DNA of 63,132 bases, taken from positions 1 through 63,132 of the forward strand of contig JANXTO010000101.1 in NCBI GenBank assembly GCA_025352365.1, read 5' to 3'. The DNA comes from Undibacterium sp. GTDB lineage: Bacteria; Pseudomonadota; Gammaproteobacteria; Burkholderiales; Burkholderiaceae_D. The notes under the pieces are model-generated. The model was not told the DNA's origin. It did not search any database and saw nothing but the letters and a program-made list of their open reading frames with translations. Position 1 is the stretch's first letter, and each line of letters opens with the position of its first letter. This document shows, in pieces, positions 1-63,132 of the stretch. A program made the translations under genes and the position numbers.

Positions 1-142
1 ATTTTCCTGACGCATAATGTATTTTTGAAATTAGTCTTGGCAGTAATCAGTAGCACTGATTGCTTTCAAAATTTTGATCGATTTAATTTATTGCCAATGC
101 CCTAAAGCATTAGCAAGTAGAAATGAGTTATTTTTATCTAAT

Positions 143-622
143 ATGAGCTATTCATCTTCGTCCCAACAAGTTCAAATTCGTCAAACTAGTCAAGTTCGTA
201 AAGTCATTGTGCGAGGCTTTACCTTGATTGAAATCATGGTTGTTGTCGTTATCATGGGGATTTTGGCAGCCTTAGTCGTGCCTAAATTAATGGGGCGCAC
301 AGACGATGCTCGTATTGCAGCTGCCAAGCAAGATATTTCAACCTTGATGCAAGCGCTCAAGTTATATCGCCTTGACAATCAACGTTACCCAACCACTGAG
401 CAGGGCTTGCAGGCCTTAATCGTAAAACCAACTTCAGGCCCTGCTGCAAATGGTTGGAAAACTGGTGGCTACATCGATAAACTCCCGAAAGACCCTTGGG
501 GTAATCCTTATCAATATTTATCTCCTGGAATTAAAGGGGAGGTTGATATTTTTTCCTTGGGCGCAGATGGTCAGCCTAACGGTACTGGCAACGATGCAGA
601 TATCGGTTCGTGGGATCTGTAA
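143..622 (+). CDS. gspG: Type II secretion major pseudopilin GspG
   Basis: Major pseudopilin of the type II secretion system; it polymerises into the periplasmic pseudopilus that pushes folded substrates through the secretin. The 159-residue product has a 25-residue basic leader ending in G, followed by the prepilin peptidase motif FTLIE (Glu at mature +5), a hydrophobic helix, and the GspG C-terminal pattern DPWGNPYQY and SLGADGQ expected for its calcium-binding loop. An in-frame start exists at 74, but ATG 143 gives a leader closer to family length. It is the first gene of the gsp operon and overlaps gspH by 13 bp. The 140 bp upstream hold only a short AATCAGT/ACTGATT inverted repeat (45-61). 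Confidence 0.95.
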   Translation: MSYSSSSQQVQIRQTSQVRKVIVRGFTLIEIMVVVVIMGILAALVVPKLMGRTDDARIAAAKQDISTLMQALKLYRLDNQRYPTTEQGLQALIVKPTSGPAANGWKTGGYIDKLPKDPWGNPYQYLSPGIKGEVDIFSLGADGQPNGTGNDADIGSWDL

Positions 623-1104
623 GTTTCTTCGTGTCGCGCTCTTCTCGCTATAACTCAGGTTTTAGTTTGCTGGAGTTGCTGGTGGTTCTGGTAATCGCCG
701 GCATTATGCTGGGTGCCGTGTCATTCAATGCGATGCAAAGTAGCCGTCAGCGTTTGCAAACAGATGCGCAACGTATTGCTTTGCTGTTGCAATTAGCCCG
801 GGAAGAAGCAATTGTCCGAAACCATCCTATTGCATTCGAGGCAGATCAAAATCGTTACCATTTTTTAGTACGTAACGATCTGACATGGGAGCCAATCCTT
901 GATGTTGATATGTTGCGCCAACGCGAGTTCTCTATGAGCCCAGTTCAACTGGCTATTGATCCAGTATCACTGGCCAACACCACTGACCTGCGGATTGTAT
1001 TTGGTCGTGAACCAGTCGATAGGCCATTTGTCCTGAGCATGATTGTCGGGGAAGACAAGATAGTCATACGTGCAGATGGCATTGGCCATTTTGTGGTGGA
1101 GTAG
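610..1104 (+). CDS. gspH: Type II secretion minor pseudopilin GspH
   Basis: Minor pseudopilin, thought to join the tip complex to the GspG filament. About 164 residues with leader ending in G17 and then FSLLE, the prepilin peptidase site, and a hydrophobic helix. The start is GTG 610, inside the end of gspG; GTG 631 is an alternative that leaves only a 10-residue leader. The overlap implies translational coupling. Sequence after the helix is poorly conserved, as is usual for GspH, so the name rests on the N-terminal motif plus position between G and I. Confidence 0.88.
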   Translation: MGSVSFFVSRSSRYNSGFSLLELLVVLVIAGIMLGAVSFNAMQSSRQRLQTDAQRIALLLQLAREEAIVRNHPIAFEADQNRYHFLVRNDLTWEPILDVDMLRQREFSMSPVQLAIDPVSLANTTDLRIVFGREPVDRPFVLSMIVGEDKIVIRADGIGHFVVE

Positions 1105-1106
1105 GT

Positions 1107-1511
1107 ATGAAGTTGAATACATATTGCGCGACACTATATCAATTGAAAAAAACTTCAGGCTTTACTTTGCTTGAGGTTCTGGTTGCGCTAGTGATTGTCG
1201 GGACTGCATTAGGGGCGAGCTTGCGTGCGATAGGAAGCCTGACTCAAAATAGTAATGATTTACGGGCTGCAATGATGGCTAGTTGGTCAGCAGAAAACCG
1301 ATTGGCGCAAATCCGGCTTGGTTCCGAATGGCCGGCAGTTGGAGAGCGTTCTTTTCCTTGTCCTCAGGGTGAATTGAATCTGGTTTGTGAGGAGCATGTA
1401 TTGGCAACGCCAAATCCTTTGTTTAGACGAGTGGAAGTTTATGTATTTGATGCCAATCATCCAGAACGAAGGATTGTTAAATTAACGCAGGTGGTGCCCA
1501 ATGCCATCTAG
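1107..1511 (+). CDS. gspI: Type II secretion minor pseudopilin GspI
   Basis: Minor pseudopilin; in known systems GspI, J and K form a tip complex that starts pseudopilus assembly. The 134-residue protein has an 18-residue leader ending KTSG, then FTLLEVLVAL, the cleavage and methylation motif, and the short GspI body. Starts 2 bp after gspH and overlaps gspJ by 11 bp, so it is certainly co-transcribed. Confidence 0.92.
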   Translation: MKLNTYCATLYQLKKTSGFTLLEVLVALVIVGTALGASLRAIGSLTQNSNDLRAAMMASWSAENRLAQIRLGSEWPAVGERSFPCPQGELNLVCEEHVLATPNPLFRRVEVYVFDANHPERRIVKLTQVVPNAI

Positions 1512-2217
1512 TAAAAAACGCTTCAAAATTTCGACTGATCTTTCAACGGATTTCTCAACTAATAACAGAATAAAACAAGTAAAAAAAATAGTTGGTTTTA
1601 CTTTAGTTGAGCTGCTTGTGGCGATTACTATTTTGGCGATTGTCGCCGTTCTCGGCTGGCGTGGTCTAGATAGTATTGTCAGGGCGCGTATCACTTTGAC
1701 CAATGAACTTGAGCAGTCTCGTGGTACGCAGATTAGTTTTGCTCAGCTAGAAAACGACAGCGCGCATCTTGCAGGAACAGATTTGCTTGCGACTCGTGAG
1801 AGTCTTCGAGCATCACCGCAAGGCTTGTACATGATACGTACAGTGTTTGATGATAACCAACCGTTGCGCTTGCAAATCGTCGCGTATCGACTGAAAGATG
1901 GTATTTTGAGTCGTCGAGAGTCTGTCGCTACCCGTGACTTAAAAATGCTGGATGCCGATTGGCAAAATGCCCTTAACGAGACGGACAATATGCCTATCGT
2001 TGTATTGCAAACAGATGTCGCATCCATTTCTATGCGTACCTGGAATAAGGATGAGACTACTTGGAGGGTAGCAGGCACTGATATTGATACATCACAAAAT
2101 GCCACAACAGGTTCTGCAAGTAAGCCTATCCCTCTGAAAAGTGGGCTTGAGGTATCGCTCCAGCTATTGGGGCGCGAGAATGTCATCTTAAAAGTATTCT
2201 TGCTGGGGGCGGCGTGA
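1501..2217 (+). CDS. gspJ: Type II secretion minor pseudopilin GspJ
   Basis: Minor pseudopilin of the tip complex. 238 residues; an unusually long basic leader of 32 residues precedes FTLVELLVAI, then the GspJ-typical WRGLDSI stretch about 25 residues later. Overlaps gspI upstream and gspK downstream by 4 bp. The leader is longer than the 6-15 residues I expect for this family; no Met lies nearer the cleavage site, so the long form seems real. Confidence 0.92.
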   Translation: MPSSKKRFKISTDLSTDFSTNNRIKQVKKIVGFTLVELLVAITILAIVAVLGWRGLDSIVRARITLTNELEQSRGTQISFAQLENDSAHLAGTDLLATRESLRASPQGLYMIRTVFDDNQPLRLQIVAYRLKDGILSRRESVATRDLKMLDADWQNALNETDNMPIVVLQTDVASISMRTWNKDETTWRVAGTDIDTSQNATTGSASKPIPLKSGLEVSLQLLGRENVILKVFLLGAA

Positions 2218-3272
2218 AAAAGCTGCCACATTACCAAGCGGGTGTCGCCGTTGTGACGGCGCTATTGCTGACAACGCTAGCCATCACCATTGTTGCTAGT
2301 TTATTTTGGCAGCAGCAAGTTCAGGTTCGCTCCATTGAAAATCAACGACTGCAACTGCAAAAAAAATGGGTCTTGCGTGGTGCTTTAGATTGGGCTCGTC
2401 TGATTTTGCGTGAGGACGGTCGTGGACGTAAAGTTGATCATCTGAAAGAGGCTTGGGCGACGCCTTTGGCAGAAACTCGTCTTGATGAATATGTTGAAAA
2501 TGGTCGTGCGGATACTGAGGCTTCTGATGCTACTTTATCCGGTCAAATTACGGATGCTCAGTCTCGTTTTAATATAAATAATCTCTCTACGGATGGGGTC
2601 ATTAACCCTAAAGAGGTACTTGCATTTGAGCGTTTACTTACCAATGTCAAGTTAGACCCCTCTCTGGCCGCTGCTACAGCTACTGCTGTAGCTAATTCCC
2701 AAACAAAAAAAACAACTGCTGCTAGTGATCCTCCAATAGTAACCGGCGCTGCTAGCGCATCTAACGTTGCTGATACTTCAACGGCTACTGTAACGAATAC
2801 AACAGATGCATCAAAAAGTGCGAGCAATGCTGGACAAGCGTCAACTGACGCAATTCCTGAAGTACAATTCTTGCGCTTTACTCAGATCGACGATGTGCTG
2901 TCGGTCCCAGGATTTACTTCAGATATGTTGTTAAAGCTGAGGGACTTTGTGACGGTGCTGCCGCATGCCACGCCCATCAATGTAAATACAGCGTCGGCAG
3001 AAGTACTCTCGGCTAGAATTACTGCGCTCTCTTTGTCAGATGCAGCCGCAATTATTGCCAGTCGTGACCGGGCAGAGTTTTTGGATATAGCGGATTTTAA
3101 GCAGCGCTTCCCTGATAAATTAACAGATGTCTCCGCTAACGATGTATCGGTTGCAACTGACTACTTTATTGCGGCAGGTAAAATAAAATTAGGAAGATCA
3201 ACGCTGAATTTTAGTGCTTTGATCGAGCGCATCGATATAGTGACAAAAATTATCTGGACAAGAGAGCTTTGA
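2214..3272 (+). CDS. gspK: Type II secretion minor pseudopilin GspK
   Basis: Largest minor pseudopilin, which caps the pseudopilus tip. 352 residues with GTG start overlapping the gspJ stop. Leader ends at G10, followed by a hydrophobic helix (VAVVTALLL) without Glu at +5, which is normal for GspK. The body carries the SRFNINNL motif and the helix-hairpin-helix-like TPINVNTASAEVL segment typical of the family. Residues about 145-215 are an Ala/Thr/Ser-rich low-complexity insert that looks like a flexible loop. Confidence 0.92.
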   Translation: MKKLPHYQAGVAVVTALLLTTLAITIVASLFWQQQVQVRSIENQRLQLQKKWVLRGALDWARLILREDGRGRKVDHLKEAWATPLAETRLDEYVENGRADTEASDATLSGQITDAQSRFNINNLSTDGVINPKEVLAFERLLTNVKLDPSLAAATATAVANSQTKKTTAASDPPIVTGAASASNVADTSTATVTNTTDASKSASNAGQASTDAIPEVQFLRFTQIDDVLSVPGFTSDMLLKLRDFVTVLPHATPINVNTASAEVLSARITALSLSDAAAIIASRDRAEFLDIADFKQRFPDKLTDVSANDVSVATDYFIAAGKIKLGRSTLNFSALIERIDIVTKIIWTREL

Positions 3273-3322
3273 TAGTCGTGATATAGATAAATTTTGTATC
3301 ACACTAAAATAGAAAATTGAAT

Positions 3323-4654
3323 ATGGCAAGTACACTGTACATACTATCACCGTCAAAAGTCACTGCCCAAAATGGTAACGATTGGACGACTCAAGCTCGT
3401 CCATTTGCATTGGTTTCTAATAACGGCACAATAGAGCAACAAGGCCAACAAACGCTAGCTCAATTAAAAACTATGATTAGCATGGCGCGCCAAGTCATAT
3501 TGTTGTTGGCCGCTAGCGACGTCAGTGTGTTGCAAGCTAAAGTGCCACCGATGTCAGCTGCAAAACTGCGCCAGTCTTTACCAAATTTATTAGAAGACCA
3601 ACTGGCAACCGATGCTGCAGATGTAATTCTTCAATCGACGATGGTCGTTAACGGCATGTGCTCAGTTGCCGTGGTTGATAAAAACTGGATGGAGTCGCTT
3701 GCAAAAAGTATGCTGTCATTTGGAGCAAAAAAAATCTCTGCATACCCTGTGCAAATGGCGATGGAGCACAACAACGATAGTGCCACCGTCATGTACGAAC
3801 AAGATGGCAATATGCTGGAGTTTGCTGCTTGCTGCCTTGACGGTAATTTTTTGGGTTTAGGTTTGAGTGTTGACGAGATAGCTCAGCGCTCTGATGTGAA
3901 TGAGAAATTGGACGTTGAGCTAAACACGGTTTTACAGACTTTGAAGTTGTTTCTGTCAAAAGATAGTGTTGTTGTCTACCTTGAACCTAAAAAAATAGAG
4001 GCTTATCAACAAGCTATACAAAAAGATATAGAGCTTGCCCAGAGAATTACCTTGCAGCCAACTCAATGGAAAAACCGGATTGCTGGTCTGACTCCGGTCA
4101 GCCCAGATCTGATGGACGGCGTAGCTTTGGCAAATCCGTCGGCGATTGATTTGTTTGCATGGCGTTGGCCAATAGGTTTAGCTGCTGCGGTTCTAATCAT
4201 CAATTTGATTGGCATAAATTTTGAGTGGTTTTCGCTCAAGCGCGAGGCTCAGCAACTGAGTTCGTCACTAGTGCAATCTTATCGTGCCGCTTATCCTAAA
4301 GAAACCGTCATCATTGATCCGCTAGCGCAAATGCAGCAAAAAATCAGTTTATCTAAAAAACTAGCTGGACAATCGGTGCCAGACGATTTTGTTGTTCTCG
4401 CTGCCCAGTTCTCTCAAATATGGGACAGAATCAGTGGCGCTTCCCCAGGAGCTAGCGTGCTCAGTATGGAATACCGCGAACATAGTTTGTTTATAAAAAC
4501 ACGTTCGTTTAATCAGCAGGATCAGCTTAAAGCTGCGTTACAAGATCAATCTTTGACTTTAGTATCTTCTAAAGATGGTTTGTTACAGGTCAAGACTGGT
4601 CTTAGTCTTGATGCTAAAAACAATACTGCCGCAAGCTCAGGGGGCTTGAAATGA
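3323..4654 (+). CDS. gspL: Type II secretion inner-membrane platform protein GspL
   Basis: Bitopic inner-membrane protein that recruits the ATPase GspE to the platform through its actin-like cytoplasmic domain. About 443 residues: an N-terminal cytoplasmic domain (to about 275), one transmembrane segment (WPIGLAAAVLIINLIG) and a C-terminal periplasmic ferredoxin-like domain. ATG 3323 is preferred over TTG 3317 two codons upstream. Overlaps gspM by 4 bp. Divergence is high in this family, so the call uses architecture plus operon position. Confidence 0.9.
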   Translation: MASTLYILSPSKVTAQNGNDWTTQARPFALVSNNGTIEQQGQQTLAQLKTMISMARQVILLLAASDVSVLQAKVPPMSAAKLRQSLPNLLEDQLATDAADVILQSTMVVNGMCSVAVVDKNWMESLAKSMLSFGAKKISAYPVQMAMEHNNDSATVMYEQDGNMLEFAACCLDGNFLGLGLSVDEIAQRSDVNEKLDVELNTVLQTLKLFLSKDSVVVYLEPKKIEAYQQAIQKDIELAQRITLQPTQWKNRIAGLTPVSPDLMDGVALANPSAIDLFAWRWPIGLAAAVLIINLIGINFEWFSLKREAQQLSSSLVQSYRAAYPKETVIIDPLAQMQQKISLSKKLAGQSVPDDFVVLAAQFSQIWDRISGASPGASVLSMEYREHSLFIKTRSFNQQDQLKAALQDQSLTLVSSKDGLLQVKTGLSLDAKNNTAASSGGLK

Positions 4655-5154
4655 AAAACTCGATGCTGGTAGAAAGTTTATCTTTGTTTTGGCAGCAGCG
4701 TGTGCCGCGGGAGCGCTGGATGTTGTCGTTAGCTTTGCTTGCGATAGTTTGTGCTTTAATTTATGTGATTGGCATTAATCCCGCTTTATCAGGTAAGCAG
4801 AGTTTACAAAAAGCCATACCGCAATTAAGACAGCAAGTCGCAGAAATGGATTTAATGAGTAAGCAAAGCGTACAACTCGGCAACGCTATGTCTGAAAATA
4901 TAGATACTGTGTCGCGTGAATCGATTGAGACATCTTTGGCTCGCCGTAGCATTAAAGCGCAAAATTTATCTGTGAATGACGATGTTGTCAGATTTCAGAT
5001 TTCTACCGTTACCTATACCAATTTGATGGAATGGTTACTCGAAGCGCAAAAATCAACGAGATTAACCGTCGAAGAAGCGAAGCTAGCAGCGTTGCCAGAG
5101 AGTGGTCAGGTCAGTGTAACGATCACCTTAAAGCAGCAAAAGAATAATCTCTGA
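4651..5154 (+). CDS. gspM: Type II secretion platform protein GspM
   Basis: Partner of GspL in the inner-membrane platform. 167 residues: short cytoplasmic N-terminus containing RVPRERWML, which matches the usual R-E-R/Q-x-L start of GspM, one transmembrane segment around residues 24-42, then a periplasmic coiled coil and ferredoxin-like fold. Coupled to gspL by a 4 bp overlap and followed after one base by gspN. Confidence 0.92.
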   Translation: MKNSMLVESLSLFWQQRVPRERWMLSLALLAIVCALIYVIGINPALSGKQSLQKAIPQLRQQVAEMDLMSKQSVQLGNAMSENIDTVSRESIETSLARRSIKAQNLSVNDDVVRFQISTVTYTNLMEWLLEAQKSTRLTVEEAKLAALPESGQVSVTITLKQQKNNL

Positions 5155-5155
5155 C

Positions 5156-5935
5156 ATGTTTAAGATTAGTCGATTGCTTTGGGTTTTTGCAGCTATTCTC
5201 AGTATGGTATTGACGGTGTTGATTTTTTTGCCGGCAAGTTGGCTAGCGCTGTTGGTTGAGAAGCAGACGATGGGACGTATTAGTTTAGGGGATGCCCAAG
5301 GTAGTTTTTGGCGCGGCTCTGCATTTATTGGAGGAGCTCCAAATGGGAACGCTCCGCTAACTCCCTTGCTGCCAGGGCGTTTTACATGGCGCATTTCACC
5401 CACAATATTATTGGGACAGCTTGATATAAATTTGGATAATCCGACATCTTTATCTCAAGCTATAAAATTAGAAGGTAATCTGGATCAATGGAGCGTTAGT
5501 GGCTCAAGTTTGATTGTGCCGCCGGAGCGGTTGGAGGGGCTGGGAGCTCCGTTAAATACGATAGGCCCCTCTGGTCAATTGCGTTTGTCTTGGAATAGTT
5601 TGCAGTTCATAAGGCAGGGCGTGAAATTGGATATTATTGGTGCCATGCGTTTAGAAATGAATGAAATGGCATCGCGTTTATCGCCCATAAAACCATTAGG
5701 TAGTTATTTGCTGACGATGGATTGGAAAGGCTCTACAGCGAACATTACATTGACCAGTATCAAGGGGCCAATGTTGCTAAGTGGGGCGGGGAATTTGCAT
5801 GATGGACATATGCAATTTTCTGGGCGGGCAATGGCAGAGGCAGGGCAAGAAGACAGGTTGGCAAATTTATTGAATTTGCTTGGACAGCGCCGTAGGGACG
5901 GCAATAAAGATGTGATAGCGTTAGAGTTCAAATGA
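5156..5935 (+). CDS. gspN: Type II secretion protein GspN
   Basis: Accessory type II secretion protein present in only some species, of unknown exact role. 259 residues with an N-terminal membrane anchor (residues 7-30) followed by a periplasmic domain with the characteristic GSFWRG motif near residue 50. The stop overlaps the gspD start (ATGA). Its presence directly before gspD is part of the unusual gene order in this operon. Confidence 0.9.
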   Translation: MFKISRLLWVFAAILSMVLTVLIFLPASWLALLVEKQTMGRISLGDAQGSFWRGSAFIGGAPNGNAPLTPLLPGRFTWRISPTILLGQLDINLDNPTSLSQAIKLEGNLDQWSVSGSSLIVPPERLEGLGAPLNTIGPSGQLRLSWNSLQFIRQGVKLDIIGAMRLEMNEMASRLSPIKPLGSYLLTMDWKGSTANITLTSIKGPMLLSGAGNLHDGHMQFSGRAMAEAGQEDRLANLLNLLGQRRRDGNKDVIALEFK

Positions 5936-8118
5936 GAAAAAATCTATTGAAAGTAAGATCTGCCATGAGCGTATCAGTACAGAATGTGTTGCATCCCCAA
6001 CAGAGTCGGCAAACTAATTTGAAGCGATTGCCGATAGCCGCATTCATAACGGCCGCCTGTTTTACGCTAAGTTTGTGTCCCGCGTATGCGCAAGATCCAT
6101 CGCAAAATACTGCGGCGCTTAATTTTGTCGGCGCAGATATTGAATCTGTGATCAAGGCAATTGGTCATTATACTGGCGTTACATTTATTATCGATCCACG
6201 AGTAAAGGGACAAATTAACTTAGTCTCCGAAAAGCCTTTAAGTAAGGATCAGGCGTTCAAACTCTTGACTTCTAGTTTGCGCTTGCAGGGATATTCGGTA
6301 GTCACAGGGGACGGTTATACAAAAGTGGTTCCTGAGTCAGATGCCAAGTTGCAAGCGGGACCAATACAAGCTGAGTCGCTAAAAGGTGATCAGATTGCTA
6401 CTCAGATTTACCGCTTAAACTATGAGTCGGCAAATAATATCGTTACTGTTCTGCGTCCATTGATTTCGCCCAATAACACGATCAATGCCAATCCCGGTAA
6501 CAATTCTGTCGTTATTACAGATTACGCTGATAATTTAAAGCGTCTTACAAAAATAATTGGGGCGTTAGATGTGCCGGCATCAAATGATGTCGACGTCATT
6601 CCAGTTAAAAATGCAATTGCTAGTGATATCGCAACGATGGTCACTCGTTTAACTGAAAGTGGTGGCGCATCTGCTGAAGGTGGAAAAGCTGTTCTGTTGG
6701 CAGATTCGCGTACTAACTCCATTATGATTAAAGCGCCTTCAGCAGCGCGAGCTAATTTAATCAAATCCTTAATCGCTAAATTGGATCAGCCGACTACTTT
6801 GCCAGGTAACGTGCATGTGGTTTATCTGAAGAATGCAGAGGCAGTGAAGTTAGCTCAAACCTTGCGTTCGATTATTACTCAAGACAGCTCATTGCCGTCC
6901 AGCGGAAATTCTTCTGTATCTTCAAGTAGTAACGGCGCGAGTTCTTTAGGTAGCAGCACTAACTCTAATGCTAGCCTTGGCGGGTCATCGACGAGTGGCT
7001 TATCCTCTGGATCGTCCAGTACTAGTTCTTCTCAAAGTAGCTTGTCGAGTGGTGGTGCAGGTGGTTTTATTCAGGCAGATGCAGCAACTAATACTTTGAT
7101 TATTACTGCAAGTGAGACCGTTTATCGAAATTTGAGAACGATTATTGACCAGTTAGATGCACGCCGTGCCCAAGTATATGTTGAGGCTTTAATCGTTGAA
7201 ATTAAAGCGAGTAAAGAAAACGATTTTGGTATTCAATGGTTAGGATTATCTGGTAATAGCAATAGCGATTATCGCGTTGGCGGCGGTACGTCGTTTCAAA
7301 CCACTACTAGCAATAACATTGGTGCGCTGATCGCAGGCAATGGATCGGCACTGCCTGGTGCTGGTTTGACCTTGGGACTGTTTAAACAGGTAAATGGTCA
7401 GCTTGGATTAGGTGCGCTGGCGCATGCGCTTGAATCCAATGGCAATGGGAACGTCCTCTCAATTCCAACTTTGATCACTCTTGATAATGAAGAAGCGAAA
7501 ATTATCGTTGGTCAAAACGTTCCCTTCATTACTGGACAATATGCGACATCTGCTTCTGCTGGCGGTAGCGCCGGTGTAAATCCGTTCACTACGGTGGAGC
7601 GTAAAGATGTGGGTTTGTCTTTAAAAGTCAAACCACAAATATCTGATGGTGGCTCAATTAGAATGTCGATTTATCAGGAAGTATCAAGCGTAGACAACAC
7701 GACGACGAATAGCGCAGGTTTAATCACAAACAAGAGCGTGATCGAATCTAATGTGTTGGTTGATGACGGACAAATTATCGCACTTGGTGGTTTGATGAAA
7801 GACTCGATCGAAGATTCTAGCGAGGGCGTACCTCTGCTAAGTAATATTCCTGTACTAGGTAATTTATTCAAATACCAAACTAAGACCCGCGGTAAAACAA
7901 GTCTGATGATTTTTATACGGCCAGTCGTGATTCGTAATGCAGAACAAAGCGGCAATGTGTCCCTAGATCGCTACGACTATATGCGTACTCAGATTGCCCC
8001 GGTAAAAGGAACTGATATGAATAGCCTGTTGCCGGAAATTGAAAAAGGTAAGTTATTTAAAACACCTGTGGTAAATCCGGGTGATAAATCTGCGACGGAA
8101 AGCAAAGAGAGTAAATAA
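5932..8118 (+). CDS. gspD: Type II secretion outer-membrane secretin GspD
   Basis: Secretin that forms the outer-membrane gate. 728 residues: N-terminal extension, signal peptide with hydrophobic core about residues 33-50 and likely cleavage after AYA (53), N0 domain from FVGADIESVIKAI, N1-N3 domains, then the secretin domain with EALIVEI (about 418-424), VGQNVPF and the C-terminal gate region around VPLLSNIPVLGNLF. A serine/glycine-rich loop of about 60 residues (319-377) interrupts N3. ATG 5932 overlaps gspN; Met12 (5965) is an alternative giving a more ordinary signal peptide. No pilotin gene is visible nearby. Confidence 0.96.
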   Translation: MRKNLLKVRSAMSVSVQNVLHPQQSRQTNLKRLPIAAFITAACFTLSLCPAYAQDPSQNTAALNFVGADIESVIKAIGHYTGVTFIIDPRVKGQINLVSEKPLSKDQAFKLLTSSLRLQGYSVVTGDGYTKVVPESDAKLQAGPIQAESLKGDQIATQIYRLNYESANNIVTVLRPLISPNNTINANPGNNSVVITDYADNLKRLTKIIGALDVPASNDVDVIPVKNAIASDIATMVTRLTESGGASAEGGKAVLLADSRTNSIMIKAPSAARANLIKSLIAKLDQPTTLPGNVHVVYLKNAEAVKLAQTLRSIITQDSSLPSSGNSSVSSSSNGASSLGSSTNSNASLGGSSTSGLSSGSSSTSSSQSSLSSGGAGGFIQADAATNTLIITASETVYRNLRTIIDQLDARRAQVYVEALIVEIKASKENDFGIQWLGLSGNSNSDYRVGGGTSFQTTTSNNIGALIAGNGSALPGAGLTLGLFKQVNGQLGLGALAHALESNGNGNVLSIPTLITLDNEEAKIIVGQNVPFITGQYATSASAGGSAGVNPFTTVERKDVGLSLKVKPQISDGGSIRMSIYQEVSSVDNTTTNSAGLITNKSVIESNVLVDDGQIIALGGLMKDSIEDSSEGVPLLSNIPVLGNLFKYQTKTRGKTSLMIFIRPVVIRNAEQSGNVSLDRYDYMRTQIAPVKGTDMNSLLPEIEKGKLFKTPVVNPGDKSATESKESK

Positions 8119-8122
8119 CAGC

Positions 8123-9553
8123 ATGCTAGAGAACCGATTATTGTCGTATGCGTATGCCCGTGACTTTTCAGTACTCGCTTGTCGTGATTTGAACGATTCA
8201 GCGGCATGTGTAGAATTAGCTGTATCCACCGAAACTAAACCTGCCGCTATTGCTGAGGTAGGTCGTCGTTTTGGCCGCGTTAAATTAAACGTGATGCCGC
8301 ATGCAGACTTGCTGGAAATGATCGCCAGAACCTATGCAGGATCTGGCGGTGATGCTGCTGACGTGGTTGGTGAAGTAGAGTCTGATCTGGATTTGGCGAA
8401 GCTAATGCTGGATATGCCAGCGATTGAGGATTTGCTGGAGTCTGCTGATGATGCACCAGTCATTCGAATGATTAACGCTCTGCTGACTCAAGCATTGCGG
8501 GACGGTGCATCAGATATTCATATTGAGCCGTTTGAGCAAATTTCGATAGTGCGTTTTCGTATTGATGGTTCATTGCGCGATGTAGTGCGTCCGAAAAAAG
8601 CGATTCATGCCTCATTAGTATCGCGAATTAAAATCATGGCGCAGCTAGATATTGCCGAAAAGCGATTGCCACAAGATGGACGTATTACTTTGCGTATTGG
8701 TGGCAAACCAGTCGATGTCCGCGTCTCCACCTTGCCAACAGGGCATGGCGAACGCGCAGTATTACGTCTGCTTGATAAAGAGGCCGGGCGGTTAGATCTG
8801 AGTACCTTAGGGATGAGCCCCGATGTGCTGCCTCAGTTTGATAAATTGATCGCGCAGCCACACGGTATCGTGCTGGTCACCGGGCCTACTGGCTCAGGTA
8901 AAACGACTACGCTGTATGCGGCATTGTCACGTTTAAATGCGGGTAAGACCAATATCCTGACAGTAGAAGATCCGATTGAATACGAACTTGCTGGCGTGGG
9001 ACAAACTCAGGTTAATGCGCGTATTGATATGACGTTTGCCAAGGCACTTCGCGCTATCTTGCGACAAGATCCCGACGTCATCATGATCGGCGAGATTCGC
9101 GATTTAGAGACAGCGCAAATCGCGGTGCAAGCGTCGTTGACTGGGCATTTGGTGTTAGCGACTTTGCATACGAATGACTCTGCGGCAGCAGTCACTCGCT
9201 TGCTTGATATGGGCATAGAACCGTTCTTGTTGTCATCGTCTTTACTCGGTGTTATCGCACAGCGATTAGTGCGTAAGCTCTGCACCCATTGCAAACGTTT
9301 TGATGGTCAGGACTGGCATTCAGTCGGCTGTGAGCATTGTGGTCATACCGGGTACCAAGGACGAGTAGGGGTTTATGAATTGTTGCTGACGACAGAAGAA
9401 ATTCGTTCGCAAATTCATCATCAGGCTTCCGAGGCAGAAGTCCGTGCGGTAGCGCAGCGAGATGGCATGAAAACGATGCGTGAAGATGGCGATCGTTGGT
9501 TGACGGCAGGCGTTACCACCCGGGAAGAATTATTGCGAGTAACGAAAGAGTAA
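8123..9553 (+). CDS. gspE: Type II secretion ATPase GspE
   Basis: Cytoplasmic hexameric ATPase that powers pseudopilus assembly. 476 residues: N1E-like region, N2E domain with DIHIEP and RFRIDG, Walker A GPTGSGKTTT (254-263), Asp box, Walker B VIMIGEIRD (319-327), His box TLHTND, and a zinc-binding CxxC-x12-CxxC (Cys387, 390, 403, 406). An upstream in-frame start at 8081 would overlap gspD by 38 bp; ATG 8123, 4 bp after gspD, fits the family N-terminus better. Confidence 0.96.
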   Translation: MLENRLLSYAYARDFSVLACRDLNDSAACVELAVSTETKPAAIAEVGRRFGRVKLNVMPHADLLEMIARTYAGSGGDAADVVGEVESDLDLAKLMLDMPAIEDLLESADDAPVIRMINALLTQALRDGASDIHIEPFEQISIVRFRIDGSLRDVVRPKKAIHASLVSRIKIMAQLDIAEKRLPQDGRITLRIGGKPVDVRVSTLPTGHGERAVLRLLDKEAGRLDLSTLGMSPDVLPQFDKLIAQPHGIVLVTGPTGSGKTTTLYAALSRLNAGKTNILTVEDPIEYELAGVGQTQVNARIDMTFAKALRAILRQDPDVIMIGEIRDLETAQIAVQASLTGHLVLATLHTNDSAAAVTRLLDMGIEPFLLSSSLLGVIAQRLVRKLCTHCKRFDGQDWHSVGCEHCGHTGYQGRVGVYELLLTTEEIRSQIHHQASEAEVRAVAQRDGMKTMREDGDRWLTAGVTTREELLRVTKE

Positions 9554-9559
9554 ATCATC

Positions 9560-10780
9560 GTGCCAGCATTCAGATATGAAGCCATTGATCCAGATGGACT
9601 AAGCAAAAAAGGTGTGGTCAACGCAGATAGTGCGCGCGCAGCGCGTGCAGATTTGCGTAGCCAGAATTTTTTACCCATCACTGTTGAACTGATTGCCAAT
9701 CAACTCGATGCGGAAGGTAAGAAGCGACGCAGTATTTTTGGCGAGCATTTATCTACAGTAGAACTTGCGCTATTTACCAGACAGTTAGCGAGCTTGTTAG
9801 AAGCAGGTTTGCCCTTAGAGCAATCGTTGTCAGCCTTGTTAGAGCAATCAGAACGCAGTTATATCCGTGATTTGATTGCATCTATTCGCTCAGAAGTGAT
9901 GGCCGGCGCGTCTCTGTCTGATGGTCTGAAACAGCATCCAAATGACTTTGCCGATATCTACTGCGCGCTGGTTGCTTCCGGCGAGCAAATCGGTCATTTG
10001 TCGCGTGTATTATCGCGTTTGGCAGATTATATTGAGCGCCGCAATGCCTTGGTGCAAAAAGTCAAATTAGCCTTTACTTACCCGGCCATTGTCACGGTCG
10101 TTGCGTTTGCGATTGTGATATTTTTGTTGACCTATGTGGTGCCGCAGATCGTCTCTGTATTTGCCAATACAAAACAAAAATTACCTTTCTTGACGGTGAT
10201 GATGTTGGCGATATCTGATTTTGTGCGTAGCTATGGATTGTTCGTCGGAATCGTGATTGCAGTTGCCTTCTGGGGCTGGCGCATGGCGCTTAAAAATCCA
10301 GATGTCAAAATGCGCTGGCATACCTGGTTGCTAACGGCACCCTTATATGGCAAGTTTGAACGTAGTTTGAATACCTCACGCTTTGCCAGCACTCTGGCGA
10401 TTACTACTGGCTCTGGCGTACCTATTTTGCGTGCTTTGCAAACCAGTCGGGAGACCTTGTCCAATGTCGCAATGCGCCAGCAAGTGGAAGATGCGACCGC
10501 CAGTGTACGTGAAGGTGTGGGCTTAGCGCGCGCGTTGTCAGCACATAAGCACTTTCCTCCGATGTTGATTCATATGATACGTGCGGGCGAAGTCACTGGA
10601 GAGCTGCCCGCGATGCTGGAGCGTGCATCTAACGCACAGGAGCAAGATTTAGAGCGCCGTGCATTGACGATGGCAGGTCTACTGGAACCCGCATTAATTC
10701 TGGCAATGGGTGTAGTTGTGCTACTGATTGTACTTGCCGTGTTGATGCCGATTATTGAAATTAATCAACTGGTTCGCTGA
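9560..10780 (+). CDS. gspF: Type II secretion platform protein GspF
   Basis: Polytopic inner-membrane core of the platform, thought to transmit ATPase motion to the pseudopilus. 406 residues with GTG start 6 bp after gspE; begins PAFRYEAID as usual. Two T2SSF domains, each with the FTRQLASLLEAGLPLEQ type motif in the first and the FASTLAITTGSGVPIL equivalent in the second, and three hydrophobic segments (about 170-195, 215-240, 372-400). Ends with LMPIIEINQLVR, close to family consensus. Confidence 0.96.
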   Translation: MPAFRYEAIDPDGLSKKGVVNADSARAARADLRSQNFLPITVELIANQLDAEGKKRRSIFGEHLSTVELALFTRQLASLLEAGLPLEQSLSALLEQSERSYIRDLIASIRSEVMAGASLSDGLKQHPNDFADIYCALVASGEQIGHLSRVLSRLADYIERRNALVQKVKLAFTYPAIVTVVAFAIVIFLLTYVVPQIVSVFANTKQKLPFLTVMMLAISDFVRSYGLFVGIVIAVAFWGWRMALKNPDVKMRWHTWLLTAPLYGKFERSLNTSRFASTLAITTGSGVPILRALQTSRETLSNVAMRQQVEDATASVREGVGLARALSAHKHFPPMLIHMIRAGEVTGELPAMLERASNAQEQDLERRALTMAGLLEPALILAMGVVVLLIVLAVLMPIIEINQLVR

Positions 10781-10865
10781 CAACTTAAGCACCAATATTG
10801 CAAACACTACCAAGCTATTGATCCTGACTAATCAGGCCAATTTATTGGGTAGATTAATCAAGGCG

Positions 10866-10890
10866 ATTAACTTAGATGATTAACTAAGTT
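10866..10890 (+). other. Short inverted repeat between gspF and gspC
   Basis: AACTTAG (10869-10875) and CTAAGTT (10884-10890) form a 7 bp stem with an 8-base loop in the 138 bp gap before gspC. No T-run follows, so it is not a clean terminator. The gap suggests gspC may have its own promoter, which I cannot place. Confidence 0.35.
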
Positions 10891-10918
10891 GAGTTATCTG
10901 CCATAAGCAAGGAATGAA

Positions 10919-11503
10919 ATGAAGCGTGCCCCATTAATAGTCAGTTTTTTGATGTTTATTACCTTATGTATGTCCCTTAGTTTTTGGGGTATCCATTTGT
11001 TTAAACCACAAGCGCGCGCGGTAGCCGTGCCGATGCAGTCTGCTGCATTTGAACCAGGTGCTGGCCAGTGGGGTAGTGTATTTGGTCAAAGTCAGGTAGC
11101 ACAAGCGGCTAGTAATTATCAATTAAAAGGCGTGATACTCGCTGTTCGACAAATAGAAAGTGTCGCCATCATTAGCGCCAATGGCAGGCCAGCTCAAGCT
11201 GTTGGAATTAATCAAGAGTTATCTCCAGGGGTCACGCTGAAGGCCGTTTATGATCAATATATTTTGATTTCTGAAAACGGTATTTCCAAGCGAGTTGAGC
11301 TGCCACCATCAGCAACCATTACCAGCGCACCGATCAGTCCAAATGGTGCTGCTACCATGGCTCCGCCAAATCCAATTGCGTTCCCATCAAATAGTCGTCA
11401 GGTTTTTAGTGGAAATAATCCTGGTATTTCTATTAGTGGTGGCGTACCTGTTTTAACGCCGCAACCCGCCTCTACACCAACGCCTCCAGATAATCAGCAA
11501 TAA
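10919..11503 (+). CDS. gspC: Type II secretion protein GspC (short form, no PDZ)
   Basis: Inner-membrane protein whose periplasmic HR domain contacts the secretin N0 domain and so links the two membranes. 194 residues: one transmembrane segment (about 8-28), the HR domain containing YQLKGVILAV and the ASNYQLKG-type start at about residue 62, then a Pro/Ala/Thr-rich tail from about 130. There is no C-terminal PDZ or coiled-coil domain, so it is shorter than the enterobacterial protein. It sits last in the cluster after a 138 bp gap rather than between F and G or first. Confidence 0.88.
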   Translation: MKRAPLIVSFLMFITLCMSLSFWGIHLFKPQARAVAVPMQSAAFEPGAGQWGSVFGQSQVAQAASNYQLKGVILAVRQIESVAIISANGRPAQAVGINQELSPGVTLKAVYDQYILISENGISKRVELPPSATITSAPISPNGAATMAPPNPIAFPSNSRQVFSGNNPGISISGGVPVLTPQPASTPTPPDNQQ

Positions 11504-11545
11504 CTGAAGATTAGTCTCAATACGGCCCAATCAGGCCGGTAAGTC

Positions 11546-11583
11546 TTCTAAGTCTATTAAGCCTTTCTAAGTCTATTAAGCCT
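11546..11583 (+). repeat. Perfect 19 bp tandem duplication
   Basis: Two exact head-to-tail copies of a 19 bp unit beginning TTCTAAGTC and ending TAAGCCT, at 11546-11564 and 11565-11583, with a partial third copy running into the next gene's start. A GGCC...GGCC hairpin lies just upstream at 11522-11538. Probably a replication slippage product; no function is evident. Confidence 0.8.
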
Positions 11584-11587
11584 ATTA

Positions 11588-12388
11588 GTGAATACACCTC
11601 CTCAATTTTTACAAGATGTCTTGGCTCAGGCTCATCCATCCTGGCATCCAGCTTTGTACCAAGGCTTGGCCGCAGTCAAAGCAGCAGATCCAGAGTATTT
11701 GAGTAATCTGTCGGACTCCCATTTTTTACCTACTGCGGGACGTTTATTTGCTGCATTTGCCATACCTATTGATGCGGTACGTTATGTGCTGGTAGGTGAG
11801 GGGCCTTATCCTCGGGAAGACAGTGCGACCGGATTTTGTTTTATGGATGGTGCCGTCACAGATTTATGGTCGCAAGAGACTGGCGGCGGCTTATCCAAAA
11901 AAGTGAATCGTGCAACGTCGCTACGTAATTTCATCAAAATGCTATTGGTTACTGGCGGCTATTTGACGCTAGAAAACACTTCTATTTCTGCGATTGCTGA
12001 GGTCGCAAGCAAAGCGAGAGCGACTGATTCTGTCTTCATTCAATCTCTGCCAGAGTTGCAAGATAATTTGCTCGCACAAGGATTTTTGTTATTGAATGCG
12101 TCATTAGTGTTTCGATCCGATGTTGCACCTGCCAAAGATGCAAAATCCTGGCTGCCGTTTCTTCAATCCATTTTTTTGGCATTGAACGAGCAACAAAATC
12201 AAACCACAGTAAAGCCCACCGTTCTGGTCTTATGGGGCAAAATTGCTGAGCAATTACAGCAGATGTCAGTGGTATCTTTATTTCAACAACAGATTGCTGA
12301 GCATCCGTATAACTTGTCATTTATCGGGAATAAAAATATGCAAGATTTTTTTGCCCCGATGAACTTGTTGCATAAACGTCTTGTATAA
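11588..12388 (+). CDS. Uracil-DNA glycosylase-like protein lacking the catalytic motif
   Basis: 266 residues that align by eye along the family 1 uracil-DNA glycosylase fold: VRYVLVGEGPYP (65-76) at the place of VVILGQDPYH, GFCF for GLAF, FLLLNASL (166-173) for VLLLNTVL, VLVLWG (212-217) for the FLLWG strand, and EHPYNLSF (238-245) for HPSPLS. The catalytic Asp and His of GQDPYH are replaced by Gly72 and Pro75, while the uracil-recognition Asn (N170) and the motif-B His (H239) stay. Start is GTG 11588. Either a non-catalytic DNA-binding relative or an enzyme with another chemistry; the fold call is firmer than any function. Confidence 0.6.
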   Translation: MNTPPQFLQDVLAQAHPSWHPALYQGLAAVKAADPEYLSNLSDSHFLPTAGRLFAAFAIPIDAVRYVLVGEGPYPREDSATGFCFMDGAVTDLWSQETGGGLSKKVNRATSLRNFIKMLLVTGGYLTLENTSISAIAEVASKARATDSVFIQSLPELQDNLLAQGFLLLNASLVFRSDVAPAKDAKSWLPFLQSIFLALNEQQNQTTVKPTVLVLWGKIAEQLQQMSVVSLFQQQIAEHPYNLSFIGNKNMQDFFAPMNLLHKRLV

Positions 12389-12599
12389 ATACCTCTATTC
12401 ATTCTGATCGTTAGCTATATTTGCCATTACGATAAATAACCGTAATAAAAATACCTAGGATACTGATTCAAATCTTCATTTGTGGAATAAACTAACACCT
12501 GAAAATTCGTTGCTTTATACCGCATAAAATTGCGTCAGTCTAAGCTACCGAAAATAAGGTCATCGCCAGTCGAGATAATCAGTGTAACTAAGATCAAAC

Positions 12600-13868
12600 A
12601 TGCTGAAAAAAATAGAAACTAATCAACTGCGAGTCGGGATGTATGTGCAGGAGTTATGTAGTTCCTGGATGGACACCCCATTTTGGCAAAAATCTTTTTT
12701 GCTAGAAGATCAAAATGTAGTAAATAAGGTACTTAGCACAAAGATCAAAGAAGCTTGGATTGACACGATAAAAGGACTTGATGTTTTTCATCCCGCGGAA
12801 GATAGCGATGAAGAGCCTGAAGAAATTGTTGTAGAACCAACAGTCGCTAAACCAGTTGAGCAGGTTGAAGCTGTCCAGATGCCGTCGTTTAAAGAGATAC
12901 GAAGTGTCTCAATGGATGAGGAGCTAGGACGCGCAGCAAAAATTGTTAGCAAATCGAAGCAAGCTGTTTTTTCGATGTTCCATGAGGCACGCATGGGCAA
13001 TGCAGTCGACGTAGAGAATGCCTTGCCATTAGTGGAGGAAATTGCCTCCTCAGTCATGCGTAATTCTGGCGCTTTAATTGGCTTGGTTCGCCTCAAAACA
13101 AAAGACGATTACACCTACATGCATTCCATCGCGGTATGTGCTTTGATGATCGCTTTATCCAAACAATTAGGGCTGAATGATGCCCAAATACGTGACGCTG
13201 GCTTAGCTGGTTTATTGCATGATATTGGCAAAATGATGGTGCCCGCAGATATCCTGAACAAGCCAGGAAAATTGACCGACGACGAGTTTATCTCTGTTAA
13301 AGAGCATCCAGAGGCTGGCTACAACATGTTGTTAGAAGTAAAAGGCATTAGCGATATTGCCTTGGACGTTTGCCTGCATCATCACGAAAAAATGGATGGC
13401 AGCGGTTATCCACACCGCCTGGTTGGTGAGAAAATTAGCTTGTTTGCACGCATGGGCGCTGTATGTGATGTTTATGACGCAATCACCTCTGATCGTCCAT
13501 ATAAGCAAGGCTGGTGTCCGGCAGAGTCTTTGCGAAAAATGGCGGAGTGGAGCAAGGGTCATTTTGACGAAAAAGTATTCCAGGCTTTCGTAAAAAGTAT
13601 TGGCATCTTCCCAGTCGGAACATTAATCCGGCTGGAGTCTGGACGGCTTGGCGTGGTGGTCGAGCAGCAAGTCGGTAAGTCTTTGTTGTTACCTAAAGTG
13701 CGCGTTTTTTTCTCCATCAAATCTCTAGGTTATATTGTGCCGGAGTTGATTGATTTAGCCCGACCTGGTTCGCAAGATAAAATTGTAGGCCGCGAGGATG
13801 CTAGTAAGTGGGGTTTAAAAGATATAAGCCGTTATTGGCTTGGTGATACGACTGCGCCCACTGCTTGA
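12600..13868 (+). CDS. HD-GYP cyclic-di-GMP phosphodiesterase
   Basis: 422-residue cytoplasmic signalling enzyme. Residues 1-130 match the DUF3391 domain often fused to HD-GYP proteins (starts with KKIETNQLRVGMYVQEL). The HD-GYP domain spans about 160-330 with the metal-binding HD pair (H207, D208), HHEKMDGSGYP (261-271) and DVYDAITSDRPYK, all intact, so it should hydrolyse cyclic-di-GMP. It has a 211 bp upstream gap and is followed by a good terminator, so it looks monocistronic. Lowering c-di-GMP would fit the secretion and motility genes in this window, but that link is inference. Confidence 0.93.
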   Translation: MLKKIETNQLRVGMYVQELCSSWMDTPFWQKSFLLEDQNVVNKVLSTKIKEAWIDTIKGLDVFHPAEDSDEEPEEIVVEPTVAKPVEQVEAVQMPSFKEIRSVSMDEELGRAAKIVSKSKQAVFSMFHEARMGNAVDVENALPLVEEIASSVMRNSGALIGLVRLKTKDDYTYMHSIAVCALMIALSKQLGLNDAQIRDAGLAGLLHDIGKMMVPADILNKPGKLTDDEFISVKEHPEAGYNMLLEVKGISDIALDVCLHHHEKMDGSGYPHRLVGEKISLFARMGAVCDVYDAITSDRPYKQGWCPAESLRKMAEWSKGHFDEKVFQAFVKSIGIFPVGTLIRLESGRLGVVVEQQVGKSLLLPKVRVFFSIKSLGYIVPELIDLARPGSQDKIVGREDASKWGLKDISRYWLGDTTAPTA

Positions 13869-13913
13869 TTGAAATTTGAAGAGATGATTCTTAATGGTTG
13901 TTGCGACATGAAT

Positions 13914-13938
13914 AAGCACTCATTTTGAGTGCTTTTTT
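13914..13938 (+). terminator. Rho-independent terminator after the HD-GYP gene
   Basis: 9 bp perfect stem AAGCACTCA/TGAGTGCTT with a 3-base loop, followed by a run of six T (13933-13938), 45 bp after the stop codon. Confidence 0.9.
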
Positions 13939-13966
13939 ATTTGGATTGCTATTCAGGATAAATATA

Positions 13967-14049
13967 ATACTCATGGTGAGTATATTTTAGTCGTCCATAT
14001 ATTAAATGGACAATAAGGTATATTTTGAAAAAATATCGGGGAGTATATT
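13967..14049 (+). repeat. Dispersed intergenic repeat, copy A
   Basis: 83 bp. Left end ATACTC-ATGGT-GAGTAT is a small hairpin, followed by ATTTTA, the GTCCAT/ATGGAC hairpin (7-base loop), ACAATAAGG, a variable AT-rich stretch, and the right end GGGGAGTATATT. Used here as the reference copy: copies at 37516, 43597, 52871 and 56323 align to it over their full length. Confidence 0.85.
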
Positions 14050-14064
14050 GATTTTGAGTGCATT

Positions 14065-14133
14065 GAACTTGCGCCAGATTAAGCGGAGAATCTTATCGGA
14101 CTCTTTTAGGATGGATGAGTTTTGCGCAAGTTC
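14065..14133. repeat. 69 bp element with 10 bp terminal inverted repeats
   Basis: GAACTTGCGC (14065-14074) and GCGCAAGTTC (14124-14133) are perfect inverted repeats. Inside lies a further AGATT/AATCT pair. Its arm resembles that of the neighbouring 91 bp element (TTTGCGCAAGTTCT against TTTGCGTAAGTCTT), so the two may be diverged relatives. Confidence 0.6.
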
Positions 14134-14151
14134 TGCGTCGATATCTCTAAT

Positions 14152-14242
14152 TAAGACTTACGCAAAATTGTCCCAGTAAAGCGCAGCGATGAAGAAATTA
14201 CTTCAGTGCTGCAAGAAGCTGGGCGGCTTTGCGTAAGTCTTA
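14152..14242. mobile_element. MITE-like 91 bp element with 15 bp perfect inverted repeats
   Basis: TAAGACTTACGCAAA (14152-14166) and its exact reverse complement (14228-14242) bound a 61 bp interior without coding capacity. The size and arms suit a miniature inverted-repeat element or an IS-end remnant. It ends 21 bp before the stop of the minus-strand quinone reductase and could also act as a transcriptional stop. Only one copy is in this window, so mobility is inferred. Confidence 0.55.
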
Positions 14243-14262
14243 TGCATGCAAAAAACTGAAAA

Positions 14263-15243
14263 TTACTTCTCAGGCTGTATAACAACTTTGCCGGTAACTT
14301 TGCGAGCGGCTATATCGTTCAACGCAATTGCCGTATCTTTTAATGCATAGCGCCCGGAAATTCGTGGTTTGATTTTGCCTCCAGCTAACCAGCCAATTAA
14401 TTCGCGCATTGCTGCCAGATTTGCTTTGGGTTCGCGTTTGGCAAATTCTCCCCAAAACACACCGACTAAAGAAGCGCCTTTGAGCAGCGTTAAGTTCAAT
14501 GGCAATTTCGGGATTTCACCATTTGCAAATCCCACGACCAAGTAACGTCCGCGCCAAGCAATGGAGCGGAATGCAGGTTCTGCATAGATGCCACCAACCG
14601 GATCGTAAATAACATCTGGCCCTTTGCCATCTGTTGCCACTTTGATTGCCTCACGCAGGTCTTGCGTACTGTAGTTGATCGTCAGATCGGCACCATGTTC
14701 TTTGCAAATAGCGAGCTTCTCATCGGACGAGGCCGCGGCGATTACGCGTGCCCCTAATGCTTTGCCGATTTCAATCGCTGCCAGGCCAACGCCACCGGCA
14801 GCGCCTAGCACCAACATCGTTTCTCCGGCTTTTAACTGAGCACGATCGACTACCGCGTGATGCGATGTGCCATAGGTGAGAGTAATCGCTGCTGCAGTAT
14901 CGAAATCCATCCCCGGTGGCATAGGCATCACCGCTTGCGCAGGTGCCACGACCTGCTGTGCGAATGCGCCGTGACCGATGAAGGCAATTACTTTATCGCC
15001 GACTTTGATATTGCTGACGCCATCACCGATAGCTCTTACCACGCCAGACAATTCGCTGCCTGGGGTGAATGGCAATTCTGGTTTAAATTGATATTTGTTT
15101 TGGATGATCAGCACATCTGGGAAGTTAACCCCGGCGGCTTTTACATCAATCACCACTTGTCCAGCGCCTGCAACAAGATCTGGTAACTCTTCTACGACCA
15201 AGGTATCTGGTAAACCCCAAGCTTTGCAAAGTACGGCTTTCAT
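14263..15243 (-). CDS. Zinc-independent NADPH:quinone oxidoreductase, MDR family
   Basis: 326 residues of the quinone-reductase branch of the medium-chain dehydrogenase/reductase family. Starts MKAVLCKAWG; contains GVNFPDVLIIQ, the PFTPGSELSGVV segment, the nucleotide-binding LGAAGGVG (146-153) and YDPVGG. The structural and catalytic zinc cysteines of alcohol dehydrogenases are absent, as expected for this branch. Likely reduces quinones or enones with NADPH in the cytoplasm; the substrate cannot be told. Monocistronic on the minus strand, divergent from surE. Confidence 0.88.
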   Translation of the reverse strand: MKAVLCKAWGLPDTLVVEELPDLVAGAGQVVIDVKAAGVNFPDVLIIQNKYQFKPELPFTPGSELSGVVRAIGDGVSNIKVGDKVIAFIGHGAFAQQVVAPAQAVMPMPPGMDFDTAAAITLTYGTSHHAVVDRAQLKAGETMLVLGAAGGVGLAAIEIGKALGARVIAAASSDEKLAICKEHGADLTINYSTQDLREAIKVATDGKGPDVIYDPVGGIYAEPAFRSIAWRGRYLVVGFANGEIPKLPLNLTLLKGASLVGVFWGEFAKREPKANLAAMRELIGWLAGGKIKPRISGRYALKDTAIALNDIAARKVTGKVVIQPEK

Positions 15244-15351
15244 GTATTTGTCTCCTCTTTAAAATAGTACGACCGTTTGATTTTACGATTATGCCGCAAA
15301 AATCCGACGCTTGTCTCAAATTACAATGTTGCATCGGTTAAAATGTTTCGT

Positions 15352-16101
15352 ATGAAAATCTTGATCAGTAATGACGATGGTTACCTCGCTCCTGGCATTG
15401 TCGCTTTGGCCGATGCATTAGCATCTATTGCCGACATTGTCGTGGTCGCGCCTGACAGCAATCGCTCCGGTAGTTCTAACGCCTTGACATTGGATCGACC
15501 CTTGTCAGCACAGCGCGCGTCGAATGGTTTTTATTTTGTGAATGGTACTCCCTCCGATTGCGTGCATATTGCGCTGACATCAATCATGCAAGAGAAGCCG
15601 GATTTGATCGTTTCTGGTATTAATCAGGGACAGAATATGGGGGACGATACTTTGTATTCTGGTACGGTAGCCGCCGCGACTGAGGGATATTTATTTGGCA
15701 TACCCGCCATCGCTTTTTCGCAAGTGGACAAAGGATGGTCACATCTTGAGGATGCGGCAAAAATAGCACTAAGCATGGTCAAGCAAGGTTTTGTCGCGCT
15801 GCCCAGACCCTATTTATTGAATGTGAATATCCCTAATTTGCCTATTTCGGATATTAAAGGGATGCGTGCCGCACGCTTGGGTAAGCGTCATATGTCCGAG
15901 CCTGTGATTAAAGCGCAAGATCCACATGGTCGTGATATTTATTGGATAGGTCCACCAGGTAAAGCAAAAGAGGCAGGCGAAGGCACAGATTTTTTTGTGA
16001 CAGCGCAAGGCTATGTATCCGTCACGCCTTTGCAAATTGATTTGACCAATACAAAACAACTATCGCAATTGCAAGACAATTTTGGTACGGGCGACGCATG
16101 A
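15352..16101 (+). CDS. surE: 5'/3'-nucleotidase SurE
   Basis: Metal-dependent nucleoside monophosphate phosphatase active in stationary phase. 249 residues from ATG 15352 ([11 protein letters not shown]), with the metal ligands D8, D9, the SGSSN serine and the asparagine of [12 protein letters not shown], then the [13 protein letters not shown] segment. In-frame starts upstream (15277, 15343) would add residues not found in the family. First gene of the surE-pcm-nlpD-rpoS block; overlaps pcm by 4 bp. Confidence 0.96.
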
Positions 16102-16985
16102 CCAAAAATGAAAAACGTTTTCCCTTGCAATTGTCTTCCGTGATGGACGGCGCTAAGCAGCAAACGCATCGTCAATTCACTTCAACGCATCTGGTAAAAA
16201 CAGCGACACCCCAGACCGCGACGCAGAATGCCGCCAAACATGGAGCGACTAAACAAGATGCGGCAAAAAATTCTCTCCGGTCATCGTCGCTCAATCCTAA
16301 TCCAACGACAAAATCTGATCAGACATCCTCCAACGTAGTGAGCTCTCGTCCTTTAGTCTCGGACGGTGTGCGGCGCGCAATGGTGGCACGTGTTGCTCAG
16401 CAAGGTGTTAAAGATCGTTTGGTATTGGCTGCGCTGGAGGCAATTCCACGCCACCTTTTTATTGAGTCTGGTATGTCAAGTCAGGCTTACGTTGATGCCT
16501 CGCTTCCGATTGGGTATCACCAAACGATTTCACAGCCGTATATCGTGGCGCGTATGATAGAAATTATGCGCAGTGATGGCAAACTCAATTGCGTTTTAGA
16601 AATCGGAACTGGCTGCGGCTATCAGGCTGCCGTATTGTCCTTGGTGGCAAAAGAGGTCTATTCGATTGAGCGGATTAAAGCACTGCACGAACTGGCTAAA
16701 AATAACCTGCGCCCCATGCGAATTGCAAATATTCGGTTGCATTATGGCGATGGTATGTTGGGCTTGCCTCAAGTTGCGCCATTTGACGGTATCATCTTGG
16801 CTGCTGCAGGTATGGAAGTGCCAAAGGCATTATTGGAGCAGCTAGCAATTGGTGGCCGCCTGATCGCACCAGTGGGTAGCACTAAACAAGTTTTACAATT
16901 AATTCAGCGTACCGCAAAACATGAGTGGCAAAGTTCGATACTTGAGCAATGTCATTTCGTCCCTTTACATCAAGGCGTCATCTAA
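16098..16985 (+). CDS. pcm: Protein-L-isoaspartate O-methyltransferase
   Basis: Repairs damaged L-isoaspartyl residues using S-adenosylmethionine. The catalytic part runs from about residue 90: [10 protein letters not shown], the substrate-site [19 protein letters not shown], motif [11 protein letters not shown] (167-176), and FDGIILAAA. The first 90 or so residues are an extra Ala/Gln/Thr/Lys-rich stretch not needed for the enzyme; the family is usually about 210 residues. Coupled to surE by a 4 bp overlap, which supports the long form, though no distinct later start can be excluded. Confidence 0.94.
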
Positions 16986-17022
16986 ATTTGATGAATCCAT
17001 TATTTAATTAATTGAATCTGCA

Positions 17023-18003
17023 ATGAGTATGAAGAAATTAAAGTTATTAATCACATTAGTCCCCGCAGTTGCTCTATCAGGTTTTATTACTGCTTGTAGT
17101 ACCACGCCCAATAATGCCCCGGTGATTGATCGCGGAAGTGACAGCATAAAAGCGGACTCCAAAGATGTTATGGACGTATCAAAAGTCGTGCCAAAACCAG
17201 CCGATACTCGCGGCACTTATGTTGTTAAGCGCGGCGATACACTATTCAGAATTGCTTTAGACAATGGGCAAAGTTATAGCGATCTGGTTGCATGGAATAA
17301 CTTAAAAAATCCTAATGATATTAAAGTAGATCAAGTTTTGCGCGTAGCGCCGCCAGATGGAACCACCTCTGTACAAACAGGTAGCGTCAATACCAGTGGT
17401 GTAGAGGTGAGGTCGCTTACGGCGGCAACAGTAAATCCATCAACCAATAAGACCAGTCCACGAGGTGATAAGCGTCCATATTCAGACGCCAATTTAGCTG
17501 AACTGCAAAAGCTTGATTCGACTGGCGCGGTGAGCCCTGCAGCTCCGGGCGCCGCTAAATCAGATATCGTGCCGCCTGCGGTAGTCGCTGTTCCTAAGCG
17601 AGATAAACCAATTGACGCTGCAACTCCAGAGAACGATGTGGTGGATTGGATCTGGCCAGCGGAAGGAAAAGTGATCGCCGGATTTGATGATGCAAAAAAT
17701 AAGGGTCTCGATATTTCAGGCAAACTGGGACAGAGTGTCATGGCTGCTGGCGCTGGCAAAGTAATGTATGCCGGTAACGGTATTCGTGGATATGGTAATC
17801 TTGTGATCATCAAGCATACAAGCACCTTGCTCTCTGCTTATGCTCACAATAAAACCATTTTGGTTGCTGAAGGACAGACTATTGTTAAAGGGCAGAAAAT
17901 TGCCGAGATGGGTGATTCTGATAGTGATACTGTGAAGTTGCATTTTGAAATCAGACAGCAAGGTAAGCCAGTTGATCCATCCAAATTTTTGCCGCATCAG
18001 TAA
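17023..18003 (+). CDS. nlpD: LysM/M23 lipoprotein NlpD, amidase activator
   Basis: Outer-membrane lipoprotein that in other bacteria activates the septal amidase AmiC. 326 residues: signal peptide with lipobox ending at Cys25, LysM peptidoglycan-binding domain about 69-112 (GTYVVKRGDTLFRIA), a variable linker, and a C-terminal M23 domain about 205-326. The M23 metal ligands are degenerate: NKGLDI in place of HxGxD and KLHFEIR in place of HxHFE, as in the non-catalytic activators. Followed by rpoS; in enterobacteria a main rpoS promoter lies inside nlpD, and the same may hold here. Confidence 0.94.
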   Translation: MSMKKLKLLITLVPAVALSGFITACSTTPNNAPVIDRGSDSIKADSKDVMDVSKVVPKPADTRGTYVVKRGDTLFRIALDNGQSYSDLVAWNNLKNPNDIKVDQVLRVAPPDGTTSVQTGSVNTSGVEVRSLTAATVNPSTNKTSPRGDKRPYSDANLAELQKLDSTGAVSPAAPGAAKSDIVPPAVVAVPKRDKPIDAATPENDVVDWIWPAEGKVIAGFDDAKNKGLDISGKLGQSVMAAGAGKVMYAGNGIRGYGNLVIIKHTSTLLSAYAHNKTILVAEGQTIVKGQKIAEMGDSDSDTVKLHFEIRQQGKPVDPSKFLPHQ

Positions 18004-18129
18004 TTAGTAATCGGTAACTAGAAACAATGCTAGAGCCAACGCTAGAATCAAGAGCAATCATTATTTGATTTTGGTTGGAAAATAATTAGTCAGCAAGTTC
18101 AAAATAGGATAAGTCGTTTAACTCATACT

Positions 18130-19179
18130 ATGCCCAATACTTCAACTAAACATCAACTGCAATCGCCTGAAACGGACGACGATCAAGATCAAGATGGTCT
18201 GGTTGATGCCAACGCTGAACGAACCAATCCATCAGACTTCTCTGAGGATGAGGTTGAAGAGGCTGAGGATGGGCAAAACGATAATCCGATTTCTTTAATC
18301 GTTGCTCCAATTGATGAGCTGAAAACAGTATTAGCTGCCGAGTTGTCGACCGATACGACGCAGCATTATTTGAACCAAATTGGCACTCGCCCATTGTTCT
18401 CTGTTGCAGAAGAATTGCACTACGCGACTTTGGCCAAGCAAGGTAATTTTGAAGCACGCCAAAAAATGATAGAGCACAATTTGCGGCTCGTTGTTTCTAT
18501 CGCTAAGCATTACATCAATCGCGGTGTCGCCTTGCTCGATATGATAGAGGAGGGTAATCTGGGTTTGATGCATGCGATTGATAAGTTTGAGCCTGAGCGC
18601 GGTTTTCGTTTTTCGACTTACGCCACATGGTGGATACGCCAGAGCATCGAGCGCGCCATCATGAACCAGGCGCGCACTATCCGTTTGCCTGTGCACATGG
18701 TGCGTGAACTGAACCAGATTTTACGTGCCAAATATCATCTGGAATCACAGCAGCATGACGGTCGTGATGCTGCGCTAGAAGATATCGCCCATCTGGTCGA
18801 CAGACCGCTGGATGAAGTGCAAGATATTCTTGCTTTGTCTGAGCATGCAACATCGCTAGATACGCCTCTGGATAATGATCCGCAATCTAGTTTGATGGAC
18901 ATGCTGCCAGGTGATAGTGATGACACACCGGATATTCGTGCAGAACAGCATGAGATGACTATTTTGGTCAGAGATTGGTTGTCTAAGCTGCCGGACAAGC
19001 AACGCATCGTCATCGTGCGTCGGTTTGGTCTCGATAATGATGATCCAGCAACGCTAGAGACCTTGGCGGATGAAATGGGTATTACACGTGAACGTGTGCG
19101 GCAAATTCAGCAAGAGGCGCTGATCAAGCTCAAGCGATCCTTCTCTTCACGTGGTGTAGGACGTGATGCGCTGCTGTGA
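18130..19179 (+). CDS. rpoS: RNA polymerase sigma factor RpoS
   Basis: Stationary-phase and general stress sigma factor, a member of the sigma-70 family. 349 residues with an acidic N-terminal tail of about 70 residues, then region 1.2 ([12 protein letters not shown]), region 2 with [20 protein letters not shown] and [11 protein letters not shown], regions 3 and 4 with the helix-turn-helix [18 protein letters not shown]. Position right after nlpD separates it from RpoD. No clean terminator follows. Confidence 0.96.
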
Positions 19180-19344
19180 TTTGCCTGACTGATTTGCTTT
19201 GGGCTGTACTGTAAGTAAAGTAATTTCTAGCTGTTTGCGGATCTGCTCCCAAGTTTCTACGCGCTTTCTCCGTAGTTTCTCCTATAATCCCGTTTTCCGA
19301 ATTAAACCTGATCGGCGTGATCTGTGCATCACGCCGCAATTATT

Positions 19345-20679
19345 ATGAATACTATTAATATCCGTTCTTTCGACATGGACGCACGTGGCGTTGGTCATCT
19401 GGAAAATGAAGATGGCACTCCAGGAAAAGTTGTTTTTGTTGAAGGAGCTTTGCCAGGTGAGGTAGTTGGCTTCAGTACATTCAAAAAGAAGGCGACCTGG
19501 GAAGCTGCCAATATGACGCAGTTGGTGCGCGAGTCGTCACAACGGGTTAAGCCTAAATGTGAATTTTTTGGCGTATGCGGCGGTTGCTCTATGCAGCACC
19601 TGGAGTCAAATGCACAAGTGGCGATGAAGCAGCGCGTGCTGGAAGATAATCTCTGGCATATTAGCAAGGTGAAAGCAGAGACGATGTTGCGGCCGATTTA
19701 TGGTCCGACTTGGGGTTACCGTTATCGCGCCAGGCTTTCTGTGCGTAATGTACATAAAAAAGGCATGGTCTTAGTCGGTTTTCATGAGAAAAAATCTCGC
19801 TATGTCGCCAATATGGAAACCTGCGAGATTTTGCCGCCGCATGTGTCTGCAATGCTCATGCCATTGCGTGATCTGATTTCGTCTTTATCGATTATTGAGG
19901 CGCTACCACAAATCGAGCTGGCGATAGGCGAGGGCGTAACCGCAATGGTATTGCGCATCATGGCGGCACTGACTGCCGAGGATGAAGTAAAGCTGAAGGC
20001 TTTTGCAGATCAATATCAAGTGCAATGGTGGTTGCAAACCAAAGGGCCAGAAACAGCTACCCCGTTTTATCCAGGGAAAAGTGAATTGCATTACTTATTA
20101 CCCGAGTTTGGTATAAAAATGCCATTTAAGCCGACTGATTTTACTCAGGTTAATCATCATATCAATCGCGTTCTGGTAGAACGCGCTCTGCGTTTGTTGG
20201 ATGTGCAAAAAGACGAGCGTATTGCCGACTTGTTTTGCGGTTTAGGTAATTTCACGCTGCCGATTGCAACTTTAGCAAAAGAAGTTGTGGGGATCGAGGG
20301 TAGCTCCACGTTGACAGAGCGCGCGATGGAGAATGCTCGTGCCAACGGATTAGAGGCGACGACTTCATTTGGTACACGTAATTTGTTTGAAGTTACTGCG
20401 CAAGATTTCGTTGCCTTGGGTAAGTTTGATCGCTTTTTGGTCGATCCCCCGCGCGATGGTGCGATGGCAGTTTGCCAAGCCCTGATCGATTTGGGCAGCT
20501 TAGCGCCAGAGTTGAAGCCTAAGCGTATTGTGTATGTGTCATGTAGTCCGTCTACGTTGGCACGTGATGCTGGCATGTTGGTCAATCAGGCCAGCTATCG
20601 CTTGAGTTTTGCTGGCGTCGTCAATATGTTCCCACACACGTCTCACGTAGAATCGATGGCAGTTTTTGATTTGGATTAA
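19345..20679 (+). CDS. rlmD: 23S rRNA (uracil-1939-C5)-methyltransferase RlmD
   Basis: Methylates U1939 of 23S rRNA. 444 residues from ATG 19345: N-terminal TRAM-like domain, iron-sulfur cysteines C72, C78, C81 (KCEFFGVCGGC), the SAM-binding LFCGLGNFTLPIA, DPPRDGA and the catalytic-cysteine motif VSCSPSTLARD. A GTG at 19324 is less likely. A TATAAT box at 19283-19288 lies 56 bp upstream but lacks a recognisable -35. Confidence 0.94.
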   Translation: MNTINIRSFDMDARGVGHLENEDGTPGKVVFVEGALPGEVVGFSTFKKKATWEAANMTQLVRESSQRVKPKCEFFGVCGGCSMQHLESNAQVAMKQRVLEDNLWHISKVKAETMLRPIYGPTWGYRYRARLSVRNVHKKGMVLVGFHEKKSRYVANMETCEILPPHVSAMLMPLRDLISSLSIIEALPQIELAIGEGVTAMVLRIMAALTAEDEVKLKAFADQYQVQWWLQTKGPETATPFYPGKSELHYLLPEFGIKMPFKPTDFTQVNHHINRVLVERALRLLDVQKDERIADLFCGLGNFTLPIATLAKEVVGIEGSSTLTERAMENARANGLEATTSFGTRNLFEVTAQDFVALGKFDRFLVDPPRDGAMAVCQALIDLGSLAPELKPKRIVYVSCSPSTLARDAGMLVNQASYRLSFAGVVNMFPHTSHVESMAVFDLD

Positions 20680-21029
20680 TTTAATACTGGGTGGGTGTAT
20701 TTAAAATTGTCCATAGAAACGCTGTATAATATGGCTAATTATGCATATACTCCCTGTAATATTAAAAAAATTTCCAGATTTAACGTTGACTTAGTTAACC
20801 AAGCTGATCATCCCATATTCTATTTTGCGGTTTTTGAACTCGCTTTTGGGGACAAGGAACCAATCTGATTTATGCTTTCGGCGCCCAAGTATTTATTTAA
20901 AAATAATTCTTGCAGGTAATTGTCTTTATTGGCAACTTACCTTAGGCTGGTCGTTTTTATGATAAAATCGAAGGTTAGATGAATTCTTGAAATTTTGTCT
21001 TAACCCTTTCATTTTATTGGAGTTTTTAG
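20680..21029. other. 350 bp gap between rlmD and ndk
   Basis: Holds a diverged copy of the dispersed repeat (20684-20754) and an imperfect palindrome GTTGACT-T-AGTTAAC near 20784-20798. No terminator or confident promoter is seen; ndk probably has a promoter in the AT-rich stretch around 20930-20970. Confidence 0.5.
20684..20754 (+). repeat. Dispersed intergenic repeat, diverged copy F
   Basis: 71 bp beginning 4 bp after the rlmD stop. The left end (ATACTG, GTGTATTTAAAATTGTCCAT) matches the reference copy; the right end carries ATATACTCCC, the inverse of the usual GGGAGTATAT. Either a rearranged or a strongly decayed member. Confidence 0.45.
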
Positions 21030-21455
21030 ATGGCTATCGAACGTACATTGTCTATTATTAAGCCTGACGCAGTTGCAAAAAACGTTATCGGTCAAATTGT
21101 CAGCCGCTTTGAAGCTGCTGGCTTGAAAGTAGTCGCAGCTCGCTTGACACAACTGTCCCGCGCTGAAGCAGAAGGTTTCTATGCAGTTCACGCTGCACGC
21201 CCGTTCTTCAAAGACCTAGTTGATTTCATGATCTCTGGCCCAGTTTTTGTTCAAGCATTAGAAGGCGAAGGCGCGATATTAAAAAATCGTGATCTGATGG
21301 GTGCAACAGATCCAAAGAAAGCAGAAAAAGGCACAATTCGTGCAGATTTCGCAGAATCAATCGACGCAAATGCAGTACATGGTTCCGATGCAGCTGAAAC
21401 AGCCGCCATCGAAATCGCTTACTTCTTCCCGGCGTTGAACGTGTACTCACGTTAA
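21030..21455 (+). CDS. ndk: Nucleoside diphosphate kinase
   Basis: Transfers the gamma-phosphate of ATP to other (d)NDPs through a phospho-histidine. 141 residues, the exact usual length; starts [17 protein letters not shown] and contains the active-site histidine in [18 protein letters not shown] precedes the ATG at good spacing. Followed by rlmN after 65 bp. Confidence 0.97.
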
Positions 21456-21520
21456 TCACAGTTTGTAATATGGTCTTGGTTTTGTAGTGATACCTAAGCA
21501 GGATGTGAAGGAAGATGCAT

Positions 21521-22678
21521 ATGACGGCTCTCACCAATTTGTTGGACCTGGATCCCGCGCAACTCGTCGCTTATTGCGGTGAGTTGGGTGAGAAGCCGTT
21601 TCGCGCCAAGCAATTGCAGCGCTGGATACACCAGTTCGGTGCCGGTAGTTTCGAAGAGATGAGCGATCTCGCAAAATCGCTAAGAGAAAAATTATCTACG
21701 CGAGCCTTCATTGCCGCTCCTGCGATCATCAGCGACCATACATCAACAGATGGGACGCGCAAATGGTTGTTGGATGTAGGGCAGGGCAATGCTGTAGAAG
21801 CAGTATTTATTCCCGAAGAGAATCGTGGAACCTTGTGCATCTCTACCCAGGCCGGTTGTGCAGTCAACTGCCGCTTTTGCTCAACGGGTAAGCAAGGATT
21901 TAATCGTAATTTAAGCGTTGGTGAAATTATTGGTCAACTTTGGATGGCTGAGTTTTTATTACGTAAAACTAAAGGTATAGCGCCGGGACCAAAAGGCGAA
22001 CGTCAAATTACTAACGTAGTAATGATGGGAATGGGCGAACCTTTATTGAATTTTGAGCCAACGGTCACTGCTTTGCGTCTGATGTTAGATGATAATGCCT
22101 ATGGTTTATCACGTCGTCGTGTTACGTTGTCTACCAGCGGTGTGGTGCCGATGATTGATAAGTTGTCCCAAGAGTGTGCAGTGGCGTTGGCAGTGTCTTT
22201 GCATGCCTCAAACGACACTCTGCGCGACAGCTTAATACCGTTAAATAAAAAATATCCGCTGCATGAATTAATGGCGGCTTGCAAGCGGTATTTGGATTAT
22301 GCCCCACGTGATTTTGTGACATTTGAATACTGCATGTTGGATGGCGTAAATGATACGGATCAACATGCTCGTGAGTTGGTGCAATTAGTTAAAAATGTTC
22401 CCTGTAAGTTGAACTTGATTCCGTTTAACCCTTTTCCGGAATCAGGTTTAAAACGTTCAGCCACTCCTCGTATAAAGGCTTTTGCCCAAGTGCTGATGGA
22501 TGCGGGATTAGTGACAACCATACGGAAGACGCGAGGCGATGATATTGATGCCGCCTGTGGGCAGTTAGCAGGTGAGGTTCAGGACAGAACGCGAGTGCAA
22601 GAACGTATGCAAAAAATGGCGGAATATCAAACCAAGTTCGGTAAAAATTTTGGCAAGATCGTGGAGATCACTCAGTGA
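21521..22678 (+). CDS. rlmN: Dual-specificity 23S rRNA/tRNA m2A methyltransferase RlmN
   Basis: Radical-SAM enzyme that makes 2-methyladenosine at A2503 of 23S rRNA and A37 of some tRNAs. 385 residues from ATG 21521, supported by AAGGAAG just upstream; ATG 21515 would sit on that site. Shows [11 protein letters not shown] for the 4Fe-4S cluster, [11 protein letters not shown], and the resolving-cysteine motif near the C-terminus (DIDAACGQL). Overlaps pilW by 4 bp. Confidence 0.96.
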
Positions 22679-23475
22679 AAATTTTTGGATTGCACTATCG
22701 TTTTTTATCTGGCGTCCTACTGGCGCTGATGTTGTCCGCATGTGCAAGCAAAAAGCCTGAGGGGTTTAAGCCTGAGAATAACCAGCCAACTGAAAGCGTT
22801 GATTTGCAAAAGAGAGCATCCATTCGTATGGAATTGGCGATTGGTTATTATCAGCAAGGACAATACAAAGTCGCACTGGATGAAATTAGGCAGGCGTTAA
22901 TCATGTCCCCTGATTTGGTTGATGCCTATAGCGTCAGAGCGTTGGTTTACATGGATATGGCTGAAAAGTCCTTGGCTGAAGAGAACTTTCAGCGTGCCTT
23001 AAAACTGGCACCAAATAATTCAGATATTGCTAATAATTATGGTTGGTTTCTATGTCAAAACGGACATGAAAAACAAGGCATGACTTACTTCGACAAAGTA
23101 CTAAAAGACCCAACTTACACTACACCGATAAAAGTCCTTCACAACGCAGGTGTTTGTAGTCTTAGATTGAAAGATACAGTTAAGGCAGAAAACTATTTTA
23201 TGCAAGGTTTTCGTATTGATCCGGGTAGTCCAACAATCAATGCTAATCTGGCCAAAATTTATTTGGATCGTACTGAATACGAAAAGGCAAAATTTTATAT
23301 AAACAGAGTACTCAAAGAAGACATATTTGCAGCAGACGTACTTTGGTTGGCGATAAAAATAGAAAATAAACTGGGAGACCAATCCGCTGTAGCTGGTTTG
23401 GGCACACAGTTGCGTAGACGCTATCCTAATTCCAAAGAGTACGCCCTGTTTCAGCGAGGGGCTTTTGATGAGTGA
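22675..23475 (+). CDS. pilW: Type IV pilus biogenesis/stability lipoprotein PilW (PilF)
   Basis: Outer-membrane lipoprotein pilotin that helps secretin PilQ assemble. 266 residues with GTG start overlapping rlmN; signal peptide with lipobox LMLSAC (Cys22-24 region) and tetratricopeptide repeats across residues 50-240, including YGWFLCQNG typical of the family. The rlmN-pilW-rodZ order is a common betaproteobacterial arrangement. Confidence 0.93.
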
Positions 23476-24493
23476 TGCAGGTATGAATTTATCCGTAGAG
23501 AAATTAAATACCTCAGATATGAATGAAGACAATAAGCCTGAGTTATCGGCAACTCGCTCTGCTGGAGCGCTTCTAGTAGTTGCTCGTGAGCAAAAAGATT
23601 GGACAGTCCAACATATTGCGGATCAATTAAAACTTTCTGTAAGGCAGATAATCGCACTTGAATCAAATCATTTTAACGAACTTCCTAAGATGGTGATAGT
23701 GCGTGGCTTTATCAGGTCTTATGCGAAGTTGTTAAAAATTGATGCTGAACCAATCATTGAATTGCTACCTAAAGATAATGACTTGCCTGTAGAGTCGACG
23801 CGTGTTCGGCCTGCATTAGCTACTCCTTTTCTTGAGTCCAGATTGCCACTAATGGGGCGACAAGATGTCAATAATGGTAAGTACGTCTGGGGTGCTGTTG
23901 TGCTTGCGATACTTGCGCTGGCTTTTTTTGTATTGCAAAAATATGAGCATATTAGTTATATTCAGAACCTAATTTCACCTAAAGTGTCATCCAGTTTGGA
24001 GGCGCCCGCGAGCGCAGCGACTTCTAAAAATTCGACTAATTCTGTTGCCTTGGATACTGCCTCTGTAGAAAATAAATCGGAGGGACAAGTGAATGTGCCT
24101 TCATCTGAAGTGGCATCTCCAAATATTTCTCAGTCTGGTTCAAGCTCTGTATCTGATATTGTGGCGCCATCAACAGTGTCCGCGCCAGTTTTGTCCTCTA
24201 GTGCTGTTAATCAGCAGCTAGCTGAACCGACTCAGGCTGCTGTGCTTAATTCTGCAACTAATTTAATGAAATTTAAATTTCGGCAGGATTCTTGGATACA
24301 ACTAAAACGCGAAAATGGCAGTGTAGTGACGTCCCATTTGGCAAAGGCTGGGACAGAAGAGAGTTTCGATCTCAAAGAGCCTTTGCAGATCAAAATTGGT
24401 AACGCGGCTGGTGTTGATGGGACATTACGTGGTGTTTCTTTAAATATTGCGCCGACAAAAGAGAGCAATGTTTTTAATCTAAGTGTGAAGTAA
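23468..24493 (+). CDS. rodZ: Cytoskeletal protein RodZ
   Basis: Bitopic protein linking MreB to the wall synthesis machinery and keeping rod shape. 341 residues: Cro/C1-type helix-turn-helix domain (about 25-95; [21 protein letters not shown]), a transmembrane segment (about 140-160), a Ser/Ala-rich linker, and a C-terminal DUF4115 beta domain (from about 265). ATG 23468 overlaps the pilW stop by 8 bp. Confidence 0.93.
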
Positions 24494-24495
24494 GT

Positions 24496-25761
24496 ATGAC
24501 ATCTTCTTTTTCTGGCATAGCATCCGGACCATTTGTACGTCGCTTGAGCCGAAGTGCAAAAATTGTATATGGCTCACGTCAAGTTATTGTTGGTGGTTCT
24601 GCGCCAGTGGTGGTTCAGTCGATGACAAACACGGATACCGCTGATGTAATCGGTACTGCCATTCAAATTAAAGAGTTAGCAAGGGCTGGTTCTGAACTGG
24701 TAAGGTTGACTGTTAATAATGCGGAAGCTGCGGCAGCAGTGCCAGCGATTCGTGCGCAATTGGATAATATGGGAATAGATGTTCCCTTGGTTGGGGATTT
24801 TCATTACAACGGACATACGTTGCTAAAAGACTTTCCTGATTGTGCCCGGGCTTTATCCAAGTATCGTATAAATCCAGGCAATGTAGGGCAGGGCGCAAAA
24901 CGCGATACTCAGTTTGCACAGATGATAGAGATGGCATGTTTCTACGATAAGCCTGTTCGTATCGGAGTGAACTGGGGGAGTCTCGATCAAGCTTTACTCG
25001 CGCGTATTATGGATGAAAATGCACAGCGTGCAGAGCCGTGGAGTGCGCAAACGGTGATGTATGAGGCGTTGATTACATCTGCAATAGAAAATGCACAACG
25101 AGCTGAAGAGCTAGGTTTGGCTGGGGATAAGATTATTCTGTCTTGCAAGGTTTCAGGAGTGCAGGATTTAATTGCTGTGTATCGAGAACTTGCGCAGCGC
25201 TGTGATTATCCTTTGCATTTAGGCTTGACAGAAGCAGGTATGGGCAGCAAGGGTATCGTGGCATCGACAGCCGCACTATCTGTGTTGTTGCAAGAGGGAA
25301 TTGGCGATACGATTCGTATTTCTCTTACTCCTGAGCCAGGCGGTGATCGTTGTAAGGAAGTTGTAGTTGGGCAAGAAATTTTACAGACGATGGGTTTAAG
25401 AAAATTCACTCCTATGGTGATTGCTTGCCCAGGATGCGGGCGTACTACTTCTACTGTATTCCAAGAATTGGCAGATAGTATTCAAACCTTTTTACGCGAT
25501 CAGATGCCTGTTTGGAAAAAACAATATCCCGGTGTGGAAAGCATGAATGTTGCGGTGATGGGCTGTATCGTAAATGGTCCCGGAGAATCCAAACATGCCA
25601 ATATTGGGATTAGCTTGCCTGGTACTGGCGAGTCTCCTGCGGCACCAGTTTTTATTGATGGAGCAAAGGCGTTAACTTTGCGAGGCGATAATATCTCAGA
25701 AGAATTCCAAGCTATCGTATTAGATTATGTCAAGAGTCATTACACTCCGTCTACTGTGTAA
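24496..25761 (+). CDS. ispG: 4-hydroxy-3-methylbut-2-enyl diphosphate synthase IspG
   Basis: Iron-sulfur enzyme of the non-mevalonate isoprenoid pathway, converting MEcPP to HMBPP. 421 residues; begins after a short extension with the [15 protein letters not shown] motif and has the cluster ligands in ACPGCGR and in [10 protein letters not shown], followed by [11 protein letters not shown]. Starts 2 bp after rodZ; GcpE is an older name. Confidence 0.96.
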
Positions 25762-25799
25762 CAAACGTATTTAGCTAATAAATAATTAGGTTGTAAAGT

Positions 25800-27161
25800 A
25801 TGTCTAAAAATAAAAAAATAGAAAAAATTGTTGGTGTGAAGGGGATGAATGACCTTCTTCCAACCGATTCTCCCTTATGGGAATTGTTTGAAAATACGGT
25901 GCAGTCTGTTTTGAAGAGTTATGGCTTTCAACAAATTCGTACGCCTATCGTTGAGCCTACGGCCTTATTTGCTCGCGGTCTTGGTGAAGTTACTGATATC
26001 GTTGAGAAGGAAATGTACTCCTTTGAAGATGCAATGAATGGGGACAAATTAACCCTGCGCCCAGAGAACACGGCCGGCGTTGTGCGTGCAGCACTAGAGC
26101 ATAATTTGACTTACGAAGGTCCCCGACGTCTTTGGTACAACGGACCCATGTTTAGGCATGAAAAGCCGCAACGTGGCCGCTATCGTCAATTCCATCAAGT
26201 AGGGGCTGAGGCTTTAGGCTTTAGTGGCCCTGATATCGATGCAGAATTAATCATGATGTGTCAGCGTCTTTGGGATGATTTAGGTTTGCAAGACGTACGT
26301 CTAGAACTAAATTCGATTGGTGACGCAGAAGAGCGTATTCAGCATCGTGTCGCATTGATTGCCTACTTTGAACAACATAAAGATATTTTAGATGCTGAGG
26401 CGCAGCGACGCTTGCATAGCAACCCGCTGCGTATTCTTGATACTAAAAATCCGGCAATGCAAGAAATGGTAAATGCTGCACCTAAGCTGCTTAGTTATCT
26501 TGGTGAAGAGTCTATGTCACACTTCTTAGGTGTTCAAAAAATATTGCGTGACAATAGTATTCCATTCACGATCAATACACGTCTGGTGCGCGGCATGGAT
26601 TATTACAACCGTACAGTTTTTGAGTGGGTAACTGATCAACTGGGTTCACAAGGTACAGTGTGTGCTGGCGGCCGCTATGATTCCTTATTTAGTATTTTCG
26701 GAGGTAAACCTACTCCCGCTTGTGGCTTCGCAATGGGCATTGAACGATTGTTGGAGTTAATGAAAGCATCCGGCGAAACACATGCGCCAGCCCAATGCGA
26801 TATCTATCTTGTGCATCAAGGTAGCAAAGCACAAGAACAATCTTTCGTATTAGGCGAGCGTTTGCGCGATGCGGGGCTAGATGTTGTGTTACATTGCGCA
26901 ACTGCAAGCGGTGTAGGTAGTTTTAAATCGCAAATGAAAAAAGCAGACGCTAGTGGAGCAGCCTACGCAGTCATCATCGGTCAGGATGAGTCCGCATCGA
27001 ATACTGTCAGTGTCAAAGCAATGCGCACGGAAGATATGGAGAATAACCAAGTCACGGTGCTGTTTGATACTGCTGTTGATTACTTGGTTGACCAGATCGC
27101 TGGGATCGGTGATGCAGGCGAATGCTGTGACGATCCAACTCATATTCATATTCATCACTAG
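25800..27161 (+). CDS. hisS: Histidyl-tRNA synthetase
   Basis: Class II synthetase that charges tRNA-His. 453 residues; has the [10 protein letters not shown] start, motif 2 ([19 protein letters not shown]), the histidine A motif [14 protein letters not shown], motif 3 ([11 protein letters not shown]) and the anticodon-binding domain. The C-terminus ends in an unusual Cys/His cluster (C442, C443, H448, H450, H452, H453). Confidence 0.96.
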
Positions 27162-27173
27162 ACTTTATACAAA

Positions 27174-27839
27174 ATGGCATACGATCTCGAAGAACAAGAG
27201 CAATTAGACACTCTCAAAGCATGGTGGAAGCAATACGGCAACCTGGTTACTTGGCTGTTGGTAATCGCTTTATCTGCTTACGCTGCATGGACGGGTTGGA
27301 CTAGCTATCAGCGTGATCAGTCAAGTCAGGCGTCGCAATTGTATGACGTGCTACAAAAGGCAGTGCAAGCGAAAGATAATGCAAAAGTGCAGCGAGCAGC
27401 TAATGATGTCGTCGAAAAATTTTCTAAAACACCATATGCGGCAATGTCCGCAATGACAGCAGCTAAGAGCGCTTTTGATGCTGGAGATATCAAAGTAGTC
27501 AAAGCCCAATTACATTGGGTCATTGATCATAGCAGTGTGGAGGAATATAAAGCGATCGCAAAAATCCGTTTGGCAGGTATTGCCTTGGATGAAAAAGCTT
27601 ACGATGAAGGACTGGCTTTTTTGTCAGGCGATTTTTCTTCAAAATTTGCTGGAGATATTGCTGATCGGAAGGGTGATATTTACGTTGCTCAAAATAAACC
27701 TGTTGAGGCGCGTGCTGCATTTCAGAGTGCATTAGAAAAGACAAAAGAGAAAAATCCTGCGCGTCAGTTAATCCAAATAAAGTTCGATGCTCTTGGTGGT
27801 TCTGAAGCTAAGCTTGCAAGTAATTCAGCTAGTAAATAA
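27174..27839 (+). CDS. yfgM: YfgM-like ancillary SecYEG translocon subunit
   Basis: 221 residues: cytoplasmic N-terminus (YDLEEQEQLDTLKAWWKQYG), one transmembrane segment (about 24-42) and a periplasmic tetratricopeptide-type domain. This is the pattern of YfgM, which in E. coli binds the Sec translocon and periplasmic chaperone PpiD. Conserved place between hisS and bamB supports the name. Follows hisS by 12 bp. Confidence 0.9.
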   Translation: MAYDLEEQEQLDTLKAWWKQYGNLVTWLLVIALSAYAAWTGWTSYQRDQSSQASQLYDVLQKAVQAKDNAKVQRAANDVVEKFSKTPYAAMSAMTAAKSAFDAGDIKVVKAQLHWVIDHSSVEEYKAIAKIRLAGIALDEKAYDEGLAFLSGDFSSKFAGDIADRKGDIYVAQNKPVEARAAFQSALEKTKEKNPARQLIQIKFDALGGSEAKLASNSASK

Positions 27840-27851
27840 AAGGAGTAGTTC

Positions 27852-29000
27852 ATGCATTTTTCTGGCAAATTGCTGGCCTCATTAGCATTGCTTTCTCTGG
27901 CGGCTTGTTCTTCTATGAATCCGTTTGCGAGTAAGTCTGAAACAAAAAATATTCCAGCTACCTTGCAGGATTTTACTGTGACTATGCCAGTGAAGACTCT
28001 TTGGTCAAGCTCGGTTGGCTCATCAGGTGAATATGTATTTACGCCTGCTCAAGTTGGTGCGGACATATATGCGGCTGCAGTGGATGGTACTGTAACTAGA
28101 TTGGATGCTGCTAATGGTCGGGCTGTTTGGCGTATCAATGCAGGTTCTTCTTTGACTGCTGGTGTTGGTGCTAGCGCTTCTGTAGTGGTTGTTGCAGGGC
28201 GAAAAGGTATGTTATTCGCTTTTGATATCGAAGGTAAGTTGCGCTGGAGTGTACAAACCTCCAGCGAGATACTTTCCTCTCCAGCTGTCGCCAAAGATGT
28301 TGTGGTTGTTCGTAGCATAGATAACAAAATCGCGGCGTACGATATAGCAACAGGAATAAAAAAATGGTCTGTCGAGAGACCACTTCCAATTTTGACCTTA
28401 CGTACTATTCAAGGTATTGCAATCGCGGATCAGTGGGCTATAGTCGCATTGCCTGGTGGTAAGCTAGCATCTGTTTCTTTAACTAATGGCGGTTTGCGTT
28501 GGGAGGTTGCTGTTGCAGATCCTAAAGGTGCGACTGAGCTTGAGCGAATTACCGATGTTTCTGGAACTCCGTTTATTATTGGAAATGAGGCTTGTGTTTC
28601 TGCTTATCAAGGACGTGTTGGTTGTTATGACTTAACCACTGGTGCTGCGCGCTGGGCGAAAACTTTATCCAGCGAAGTTGGTGTAAGTGTAGATGAGCGA
28701 TTTGTTTTTGCAGCGGATAATTCGGGTGCTGTATCCGCTTATGCTCGTAGTACCGGTGCTAGTGTTTGGCGAAATGATAAATTAGCTTACAGGCGTTTGT
28801 CCGCACCAATTTCTTTCGGTCGAGCTGTTGCTGTTGGCGACGGTTCTGGCTTTATCCATTTTCTCTCACGAGAGGATGGTTCTTTCATCGGTCGTATTAG
28901 TACCGATGGCAGTCAAATTTTGGCAGCTCCAACTGTAGTTGGCTCGAGTTTGATCGTTCAAACCAAATCAGGGGCAGTGGTTGCATTGACAACCGAGTAA
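27852..29000 (+). CDS. bamB: Outer-membrane assembly lipoprotein BamB
   Basis: Beta-propeller subunit of the BAM complex that inserts outer-membrane proteins. 382 residues with signal peptide and lipobox SLAAC at about Cys19, then repeated PQQ-like blades (VAAVDGTVTRLDAANGRAVW type). AAAAGGAG precedes the ATG. Between yfgM and der, as in many proteobacteria. Confidence 0.94.
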   Translation: MHFSGKLLASLALLSLAACSSMNPFASKSETKNIPATLQDFTVTMPVKTLWSSSVGSSGEYVFTPAQVGADIYAAAVDGTVTRLDAANGRAVWRINAGSSLTAGVGASASVVVVAGRKGMLFAFDIEGKLRWSVQTSSEILSSPAVAKDVVVVRSIDNKIAAYDIATGIKKWSVERPLPILTLRTIQGIAIADQWAIVALPGGKLASVSLTNGGLRWEVAVADPKGATELERITDVSGTPFIIGNEACVSAYQGRVGCYDLTTGAARWAKTLSSEVGVSVDERFVFAADNSGAVSAYARSTGASVWRNDKLAYRRLSAPISFGRAVAVGDGSGFIHFLSREDGSFIGRISTDGSQILAAPTVVGSSLIVQTKSGAVVALTTE

Positions 29001-29006
29001 TACTAA

Positions 29007-30350
29007 ATGAAGCCGGTTATTGCACTTATAGGTCGACCAAATGTCGGCAAATCCACGCTGTTCAATCGACTTACTCGCTCTCGTGACGCGCTAGTGGCAG
29101 ATCTTCCTGGTTTGACAAGGGATAGACATTACGGTGAGGGACGTATTGGTGAACGTCCATTTTTGGTTATAGATACTGGTGGTTTCGAGCCCGTTGCCAA
29201 AGAAGGCATCATGCATGAAATGGCTAAGCAAACTAAGCAGGCTGTAGCTGAGGCTGATGTGGTTGTGTTTATCGTTGATGGACGTCAGGGTTTGACTCCG
29301 CATGATAAAACTATTACGGATTTTTTGCGGAAATCTGGACGCTCCGTGATGTTGGTAGTAAATAAAGCTGAGGGTATGAAATATAGCTCTGTTACAGCCG
29401 ATTTTTATGAATTAGGGTTAGGCGATCCGTACGTCATTTCAGCAGCGCACGGAGATGGCGTAACAGATTTAGTTGAGGAGTCGTTAGACATTGCGTTTGC
29501 GCAAAGACCTCCAGAATTGGAGGAGCCAGATGATGTCGTAAGGGGAATCAAGCTCGCGATAGTTGGGCGTCCAAATGTTGGTAAATCAACTTTAGTTAAC
29601 ACACTATTGGGCGAGGATCGGGTCATAGCATTTGATATGCCCGGTACTACCCGTGATTCGATTGAAATTCCTTTTGAGCGCGATGGAAAACATTACACTT
29701 TGATTGACACAGCGGGTATTCGCCGCCGTGGAAAAGTGTTTGAGGCAATAGAAAAATTTTCTGTAGTCAAAACTTTACAATCGGTTTCGGAAGCAAATGT
29801 TGTGTTGCTGATGCTCGATGCGCAGCAAGATATATCTGAGCAAGATGCACATATAGCTGGCTTTATCTTGGAGTCTGGACGAGCCTTAGTTATTGGTGTC
29901 AATAAATGGGATGGCTTGCAAAGCGACAGACGCGATGAAATCAAATTAGATATTGAACGTAAGCTAAATTTTTTAACATTTGCTAAGTTTCATTTTATTT
30001 CTGCTTTAAAAGCTAGCGGTATTGCCCCTTTAATGAAATCAGTCGATGCTGCTTATGCTGCAGCAACAGCGAACTTATCAACACCAAAATTAACTCGTGC
30101 GTTGATAGAAGCTGTGGAGCATCAGCAGCCGAAGCGTAAAGGCTCGATAAGGCCTAAGCTGCGTTATGCCCACCAAGGCGGTCAAAATCCACCCATTATT
30201 GTTATTCACGGCAATGCCTTGGATTCCATTGGTGATGTATATAAACGCTATTTGGAAAAACATTTCCGAGAAACCTTTTCTTTAGTGGGAACCCCTTTGC
30301 GCATAGAAATGCGCTCAGGTAAAAATCCTTTCTCTAAAACTGAAAAATAA
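29007..30350 (+). CDS. der: Ribosome biogenesis GTPase Der (EngA)
   Basis: Essential GTPase for 50S subunit assembly. 447 residues with two tandem G domains: [12 protein letters not shown] near residue 8 and [12 protein letters not shown] near residue 188, each with its DTAG/DTGG and NKxD-type motifs, then the C-terminal KH-like domain. Six bases after bamB. Confidence 0.97.
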
Positions 30351-30492
30351 GAATTTTCACTTGATCGTTGGTGGATCTAGCAAGCAGCGCAAGCGAAAAT
30401 AGATTACAGTTACAAGGTAATCAACTATTGGGACTCTTGAACTTTTGCAATGTGTCCCCAACTCCTGATCACAACAACATATTGGAGCTGTT

Positions 30493-30729
30493 ATGAGTAA
30501 TAAAGGGCAACTGTTACAAGACCCGTTCTTGAACGCACTTCGTAAAGAACATATTCCTGTATCCATCTATTTGGTGAATGGCATTAAGTTGCAAGGTCAT
30601 ATTGAATCTTTTGATCAATACGTAGTTTTATTGCGCAATACAGTGACGCAGATGGTATACAAACACGCCATTTCTACTGTTGTTCCCGCACGTGCTGTGA
30701 CCATCAATACTGAGTCAGAGCCCGAGTAA
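30493..30729 (+). CDS. hfq: RNA chaperone Hfq
   Basis: Hexameric Sm-like protein that pairs small RNAs with mRNAs. 78 residues, with Sm1 ([20 protein letters not shown]) and the Sm2 signature YKHAIST. GGAGC precedes the ATG. 142 bp upstream are non-coding and probably carry its promoter. Followed by hflX, the conserved hfq-hflX-hflK-hflC order. Confidence 0.97.
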
Positions 30730-30767
30730 TTATTAGGTATTTATTTTTTGAAAAATAAAATTTTTCT

Positions 30768-31892
30768 ATGCGCGCCGTTTTAATCGGTGTGGACTTCGGT
30801 AAAGATGATTTTGCCGCTAGTTTAGAAGAACTATCTCTGCTCTCCCAATCTGCGGGGGCAGAGCCCACCACAACCATTACCTGCAAGCGCTCTAGTCCTG
30901 ATGCTGCGTTATTTCTGGGCTCTGGTAAAGTGCATGAGATTGCAAATGTCATTGCTGATGCTGAGCTTGATATTGCAATCTTTAATCATGCATTATCACC
31001 TGCGCAACAGCGGAATTTAGAGCGGCGTTTGAAAATACGGGTGGTCGACAGAACTAGTCTGATTCTTGATATTTTCGCGCAGCGTGCTCATAGTCATGAA
31101 GGTAAAGTCCAAGTCGAATTAGCGCAGTTGCAGCATCTTGCTACAAGGTTGATACGTGGCTGGACTCATCTGGAGCGACAAAAGGGTGGTATTGGTTTGC
31201 GCGGGCCTGGAGAGACTCAGCTTGAGACTGATCGCCGTTTAATCGGTGACCGAGTTAAAGCACTTAAAGCTCGTATGGAGAAGCTACATAAACAGCGTGA
31301 AACACAAAGACGTTCGCGTGGTAGAAGCCACACCTTTTCAGTATCTCTGGTTGGTTATACTAATGCGGGTAAATCTACGTTATTTAATTCGTTGACGAAG
31401 GCGGGTGCTTACGCAGCAGACCAGTTGTTTGCTACGTTAGACACTACATCACGACGTTTGTATCTTGCCGATGCAGGTAGTGTCGTGATATCTGACACGG
31501 TAGGGTTCATCAGAGAATTACCGCATCAATTGGTCGATGCATTTCGTGCTACTTTGGAAGAGACAATTCATGCCGATTTGTTGTTGCATGTAGTTGATGC
31601 AAGTAGCCCAGTGCGCTTAGACCAAATTCAACAAGTTAATGACGTATTGAAAGAGATCGGTGCTGACCATATTCCTCAATTATTGGTTTGGAATAAGATC
31701 GATTTGGCTGGTTTGGGGCCGAGCTTGGAGCTAGGTGAGTATGATAAAATTCAAAGAGTCTTTTTGAGTGCGCAAACTGGTGCTGGAGTAGGTTTGTTGA
31801 GGCAAGCGGTTACAGAGTTTGCTAAAGACTACGCGTTAAAAAGAAACAATCCAGTAGAGATCGCCCAGTTTGATGATGCGCGGTTTGTCTAA
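30768..31892 (+). CDS. hflX: Ribosome-splitting GTPase HflX
   Basis: GTPase that binds and splits stalled 70S ribosomes. 374 residues: N-terminal HflX domain, the GGIGLRGPGETQLETDRR glycine-rich segment, Walker A GYTNAGKSTLFN, DTVGFIRELPH, and NKID. The C-terminus is short. Lies 38 bp after hfq, likely in one operon. Confidence 0.96.
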   Translation: MRAVLIGVDFGKDDFAASLEELSLLSQSAGAEPTTTITCKRSSPDAALFLGSGKVHEIANVIADAELDIAIFNHALSPAQQRNLERRLKIRVVDRTSLILDIFAQRAHSHEGKVQVELAQLQHLATRLIRGWTHLERQKGGIGLRGPGETQLETDRRLIGDRVKALKARMEKLHKQRETQRRSRGRSHTFSVSLVGYTNAGKSTLFNSLTKAGAYAADQLFATLDTTSRRLYLADAGSVVISDTVGFIRELPHQLVDAFRATLEETIHADLLLHVVDASSPVRLDQIQQVNDVLKEIGADHIPQLLVWNKIDLAGLGPSLELGEYDKIQRVFLSAQTGAGVGLLRQAVTEFAKDYALKRNNPVEIAQFDDARFV

Positions 31893-31990
31893 AATTTTAT
31901 TCAGTATTAACTCTATTTGTAGTTCAACTCATTATGTTATTGGATAACGACAGAATGTTCGTTTCACTTCTAAAAAAAATTGGCTTAACG

Positions 31991-33244
31991 ATGTCGTTGA
32001 ACGATCCTCAATGGGGTCGTGGCTCTCAAAATAACGATAAGGATGGCAAGAAGCCACCTGAGGGTCCACCCGATTTAGAGAAATTATGGCGCGACTTTAA
32101 TGAACGAATTAGTCGTTTCCTAGGCTCAAAAAATAATGGTAATAATGGCGGCGGTAGCGGCGGGTTCACTCCTGATGCTGCCAGTGCTAAATTAGGTGTA
32201 AGCATCATCGTTGTTGTGCTGGCGTTCATTTGGTTAATCAGTGGATTCTTCATTGTTCAAGAAGGTCAAACAGGCGTTATTACGACATTTGGTAAGTTCA
32301 GCCATACAACAATGTCCGGTTTTAACTGGCGTTGGCCTTACCCGATTCAGGCTCATGAAATCGTCGACGTATCTCAGGTACGCACCGTCGAAGTTGGTTA
32401 TCGCTCTAATGTTAAGAATAAAGAGCCAAAAGAAGCACTGATGTTGACCGAGGATGAAAATATCATCGATATTCAGTTTGCCGTTCAATATAAATTAAAG
32501 AGTGCGTCTGATTGGCTCTTTAATAATCGTGATCCAGAGGGTACGATCAAGCAAGTGGCAGAAACTGCGATTCGTGAAGTTGTAGGGAAAAGTAAAATGG
32601 ATTTTGTTCTGTACGAGGGACGAGAAAAGGTTGCGCAAGATGTCGGTGCTTTAATGCAGCAAATTCTTGAACGGTATCAAGCCGGTGTACAGGTTGCGAA
32701 TGTCACGATGCAAGGTGTACAGCCTCCTGAGCAAGTACAAGCAGCTTTTGATGATGCCGTAAAAGCGGGTCAGGATAAAGAACGTCAAAAAAATGAAGGT
32801 CAAGCCTACGCAAATGATGTGATTCCGAAAGCACGTGGTGAGGCATCGCGCATGTTGCAAGAGTCAGAAGCATACGAGTCAAGAATTATAGCGACCGCCG
32901 AAGGTAATGCATCGCGTTTTAAGCAAGTGTTGGCTGAATATCAAAAGGCGCCTGCAGTTACGCGAGACCGTATGTATCTTGAAACGATGCAACAAATTTT
33001 TTCCAGTACGACTAAAGTAATGATGGATTCTAAGAGTGCTAACAATATGATTTATCTTCCTTTAGATAAGTTAATTCCAGCGTCAGATAATGCTAACGTT
33101 AAATCTTCGCCTTCGTCTGTAACAACGACACCAGTGGCGCCGACTCCACAAGTAACTGAGCAGATTCCGACGGTTGAGTTGCGTTATAGTAAAGATGGAA
33201 GATCTCGTGATAGCCGTGATTCTCGTGATCGTGAGGTAAGATAA
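31991..33244 (+). CDS. hflK: FtsH protease modulator HflK
   Basis: SPFH-domain membrane protein that with HflC surrounds FtsH and limits access of substrates. About 417 residues from ATG 31991 (MSLNDPQWGR, the usual betaproteobacterial start); 31934 is an in-frame alternative. Gly/Asn-rich N-terminus, one transmembrane segment (VSIIVVVLAFIWLISGFFIV), SPFH domain, long helical region. The C-terminus has a short Arg/Asp/Ser repeat (DSRDSRDR). Overlaps hflC by one base. Confidence 0.94.
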   Translation: MSLNDPQWGRGSQNNDKDGKKPPEGPPDLEKLWRDFNERISRFLGSKNNGNNGGGSGGFTPDAASAKLGVSIIVVVLAFIWLISGFFIVQEGQTGVITTFGKFSHTTMSGFNWRWPYPIQAHEIVDVSQVRTVEVGYRSNVKNKEPKEALMLTEDENIIDIQFAVQYKLKSASDWLFNNRDPEGTIKQVAETAIREVVGKSKMDFVLYEGREKVAQDVGALMQQILERYQAGVQVANVTMQGVQPPEQVQAAFDDAVKAGQDKERQKNEGQAYANDVIPKARGEASRMLQESEAYESRIIATAEGNASRFKQVLAEYQKAPAVTRDRMYLETMQQIFSSTTKVMMDSKSANNMIYLPLDKLIPASDNANVKSSPSSVTTTPVAPTPQVTEQIPTVELRYSKDGRSRDSRDSRDREVR

Positions 33245-34155
33245 TGAATAAGTTATTTTCCTCGATACTTGCACTCATCATTGCAATCATGATTTTGTAT
33301 TCCACGATTTTTGTTGTGGATCAAAAATCATATGCCATTGTTTTTGCATTAGGTGAAGTAAAAGCGGTGATTAGCGAGCCAGGCTTGCATTTCAAATTGC
33401 CACCACCGTTTCAAAATGTTTTGTTTTTAGATAAACGTATTTTGACGATAGATACTCCAGATGCAGATCGTTTCATTACGGCAGAAAAGAAAAACATATT
33501 GGTTGATGCTTTCGTAAAATGGCACATTATCGAGCCAAAATTGTATTACGTTAGCTTCAAAGGTGATGAGGGCAGAGCTCGTGACCGCTTATATCAAATT
33601 GTGAAAGCAGCCTTAAATGATGAAATCACTAAACGTACTGTACGTGAAGTCATTTCGGGTGAGCGTGGCAAAGTTATGGAAGCGATCCGCGTCAAAGTTA
33701 CTGATGAGGCAAAGCAAATCGGCGTAGAGATTATTGATGTGCGATTGAAACGCGTTGATTATGTAGATCAGATCAATAGTTCAGTTTACGATCGAATGAA
33801 AGCAGAGCGTACTCGCGTGGCCAATGAATTACGCTCTACCGGATCTGCCGATTCTGAAAAAATCAGAGCAGATGCAGATAAACAAAGAACTGTAATTCTG
33901 GCTGAAGCATATCGTGAGGCTGAAAAGATGCGTGGCGCTGGCGATGCTGAAGCGTCACAAATCTATGCGCAGGCGTTCGGTCAAAATCCAGAGTTTTACA
34001 AATTTTATCGCAGCTTGGAGGCATATCGTGCCAGCTTTAAAACTAAGAACGATGTGATGGTAGTCGATCCAAATTCTGAGTTTTTTAAATATTTTAAAGC
34101 GCCTGGCGTAGGTGGCTCAAGTGGTTCAGCCGCAGCTCCAAGTAAGTCAAAGTAA
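33244..34155 (+). CDS. hflC: FtsH protease modulator HflC
   Basis: Partner of HflK. 303 residues with N-terminal transmembrane segment (about 5-23), SPFH domain with VDQKSYAIVFALGEV and the helical tail AEAYREAEKMRGAGDAEA followed by FYKFYRSLEAYR. Ends in a Gly/Ser/Ala-rich stretch. A strong hairpin follows at 34194. Confidence 0.96.
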   Translation: MNKLFSSILALIIAIMILYSTIFVVDQKSYAIVFALGEVKAVISEPGLHFKLPPPFQNVLFLDKRILTIDTPDADRFITAEKKNILVDAFVKWHIIEPKLYYVSFKGDEGRARDRLYQIVKAALNDEITKRTVREVISGERGKVMEAIRVKVTDEAKQIGVEIIDVRLKRVDYVDQINSSVYDRMKAERTRVANELRSTGSADSEKIRADADKQRTVILAEAYREAEKMRGAGDAEASQIYAQAFGQNPEFYKFYRSLEAYRASFKTKNDVMVVDPNSEFFKYFKAPGVGGSSGSAAAPSKSK

Positions 34156-34193
34156 TTAATTTATTAAGTAATACTCGTAACTGACAAGGTGAT

Positions 34194-34234
34194 AACGTAG
34201 GTCGTGCTATCTAATATGATGGCAGACCTACGTT
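34194..34234 (+). other. Long hairpin between hflC and hisZ
   Basis: AACGTAGGTC (34194-34203) pairs exactly with GACCTACGTT (34225-34234); the stem continues inward as TGCTATC/GATGGCA with one G-T pair and a one-base bulge, leaving a 6-base loop. About 17 paired positions. No T-run follows on either strand, so it is not a standard terminator; it may be an RNA processing or attenuation structure, or a protein-binding site. Confidence 0.7.
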
Positions 34235-34288
34235 TGTTGCGTTTGAGGTTTGATAATTTGTTGTTTGTTTTTATTTGATTGTAAGCTC

Positions 34289-35440
34289 ATGCCAAATTGG
34301 CTTTTACCGGAAAATATTGCTGATGTTTTGCCATCCGAAGCACGCAAAATAGAAGAGTTACGACGTGTGTTGTTGGACAATTTTAGATTGTATGGCTACG
34401 AGTTGGTCATGCCACCTTTACTCGAATACATAGAATCCTTGCTGACAGGTGCCGGTCAGGACATGGATTTGCGTATGTTTAAATTGGTTGATCAATTATC
34501 CGGCCGAACCATGGGAGTTCGGGCTGATATGACAACTCAGGTCGCAAGGATTGATGCGCATTTACTGAACCGTAATTCTGTGACGCGCTTATGTTATGCC
34601 GGAAGCGTATTGCATACGCGCCCGTCTGGCTTGCATGCAACACGCGAGCCGATTCAAATTGGTGCGGAAATTTATGGACATGCTGGTTTAGAAGCCGATG
34701 CTGAAATCCAGGAATTAGCGTTAGCTTCTTTAGCAATTGCGAATATCTCGGAAGTGCATCTCGACCTTTGTCATGTCGGTGTACTGAGGTCATTGTTGGA
34801 AAGTGATCCTGTTGCTAAAAAACACGCTTCCAGTTTATTTGCCTTACTGGAAGCGAAAGACTTACCTGCATTGGAGCTAATTTCTAAAGAATTTAGTCCG
34901 GTCGTGAGGCAAGCTTTGTTAGATTTGCCAAAGCTATATGGAGATGTATCTGTTATTGAATGCGCACGCGCCACATTGCCGCCACTGGCTGGCATTGCGC
35001 TTGCCTTGGATGAGCTTGATTATCTGGTGAAGCTTGCTGGTAGTGCGACAGTCACGATAGATTTGGCAGATCTACGAGGTTATCATTACCACAGTGGTGT
35101 GATGTTTAATGCTTTTGTGCCGGGCCTACCAAACGCAGTTGCTCGAGGAGGACGTTACGATCATGTTGGCGAAGCCTTTGGCAGAGCTCGTCCAGCGACT
35201 GGATTTTCACTTGATCTGCGCGAGCTAGCGCGTTTAATGCCATCGGCAGAGCGCAAAGATGCGATTCTTGCCCCTTGGAGCAAAGACCCAGCATTGCGAA
35301 TAAAGATTGGTGAATTACGCAAAAGTGGAGAAATTGTTATTCAAAGTTTGCCAGGTCATGAGAGCGAACAGGACGAATTTGACTGTAATAGGGCAGTCGT
35401 ATTTGATGGTAGTCATTGGATTCTTAAAAGTGTAGGTTAA
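34289..35440 (+). CDS. hisZ: ATP phosphoribosyltransferase regulatory subunit HisZ
   Basis: Catalytically inactive relative of histidyl-tRNA synthetase that is needed by short-form HisG in histidine synthesis. 383 residues from ATG 34289 ([17 protein letters not shown]); shows [20 protein letters not shown] and [22 protein letters not shown] but lacks the tRNA-binding domain. hisG itself is not in the window. An earlier TTG start is unlikely. Followed at once by purA. Confidence 0.93.
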
Positions 35441-36757
<1,317 letters not shown>

Positions 36758-36788
36758 TTCAGCAAATAAATAAAATAAGGTAAGTAAG

Positions 36789-37334
36789 ATGACGTTGCCA
36801 GCTTCAACAGATAAAGATTTATGGGTTTCATGGGAGTCCTACCATCGCTCCGTCGAGCATTTGGCGTTAAAAGTATATGAGTCTGGTTGGAAGTTTGACC
36901 AGATTTTATGCCTCGCGCGTGGTGGCTTGCGTCCCGGTGATACTTTATCCCGTATTTTTGATGTGCCATTGGCAATTTTATCGACTAGCTCGTATCGAGA
37001 AGACGCGGGTACAGTGCAGGGATCATTGGATATAGGTAAATATATTTCGATGACCAAGGGTAGTTTGCAAGGACGCGTTTTAGTAGTGGATGATCTGGTC
37101 GATTCCGGTGTCACCTTAGAAAAAGTTTTGCATCATCTGCGTGAAAATTTCCCAGGTGTTACTGAGGCCAAATCAGCCGTCATTTGGTATAAGGCTTGCT
37201 CGACTGTAAAGCCAGATTTTTATCTGGATTACCTTGCAAGCAATCCTTGGATACATCAACCTTTTGAAGAGTACGACAGTATTCGACCACAGCAATTAAA
37301 TGCTTGGTTAAAAAAAGGTGAAACAAAAGAGTAA
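36789..37334 (+). CDS. Purine (xanthine/hypoxanthine-type) phosphoribosyltransferase
   Basis: 181 residues with the type I phosphoribosyltransferase PRPP loop VLVVDDLVDSGVTLEKVL (about 97-114) and an early ARGGLRPGDTLSR segment, which resembles Gpt-like enzymes. It probably salvages a purine base to its nucleotide, in keeping with purA just upstream (31 bp gap with AAGGTAAG before the start). The exact base cannot be read from sequence. Ends the long plus-strand gene run before a strong terminator. Confidence 0.85.
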   Translation: MTLPASTDKDLWVSWESYHRSVEHLALKVYESGWKFDQILCLARGGLRPGDTLSRIFDVPLAILSTSSYREDAGTVQGSLDIGKYISMTKGSLQGRVLVVDDLVDSGVTLEKVLHHLRENFPGVTEAKSAVIWYKACSTVKPDFYLDYLASNPWIHQPFEEYDSIRPQQLNAWLKKGETKE

Positions 37335-37344
37335 TCATCATGAT

Positions 37345-37376
37345 GGGAGCAAACAAAATTTGCTCCCGTTTTTTTT
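37345..37376 (+). terminator. Rho-independent terminator
   Basis: 9 bp perfect stem GGGAGCAAA/TTTGCTCCC, 5-base loop CAAAA, one G, then eight T. Located 10 bp after the phosphoribosyltransferase stop; it closes the hisZ-purA unit. Confidence 0.93.
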
Positions 37377-37515
37377 GATATTGACGAGACATAGATAATT
37401 CGAATTAACAGAAATCAAGCCTCACGCGAATTCAAAACTAATCGCCCAACAGGAATGCAAAATCGGTATTACCTATTGTCGAGAGTGATATTTGGTCCAT
37501 GGATTTATTGAGTTA

Positions 37516-37598
37516 AATATACTCCCCTAGATTTTCAATAAAAATGCTGTATTGTTCAATTAATCTATGGACGATTAAAATATACTCACTATCAGTAT
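37516..37598 (-). repeat. Dispersed intergenic repeat, copy B
   Basis: 83 bp on the minus strand. Read in reverse it starts ATACTGATAGTGAGTAT, continues ATTTTAATCGTCCATAGATT, and ends GGGGAGTATATT: the same length and block order as copy A. The hairpin arm opposite GTCCAT has drifted (TTGAAC). Confidence 0.85.
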
Positions 37599-37846
37599 TA
37601 ATATTTTAGGGGCGTTTAGATCTATCAATGATGCTCGCATAGCTGCTTATAGTGACTCTTAGTTTGTATTTGTTCACAGCTTGTGAATAAATATAAAGCA
37701 GTATGGTGTTGCTTGAAATTCCGGTTGTCGTACACATAACCAAACTGTCCAACGATTGATTAAATAGCCTAAACAATTAAGATAAATGAGCAAACAGGCA
37801 ATCAAAATGACCAGTAAATTATTAACAAACAACGGACAAATAACCT

Positions 37847-38464
37847 ATGCATTACGGTGAACGTTTCAACAGTATCAGTCATACAGTCGGCGCTGCTTTG
37901 GCTGCTATCGGCGGTACTGTCTTAATCGTACTCGCAGCAAAATCTGGCGACCCTTGGAAAATAGTTAGCTTCAGTATTTATACCGCTACCTTATTGATTC
38001 TTTATCTGGCGTCCACGCTTTACCACAGCCTGCGTGGTGGAGCTAAAAATGTGTTTCAAAAATTTGATTACTGTGCAATTTACTTATTGATTGCCGGAAG
38101 CTACACCCCGTTTACTCTGGTGACCTTGCGTGGTGCTTGGGGATGGGCCTTGTTTGGCGTAGTCTGGGGTTTAGCGTTGGCCGGTATTCTTCAGGAAATA
38201 TGGCTGGCTAAAGGCGCGCGCATCATGTCGCTGATCATTTATGTAATGATGGGCTGGTTGGCATTGATCGGCATTAAACCTTTATTCACTGCGCTAGGCT
38301 CATATGGCTTTGCATGGCTTGCCGCAGGAGGGCTGTTTTATACTTTAGGAATTGGTTTTTATGCTACCGATCACAAGGTGAAGCATGGTCATGGCGTATG
38401 GCATCTTTTTGTTTTGGCTGGCAGTGTTTGCCACTATGTTGCAGTTTTATTTTACGTTGCTTAG
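37847..38464 (+). CDS. HlyIII/YqfA-type integral membrane protein
   Basis: 205 residues with about seven transmembrane segments, of the hemolysin III / PAQR-like family. Carries the conserved pattern: ERFNSISHTVGAALA near the start, LYHSLRG with YCAIYLLIAGSYTPF (residues about 63-88), and the C-terminal HVKHGH/HLFVLAGSVCHY histidines, which are likely metal ligands. Despite the name most members are not proven toxins; related proteins act in membrane stress or lipid homeostasis. Stands alone. Confidence 0.88.
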   Translation: MHYGERFNSISHTVGAALAAIGGTVLIVLAAKSGDPWKIVSFSIYTATLLILYLASTLYHSLRGGAKNVFQKFDYCAIYLLIAGSYTPFTLVTLRGAWGWALFGVVWGLALAGILQEIWLAKGARIMSLIIYVMMGWLALIGIKPLFTALGSYGFAWLAAGGLFYTLGIGFYATDHKVKHGHGVWHLFVLAGSVCHYVAVLFYVA

Positions 38465-38806
38465 TGATCGTAGGTAAAAAACTTATAGATTAAATGTCTC
38501 TAGTAATCAATATGTTAGCTGAAGAGCAGATGAGATAAAAAGCTAGGAGATTTATAAATAAAACGATAGTTTTAGATGGGCTTGAGCAAAGATCGGGGTT
38601 GATCTTTAGATCGAACACATTTGCTTCGTTTGTGTCGTCAATGAGTCGTGTATTCGCAGTTATAATCTTAAAATGGTTCGCTGAACAGATGAGATTTCTC
38701 CGCAATCAACTCAGCGACCAAATACTCGATGTGTAATGCATTGAGTAGAAGCTAGGAGCGGTGTTGAGCGAAAGCGAAAATGCAAACGAATTTAGTCATC
38801 CAAATA
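38465..38806. other. 342 bp gap before the tRNA terminator
   Basis: AT-rich spacer between the HlyIII-like gene and tRNA-Leu. Only a small AGATC...GATCT palindrome near 38599-38616 is visible. No ORF is supported. Confidence 0.4.
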
Positions 38807-38839
38807 GCAAAAAGCCTCGTTAAAAAATCAACGAGGCTT
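38807..38839 (-). terminator. Terminator of tRNA-Leu
   Basis: On the minus strand AAGCCTCGTT pairs with AACGAGGCTT (10 bp, 8-base loop) and is followed by a T-run. It starts 9 bp beyond the CCA end of the tRNA. Confidence 0.88.
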
Positions 38840-38847
38840 AAAATACT

Positions 38848-38932
38848 TGGTGCCCACGGAGGGACTCGAACCCCCACACCCGAAGGCACATGGACCTGAA
38901 CCATGCGCGTCTACCAATTCCGCCACGTGGGC
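38848..38932 (-). tRNA. tRNA-Leu (anticodon CAG)
   Basis: 85 nt including an encoded CCA end. Acceptor GCCCACG pairs with CGTGGGC; D-arm TGGCGGAATTGGTAGACGC, anticodon loop TTCAGGT giving CAG, a class II long variable arm (TGCCTTCGGGTG) and T-arm GGGGGTTCGAGTCCC are all present. It decodes CUG, the main leucine codon. Confidence 0.97.
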
Positions 38933-38945
38933 AACGAAAGACGTG

Positions 38946-38973
38946 ATTATAGAGTATCGGCGTACTAAGTCAA
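38946..38973 (-). promoter_or_regulatory. Sigma-70 promoter of tRNA-Leu
   Basis: On the minus strand -35 TTGACT (38968-38973) and a perfect -10 TATAAT (38946-38951) stand 16 bp apart, with the -10 box 13 bp before the tRNA 5' end. The best promoter match in the window. Confidence 0.88.
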
Positions 38974-39107
38974 TAGCTTGGCCAGTCCGGGGACGTAAGA
39001 TAGAGAGTAAAGTTAGGCAATTTGCTTGCGCTCCGGTAAACTAAGTACTTCCTGTAAAAATGACAGGGACCCATTTTTAATCATACTGAAGAAAAGATTT
39101 TCAACTC

Positions 39108-41582
39108 TTGAATAAACATTCCTACCCCATTCCAAGCCGCGAGGAAATTCTCGGCATCCTGCGCACCTCAAGCTCGAAGCAACAGGTGGAGACGATTGCA
39201 GACCAACTAGGCGTAAAACCTGAGGAGCTTGACGGCATGGTGCGACGATTAAACGCGATGGAAAGAGATGGGCAAGTCAAGCAAGATAAGTCTGGAAACT
39301 ACACGCTTGCCAATCAGGATAATTTTATTTCTGGTCGGGTTAGTAGTCATCGGGATGGTTATGGGTTTTTAACGCCAGAAGACGGTAGCGAAGATTTGTT
39401 TTTGCCAGAAAGAGAAATGCAACGCGTATTACATGGTGATCGCGTCACCGCACGCGTTGTCGGCACAGACCGGCGAGGTCGCCTGGAAGGCGGCATTATC
39501 GAAATTTTAGAGCGTGCTAATACCCATATCATTGGACGGTTGCTCAATGAAAACGGCGTGTGGATCGTTGCTCCAGAAGATAAACGATTTAGTCAGGATA
39601 TATTGCTTGCGGGTTCACCTGGTAAGGCTAAATCGGGACAAGTTGTTAGCGTTGAACTGACCGAACAACCTACTAAATATGCACAAGCAGTTGGCCGCAT
39701 TGTTGAGGTATTAGGCGACGTTGATGATCCCGGAATGGAAATCGAAATCGCCGTCAGAAAATTTGGCGTGCCGCATGAGTTTTCTGAATCAGCAAAAAAA
39801 GCAGCCAGTAAATTGCCTTCCGAGATCCGCGATGCTGATTTGGTTGATCGTGTTGATTTGCGCGATATCCCGCTGGTAACCATTGATGGTGAAGACGCAC
39901 GCGACTTTGATGATGCCGTCTATTGCGAAGCCATTAAAACTGGTCGATCAAAAGGCTATCGTCTGATTGTTGCGATTGCCGATGTTAGTCATTACGTCAA
40001 ACCAAATGACGCACTCGATCAAGATGCATTATTACGCAGTACATCGGTTTACTTCCCGCGCCGGGTTATCCCTATGCTACCGGAAAAATTGTCGAACGGA
40101 TTGTGCTCGCTTAACCCTGATGTGGATCGATTGACTTTAGTCTGCGATATGGTGATTTCTCTCGACGGGGAAGTGACAGCGTATCAATTTTATCCATCTG
40201 TTATTCATTCTTCCGCTCGCTTTACTTACACAGAAGTCGCTGCAATTTTAGGTAATACCAAAGGTCCGGAGGCAAACAAACGTCTGACCTTAGTACCGCA
40301 CTTATTGGATTTATACGACTGTTTCCAGGCATTGTTAAAAGCCCGCCATCGTCGTGGTGCAATTGATTTTGAGACGACGGAAACCTATATCGTTTGCAAT
40401 GCCGCCGGCAAGATAGAAAAAATTCTGCCGCGTACTCGCAATGATGCGCACAAGCTGATCGAAGAATGCATGTTGGCCGCCAATGTATGTGCTGCTAATT
40501 TGCTGGAGACATACAAGCAACCGGGAACCTATCGCATTCATGCAGGACCGACCAAAGAAAAACTGACGCAAGTCAGAAACTTCTTAAAGCAAGTCGGCCT
40601 TAATTTAACGGGTGGGGATAAACCATCCGCCTCTGATTATGCTGAACTCATGGGCAAAATCAAAGGGCGTCCAGACTCCAGTTTGCTGCAAACTATGTTG
40701 CTGCGCTCTATGCAACAAGCGGTCTACAGCCCGGATAATATCGGCCATTTTGGTTTGTCTTATGACGCTTATGCGCATTTCACCAGCCCGATCCGACGTT
40801 ATCCTGATCTGTTGACGCACAGAGCGATCAAAGCCATTTTGTTAGGCAAAAAATATGAGCCAAAAGGGATCGATACCAGTTTGCTCAATACGACGGTTTC
40901 TAATGCTGCTCGTAAACAGCAAATTATTGATAAGGCTGCTGGTAAAAAACCCAAAGCAGAACAAGATTTGACCATTTGGGATGCTCTTGGAGTGCATTGC
41001 TCTGCCAATGAGCGCAGAGCAGATGAAGCGTCCCGCGACGTGGAAGCCTGGCTGAAATGTTATTTCATCAGGAATAAACTCGGTGAAGAATTTAGCGGCA
41101 CTATTTCGGGCGTAACGCAGTTTGGTATTTTCGTGCAATTGGATGATATTTATATCGAAGGCTTGGTGCATATTACTGAACTTGGCGCAGATTATTTTCA
41201 GTTCGATGATGCACGTCACGAGTTGCGTGGTGAGCGCACGGGCAAGCGTTATCAATTGGCCGACAAAATCAAAGTGCAGGTGAGCCGGGTTGATCTCGAC
41301 GCACGCAAAATTGATTTGGCAATCGTGCCAGCCAGCGGTGCTAGTGCTCGTATTGTACCAGCGGCAGATGCCCGTGGTAATTCAGGCGCTACTGAGCGCG
41401 CTAAAGCAGGTAAAGCCAGCGTAGGTAAAGCTGGCGTGAAGACAAATAAGGCAAGTGCAAAAGCGCCGAATAAAACCGCTGCTAAAGCCGCTAGTCCGGC
41501 TGCGAATTCGCGTTCCGGTAAGCCTGCAACCACCGAACGCGCACCTCGCGCAGCATCTAGAAGCGGTAAAAAGAAACGGTAA
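39108..41582 (+). CDS. rnr: Ribonuclease R
   Basis: 3'-5' exoribonuclease that degrades structured RNA. 824 residues with a TTG start; LNKHSYPIPSREEILGILR matches the family start and no ATG lies upstream in frame. Winged-helix domain, cold-shock domains, RNB domain with the metal-binding DGEDARDFDDAVYC (about 265-278), SPIRRYPDLLTHRAI, and an S1 domain (GTISGVTQFGIFVQLDDIYIEG). The last 100 residues are a Lys/Ala-rich basic tail. Upstream of rlmB as in many proteobacteria. Confidence 0.95.
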   Translation: MNKHSYPIPSREEILGILRTSSSKQQVETIADQLGVKPEELDGMVRRLNAMERDGQVKQDKSGNYTLANQDNFISGRVSSHRDGYGFLTPEDGSEDLFLPEREMQRVLHGDRVTARVVGTDRRGRLEGGIIEILERANTHIIGRLLNENGVWIVAPEDKRFSQDILLAGSPGKAKSGQVVSVELTEQPTKYAQAVGRIVEVLGDVDDPGMEIEIAVRKFGVPHEFSESAKKAASKLPSEIRDADLVDRVDLRDIPLVTIDGEDARDFDDAVYCEAIKTGRSKGYRLIVAIADVSHYVKPNDALDQDALLRSTSVYFPRRVIPMLPEKLSNGLCSLNPDVDRLTLVCDMVISLDGEVTAYQFYPSVIHSSARFTYTEVAAILGNTKGPEANKRLTLVPHLLDLYDCFQALLKARHRRGAIDFETTETYIVCNAAGKIEKILPRTRNDAHKLIEECMLAANVCAANLLETYKQPGTYRIHAGPTKEKLTQVRNFLKQVGLNLTGGDKPSASDYAELMGKIKGRPDSSLLQTMLLRSMQQAVYSPDNIGHFGLSYDAYAHFTSPIRRYPDLLTHRAIKAILLGKKYEPKGIDTSLLNTTVSNAARKQQIIDKAAGKKPKAEQDLTIWDALGVHCSANERRADEASRDVEAWLKCYFIRNKLGEEFSGTISGVTQFGIFVQLDDIYIEGLVHITELGADYFQFDDARHELRGERTGKRYQLADKIKVQVSRVDLDARKIDLAIVPASGASARIVPAADARGNSGATERAKAGKASVGKAGVKTNKASAKAPNKTAAKAASPAANSRSGKPATTERAPRAASRSGKKKR

Positions 41583-41603
41583 AAGAAACGGTAAAAGAAA
41601 CGA
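41567..41603 (+). repeat. 12 bp tandem repeat across the rnr stop codon
   Basis: Three units of TAAAAGAAACGG (first with one extra A, last ending A) at 41567, 41580 and 41592. The TAA of unit 2 is the rnr stop. In the reading frame each unit gives K-K/R-K-R, then a stop. Confidence 0.8.
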
Positions 41604-41800
41604 TTACTGCATCAAAAAGCACGTAATTGAAGGTGCTTAAGTAAAACAGATATGCACACGACATGTTAGATTTTCTGCAAATGTAGTAAGTGCGACAAAC
41701 ATAGTAAGTATCTGACGTAGTAAATATTCCGTGTGATCTGTGGTACATGGAATAAGCGCCCCATTTAGTTGAACAAAGAGATAAATTAAAGAAGTAAATA

Positions 41801-42544
41801 ATGAAAAATAAAATGATTTTTGGTTTCCATGCTGTGACATCTCGTATTCGTCATGAGGCGTCCTCAGTAGAAGAAATTTACGTGGATTCTTCGCGTGTTG
41901 ATGGCCGTATGAAAGACCTGTTAAGTGCAGCAAAAGCAGCAGGTGTGCGTATTATTCCGGCAGATGATCAGCGTTTATCCAATATTGTCGGCACTCGCCG
42001 TCATCAAGGTGTTGTGGCAAAAGCAGGTGAGTTATCTTTAGCACGCAATCTGGATGAATTATTGGATGCAATTGAAGGCCCACCCTTATTGCTCATCTTG
42101 GATGGCATCACCGATCCGCATAATCTGGGCGCATGTTTACGGGTGGCTGATGGTGCCGGTGCACACGCAGTCATCGCACCAAAAGACCGGGCTGTTGGCT
42201 TAAACGCGACTGCAGCCAAAGTCGCCAGCGGCGCGGCAGAGACGGTGCCGTACATCACAGTAACGAATCTGGCGCGTACTTTGCGCGAATTAAAAGAACG
42301 CGACATCATGTTGGTCGGTACTTCTGATGAAGTGGATAAGACGATTTACGACGTTGATTTTAAGGGTGGTATCGCGATCGTTATGGGGTCGGAAGGCGAG
42401 GGCATGCGCCGCTTGACTAGAGAAACCTGCGATGCATTGGTTAGTATTCCGATGTTTGGTTCGGTTGAAAGTTTAAATGTCTCAGTTGCCTCTGGCTTGT
42501 GTCTATACGAAGCGCGCAGACAGCGTTTGCCGGGTGTCCGATAA
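41801..42544 (+). CDS. rlmB: 23S rRNA (guanosine-2251-2'-O)-methyltransferase RlmB
   Basis: SpoU-family enzyme that methylates G2251 of the ribosomal P loop. 247 residues: N-terminal substrate-binding domain ([15 protein letters not shown]) and a C-terminal knotted SPOUT domain with [31 protein letters not shown] and [16 protein letters not shown]. It lies 218 bp after rnr; that gap shows no clear site apart from the tandem repeat. Confidence 0.95.
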
Positions 42545-42591
42545 TACTTTGTCTCTATATCGACATCTCTTTAACGGTGCTTCGATCTGTT

Positions 42592-42658
42592 CATCTTAGT
42601 GCGGACTCCTCAGGAGTTCGTTTAGTGTCGGCAGGAATTTTCTGGACGCGCTAAGATG
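42592..42658 (+). other. Folded leader element before cysE
   Basis: CATCTTAGTGCG (42592-42603) pairs with CGCGCTAAGATG (42647-42658) over 12 positions with one G-T pair. Inside, ACTCC-TCA-GGAGT (42605-42617) makes a second hairpin. It ends 55 bp before the cysE start. No T-run follows directly. It matches no riboswitch class I can recall. Confidence 0.55.
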
Positions 42659-42713
42659 CATCTCCCTTTTGGTTTCTGCCATTTTCATCTTTTTATTTTT
42701 TACAGATCACATC

Positions 42714-43457
42714 ATGTTTAGCCGCTTGCGCGAAGATATCGCCAACATCATCCAGCGAGATCCTGCTGCCCGCAATACTTGGGAGGTCGTGACTTGCTAT
42801 CCAGGCTTTCATGCAATCTTGATGCATGGTTGGGCAAAGTGGTGCTGGACTCGTGGTTTGAAGTGGCTGGGGCGTTTTATTGCCCATTTAGCGCGCATTG
42901 TGACTGGGATAGAAATCCATCCGGGCGCAACCATAGGACGCAGAGTTTTTATCGATCATGGTTTTGGTGTTGTGATTGGTGAGACCGCGGAGATCGGTGA
43001 CGACTGTACGATCTACCAGGGAGTGACTTTAGGTGGGACCTCACTCTCTAAAGGCGCTAAGCGCCATCCGACCTTAGAAGCAGGTGTGATTGTAGGTGCC
43101 GGTGCTAAAGTACTAGGTGGTTTTACAATTGGTGCAGGTGCCAAAATTGGTTCTAATTCTGTCGTGGTTAAACCCGTGCCCGCTGGCGCAACTGCCGTCG
43201 GTAATCCGGCTCATATCGTAAAAAAAGAATCCGCGTCAGATGCGGGTACAGGCAATTTATTTAGTGCCTATGGTGTAACGTCGAATGGTGATGATCCGAT
43301 TTCTAAAGTGCTACATAAGTTGATCGACCATGCCGCCGCACAGCAAGAGCAAATAGAAAAATTAACCATCGCACTTGCCAGTGCAGGCATCGCTTGCGAG
43401 CAACAAGCGGCCACCGATAAGCTCAATCCAGAACAAATTAATAGTTTGGTTGATTGA
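42714..43457 (+). CDS. cysE: Serine O-acetyltransferase
   Basis: Makes O-acetylserine, the first step of cysteine synthesis. 247 residues from ATG 42714 ([19 protein letters not shown]); an earlier start at 42669 gives a hydrophobic stretch foreign to the family. Left-handed beta-helix hexapeptide repeats from about residue 65, including [18 protein letters not shown] and GVTLGGTS, with the catalytic His-Asp region intact. The 45-residue C-terminal tail is longer than in NifP-type short forms. Confidence 0.94.
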
Positions 43458-43596
43458 TCTGAGGCGATTATTCTATTTTATAGGACTACGCAAAATCAAT
43501 AATGTGTTTTTGCTTTTCTTCTTGAGCACAAATATTTTTGTGACCCATACACTAGAAGTTGTCAGTCAAAAATGGCATTGAATTACATGTCGAATT

Positions 43597-43681
43597 AATA
43601 TACTCCCCCTTAAATTCGTCAAAATAGCCCTATTGACCAAGTTATTATTAGACATTTAAATATACTATATGGGAGTATATT
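43597..43681 (-). repeat. Dispersed intergenic repeat, copy C
   Basis: About 85 bp on the minus strand between convergent cysE and lpxH. It shows the terminal inverted repeat most clearly: AATATACTCCC (43597-43607) and GGGAGTATATT (43671-43681) are exact inverse copies. Between them are AGTATATTTAAATGTC and the AATAGGGCTATTTT stretch seen in similar form in the other copies. Confidence 0.85.
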
Positions 43682-43695
43682 TAAGATGAGAGTAT

Positions 43696-44505
43696 TCAGC
43701 TTGCTTCAGATGGAGTGCCAATGCGTGTTCCATCAAACTGATAACTGACGAATTCTCCATTGTCGTAGAGCGCAAGCCAGCCACCACGAGCTAGCTCCGT
43801 TATGCCTACATCGCAATCCCAATCAGGTAAGACATAGCGTGTAGTTTGTCCGTGCTGGTGTATGGCAGGTCTGTGTGTGTGGCCATGAATCATGATCTTC
43901 GCGCCGCTCTCTGAGAAAAGCTTTTCTATCGCTGCTTGATTGACATCCATGATCGCAAGGCTTTTGCCTTTTTGTTCCATCTTGCTGTCTTTACGCATAC
44001 CTTCAATAATAGCTTTGCGCTGTGTCAGTGGCATGTTGAGAAACTGTGTTTGCCACGCCGTTTGACGTACTTGATTGCGAAACGCTATATATGCAACATC
44101 GTCAGTACATTGTGCGTCACCGTGGGCAATCACTATTTGCTTACCAGCCAGCGTAATCACGCTTGGGTCAGGTAGTAATTGAGCGCCGGTTGCCTCTGCA
44201 AATAGATCGCCAATTAAAAAATCCCGATTGCCAGCGATCCAGAAAATCTCTGTTCCGGTATCGTTCACTGCGCGCAGAGCGTCGACTATTTTTTGATTAT
44301 AGTCATCGACAATATCGTCATCGCCTGCCCAATATTCAAACAAATCACCCAACAAAAATAGTTGTTTTGCTTGAGGTACCTGCGTTTTTAAAAACGCAAA
44401 AAAAGCCTGGCTAGTTTTTGGGAGCGATGCGCGTAAATGCACATCAGAAGCAAAAAGCGCAACCAAAGTTGGCTGCGCTTTTGAGTGGTTATGTGGAGCG
44501 ATCAC
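43696..44505 (-). CDS. lpxH: UDP-2,3-diacylglucosamine hydrolase LpxH
   Basis: Calcineurin-like pyrophosphatase that makes lipid X in lipid A synthesis. 269 residues with the full metal-binding set: FASDVHL (D21, H23), LGDLFEYW (D54), GNRDF (N93), HGDAQC and HGHTHRPA. Last gene of the minus-strand cluster, 29 bp after ppiB. Confidence 0.95.
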   Translation of the reverse strand: MIAPHNHSKAQPTLVALFASDVHLRASLPKTSQAFFAFLKTQVPQAKQLFLLGDLFEYWAGDDDIVDDYNQKIVDALRAVNDTGTEIFWIAGNRDFLIGDLFAEATGAQLLPDPSVITLAGKQIVIAHGDAQCTDDVAYIAFRNQVRQTAWQTQFLNMPLTQRKAIIEGMRKDSKMEQKGKSLAIMDVNQAAIEKLFSESGAKIMIHGHTHRPAIHQHGQTTRYVLPDWDCDVGITELARGGWLALYDNGEFVSYQFDGTRIGTPSEAS

Positions 44506-44534
44506 TATCGACTAATTTCTTTTCGTTTAATGAT

Positions 44535-45023
44535 TTAAACGATTTCTGCTTTTTCAATCAAAACATTTTCTACTGGCACATCTTGGAACATGCCGGTACG
44601 GGTTGTTTTGACCGATTTGATTTTATCTACAATATCCTTACCTTCTGTCACTGTGCCAAAGACACAATAGCCCCAGCCATCTTGTCCAGGATAATCCAGA
44701 AAACTGTTATTGCCAGTATTAATGAAGAACTGCGCAGAAGCAGAATGAGGGTCGCCAGTACGCGCCATTGCGATGGTGTAGTGTTGGTTTTTCAAACCAT
44801 TTTTTGCTTCATTTTCAATCGGAGCATTAGTCGGTTTTTGCTTCATGCCTGGCTCAAAGCCACCGCCTTGGATCATAAAGCCGTCGATAACGCGGTGAAA
44901 AATCGTGCCGCTGTAGTGGCCGGATTCGACATAAGCGATAAAGTTAGCGACTGTTTTAGGCGCTTTTTCGGCATCGAGTTCGATTGTGATATTGCCATGA
45001 TTGGTGGTCAGAATAACGGCCAT
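44535..45023 (-). CDS. ppiB: Cytoplasmic peptidyl-prolyl cis-trans isomerase B (cyclophilin)
   Basis: Cyclophilin of 162 residues without a signal peptide, speeding proline isomerisation in the cytoplasm. Active-site motifs [31 protein letters not shown] and YCVFGTV are intact. Forms a tandem with ppiA upstream (59 bp gap); the two proteins are clear paralogues. Confidence 0.94.
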
Positions 45024-45081
45024 GATAGTCCTTGATAAGTAAAGATGAAGAGGTTTTATTAGGTAGATACTTGATTGTATA

Positions 45082-45753
45082 TTATTTGATTAGCTTGGCA
45101 GATTCTATAATGACAGGACGATTGGGGACGTTTTCCATCATGCCTGAACCACTGGTTTCGACTGCTTTGATTTTATTCACTACGTCCATGCCGCTAATGA
45201 CTTTGCCAAAAACAGCATAACCAGCGGTGGCTAACAAGGCCTCTGCACGCGGCGCTTTGGTCAGATTGCCTCTACGGCTAAATTCTACAGGATCACCTTC
45301 TGGTAATACCTGATGATTTAAAAATTCGTTATCGTTGACGTTAATAAAAAATTGGGCTGTCGCCGAATTAGGATCATTGGTGCGTGCCATAGCAACGGTA
45401 CCGACATCATTTTTCCAGCCAGCCTCTAAGGACTGACGTGCTTCTAACGCGATAGGCTTATTGGTTGATTTTTCTTTCATGTTTTTATCAAAACCGCCAC
45501 CTTGGATCATGAAGTTATCAATCACACGATGAAAAATCGTACCGTTGTAATGGCCTGCTTTGACATAACGGATAAAATTTTCTACCGTTTTGGGCGCTGC
45601 TTCAGGATGTAATTCCAACACAATTTCACCCAAATTCGTTTTCAATGCCACTTTGGGAAAGTCTTGCGCGACGGCGAATGTGGTATTTAAAGCCAGAACG
45701 GATCCGGCCAATAAAGATAATAAAGAGAGGGCGCGACGGCGGTTGTATGACAT
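45082..45753 (-). CDS. ppiA: Periplasmic peptidyl-prolyl cis-trans isomerase A (cyclophilin)
   Basis: Exported cyclophilin of 223 residues. ATG 45753 is chosen because AAGGA stands five bases before it and the protein then starts with a signal peptide ([18 protein letters not shown], likely cleavage after FAVA). Motifs [15 protein letters not shown] and [16 protein letters not shown] are intact. An in-frame Met at 45786 would overlap the upstream gene. Paralogue of the neighbouring ppiB. Confidence 0.92.
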
Positions 45754-45769
45754 AGTTTTCCTTGGCTGG

Positions 45770-47038
45770 TTAAACTTGCGCTTCATAGATAATTCTCCAC
45801 TTGGCAGCTTCTTTGATCCAATACTGACGTTTACGTACGCTACTTTTACTTTTACCTGCAATCGTTTCCTGAGTAAAGGTACTGACGATTAACTCATCTT
45901 TGCCTGGGTAGCGGAATTGCGTTATCTCTTTCAGCTTGATAGACAAATGCTGTAAGCCCTCAATCGCTTGTTGCTGTTTTGGAAACCAGGCGTTGAGATT
46001 GTCGCCCTGCATGGTCTTAAAATTTCTTGAATAATTATTCAGCAGACGATTCGGATTTTGACTTTCTAAATCCGCACGCCAGTCTTCTAACATTTTACTG
46101 GCAAATTGTTTCTCTACATTCCACTTTGCTGCTGTCAAAAATTCTAATTGCTCGCTGATGATCACAGGCGTTTTGCCGATGTCGATCATGGCAGCGATTT
46201 TTAAAAAATCAGGATTAGTTAAAACAACGCAGCCATCAGATGCCATAGGCGGTCGACTAAAATTTTCTGATGGAACACCGTGCAGCCAAATGCCAGATCC
46301 GCTGCGGCCATTGATTTTATCCCATTCGTTTGGATAGTTAATTGGTAGCGCACCAGGGCCATAAAAGTCAGGGAGTTTAGAGCCCGACAGATGACTCGTA
46401 ATGTAGTACACACCTATCGGCGTTTTTTGATCGCCTTCTTTTGATTTATTGATGCCAAACTTGCCTTGGCTGACATAAAAATCGGTTAGGAATTTAAGTT
46501 GACCGTGTTCGTTTTCATATAAGTACAGGCGTGATTTTTTTGCGTCAACTAGTAATACTTGCCTTTGATCTTCTCTGAGTTGCAGAATGTTTCGTGGCAC
46601 TAGACTAGGATCTGGTTTTTCACGAATTGCTTTTATTCGGACAATCGCCTCGTCACGCAGATCTTTGAGTTTTTCTGCGGATCCGTTTGAGCTGCCACCA
46701 AAGCTATTCACCGAGCGGGTGTGCATCAAGAGTAAATCGCCGCGTATCAAATGCCCTAATTGGAAATTTGGATAGGCTTCTATCAGATCATCCGCTTTTA
46801 ACTGCGCCTCTTGCAAGTGATTCGCGGCAAGACTTTTATACACTTCAATTAATAAAATATCTGGATCAGGCAGGTGCTGAGTGGCATCGGCAGACGCTGT
46901 TTTCTCAGCGCGTGACTTAGCATGAAGTAATGATGGCACTGTGAAAAGTGACATCGTTATCAACAATAAAAAACTCAAACAAAAGTATTGTCTAACTTTG
47001 AGCAGACGAGAATAAAAAAACACAGCAGAGCGATACAT
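45770..47038 (-). CDS. L,D-transpeptidase with C-terminal NTF2-like (Cds6-type) domain
   Basis: 422 residues: signal anchor (about 15-40), helical TPR-like region, YkuD catalytic domain (about 160-295) with H253 and the catalytic SDGC motif (C270, followed by VVL instead of the usual R), and a C-terminal NTF2-like domain (about 305-422) like that of Cds6/YafK-type transpeptidases. It should form or trim 3-3 peptidoglycan cross-links or attach proteins to the wall; YafK-type relatives can instead cut. Start overlaps the stop of the TPR gene by one base. Confidence 0.85.
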   Translation of the reverse strand: MYRSAVFFYSRLLKVRQYFCLSFLLLITMSLFTVPSLLHAKSRAEKTASADATQHLPDPDILLIEVYKSLAANHLQEAQLKADDLIEAYPNFQLGHLIRGDLLLMHTRSVNSFGGSSNGSAEKLKDLRDEAIVRIKAIREKPDPSLVPRNILQLREDQRQVLLVDAKKSRLYLYENEHGQLKFLTDFYVSQGKFGINKSKEGDQKTPIGVYYITSHLSGSKLPDFYGPGALPINYPNEWDKINGRSGSGIWLHGVPSENFSRPPMASDGCVVLTNPDFLKIAAMIDIGKTPVIISEQLEFLTAAKWNVEKQFASKMLEDWRADLESQNPNRLLNNYSRNFKTMQGDNLNAWFPKQQQAIEGLQHLSIKLKEITQFRYPGKDELIVSTFTQETIAGKSKSSVRKRQYWIKEAAKWRIIYEAQV

Positions 47039-48072
47039 CAGCTACCCGCACGCTCCTGCTTGATGAGCCATTTCCCATCCTGTTTTACCAGCGCTAAGGT
47101 TTTGCGACTATTGGCTGTCAGTTGGTCAGAGCTATAAATTTGACGGAATTTTACGATCGCATTGTTACCATCAATACTGACTTTAGCTGATTCAATCTTG
47201 ACGTTAATGTGACCTTTGCCCTCAATCCTGGCGCGACGTTCTTCGGCCCAAGCTTTGCGGGTTTCACCTTTGGGAGTATCGAAGTCTTTGGCGTAATGGG
47301 CAAGATATGCACTGGTATCTTTACTACTCCATGCTTTTGCCCAGCTTTCTACTACTTTCAAAGCGTCATCCTGATCATTATTTGTTGCGGTGACAACCGG
47401 TTTTGCTTCTACTTTTGGATCGGTTTTTGGTATCGCTTTAGTCTCAACTTTTGCTGTTTTAACCGGGTCTGGTTCTGCTTTAGCCGGGACGACTTTAGTT
47501 GGATTTGCCGCAACGACGGCAGACGTGCTGCTTGCTGCTTTAGGATTGGTGCCGCCTGTCGTATTGCCAATCAGATTTTTGACTAGCGTCAGTTTTAGTT
47601 TCGCACCGCTGTTTGCAGAATCAAGTTGCAAGGCTTTATCGTAAGATTGACTCGCTAATTTCGCGTAGACATCACCTAAATTCTCATGCGCTGTGCCATA
47701 AGTAGGATTAGTCCGAATCGCCATTTCTAACGATGCTCTGGCTTTATCGTATTGTCCTGTAGAGGCATACAATACTGCCAGATTATTATAGGGTTCTGGC
47801 AATTCAGGGTAATCGTCGGTCAACTTGGAAAACACCGTAATCGCTTCTGATGATTTATTTTGATCAGTCAGAATCAAACCTTTAAGAAAGCGTAATTGTG
47901 CGTCTTTAGGGCGTTGGACTAATAATGCGTCCAGTTTTGCAGAGGCCTCTACCGTTTGTCCAGCACGAAACATTTTAGAAATATCCGATGCGTCATCCGC
48001 AAAAGATAGCGATGACATCAGCGCTAAAGAAAGGCTTGATAACGCAAAAACACTTTTAAAGATGTGGCGCAT
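47038..48072 (-). CDS. Periplasmic TPR protein with C-terminal NTF2-like domain
   Basis: 344 residues from ATG 48072, chosen because it yields a signal peptide (RHIFKSVFALSSLSLALMSSL, cleavage near SFA). Residues 25-160 are tetratricopeptide repeats; 170-235 are a Lys/Pro/Ala-rich linker; 240-344 form an NTF2-like domain (VVESWAKAWSSKDTSAYLAHY) of the type at the end of the next gene's transpeptidase. One-base overlap with that gene suggests a joint role at the cell wall. No gene name is warranted. Confidence 0.8.
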   Translation of the reverse strand: MRHIFKSVFALSSLSLALMSSLSFADDASDISKMFRAGQTVEASAKLDALLVQRPKDAQLRFLKGLILTDQNKSSEAITVFSKLTDDYPELPEPYNNLAVLYASTGQYDKARASLEMAIRTNPTYGTAHENLGDVYAKLASQSYDKALQLDSANSGAKLKLTLVKNLIGNTTGGTNPKAASSTSAVVAANPTKVVPAKAEPDPVKTAKVETKAIPKTDPKVEAKPVVTATNNDQDDALKVVESWAKAWSSKDTSAYLAHYAKDFDTPKGETRKAWAEERRARIEGKGHINVKIESAKVSIDGNNAIVKFRQIYSSDQLTANSRKTLALVKQDGKWLIKQERAGS

Positions 48073-48278
48073 AGTAAATGGACTTGGTTTCATTAGTGAA
48101 CAGAGGAACATCGCTTCGGCAATGTTATACTGAGTATAAAGCGACATCTTAACAAAGATGCGCACAAAATGGGTTTTTGACACGCTTTAGCTTTAACAAG
48201 TAAACATGCCGACAACGGAGTTTATTTGCTTAATGCCATTGCGCGCAATCATCTTGCAAAACAATTTACACGCAGCTC

Positions 48279-49670
48279 ATGACTAAACAAAAAATATACA
48301 ACACCCTGACTCGCGAAAAGCAAATCTTCGTCCCGATTGAACCTGGCAAAATTCGTATGTATGTATGCGGTATGACGGTTTATGACTATTGTCATTTAGG
48401 GCATGCGCGCGTGATGGTCGTATTTGATATGGTGCAACGCTGGTTGAGAAATTCTGGTTTTGATGTGACCTATGTACGCAATATCACAGATATCGACGAC
48501 AAAATCATCAAACGCGCAGTTGAGAACGGTGAAACAATTTCGCAACTGACCGGTCGTTTTATCAATTATATGAATGAGGATGCTGAGGCCTTGGGTGTGC
48601 AGGCGCCTGATTATGCGCCGCGGGCAACGCAATATATTCCACAAATGCTTAATTTGATCGGCAAGTTGGAAGCAAATGGTTTGGCGTATAAAGCAACTGA
48701 TGGCGATGTTAATTATTCTGTTCGTGACTTTGCTGGGTATGGCAAATTATCGGGTAAGTCATTAGACGATCTGCGCGCTGGTGAGAGAATCGATATTAAT
48801 ACCGGTAAACGTGACCCTTTGGATTTCGTGCTTTGGAAGTCTGCTAAAGAAACCGAACCTGAAGAAGTGAAATGGCAATCGCCATGGGGAACGGGACGAC
48901 CGGGCTGGCATATTGAATGCTCAGCAATGGCAGGCGATTTATTGGGTGAGCAATTTGATATCCATGGTGGCGGGCAAGATCTGCAGTTCCCTCATCATGA
49001 AAACGAAATTGCCCAGTCTGAGGGCGCTCATCAGCATACTGTCGTTAATTATTGGATGCATAACGGGTTTGTGCGTTTGGACAACGAAAAAATGTCTAAA
49101 TCGTTGGGCAACTTTTTTACGATCCGTGATGTTCTAAAAAAATATGACCCGGAAGTGGTTCGTTTCTTCATATTAAGAGCGCATTATCGTAGCCCACTAA
49201 ATTATTCTGATGCGCATTTGGATGATGCAAAATCAGCTTTGACTCGTTTGTACAATGCTTTAAAAGAAATACCAGGTGACGCATTACCTCTGGATCTGAG
49301 TGATGCCTATGCCGAACGTTTTGCTGATGCAATGTTGGATGATTTCAATACGCCAATTGCAATCTCGGTCTTGTTTGACTTGGCAAATGACCTGAATAAA
49401 ACGAAATCCCCTATACTTGCGCGACAATTAAAAGCCATAGCCGGAACGATAGGCTTGCTACAACGCTCGCCAAGCGAGTATTTGCATGCATCTCCCCAAA
49501 CTTTGAATGACAACGATATGACCCAGATCCAGTCAAGGATTGATGCGCGTACTGCGGCTAAAATAGTAAAGAATTTTGCTGAATCCGACCGACTTCGTAA
49601 CGAACTTTTAGCTGAGGGCATTATTCTTGAGGACAAAGCTGGTGGTTTGACCGAATGGCGCAGGGCATGA
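48279..49670 (+). CDS. cysS: Cysteinyl-tRNA synthetase
   Basis: Class I synthetase that charges tRNA-Cys. 463 residues, with [17 protein letters not shown] (zinc cysteine C30 and the HIGH-like HLGH 39-42), GWHIECSAM and [15 protein letters not shown] for zinc binding and KMSKSLGN for ATP. Divergent from the minus-strand TPR gene across a 206 bp spacer. Confidence 0.97.
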
Positions 49671-50323
49671 GTGTTATCGAAAAAATAGGTCTTTCATCTA
49701 AAGATATGCCGCAAGTACCAGCATATTGGGAGAGTGCAAAAGTTGAGTTGATGAAGCGCGATAGAATTATGCGCAAATTGATCCCTCAATTTGGCGATTT
49801 GTATTTAATTGGTCGCGATGACCCTTTTACAACCCTCACTCGTTCTATTTTAGCTCAGCAAATTTCGGTAAAATCCGCAGATGCTTTATGGCAACGCTTT
49901 CTCGAACTTTGCCCAAAATGTACATATGTACAAGTGTTGAAAGTCGGAAGCGATAAATTACTTGCCTGCGGCTTGTCCAAACGCAAAACAGAATATATTC
50001 TTGACCTTGCTGAGCATTTTAAAGAGAAAAGACTGCACGTCGACAAATGGGTGGAGATGGCCGACGAAGACGTCATTTCGGAGTTAATACAAATTCGGGG
50101 CATAGGACGCTGGACAGCAGAGATGTTTTTGATATTTAATCTGCTCCGTCCGAATATTTTGCCTTTGGATGATCCCGGATTACTTAAAGGCATTAGTACT
50201 AACTATTTTTCCGGTGAGCCCGTTTCTCGCAGTGATGCAAGAGAGGTGGCTGCAAACTGGGGCACTTGGTGCACGGTGGCAACTTGGTATTTATGGCGCA
50301 GCCTTGATCCGGTAGCAGAATAA
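49667..50323 (+). CDS. DNA-3-methyladenine glycosylase II (AlkA-type HhH-GPD)
   Basis: Base-excision repair glycosylase for alkylated purines. 218 residues: [17 protein letters not shown], helix-hairpin-helix with [16 protein letters not shown], and the catalytic aspartate in [11 protein letters not shown]. Lacks the N-terminal domain of E. coli AlkA, so it is the short form. ATG 49667 overlaps the cysS stop (ATGA); ATG 49655 is an alternative. Confidence 0.9.
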
Positions 50324-50395
50324 TATTTTAAAGTTAAGAAACAGCGGCTTGGTTTTGACTAATGTTGAGATCAATGTTGTCAATTGGGAGTCACA

Positions 50396-51370
50396 ATGAC
50401 TAAAACGACATTTCTGGGGTTTGAGCAATCTATTGCAGAGCTCGAAACAAAAATTGAAGAATTGCGCTTTGTGCAAGATGATTCTGCAGTAGATATTTCT
50501 GAAGAGATCGACCGGCTCTCTAAAAAGAGCCAGATGTTGACCAAAGATATTTATGCAAAACTCACTCCTTGGCAAGTTTCACAAATTTCTCGTCATCCGC
50601 AACGTCCTTATACGATGGACTACGTGAATCAGATATTCACTGATTTCCATGAGTTACACGGCGACCGTAGTTTTGCAGATGATCAGGCAATTGTTGGTGG
50701 ATTGGCTCGTTTTAACGGACAGTCTTGCATGGTAATCGGGCATCAAAAAGGACGCGACACAAAAGAACGCGCAATGCGTAACTTCGGTATGCCGAAGCCA
50801 GAAGGCTACAGAAAAGCCATGCGTCTGATGAAGCTGGCTGAGAAGTTCAATATTCCCGTATTTACTTTTATCGATACCACAGGTGCCTGGCCTGGGATTG
50901 ACGCTGAAGAACGCGGACAGTCTGAGGCTATTGGCCACAATTTGTATGTGATGGCAGAGTTAAAAGTGCCACTGATCGCAACTATTATCGGCGAGGGTGG
51001 TTCTGGTGGCGCACTGGCACTGGCGGTTGGCGATGCAGTATTGATGCTGCAATATGCAACTTATTCAGTGATTTCGCCTGAGGGCTGCGCTTCTATTTTA
51101 TGGAAAACTTCTGACCGTGCTGCAGATGCGGCTGAGGCATTAGGTCTTACAGCGCATCGATTAAAGGCGATGGGTTTGATCGATAAAATTATCAATGAGC
51201 CTTTAGGCGGCGCGCATCGCGACCCTAAGCAAATGTGTGCTTTCGTAAAGCGTGCATTAGCAGATACTTTGCGTCAATTTCAAGGTGTTAAAACCAAAGA
51301 TTTATTGGTAGCACGTCATGAAAAATTGATGAGCTATGGTAAGTTCAAGGAAACTAAACTGTCCGAATGA
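50396..51370 (+). CDS. accA: Acetyl-CoA carboxylase carboxyltransferase subunit alpha
   Basis: With AccD transfers carboxyl from biotin to acetyl-CoA in fatty acid synthesis. 324 residues from ATG 50396, preceded by GGGAG; contains [42 protein letters not shown] and [14 protein letters not shown]. Coupled to tilS by a 4 bp overlap. Confidence 0.97.
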
Positions 51371-52764
51371 CGGCGACCAAAAATGAGCGTACGTTGGCTT
51401 ATCATTTTGAACGCACGCTTAACGAGATACTCTCTAAAAATGCGTTGTCTTTGCCGGAACAAGGCTTGGCCGTTGCTTACAGCGGCGGTTTAGATTCTTC
51501 AGTCTTACTTGCTTTGGTAAATCAGTTTTGCCAGAAGCATAAAATCCCACTTTTTGCATTTCATGTACACCATGGTTTAAGCATTAATGCTGATGCTTGG
51601 CTCAAACATTGCGCATCGGTTTGTGCTTTGTCAGGTGTTACTTTTGCTGGCGTCAAAGTCATAGTGGATCGGCAAAGCAAGGATGGTATTGAATCCTCTG
51701 CACGTGAGGCACGCTATAAAGCGCTAGGTGCTTTATGCCAAGAACGACAACTACCTATTATCCTGACGGCGCATCATCAAGACGATCAGGCCGAAACTGT
51801 ATTGCTACAGTTATTACGTGGCTCTGGTGTTGCTGGGCTATCTGGGATGGATTTATCTAATAAAGCACCTAAATTGTTAGGGTCGGATACCGTCATGTTG
51901 GCCAGGCCCTTGCTTAGAGTGACGCGACAAAGCTTGTTAGACTATTCCGAGGAAGCAACGATTGCTTATGTCGACGATGAATCTAATGCAGATCAGCGTT
52001 ATGCCCGAAATGCCTTACGACATCAGGTGATGCCCGTCTTATCGGTGATTTCGCCAGGCTACACTGAACGCTTGGCAAGAAGTGCCTCCCACGCCCAGTC
52101 AACAAACCGATTACTGACGGAATTAGCGCGGCAAGATAGAAGTGTCTGCGAAATAGATGGCGCATTGGATATTAGTTTGTTGCGCAATTACAGCGTTGAC
52201 CGCATCGATAATTTATTGCGATTTTGGCTGGGAGAGCAGAGCGTGCGCATGCCAACTACCGCCAGGCTAACAGAAATGCGACATCAGCTTTTTGATGGGC
52301 GAGACGACGCAAAAATTAGTGTCTTTCACGATACGTTGGGGATTCATCGATACAAGAATAAAATTTACGCTTGCCCGAAAGATGTTGTAAAAGGCAGTGA
52401 GATAACTCCAATACAATTTAGTTGGAATGTCGAGCCCAGCATCCCATTTCCTAGTTACGGTGGAACCTTATATTTTCAAGAGTGTTCTACGGGAGTTGAT
52501 CTGACTTGGTTAAAGCAACAAGTTTTGACTATACATCCTCGCCAAGGTGGTGAACGCTTGAAGTTGGCATTTAATCGGCCAACCAGAGATATCAAAAGTC
52601 ATTACCAAACCTTGAAAATCCCATTTTGGCAACGAGAACGTTTGCCATTTATATCTGCTGGAAGCAAACTCTTATTTGCTGCTGGTGTCGGCATGGAGTC
52701 CGCATTTTTCACAGACGATGCAAACATAAAAATCTGTATCAAGTGGGAATCTGATGCTAATTAA
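51367..52764 (+). CDS. tilS: tRNA(Ile)-lysidine synthase TilS
   Basis: Changes the wobble cytidine of the AUA-reading tRNA-Ile to lysidine, an essential step. 465 residues: N-terminal PP-loop ATPase domain with [22 protein letters not shown] and [19 protein letters not shown], then the TilS substrate-binding and C-terminal domains ([10 protein letters not shown]). Overlaps accA, as is common in Burkholderiales. Confidence 0.96.
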
Positions 52765-53089
52765 ACGAGCACGTAAAAGAATCATGGTTTTAGAATGAAG
52801 CACTAAAATATAAGCAGTGTTTATTTTGGCGGATGCTGTTGTCGGTGCGTAAATTTAGATACTTAAATTTATACTCCCGGTATGTATATTAAGTTATCCA
52901 TATAATCATTGAGGTAGCAGCCATCTTTTGGAATTGTGATGGGGAGTATAGTTAGTTTTCCTTAGATTTAATGCGCGAAAGCTATCTAAATTTTCCTGAT
53001 CTCATCTAACTGATTTAAAAAAATTACGTAGTTTTAAATACTATTGCTATCAATTAGACAATATTAATAATGATAATGACGAGTATGAA
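52765..53089. other. 325 bp gap between tilS and dnaQ
   Basis: Contains dispersed repeat copy D (52871-52952), flanked by AT-rich sequence. No terminator with a clear stem is seen after tilS. Confidence 0.5.
52871..52952 (+). repeat. Dispersed intergenic repeat, copy D
   Basis: 82 bp, plus orientation. Starts ATACTCCCGGTATGTATATT, has TATCCATATAATCATTGAGG where copy A has the GTCCAT hairpin, and ends GGGGAGTATAGT. The ends TATACTCCC and GGGAGTATA are inverse copies. Confidence 0.8.
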
Positions 53090-53818
53090 ATGACAAATAT
53101 GAAGCGACAAATTGTTTTAGATACGGAAACAACAGGTCTCAACGCCAGAACTGGCGACAGAGTGATTGAGATTGGTTGCGTAGAATTAATTAACCGCAAG
53201 CTAACTGGCAATAATTTTCATCGCTACATTAATCCTGAACGTGACTCGGAAGAGGGCGCGTTAGCCGTTCATGGATTGACAACAGAGTTCTTAAGCGACA
53301 AGCCTAAATTTGCAGAAATTGTCCAAGAGTTTTGCGCTTATATAAAAGATGCAGAAGTTATTATCCATAACGCACCGTTTGACGTCGGTTTTCTTAATGC
53401 CGAGTTTCTCCGCCTTAATTTGCCGGTTTTTACCGACTATGTAGAGCAAGTTACTGACACATTAGTACAGGCAAAGGAGTTGCATCCAGGAAAACGTAAT
53501 TCTCTCGATGCCCTGTGTACTCGCTATGACGTTTCTAATTCCCACCGAAAACTCCACGGAGCATTATTAGATGCCGAGTTATTGGCGGATGTGTTCCTGG
53601 CGATGTCTCGTGGGCAAAATAGTTTTGCTATAGAGACTGAAGTGGAAGAAAAAGTGTCTGTGGCAGAAGAGATACTTCCAGACATTCCGCTGCAAGGCGT
53701 TATTGTTGTTTGCGCCTCTGATGATGAACTTGCTGCACATGAAACCTTGTTGGTCGGTTTAGGTAAAGAAGTGCGTGGCCAAAGTATTTGGCATTCAAAT
53801 AGTCAAACAGCAGAATAA
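53090..53818 (+). CDS. dnaQ: DNA polymerase III epsilon subunit (proofreading exonuclease)
   Basis: 3'-5' exonuclease that proofreads for the replicative polymerase. 242 residues: Exo I VLDTETTG (D11, E13), Exo II HNAPFDVGFLN, Exo III HGALLDAELLADVFL, and a C-terminal tail that would bind the polymerase alpha subunit. Monocistronic between two gaps. Confidence 0.95.
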   Translation: MTNMKRQIVLDTETTGLNARTGDRVIEIGCVELINRKLTGNNFHRYINPERDSEEGALAVHGLTTEFLSDKPKFAEIVQEFCAYIKDAEVIIHNAPFDVGFLNAEFLRLNLPVFTDYVEQVTDTLVQAKELHPGKRNSLDALCTRYDVSNSHRKLHGALLDAELLADVFLAMSRGQNSFAIETEVEEKVSVAEEILPDIPLQGVIVVCASDDELAAHETLLVGLGKEVRGQSIWHSNSQTAE

Positions 53819-53904
53819 ATCTCTGCATTGACTGCAATTTTTAATTGCATATGATTATATTTTCAACTTTTGTCAGTAGTTCATCCTTCCACAATTCCAA
53901 AACC

Positions 53905-53945
53905 ATACAAATTAATAATAAAAAATCATTAATTTGTATGGTTTT
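53905..53945 (+). terminator. Probable terminator after dnaQ
   Basis: CATACAAATTAAT (53905-53917) pairs perfectly with ATTAATTTGTATG (53929-53941), 13 bp with an 11-base loop, then TTTT. The stem is AT-rich. A weaker TGCAAT/ATTGCA hairpin lies 80 bp earlier. Confidence 0.65.
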
Positions 53946-54226
53946 CGGCATGTTTTGTTGCAAGCAAGCGATTTCTTCCAAAATATTTTTCAATTTTTTA
54001 CTAAAGTTTTAGATTTTTGCGTCGTTAAACATACGTAAGTAAATAAAAAAATATTTTTAATAAACCCTAAAGTTATTGATTTCGGTGCCGTTAATAATAA
54101 TGAAGATTGAGTAATATCAATTATTTTTTACTTAAGTTCTTGATTTAATTGAAAAAATTATTTTTTTAAAAAATAATAAAAATCAAAAATTCTTTTCGAA
54201 TTCTTTCTAAAAGAAATCAAACATAG

Positions 54227-54255
54227 CTTGTAGGAAAAACTCCTACGAGTTTTTT
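54227..54255 (+). terminator. Terminator-like hairpin in the flhDC leader
   Basis: CTTGTAGGA (54227-54235) pairs with TCCTACGAG (54241-54249), 9 bp with one G-T pair, 5-base loop AAAAC, followed by TTTTTT (54250-54255). It lies 120 bp before the flhD start and 409 bp after dnaQ. It either ends an unseen small transcript or acts as an attenuator of flhDC. Confidence 0.75.
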
Positions 54256-54375
54256 ATGCTCTTCCTCATCTTAAATACCTCTTCCTGCCTATACTCCGGT
54301 ATTTTTCTTGCATCCACAATGTATCTCACTGGCAACGAACTCTGTGCTGGGTTAAACAAGATGGAGGGTAGAAAA

Positions 54376-54693
54376 ATGACACCGAACGATATGATGGCTG
54401 AAATTCGCGACGCTAACTTAAGTTATCTGATGCTCGCTCAGCAAATGATTCGTGCTGACAAAGCTACTGCGATATTTCGTTTAGGCATAGCGAAAGAAAT
54501 CGCTGACCTGATTGAAGGGTTGAACAACGCACAGATTCTTAAGCTTGCTGGCTCTAACATGATGCTTGCTCGCTTTAGATTTGAAGACAGCGCCATTTTG
54601 TGCATGTTGACAAATTATAATAAAGAACGCGCCTTGGCACATTCTCACGCTGCAATTTTAATGGCTGGACAAGCTGTTGAAGAAATTCATTAA
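54376..54693 (+). CDS. flhD: Flagellar transcriptional activator FlhD
   Basis: Half of the FlhD4C2 master activator of flagellar genes. 105 residues from ATG 54376, chosen because GGAGGG stands 8 bases upstream and MTPNDMMAEIRDANLSYLML matches the family start; the in-frame extension from 54256 starts inside the leader. All-helical with the conserved LAQQMIRADKATAIFRLGI stretch. Followed after 55 bp by flhC. Confidence 0.95.
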   Translation: MTPNDMMAEIRDANLSYLMLAQQMIRADKATAIFRLGIAKEIADLIEGLNNAQILKLAGSNMMLARFRFEDSAILCMLTNYNKERALAHSHAAILMAGQAVEEIH

Positions 54694-54748
54694 AGAGATT
54701 CATTAGTTTCTGACTATTTAATAATTTTTCAACACTGAGGTGATCAAA

Positions 54749-55300
54749 ATGGCTAGCAAAAGCGTAGTAAATGAAGCACACGAAATTCGGTTGGCAATTG
54801 ATTTAGTCAATCTTGGCGCACGTTTGCAGCTTTTGGAGTCCGAAACGAGTTTGTCTCGTGAGCGATTGTTGAAAATATATAAAGAGTTAAAAGGTGTATC
54901 ACCTCCTAAAGGGATGCTGCCTTTTTCTACAGAATGGTTTATTACTTGGCAGCCAAATATCCATTCATCGTTATTTATGAATATTCACAAGTATTTGCAT
55001 GATCATGCGGATGTCAGTGGTATTGAGGCTGTTGTCAAAGCTTATCGACTTTATTTAGAACAAACACCGCTTCAAGCCGGTGATGAGCCAGTGCTGTCAT
55101 TGACGCGCGCTTGGACCTTGGTGAGGTTTTTTGATGCGAAAATTCTGAAATTCACAAAATGCAACAAATGTGGCGGGCAATTTGTTGCACACACATTGGA
55201 TTTGCATGATGATTATGCATGTGGTTTATGCCATGTCCCTTCACGAGCAGGCAAGACTAAAAGAGCGCGTGAATTAGACTCAATAGCGATGGTTGCATAA
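54749..55300 (+). CDS. flhC: Flagellar transcriptional activator FlhC
   Basis: DNA-contacting partner of FlhD. 183 residues from ATG 54749, with GAGGTGATC upstream. Conserved LVNLGARLQLLESET and the C-terminal zinc site C138, C141, C158, C161 (KCNKCGG and ACGLC). A methyltransferase gene starts 24 bp later, so the operon may extend beyond flhC. Confidence 0.96.
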   Translation: MASKSVVNEAHEIRLAIDLVNLGARLQLLESETSLSRERLLKIYKELKGVSPPKGMLPFSTEWFITWQPNIHSSLFMNIHKYLHDHADVSGIEAVVKAYRLYLEQTPLQAGDEPVLSLTRAWTLVRFFDAKILKFTKCNKCGGQFVAHTLDLHDDYACGLCHVPSRAGKTKRARELDSIAMVA

Positions 55301-55324
55301 TGCAGACGATTTTTCGGAGCCTTT

Positions 55325-56128
55325 TTGAACCTAAGGTCAAAGCAAACAAACGAAAATGATATTTCTTTGGCGGGTAAGCCATTGCTCCCGCCTGCCTCGC
55401 AGTCGTTATTGATACAGATTTTTTCCTTCCTTCTTTGCCTCCTCATTACTTTTTTTGTAGGCGTCAGCTTCAAAAAAAATATTCCTCCAATTATCATCAT
55501 TTTTGCGCAAGCAATTGCTGCCTGTTGTTTTTCATATTGGCGAAAAATGGATTGGTGGTGGTGGATTATTCACTTCCTCTTTCCCCTTGCTGTCTTCGTA
55601 CTCTTGGCCTTTGATATTCCACGTTATTACTATTTATGTGGTTTTATTTTTTTGGCTTTACTTTTTTGGAGTACGTTTCGCACGCAGGTGCCGTATTGCC
55701 CATCTAAATCCTCTTTGTTGCCGACGTTATTTGAGTTATTGCCAGACAGACCTGTCCATTTTGTTGATGTTGGCAGTGGGCTGGGCGGCTTGGTTCTCAA
55801 ATTGGCGCAAGTAAGGCGGGATAGTTTTTTTTATGGTGTTGAAATCGCGCCATTGCCTTGGTTTATCAGTTACTTAAGAGCGAAATTTAATCGAGCCAAA
55901 GTTGAGTTTTTATTCCGTAGCTACGAGAGAATTGATTTGAACCAATTCGATGTTGTATTTGCTTATCTTTCGCCTGCTGCAATGCCATCTCTTTGGGAGA
56001 AAGTGCGGAAAGAAATGACGCCAGGGTCATTACTGCTTAGCTATGAATTTATAGTGCCGAATGTTGCTCCCGACTTGTGTATAAATAAAAATCCTAATGA
56101 TCCAACGCTATATGTATGGCGCATATAA
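55325..56128 (+). CDS. Membrane-anchored class I SAM methyltransferase
   Basis: 267 residues. The start is TTG 55325: CGGAG lies 5 bases upstream and no ATG or GTG exists in frame before the flhC stop. Residues 28-118 form about four transmembrane segments; 130-267 are a Rossmann methyltransferase domain with motif I VDVGSGLGG (147-155), an acidic motif II residue (E173), and FDVVFAYLSP. The layout recalls the membrane-bound FAM173-type lysine methyltransferases, but substrate is unknown. The position between flhC and motA suggests a motility role; not proven. Confidence 0.75.
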   Translation: MNLRSKQTNENDISLAGKPLLPPASQSLLIQIFSFLLCLLITFFVGVSFKKNIPPIIIIFAQAIAACCFSYWRKMDWWWWIIHFLFPLAVFVLLAFDIPRYYYLCGFIFLALLFWSTFRTQVPYCPSKSSLLPTLFELLPDRPVHFVDVGSGLGGLVLKLAQVRRDSFFYGVEIAPLPWFISYLRAKFNRAKVEFLFRSYERIDLNQFDVVFAYLSPAAMPSLWEKVRKEMTPGSLLLSYEFIVPNVAPDLCINKNPNDPTLYVWRI

Positions 56129-56322
56129 TAGTAATCATGTAATGTATTCCTCAGGCAATACTCAATTGCTTTTAAGCTTCAAGAAAATAGTGCAGAGCTG
56201 CTAAGAATAAAATATTTGGCTTATCCAACAGCTTAAAGTGGTGAGAAATAAACGTCTCTTTATGTAAATTTTTCCTACCTTTTGCGTTATTGTTGTTTGA
56301 ACTTTGATTGTGATCGGTTATG

Positions 56323-56404
56323 GTACTCCTAGGTAGTATATTTTATTGTCCAGGTAATAATTGGACAGTAAGGCGTTTTTAATAAAAATAATGGGGAGTA
56401 TATT
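56323..56404 (+). repeat. Dispersed intergenic repeat, copy E
   Basis: 82 bp, plus orientation. GTACTCCTAGGTAGTATATT, TTATTGTCC, an intact TGTCCA/TGGACA hairpin, then CAGTAAGGCG, an AT-rich stretch and GGGGAGTATATT. Closest to copy A. Confidence 0.85.
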
Positions 56405-56522
56405 GAATTTATATATATTCTATTACCGTAAAAAGCAGCGAAGCGTTGTCTTTTATTTTTGTTGATAGATTCGTTTTTTTGCAATTGTTTCCTGTAGCTC
56501 TTAATTAATCAAATTGATGTGA

Positions 56523-56558
56523 TGATTAATTTACTGATTAATTTACTGATTAATTTCC
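56523..56558 (+). repeat. 12 bp triple tandem repeat upstream of motA
   Basis: TGATTAATTTAC at 56523 and 56535, then TGATTAATTTCC at 56547. The third unit ends 40 bp before the GTG start of motA, a distance fitting activator sites or a promoter region. Confidence 0.7.
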
Positions 56559-56598
56559 ACGTTTATATTTGGTTTTTTTCTCATAAGGAGTCTGGCTC

Positions 56599-57459
56599 GT
56601 GCTAGTCATCGTTGGCTATATAGTTGTGATGGGGTCAGTATTCGGTGGATTTGTTATGTCCGGCGGACATATCGCCGTCTTATTTCAGCCACTCGAATTG
56701 CTGATGATCGGTGGTGCCGCCGTTGGGGCTTCCTTGGTCGGCAATAACGGTAAAACCCTGAAGGCATCTTTAAAAGCAATTCCTGGTGTATTAAAAGGCT
56801 CCAAATACACCAGAGCCTTGTATATGGAATTGATGACCATGCTGTTTGATGTGCTGACAAAAATACGTAAAGAGGGCTTAATGTCAATTGAGGGTGATAT
56901 TGAAAAGCCGGAAGAGAGTCCTCTTTTTAGCAAGTATCCACTCGTTGCCTCTGATCATCACTTAATGGAATTCATTGCGGATTATTTAAGGTTGATGGTG
57001 TCCGGAAATATGGATGCATTTCAAATCGAAAATCTGATGGATAACGAGCTGGAAACGCATCACCATGAAGGTGCGGCACCGGCACATTTTATTGCTAAGT
57101 TAGGTGATGGTTTGCCTGCTTTTGGTATTGTTGCTGCGGTGATGGGCGTGGTGCATACAATGGAGTCAGTTGGTATCCCGCCAGCAGAGCTCGGTATATT
57201 GATTGCACATGCGTTAGTTGGAACATTCTTAGGTATTTTGCTCGCTTATGGTTTCGTTGGGCCGTTGGCTGGTTTGATGGAGCAACAACTGGATGAGTCC
57301 TCTAAAACCTTTCAATGCATTAAAGTAACTTTGCTTGCTAGTTTAAACGGATATGCTCCGGCGCTTGCTGTTGAGTTTGGCCGTAAGGTTTTGTACTCGA
57401 CGGAGCGACCTACATTTAGTGAGCTAGAAGAACACATTAAGCAATCTAAATCTAAGTAG
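56599..57459 (+). CDS. motA: Flagellar motor stator protein MotA
   Basis: Proton-channel component of the flagellar stator. 286 residues with GTG start and AAGGAG 8 bases upstream. Four transmembrane segments; the cytoplasmic loop between TM2 and TM3 carries the charged residues that push the rotor, and TM3-TM4 have LPAFGIVAAVMGVVHTM and GTFLGILLAYGFVGPLA. motB follows after 22 bp. Confidence 0.96.
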   Translation: MLVIVGYIVVMGSVFGGFVMSGGHIAVLFQPLELLMIGGAAVGASLVGNNGKTLKASLKAIPGVLKGSKYTRALYMELMTMLFDVLTKIRKEGLMSIEGDIEKPEESPLFSKYPLVASDHHLMEFIADYLRLMVSGNMDAFQIENLMDNELETHHHEGAAPAHFIAKLGDGLPAFGIVAAVMGVVHTMESVGIPPAELGILIAHALVGTFLGILLAYGFVGPLAGLMEQQLDESSKTFQCIKVTLLASLNGYAPALAVEFGRKVLYSTERPTFSELEEHIKQSKSK

Positions 57460-57481
57460 ATAGTCTGATCAGGAATGCATA

Positions 57482-58411
57482 ATGGCTAATGAGGAGCTAA
57501 GACCAATTATCGTCAAGCGAATAAAAAAAGTTGCTGATAGGCATCATGGCGGAGCATGGAAAATTGCCTATGCTGACTTTGTTACCGCGATGATGGCATT
57601 TTTTCTGTTGATGTGGTTGCTTGGTTCAACAGCAAAAGGTAATCTGAATGGGATTGCGGAGTATTTTCAAACTCCCCTCAAGGTCGCCATGGCCGGCGGT
57701 GATGGTAGTGGCGACAGCTCTAGTGTCATTAAAGGTGGTGGTAAAGATCTCACTTTGCGCGACGGCCAAAATAAAAAAGGCGATGTTGAAGCGCAAAAAA
57801 AGAGCTACAACCTTCAAGCTGCAGAGGCCGCATTGGCAAAAGCAGATGCCGAGCGGCTTAAAGTTTTGAAGGGCAAGATTGAGACGGCAATCGAATCGAA
57901 TGCGATACTTAAGCAATATAAAAAGCAGCTATTGTTAGATATTACGACCGACGGTTTGCGTATCCAGATGGTTGACGAGCAAAACAGACCGATGTTTGCC
58001 TCTGCGAAAGCTGATTTGCAACCCTATACAAGAGAAATTCTGCATGAGATTGGTAAGGCATTAAACGATGTGCCAAACAGAATCAGTTTGTCTGGGCATA
58101 CCGATGCCGCACCTTATGGCAGTGGCGAGAAGGGATATAGTAATTGGGAGCTGTCTGCTGACAGAGCAAATGCGTCTCGTCGTGAACTGATTTACGGCGG
58201 TATGGATGAAACTAAAGTCCTAAGGGTCGTCGGTTTATCATCATCGGTTTTGTTTGATAAAGAAGATCCTCTTAATCCGATTAATAGACGCATAAGTATC
58301 ATCGTTATGAATAAAAAAGCTGAACAATCTGCTTCACAAGATGGTGGTTCAATTGAACTGACAAATCCTTCTGAGCCCTCAGCTGAAGTTCCTGTCAAAG
58401 TGGTGCAATAG
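57482..58411 (+). CDS. motB: Flagellar motor stator protein MotB
   Basis: Stator subunit anchored to peptidoglycan. 309 residues: one transmembrane helix with the proton-carrying D32 (YADFVTAMMAFFLLMWLLGS), plug region, and an OmpA-like peptidoglycan-binding domain (about 155-270) with LSGHTDAAPYGSG and NWELSADRANASRREL. Followed by a CheZ-like gene. Confidence 0.96.
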   Translation: MANEELRPIIVKRIKKVADRHHGGAWKIAYADFVTAMMAFFLLMWLLGSTAKGNLNGIAEYFQTPLKVAMAGGDGSGDSSSVIKGGGKDLTLRDGQNKKGDVEAQKKSYNLQAAEAALAKADAERLKVLKGKIETAIESNAILKQYKKQLLLDITTDGLRIQMVDEQNRPMFASAKADLQPYTREILHEIGKALNDVPNRISLSGHTDAAPYGSGEKGYSNWELSADRANASRRELIYGGMDETKVLRVVGLSSSVLFDKEDPLNPINRRISIIVMNKKAEQSASQDGGSIELTNPSEPSAEVPVKVVQ

Positions 58412-58460
58412 GTACACGGGCATAATCGGATCAGATGAATAGAAAATTGGGATGCTGAAT

Positions 58461-59009
58461 ATGTCAAAAAAGAAAGTATTAGGGTCTCATGTAAAAGAGC
58501 TCTTGTCTGGCGTCTCAAGTCATGGGAACGAGCATCTGCTCGAAGTAGAGACTGATCTAGTTCAAACTACTATTCTGCTCGCTGAGGCGATCGAAAAACT
58601 AGGGGCGAGTTTTTTGGCCTTGCATGCAGCCATCACCAGTCAGCAAGAAGAAATTGACCTAGTTATTTCTTCTGGCGCCGCGCCAGTTGCCAGTATTGAT
58701 CGACTTAAAGTGATACAAGTTGACATTGCCGTTCATATTAATGCTGCTGTTACTAGCCTTCAATTCCAGGATCTTACTAGCCAGCTTATTTCCCGAACTG
58801 TTCAACGCAGTGCCGGTTTGCGAGAGGTTTTGAGTAATCTCGGTTTGGTTGGTGATGGCATTCCGCTTGATAGTGAAACAGATGAAATAGCCTTATTGCT
58901 CAAAGATATAACTCAGCGTTTAGAAAAACAAAGCATTGAATTAAAAAGTTTATTGCGTAAAGCTGTAAATCAAAAACATTTAGATAGTGGTGACATTGAG
59001 TTATTTTAA
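58461..59009 (+). CDS. CheZ-like chemotaxis protein
   Basis: 182 residues, predicted all-helical. QFQDLTSQLI (101-110) matches the CheZ active-site pattern FQDLTGQ, keeping the Asp and Gln (D104, Q108) that act on phospho-CheY. It lies directly before cheY. Outside that motif it does not obviously resemble E. coli CheZ, and lacks a clear C-terminal CheY-binding helix ending in the LDxLGF pattern. ATG 58461 is preferred to 58452. Most likely a divergent CheZ-type phosphatase or a chemotaxis-associated relative. Confidence 0.55.
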   Translation: MSKKKVLGSHVKELLSGVSSHGNEHLLEVETDLVQTTILLAEAIEKLGASFLALHAAITSQQEEIDLVISSGAAPVASIDRLKVIQVDIAVHINAAVTSLQFQDLTSQLISRTVQRSAGLREVLSNLGLVGDGIPLDSETDEIALLLKDITQRLEKQSIELKSLLRKAVNQKHLDSGDIELF

Positions 59010-59062
59010 CTATTCAATGATGATGGGATGCGTGTCCCTTTAATCTGTATAACGGAGTGATG

Positions 59063-59428
59063 ATGGCCAAGACAATTTTAGCAGTGGATGATTCTGGTTC
59101 TTTAAGACAAATGGTGGCGTTTAGTCTCAAAGCAGCTGGTTATCTAGTTATTGAGGCGGTCGATGGGCAAGATGGTTTAGAGAAAGCGAGAAATCAAGTG
59201 GTTGATCTCGTTTTAACTGATCAAAATATGCCCAGAATGGATGGCTTAACCTTGATTAAGTCCTTGCGTGCTCTGCCAACCTATCAGCGAGTACCCATCC
59301 TTATGTTGACTACGGAGTCGAGTGACGATATGAAGGCGAAAGGTCGAGCTGCCGGTGCAAACGGTTGGTTGGTAAAACCTTTTGATCCTCAGAAGTTAAC
59401 TGAGGTCGTTAAAAAAGTCATTGGATAA
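59063..59428 (+). CDS. cheY: Chemotaxis response regulator CheY
   Basis: Single-domain receiver that carries phosphate from CheA to the flagellar switch. 121 residues from ATG 59063, with GGAG upstream: acidic pair D9, D10, phospho-acceptor D53 in LTDQNMPRMDG, threonine in MLTTE and K105 in VKPFD. It sits before cheA, not after cheR/B, so it may be one of several CheY proteins in the genome. Confidence 0.93.
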   Translation: MAKTILAVDDSGSLRQMVAFSLKAAGYLVIEAVDGQDGLEKARNQVVDLVLTDQNMPRMDGLTLIKSLRALPTYQRVPILMLTTESSDDMKAKGRAAGANGWLVKPFDPQKLTEVVKKVIG

Positions 59429-59478
59429 ATCTCCTTTGAGACTACTTTTTTAATGCGAGCCAATCACGGAGTACGACA

Positions 59479-61530
59479 ATGACGATTGACATGAGTCAGT
59501 TTTTTCAAGTTTTTTTCGACGAGGCAGAAGAGCTGCTTGCAGAGAAAGAAAAACTATTGCTGGCCGTCGATATTTCCTCCCCCGATCCTGAAGATCTGAA
59601 TGCCATATTTCGTGCAGCACACTCCATCAAAGGTGGCGCCTCTACATTTGGTTTAACTGATATGACTGAAGTGACACATATACTTGAGTCACTTTTAGAT
59701 AAGATCAGAAAAGGGGAGATGGCCTTAACATCTGAACATGTCGACGCTTTTTTGATTGCAAAAGATATCTTAAAAATGCAATTGGATGGACATAAGCATG
59801 GCAGCCCAGTGGATCAGGATGCCGTAGCAGATGTCAGAATGTTGCTGCAATCTTTGTCGCAAGACGCTGTACCCATTGCTGCGCCAGTTGCTAGTTTTGC
59901 GGATAGATCGAGAGATGTAGACCACGAGAACGTGATTTACACGTTTTGTTTTCGGGTAGAGCTACCTCCGATATCTGCCGATGACATTAAAGCTATCGTA
60001 TCTGAATTAGGTTTACTCGGATTTATTAGCAAAGAGGAAGTTGAAAAAGGTCGTACGGTCGTTACCTTGAACACCAACGAAAGTCAGGACGACATTATTG
60101 CAATATGTTCTTTTATCTTGAACCCTGATGATTTAAAAATTACTAGAACCGATTTTGTTTCAGCTAAAGCTAGTTCAAAAAATAATCAATCTGACGACGA
60201 TTTAGGTTATGGCTTTTTCGAGCCAATTGAATCAATGTTTCCTCCTCTGGCGGGTGGTGAACAAGCGCCGGCAGATACCAATAAAGAGCCTGTATCCGGT
60301 TCTAATCTTGTCGGTGCTGATAAGAAAAATTTAGTTAAGAAAGAAGTTGAAAAAGCATCGGTATCGCAGGAGTCGTCGACGATCAGGGTTGGTATTGAAA
60401 AAGTGGATCAGCTGATCAATTTGATCGGTGAGCTAGTGATTACGCAAGCGATGTTGGAGCAACGCACCCAAGTACTGGATCCTATTGAACACGAGCGCTT
60501 AGTTAGTAGCGTGGCACACCTGACCAGAAATACGCGTGATCTGCAAGAGGCAGTGATGTCTATACGCATGATGCCTATGGACTATGTTTTTTCCCGTTTC
60601 CCGCGAATGGTGCGTGACCTAGCGAGCAAACTTGGTAAAAAAGTTGAGTTCGTCACGTATGGCGCCTCTACAGAATTAGACAAAGGATTGATCGAAAGAA
60701 TCGTTGATCCCTTAACTCATCTGGTCAGAAATAGCATTGATCATGGTATTGAGATGCCAGCGTCCAGGCTAAAGGCAGGTAAACACGAGGCCGGTAAGTT
60801 ATCGTTATCTGCAGTTCACCAAGGCGGTAATATTGTCATCGAAGTTAGTGATGATGGTGGTGGATTGCACCGTGAAAAAATACTCGCTAAAGCCAAGCAA
60901 AATGGTTTGCCCGTATCTGATGCTATGTCTGACAGCGAAGTTTGGTTGCTTATTTTTGCGCCAGGATTTTCAACTGCGGAGGCCGTTACCGATGTTTCCG
61001 GGCGTGGTGTTGGTATGGACGTGGTTAAACGCAATATTACTGCCATGGGCGGCGTGGTCGATATTCGATCAGCTAAAGGATTTGGTACGACCATCACTAT
61101 CTCGTTGCCGCTGACACTGGCAATCTTAGATGGCATGTCGATTAAGGTTGGTGAGGAAGTTTATATATTACCTCTTGGCTTTGTGATGGAGTCATTGCAG
61201 CCTGCGATGCAAGATATCAAAGAAATTAGTGGCAAGGGGCGAGTAGTTAAAGTGCGTGGAGAATACTTACCTTTAATTCCTCTATATGAATGTTTTGATA
61301 TCCAACCTAAATTTACACAGCCTTCTGATGGTATTGCTGTAATCGTAGAAGTTGATGGGAAAAAAGCAGCGCTATTTGTTGATGATTTAGTAGGGCAGCA
61401 GCAGGTAGTCGTTAAAAATATTGAATCCAATTATCGTAAAATCCCAGGAATTTCTGGTGCTACTATTTTGGGTGATGGTGGCGTATCTTTGATTCTTGAT
61501 GTCGCCGCTTTATTGAGATCAGCTAGGTAG
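59479..61530 (+). CDS. cheA: Chemotaxis histidine kinase CheA
   Basis: Autophosphorylates and passes phosphate to CheY/CheB. 683 residues: P1 HPt domain with H48 (AAHSIKGGASTFGL), a P2-like region, dimerisation P3 (VDQLINLIGELVITQ), ATPase P4 with HLVRNSIDHGIE, DDGGGL and GRGVGMDVV, and the CheW-like P5 domain. All key boxes are intact. GGAG precedes the start; cheW follows. Confidence 0.97.
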   Translation: MTIDMSQFFQVFFDEAEELLAEKEKLLLAVDISSPDPEDLNAIFRAAHSIKGGASTFGLTDMTEVTHILESLLDKIRKGEMALTSEHVDAFLIAKDILKMQLDGHKHGSPVDQDAVADVRMLLQSLSQDAVPIAAPVASFADRSRDVDHENVIYTFCFRVELPPISADDIKAIVSELGLLGFISKEEVEKGRTVVTLNTNESQDDIIAICSFILNPDDLKITRTDFVSAKASSKNNQSDDDLGYGFFEPIESMFPPLAGGEQAPADTNKEPVSGSNLVGADKKNLVKKEVEKASVSQESSTIRVGIEKVDQLINLIGELVITQAMLEQRTQVLDPIEHERLVSSVAHLTRNTRDLQEAVMSIRMMPMDYVFSRFPRMVRDLASKLGKKVEFVTYGASTELDKGLIERIVDPLTHLVRNSIDHGIEMPASRLKAGKHEAGKLSLSAVHQGGNIVIEVSDDGGGLHREKILAKAKQNGLPVSDAMSDSEVWLLIFAPGFSTAEAVTDVSGRGVGMDVVKRNITAMGGVVDIRSAKGFGTTITISLPLTLAILDGMSIKVGEEVYILPLGFVMESLQPAMQDIKEISGKGRVVKVRGEYLPLIPLYECFDIQPKFTQPSDGIAVIVEVDGKKAALFVDDLVGQQQVVVKNIESNYRKIPGISGATILGDGGVSLILDVAALLRSAR

Positions 61531-61566
61531 TTTTAGTATTTACAGTTAATAACAAGGGGTAGAAAT

Positions 61567-62082
61567 ATGATGCAGTCTGCGCAAACATCTGACAATAAAG
61601 ATGCCAAACTCGATGCTTCGGGATCAGATATAGCTACACACGAATTTTTAGCGTTTACTCTCGGCAACGAGGAATACGGAATTGATATTCTGAAGGTTCA
61701 GGAAATTCGTGGATACGAGGCCGTAACACGTATTGCTAACGCACCAAATTTTCTCAAAGGTGTTATCAATCTGCGCGGAATTATCGTTCCGGTTGTTGAT
61801 ATGCGGATTAAATTTAATTTGGGTGAGCCAACTTACGATCAGTTCACGGTCGTTATTATTTTAAATATTGGCGGACGTATTGTCGGCATGGTTGTTGATA
61901 GTGTCTCCGATGTGACAACTTTGTTGCCAGAGCAAGTACGACCGGCACCAGAGATGGGAACAACATTTAGTTCAGATTTTCTGATTGGTTTGGGTACCTT
62001 AGAAGAGCGCATGCTCATTTTGGTCGACATCGATAAATTAATGTCGAGTCCAGAAATGGGGCTTGTTGATTCTCAAGTTTAG
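61567..62082 (+). CDS. cheW: Chemotaxis coupling protein CheW
   Basis: Adaptor that joins receptors to CheA. 171 residues: [42 protein letters not shown] and VVDSVSDV, the usual CheW landmarks. AAGGGG lies upstream of the ATG. The next gene, a chemoreceptor, begins 90 bp downstream. Confidence 0.97.
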
Positions 62083-62172
62083 AAGTGTAGACGTGTAATT
62101 AAGCGCGGTATTTTTGTCTAGTTGCAACAAGTGTCTGTAAAAATTAAACCTAAAAATTGAGAGACTCGGGCT

Positions 62173-63132
62173 ATGAATTTACGTCATTTTCGGATTGGTG
62201 CAAGACTAGGTATAGGTTTTGGCTTCATCATTGGCGGACTGATTATTGTGTTGATACTGGCTAGCCTGTTATCTTCGCAAAACAGAAACACCATGGTTCA
62301 AGGCTTAAATACAGCTAGCCAAAAGCAGGCCTTGGTTAATTCTATGAAAAGCTCTTTGTTCGAGGGTGGTATTGCGATGCGAAATATTGGCATTCAATCC
62401 GATGTCTCAGAGATGCAGAAAGAAGATGCTAAGGTAAAGCTGCAACGCAAACATTACGACGAGGCCAAAGATAAACTGTCAAAGCTTGGGTTGAATGATG
62501 ATGAGAAGAAAATTCTTGCAGAGATTGCGAGAATTGATCAGGAAATAGACAAGCCGTTTAAAGACGCTGTCGGCCAGGCTCTAGCGTTTAATGCTGAAGG
62601 CGCAATTAAAATTATCTCCTCAGTTATCGATCCATTAAGTACTAAATCTATCTTGGAAATGAATAAGTTAGTTGATCTGCAGGAGTCTGCATCAAAGCAG
62701 GTATTTGAAATCTCAGGTGCCAACAGCACCAAACTAAATTTTTGGTTGTTCGTTGTATTAGCTGGTGCGCTGGCCATTGCCGTATTTTTTGCATGGATTA
62801 TTACTAAGAGTATTACGCAGCCCTTAAAAGAAGCTATTTCTGTTACTGAACAGGTTGCATCTGGTGATTTATCTGCCCATGTTAGTGTGAGTGGTAAAGA
62901 TGAAGTTTCATCTCTTTTATTCGCTTTAAAAGAGATGACAGAAAGTTTGGCTAATACTGTTGGTCAAGTACGAACTGGAACAGAAACGATCACAGTGGCA
63001 TCCCAAGAGATAGCTTCAGGCAATGCCGATCTCTCCAGCAGAACAGAATCCCAAGCCAGCTCGCTAGAAGAAACTGCCAGCTCCATGGAAGAACTCACCA
63101 GCACCGTCAGACAAAATGCCGATAACGCCCGG
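62173..63132 (+). CDS. Methyl-accepting chemotaxis protein (3' end beyond the window)
   Basis: 320 codons open to the edge of the window. TM1 about 13-35, a periplasmic four-helix-type sensor domain 36-188, TM2 about 189-211, HAMP domain 212-265, then the start of the signalling helices with SGNADLSSRTESQASSLEE and TASSMEELTSTVRQNADNA, the common betaproteobacterial Tsr-like class. The ligand cannot be read. Closely follows cheW, so it is probably in the same operon. Confidence 0.94.
   Translation, partial: MNLRHFRIGARLGIGFGFIIGGLIIVLILASLLSSQNRNTMVQGLNTASQKQALVNSMKSSLFEGGIAMRNIGIQSDVSEMQKEDAKVKLQRKHYDEAKDKLSKLGLNDDEKKILAEIARIDQEIDKPFKDAVGQALAFNAEGAIKIISSVIDPLSTKSILEMNKLVDLQESASKQVFEISGANSTKLNFWLFVVLAGALAIAVFFAWIITKSITQPLKEAISVTEQVASGDLSAHVSVSGKDEVSSLLFALKEMTESLANTVGQVRTGTETITVASQEIASGNADLSSRTESQASSLEETASSMEELTSTVRQNADNAR

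Follow-up and report, generated by a model that had tools for sequence, protein, structure and literature searches.

The question whether intergenic repeats are selfish DNA or working sites is, for most of those found in bacteria, hard to answer. Many dispersed, palindromic chromosome-marking sites per host protein are found in the Noc, SlmA and MatP systems. To our knowledge, DNA-wrapping repressors of the CsoR/RcnR type are familiar solely as local switches for metal or formaldehyde. Passages of two studies give the RcnR operator as TACT-G6-N-AGTA, set the spacing of type-1 operators at 6-9 and describe tandem sites (PMC3902906, PMC7055735), and part of another report lists IHF, gyrase and Pol I as proteins that bind the BIMEs and REPs of Escherichia coli (PMC2817692). 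Here, we describe a family of intergenic repeats of about 80 bp hosted by Undibacterium (Burkholderiales). Among the matches listed for literature on Undibacterium, no title concerned repeats of this genus, and the main text of PMC12306157 mentions neither Undibacterium nor Ramlibacter.

Copies in the Window and Their Abundance

The window, i.e., the whole stretch of 63,132 nt that was analyzed, contains all six copies (A to F) singled out by a sequence-only reading, and the coordinates and alignment length given there for copies A to E were borne out. All six are located outside the ORFs that we took as genes, as expected from the description of a family dispersed between genes. Copy A (13967..14049, plus strand, no box mismatches) and copy C (43597..43681, minus strand) occupy convergent gaps, the latter lying between cysE and lpxH, where it is kept in other species as well. 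Copies B (37516..37598, minus strand, from alignment and box scan), D (52871..52952, plus strand, one box mismatch), E (56323..56404, plus strand, one box mismatch) and F (20684..20755, plus strand, two box mismatches) are found in co-directional gaps. The proposed location in such gaps is seen for copies A to F, and copies in general are biased toward gaps adjoining gene 3' ends. Their orientation relative to transcription is approximately even (43 same and 44 opposite; 24 and 17 in a second count).

With copy A alone as the query, at least 40 matches at E < 1e-14 were recovered from its own genome (copies A and B included); among the matches listed, 39 were strong ones besides copy A itself and two further ones, on the reverse strand, were weak (40 of 333 first-look candidates were scored). 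A profile built from 33 copies detected at least 150 places in the genome search, the source copies counted in. Both searches place further copies elsewhere in the genome, and the absence of such copies, which would have spoken against the family, was not what we found. We counted 39 copies with at most 2 mismatches over 19 box positions, and none in a reversed-sequence control, in 335,340 bp of long contigs, a sample made up of the window and four contigs chosen by length among those with copies already seen. Provided that these long contigs are representative, this corresponds to roughly 470 copies per genome, and we estimate several hundred copies in some Undibacterium genomes. Allowing for at most one mismatch, we found 9 occurrences of GGGGAGTATA in the window, compared to 1.40 expected and a maximum of 6 over 100 shuffles. 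When 84,980 species genomes were scanned with patterns, one Ramlibacter (H39-3-26) was the sole match outside Undibacterium; 16 genomes possess at least 5 profile matches. At least 72 copies in genome G015 occupy all ten tenths of the chromosome on both strands, and a marking of replichores or macrodomains was rejected on the basis of these 72 listed copies.

Architecture of the Repeat

Two sites make up a copy. Site L is the palindrome ATACT-N6/7-AGTAT, and the strong half-site R reads GGGGAGTAT in type I copies, where it is direct, or its inverse ATACTCCCC in type II copies, where it is inverted; d denotes the gap. The box scan assigned copies A and B (d=54) and copies C, D and E (d=53) to type I. 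Site L and half-site R are positioned at 13967..13983 (ATACT-N7-AGTAT) and 14038..14046 (GGGGAGTAT) in copy A, at 37582..37598 and 37519..37527 in copy B, at 43662..43678 and 43600..43608 in copy C (B and C on the minus strand), at 52871..52887 and 52941..52949 in copy D, and at 56323..56339 and 56393..56401 in copy E (A, D and E on the plus strand). Copy F is a type II copy (d=46) on the plus strand with site L at 20684..20700 and an inverted half-site at 20747..20755 that reads ATACTCCCT here but is a full match to R in the sister species G015. It had been listed as a diverged copy at 20684-20754; its membership in the family stands, but a second architecture with an inverted right box, extending over 20684-20755, describes it better than divergence.

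Spacing is narrowly confined: d is 52-55 in 168 of the 171 collected type I copies of Undibacterium, 45-48 in 49 of 52 type II copies, and 44-46 in all 30 Ramlibacter copies. When any d from 25 to 74 was permitted in the long-contig scan, the 39 matches comprised 30 of type I at d 52-54, five of type II at d 46-47, three of type II at d 57 (one helical turn longer than standard type II), and a single odd one. The centers of L and R are separated by 62.5 and 62.7 bp in Undibacterium (about 6.0 helical turns) and by 53.5 bp in Ramlibacter (5.1 turns); a copy with d=56 (L214) lies at about 6.2 turns. Since the right flank of type II, ATACTCCCC-nn-ATTTT, mirrors the type I arrangement AAAAT-nnn-GGGGAGTAT, direct and inverted R appear to share one slot relative to L that is used in both orientations; we infer the center of this slot, as the partner half AAAAT is weak. 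The end boxes form inverted repeats in type I and direct repeats in type II, and type II accounts for 8 of 39 copies in genome G000 and 11 of 15 in G034.

A phage origin of the family was rejected: matches in IMG/VR amounted to 10 stretches for the type I pattern and 49 for the type II pattern, were mostly chance or coding matches as judged by eye, and derived in many cases from clusters of near-identical viruses.

Conservation in Place

Comparison of orthologous gaps revealed that the copies are old: every tested copy was shared in place between the sister species G000 and G015 (18/18) and between G034 and G028 (13/13), and we found no insertion polymorphism in either pair of close relatives. 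Changes were rare in the boxes (4/306 in G000/G015; 0/234 in G034/G028) compared to the interior (97/902 and 37/621, respectively), which substantiates the earlier notion of ends under selection while the middle drifts. This drift proceeds at a neutral rate in one species pair. Interior insertions and deletions numbered 0 versus 4.6 expected in G034/G028, and 2 versus 3.3 expected, no difference, in G000/G015.

In the gap between a nagB-II-like gene and a solute-binding-protein gene, 15 of 23 species carry a copy in identical orientation (at most 1 mismatch over 19 positions, d 53-55). Five of these genomes have a single type I profile match each; type II extras comprise two matches in G019 and one in G035 (one of each was inspected). 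The boxes are intact in place in element-poor genomes. Interiors are similar inside one genome and different among genomes, and such genome-specific interior families therefore require a copying mechanism beyond what selection alone provides. One decayed copy in genome G060 carries complementary changes in box 1 and box 3; altered recognition in this lineage was rejected because it is the only such copy in 39 genomes.

Transposition and RNA Structure as Alternatives

The need for copying is what a family of miniature non-autonomous transposons (MITEs) would explain, with a transposase acting in trans on the kept ends while the interior drifts freely. Conserved ends around a freely drifting interior, the genome-specific interior families, the inverted-repeat ends of type I and a family in one Ramlibacter with identical ends and a different interior all agree with it, but we regard this origin as unlikely. 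The terminal inverted repeats typical of MITEs are present in type I and missing from type II, in which the end boxes are direct; each tested copy is common to sister species, and the boxes are preserved in place in element-poor genomes. No target-site duplication stood out in 168 + 49 + 30 copies at left offsets 0-4, right offsets 0-5 and k of 2-6, 8 and 9; the top z was 2.33 across 210 type I tests, and it was lower in type II and Ramlibacter. No transposon with such ends was encountered in a search whose sole transposase family was Y1_Tnp. Movement in trans, raised in the sequence-only reading, is unlikely at the present day because a target-duplication signal is missing and the copies with inverted R lack inverted ends.

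Structured RNA at gene 3' ends, with hairpins serving as terminators or exonuclease blocks, is in our view quite improbable. The 3' bias of the family would suit such a function, the interiors of 174 copies are on average more stably folded than shuffled sequences (mean z -0.82), and those of L175, L196, L247 and L259 resemble terminator hairpins by eye; pairing is also hinted at by the complementary double change in the G060 copy. However, box 1 lacks clear covariation with box 2 or box 3, which disfavors a stem between them; the lowest p values in 18 position tests (0.028 and 0.043) both fell on one position outside the boxes. RNAalifold returned no pairs for one set and five pairs without a double change for the other, copy A is located past a separate terminator-like hairpin (by eye), and Rfam matched a tRNA and nothing else in the window. 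A role in RNA folding or termination, as suggested earlier, is less favored because the boxes show no clear covariation and orientation relative to transcription is almost even.

The weakest candidate, in which the copies are REP/BIME-type repeats and owe their dispersal to a REP-associated tyrosine transposase (RAYT; Y1_Tnp), is mostly refuted and very improbable: although the family is high-copy, intergenic and 3'-biased and the one Y1_Tnp gene of its own genome has a copy about 125 bp past its end, that gene has an element on one side only and no RAYT gene flanked by inverted REPs was found, an element lies within about 1.5 kb at just 2 of 30 Y1_Tnp loci (type I profile), the gene occurs in 38 of 39 genus genomes, some of them without profile matches, the sole Y1_Tnp match of Ramlibacter has no element alongside, and the hairpin foot lacks a GTAG or CGTC tag (alignments, by inspection), so that this transposase was rejected as the driver.

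A Putative System of Paired Operators

Protein binding, one of the options raised in the sequence-only reading, fits the data best among them. We propose, with about an even chance of being right, that the copies are selectively kept paired operators for a putative sequence-specific DNA-binding protein; we infer binding, the use of one protein at both sites, its identity and its effect alike. Each copy would offer two sites to one protein, probably dimeric or tetrameric, and the R slot would share the geometry of L but possess a single strong half (GGGGAGTAT) in either direction. Since the L and R centers lie near whole helical turns apart, about six (five in Ramlibacter), two bound units would sit on one face of the helix, where they may touch, loop or wrap the intervening DNA. 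Hundreds of such pairs, most of them in gaps adjoining gene 3' ends, could serve as scattered anchors or insulators in a BIME-like role, while a few, e.g., the one in the nagB-II-like/solute-binding-protein gap, might be regulatory.

Judged by its operator sequence, the likeliest candidate binder is a CsoR/RcnR-family (PF02583) protein. Site L fits the grammar of type-1 operators in its TACT-n-AGTA inverted repeat, its spacing and its G/C tract: the GC content of the spacer is 0.74-0.86, the commonest spacers in Undibacterium are CCCCCC in type I (23/168) and GGGGGG in type II (9/49), and runs of at least four G or C occur in 84/168 type I, 28/49 type II and 12/30 Ramlibacter copies. After this idea had been set down, three species (L368, L371 and L373) proved to have an L site in the upstream region of a PF02583 gene; the apparent R box of these promoters is coding sequence. 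PF02583 was present in 3 of 472 sequences examined, all from element-poor genomes. A more far-reaching and rather doubtful proposal is that a CsoR/RcnR-type repressor became a chromosome-wide architectural protein in some Undibacterium, with several hundred pairs of sites in helical phase at the ends of genes, and would have stayed an ordinary regulator in element-poor sister lineages.

Comparison With Known Systems

The boxes, their spacing, the orientation classes and the in-place copies with replaced interiors make the distinction between selfish DNA and working sites testable in this family. If the copies are bound by a protein, they would offer a simple, countable system in which to follow the binding of paired sites across the chromosome; mobile copies would violate the rule of inverted ends. 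Like bacterial MITEs, the copies are short and repeated, with conserved ends and a variable interior; unlike these, the type II part of the family lacks inverted ends, target duplication and recent movement are not seen, and the ends are kept in place. With the BIME and RIB elements of E. coli the family shares its high copy number, intergenic location, 3' bias and two recognition parts, and differs from them in lacking the REP hairpin, the GTAG tag and a flanked RAYT gene, in the use of R in either direction, in a spacing near whole helical turns, and in an interior that is not conserved among species; protein binding is known for E. coli BIMEs and REPs and putative here. The sites of Noc, SlmA and MatP are likewise dispersed and palindromic, whereas those of the family are paired and phased and, in the 72 listed copies of G015, found in all chromosome tenths. 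CsoR/RcnR type-1 operators have the same TACT/AGTA inverted repeat and a 6-7 spacer with runs of G or C, and RcnR is known for tandem sites, just as each copy of the family has two. Such operators are few and located in promoters, whereas the family counts hundreds of copies, mostly adjoining gene 3' ends and each with a half-conserved partner site six turns away.

Anatomy and spacing of the repeats

All six copies (A to F) that the sequence-only reading had claimed for the window are present where it had placed them. These intergenic repeats of about 80 bp consist of a left palindromic site, L (ATACT-N6/7-AGTAT, with a spacer rich in G/C), and a right half-site, R, which is direct in type I copies (GGGGAGTAT) and inverted in type II copies (ATACTCCCC; copy F). 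The gap d between L and R measured 52-55 in 168 of 171 type I copies, 45-48 in 49 of 52 type II copies and 44-46 in 30 of 30 copies from Ramlibacter; a profile or pattern was used to find many of these copies, yet the classes are narrower than the windows of d permitted in collecting them. The three type II outliers are sites in promoters of a PF02583 gene. A contig scan that permitted d of 25-74 returned the same classes, plus type II copies with d=57, one helical turn extra (three in the genome of the window, G000, and one each in the sister pair G034 and G028).

In the flank profiles, each orientation of R is accompanied by a weak partner half on the side where one is expected, and the two types therefore seem to use a single R slot. 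Under this one-slot reading, the centres of L and R lie 62.5 (type I), 62.7 (type II) and 53.5 bp (Ramlibacter) apart, which at 10.5 bp per turn makes 5.95, 5.97 and 5.09 turns. Single type I copies with d=64 (L183), d=45 (L334) and d=56 (L214) fall by calculation at about 6.9, 5.1 and 6.2 turns.

Copy number, host range and gene context

With copy A (13967-14049, + strand) as the sole query, at least 39 further places were recovered in its own genome at E < 1e-14 among the 40 best of 333 candidates scored, and a 33-copy profile, in a genome-wide search of the kind proposed by the sequence-only reading, found at least 150. A scan of 335,340 bp, made up of the window and four long contigs, found 39 copies when up to 2 mismatches were tolerated across the 19 positions of the conserved boxes (control, 0); since these contigs were chosen by length among those already known to carry copies, the extrapolated figure of about 470 copies per 4.0 Mb is probably on the upper side.

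A scan of 84,980 species (one genome each) yielded 69 matching stretches, eight from Ramlibacter sp. H39-3-26 and 61 from named Undibacterium or Burkholderiales MAGs. A looser pattern matched 4 of 399 Burkholderiales genomes, the sole members in that sample of Undibacterium, the genus to which we assign the window. Within the genus, the type I profile matched 23 of 39 genomes, 16 of them at least five times and seven once. Exact type II copies number 74 in G034, 68 in G028, 24 in G000 and none in Ramlibacter, which possesses 35 exact copies of 70-72 bp. Among uncultivated viral contigs of IMG/VR, L418 and L436 contain several closely clustered sites of the ATACTCCC / GGGAGTAT type; in L432 and L433, a type II-like element of 74 bp occurs in two versions, with a long run of G inside L and C runs past R, and may be a distant relative of the family.

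In the stretches of G000, G034 and G028, 4 of 68 copies overlap predicted ORFs. Of the intergenic ones, 41 lie in co-directional gaps (33.9 expected from gap length), 18 in convergent gaps (11.3 expected) and 5 in divergent gaps (18.8 expected), a departure with p 4e-4; the count relies on our own gene calls and takes G034/G028 orthologs twice. Relative to transcription, 24 copies are oriented in the same and 17 in the opposite direction; a larger set of selected copies gave 43 and 44. By eye, a terminator-like hairpin with a T run lies directly upstream of copy A (window 13914-13939), and some type I interiors of U. rivi and U. aquatile resemble terminator hairpins (L175, L196, L247, L259).

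Boxes are conserved while interiors drift

Orthologs of all 18 G000 copies tested (6 in the window, 12 on contig C329) were found in the sister species G015, and 13 of 13 copies are common to G034 and G028. With one split copy left out, boxes differed between G000 and G015 at 4/306 positions and interiors at 97/902 (Fisher 6e-9); because the copies were chosen in G000, roughly half of the changes in boxes go unseen, and the corrected test over all 18 copies gave p 0.008. Interior drift at least equalled that of the flanks (739/8933 with the split copy, 604/8442 without), and interior indels did not differ from expectation (2 versus 3.3). In G015, the split copy (ortholog of C329:21919-21998) is interrupted by 1.1 kb of inserted DNA (L398-L403) that has a repeated CCA at its borders and an ORF of IS30-like appearance. 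G015 (L122) is also about 1.4 kb longer at the place corresponding to window position ~57460, and the extra DNA includes a 380-aa transposase-like ORF.

Between G034 and G028, changes affected 0/234 box, 37/621 interior and 860/6320 flank positions (corrected p 0.0008). Here the interior evolved more slowly than the flanks and lacked indels (4.6 expected; P 0.0096); 1-bp spacer slippage was frequent (5/14 copies). The reverse comparison of 14 copies, largely the same loci, gave 1/252 and 40/674 for boxes and interiors (corrected p 0.004).

Copies retained in one gap across species

Copy C (43597-43681, - strand) resides in the same convergent cysE/lpxH gap, in the same orientation, in G015 and G011 (no box mismatch), in G026, G016 and G014 (1/19 each) and in G006 (every box kept, spacer 8), with interiors substituted in the remoter species. 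The corresponding gap of G022, a genome with a single profile match, is devoid of the element.

In G004, G019, G027, G032 and G035, the sole type I profile match lies between a nagB-II-like gene (top NCBIfam match NagB-II, under cut-off; SIS domain present) and a solute-binding-protein gene (PF01547); exact type II matches apart from the PF02583 promoter site number two in G019, one in G035 and none in the other three. In 15 of 23 genus genomes that possess the solute-binding gene, this gap contains the element with at most one mismatch, d of 53-55 and a single orientation, a uniformity of orientation not easily produced by repeated insertion. Seven of the remainder are without the element and G060 has a decayed copy (d=54; L413), whose box 1 now reads ATGCT and whose box 3 reads AGCAT, a complementary change, with box 2 unaltered; this pattern has no other exact match in the 39 genomes.

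Protein binding as the favored reading

The MITE-type movement proposed earlier, via inverted ends, is hard to reconcile with the type II copies, the copy positions common to sister species and our failure to find a target duplication, the search for a transposase having covered the REP-associated Y1_Tnp alone. Element interiors are similar inside one genome and unlike between genomes, so there was copying; it took place before the species pairs split and was perhaps mobile in kind. An element acting as an RNA structure lacks clear covariation in its boxes, although interiors fold somewhat better than shuffles and the G060 copy provides a single complementary double change.

One protein contacting L and R on the same helix face would jointly account for box conservation, the spacing classes, both R orientations and the drifting interior. 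Protein binding, an option in the sequence-only reading, gains from this joint explanation. We had recorded the idea of a CsoR/RcnR-type regulator before a family search of ORFs turned up a PF02583 (CsoR/RcnR family) protein of 104 aa (59.5 bits, E 4e-16). The promoter of its gene carries ATACTC[G/A]GTAG[T/C]AGTAT in G035, G027 and G032, with the site kept and the flank beyond it different. Because these genomes are element-poor and the R box at these sites falls in coding sequence, this protein stays a lead as putative binder.

Comparison with known systems

The single Y1_Tnp gene of Ramlibacter (L269) sits between inverted repeats of the GGGGTCAG type, and PMC3733652 describes a similar arrangement of TIR-flanked Y1 genes. 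For insertion of IS elements into repeats, ISPpu9, which inserts in REPs, is a known case. The grammar of L itself is that of the type-1 operators of the CsoR/RcnR family, as portrayed in PMC3902906 and PMC7055735.
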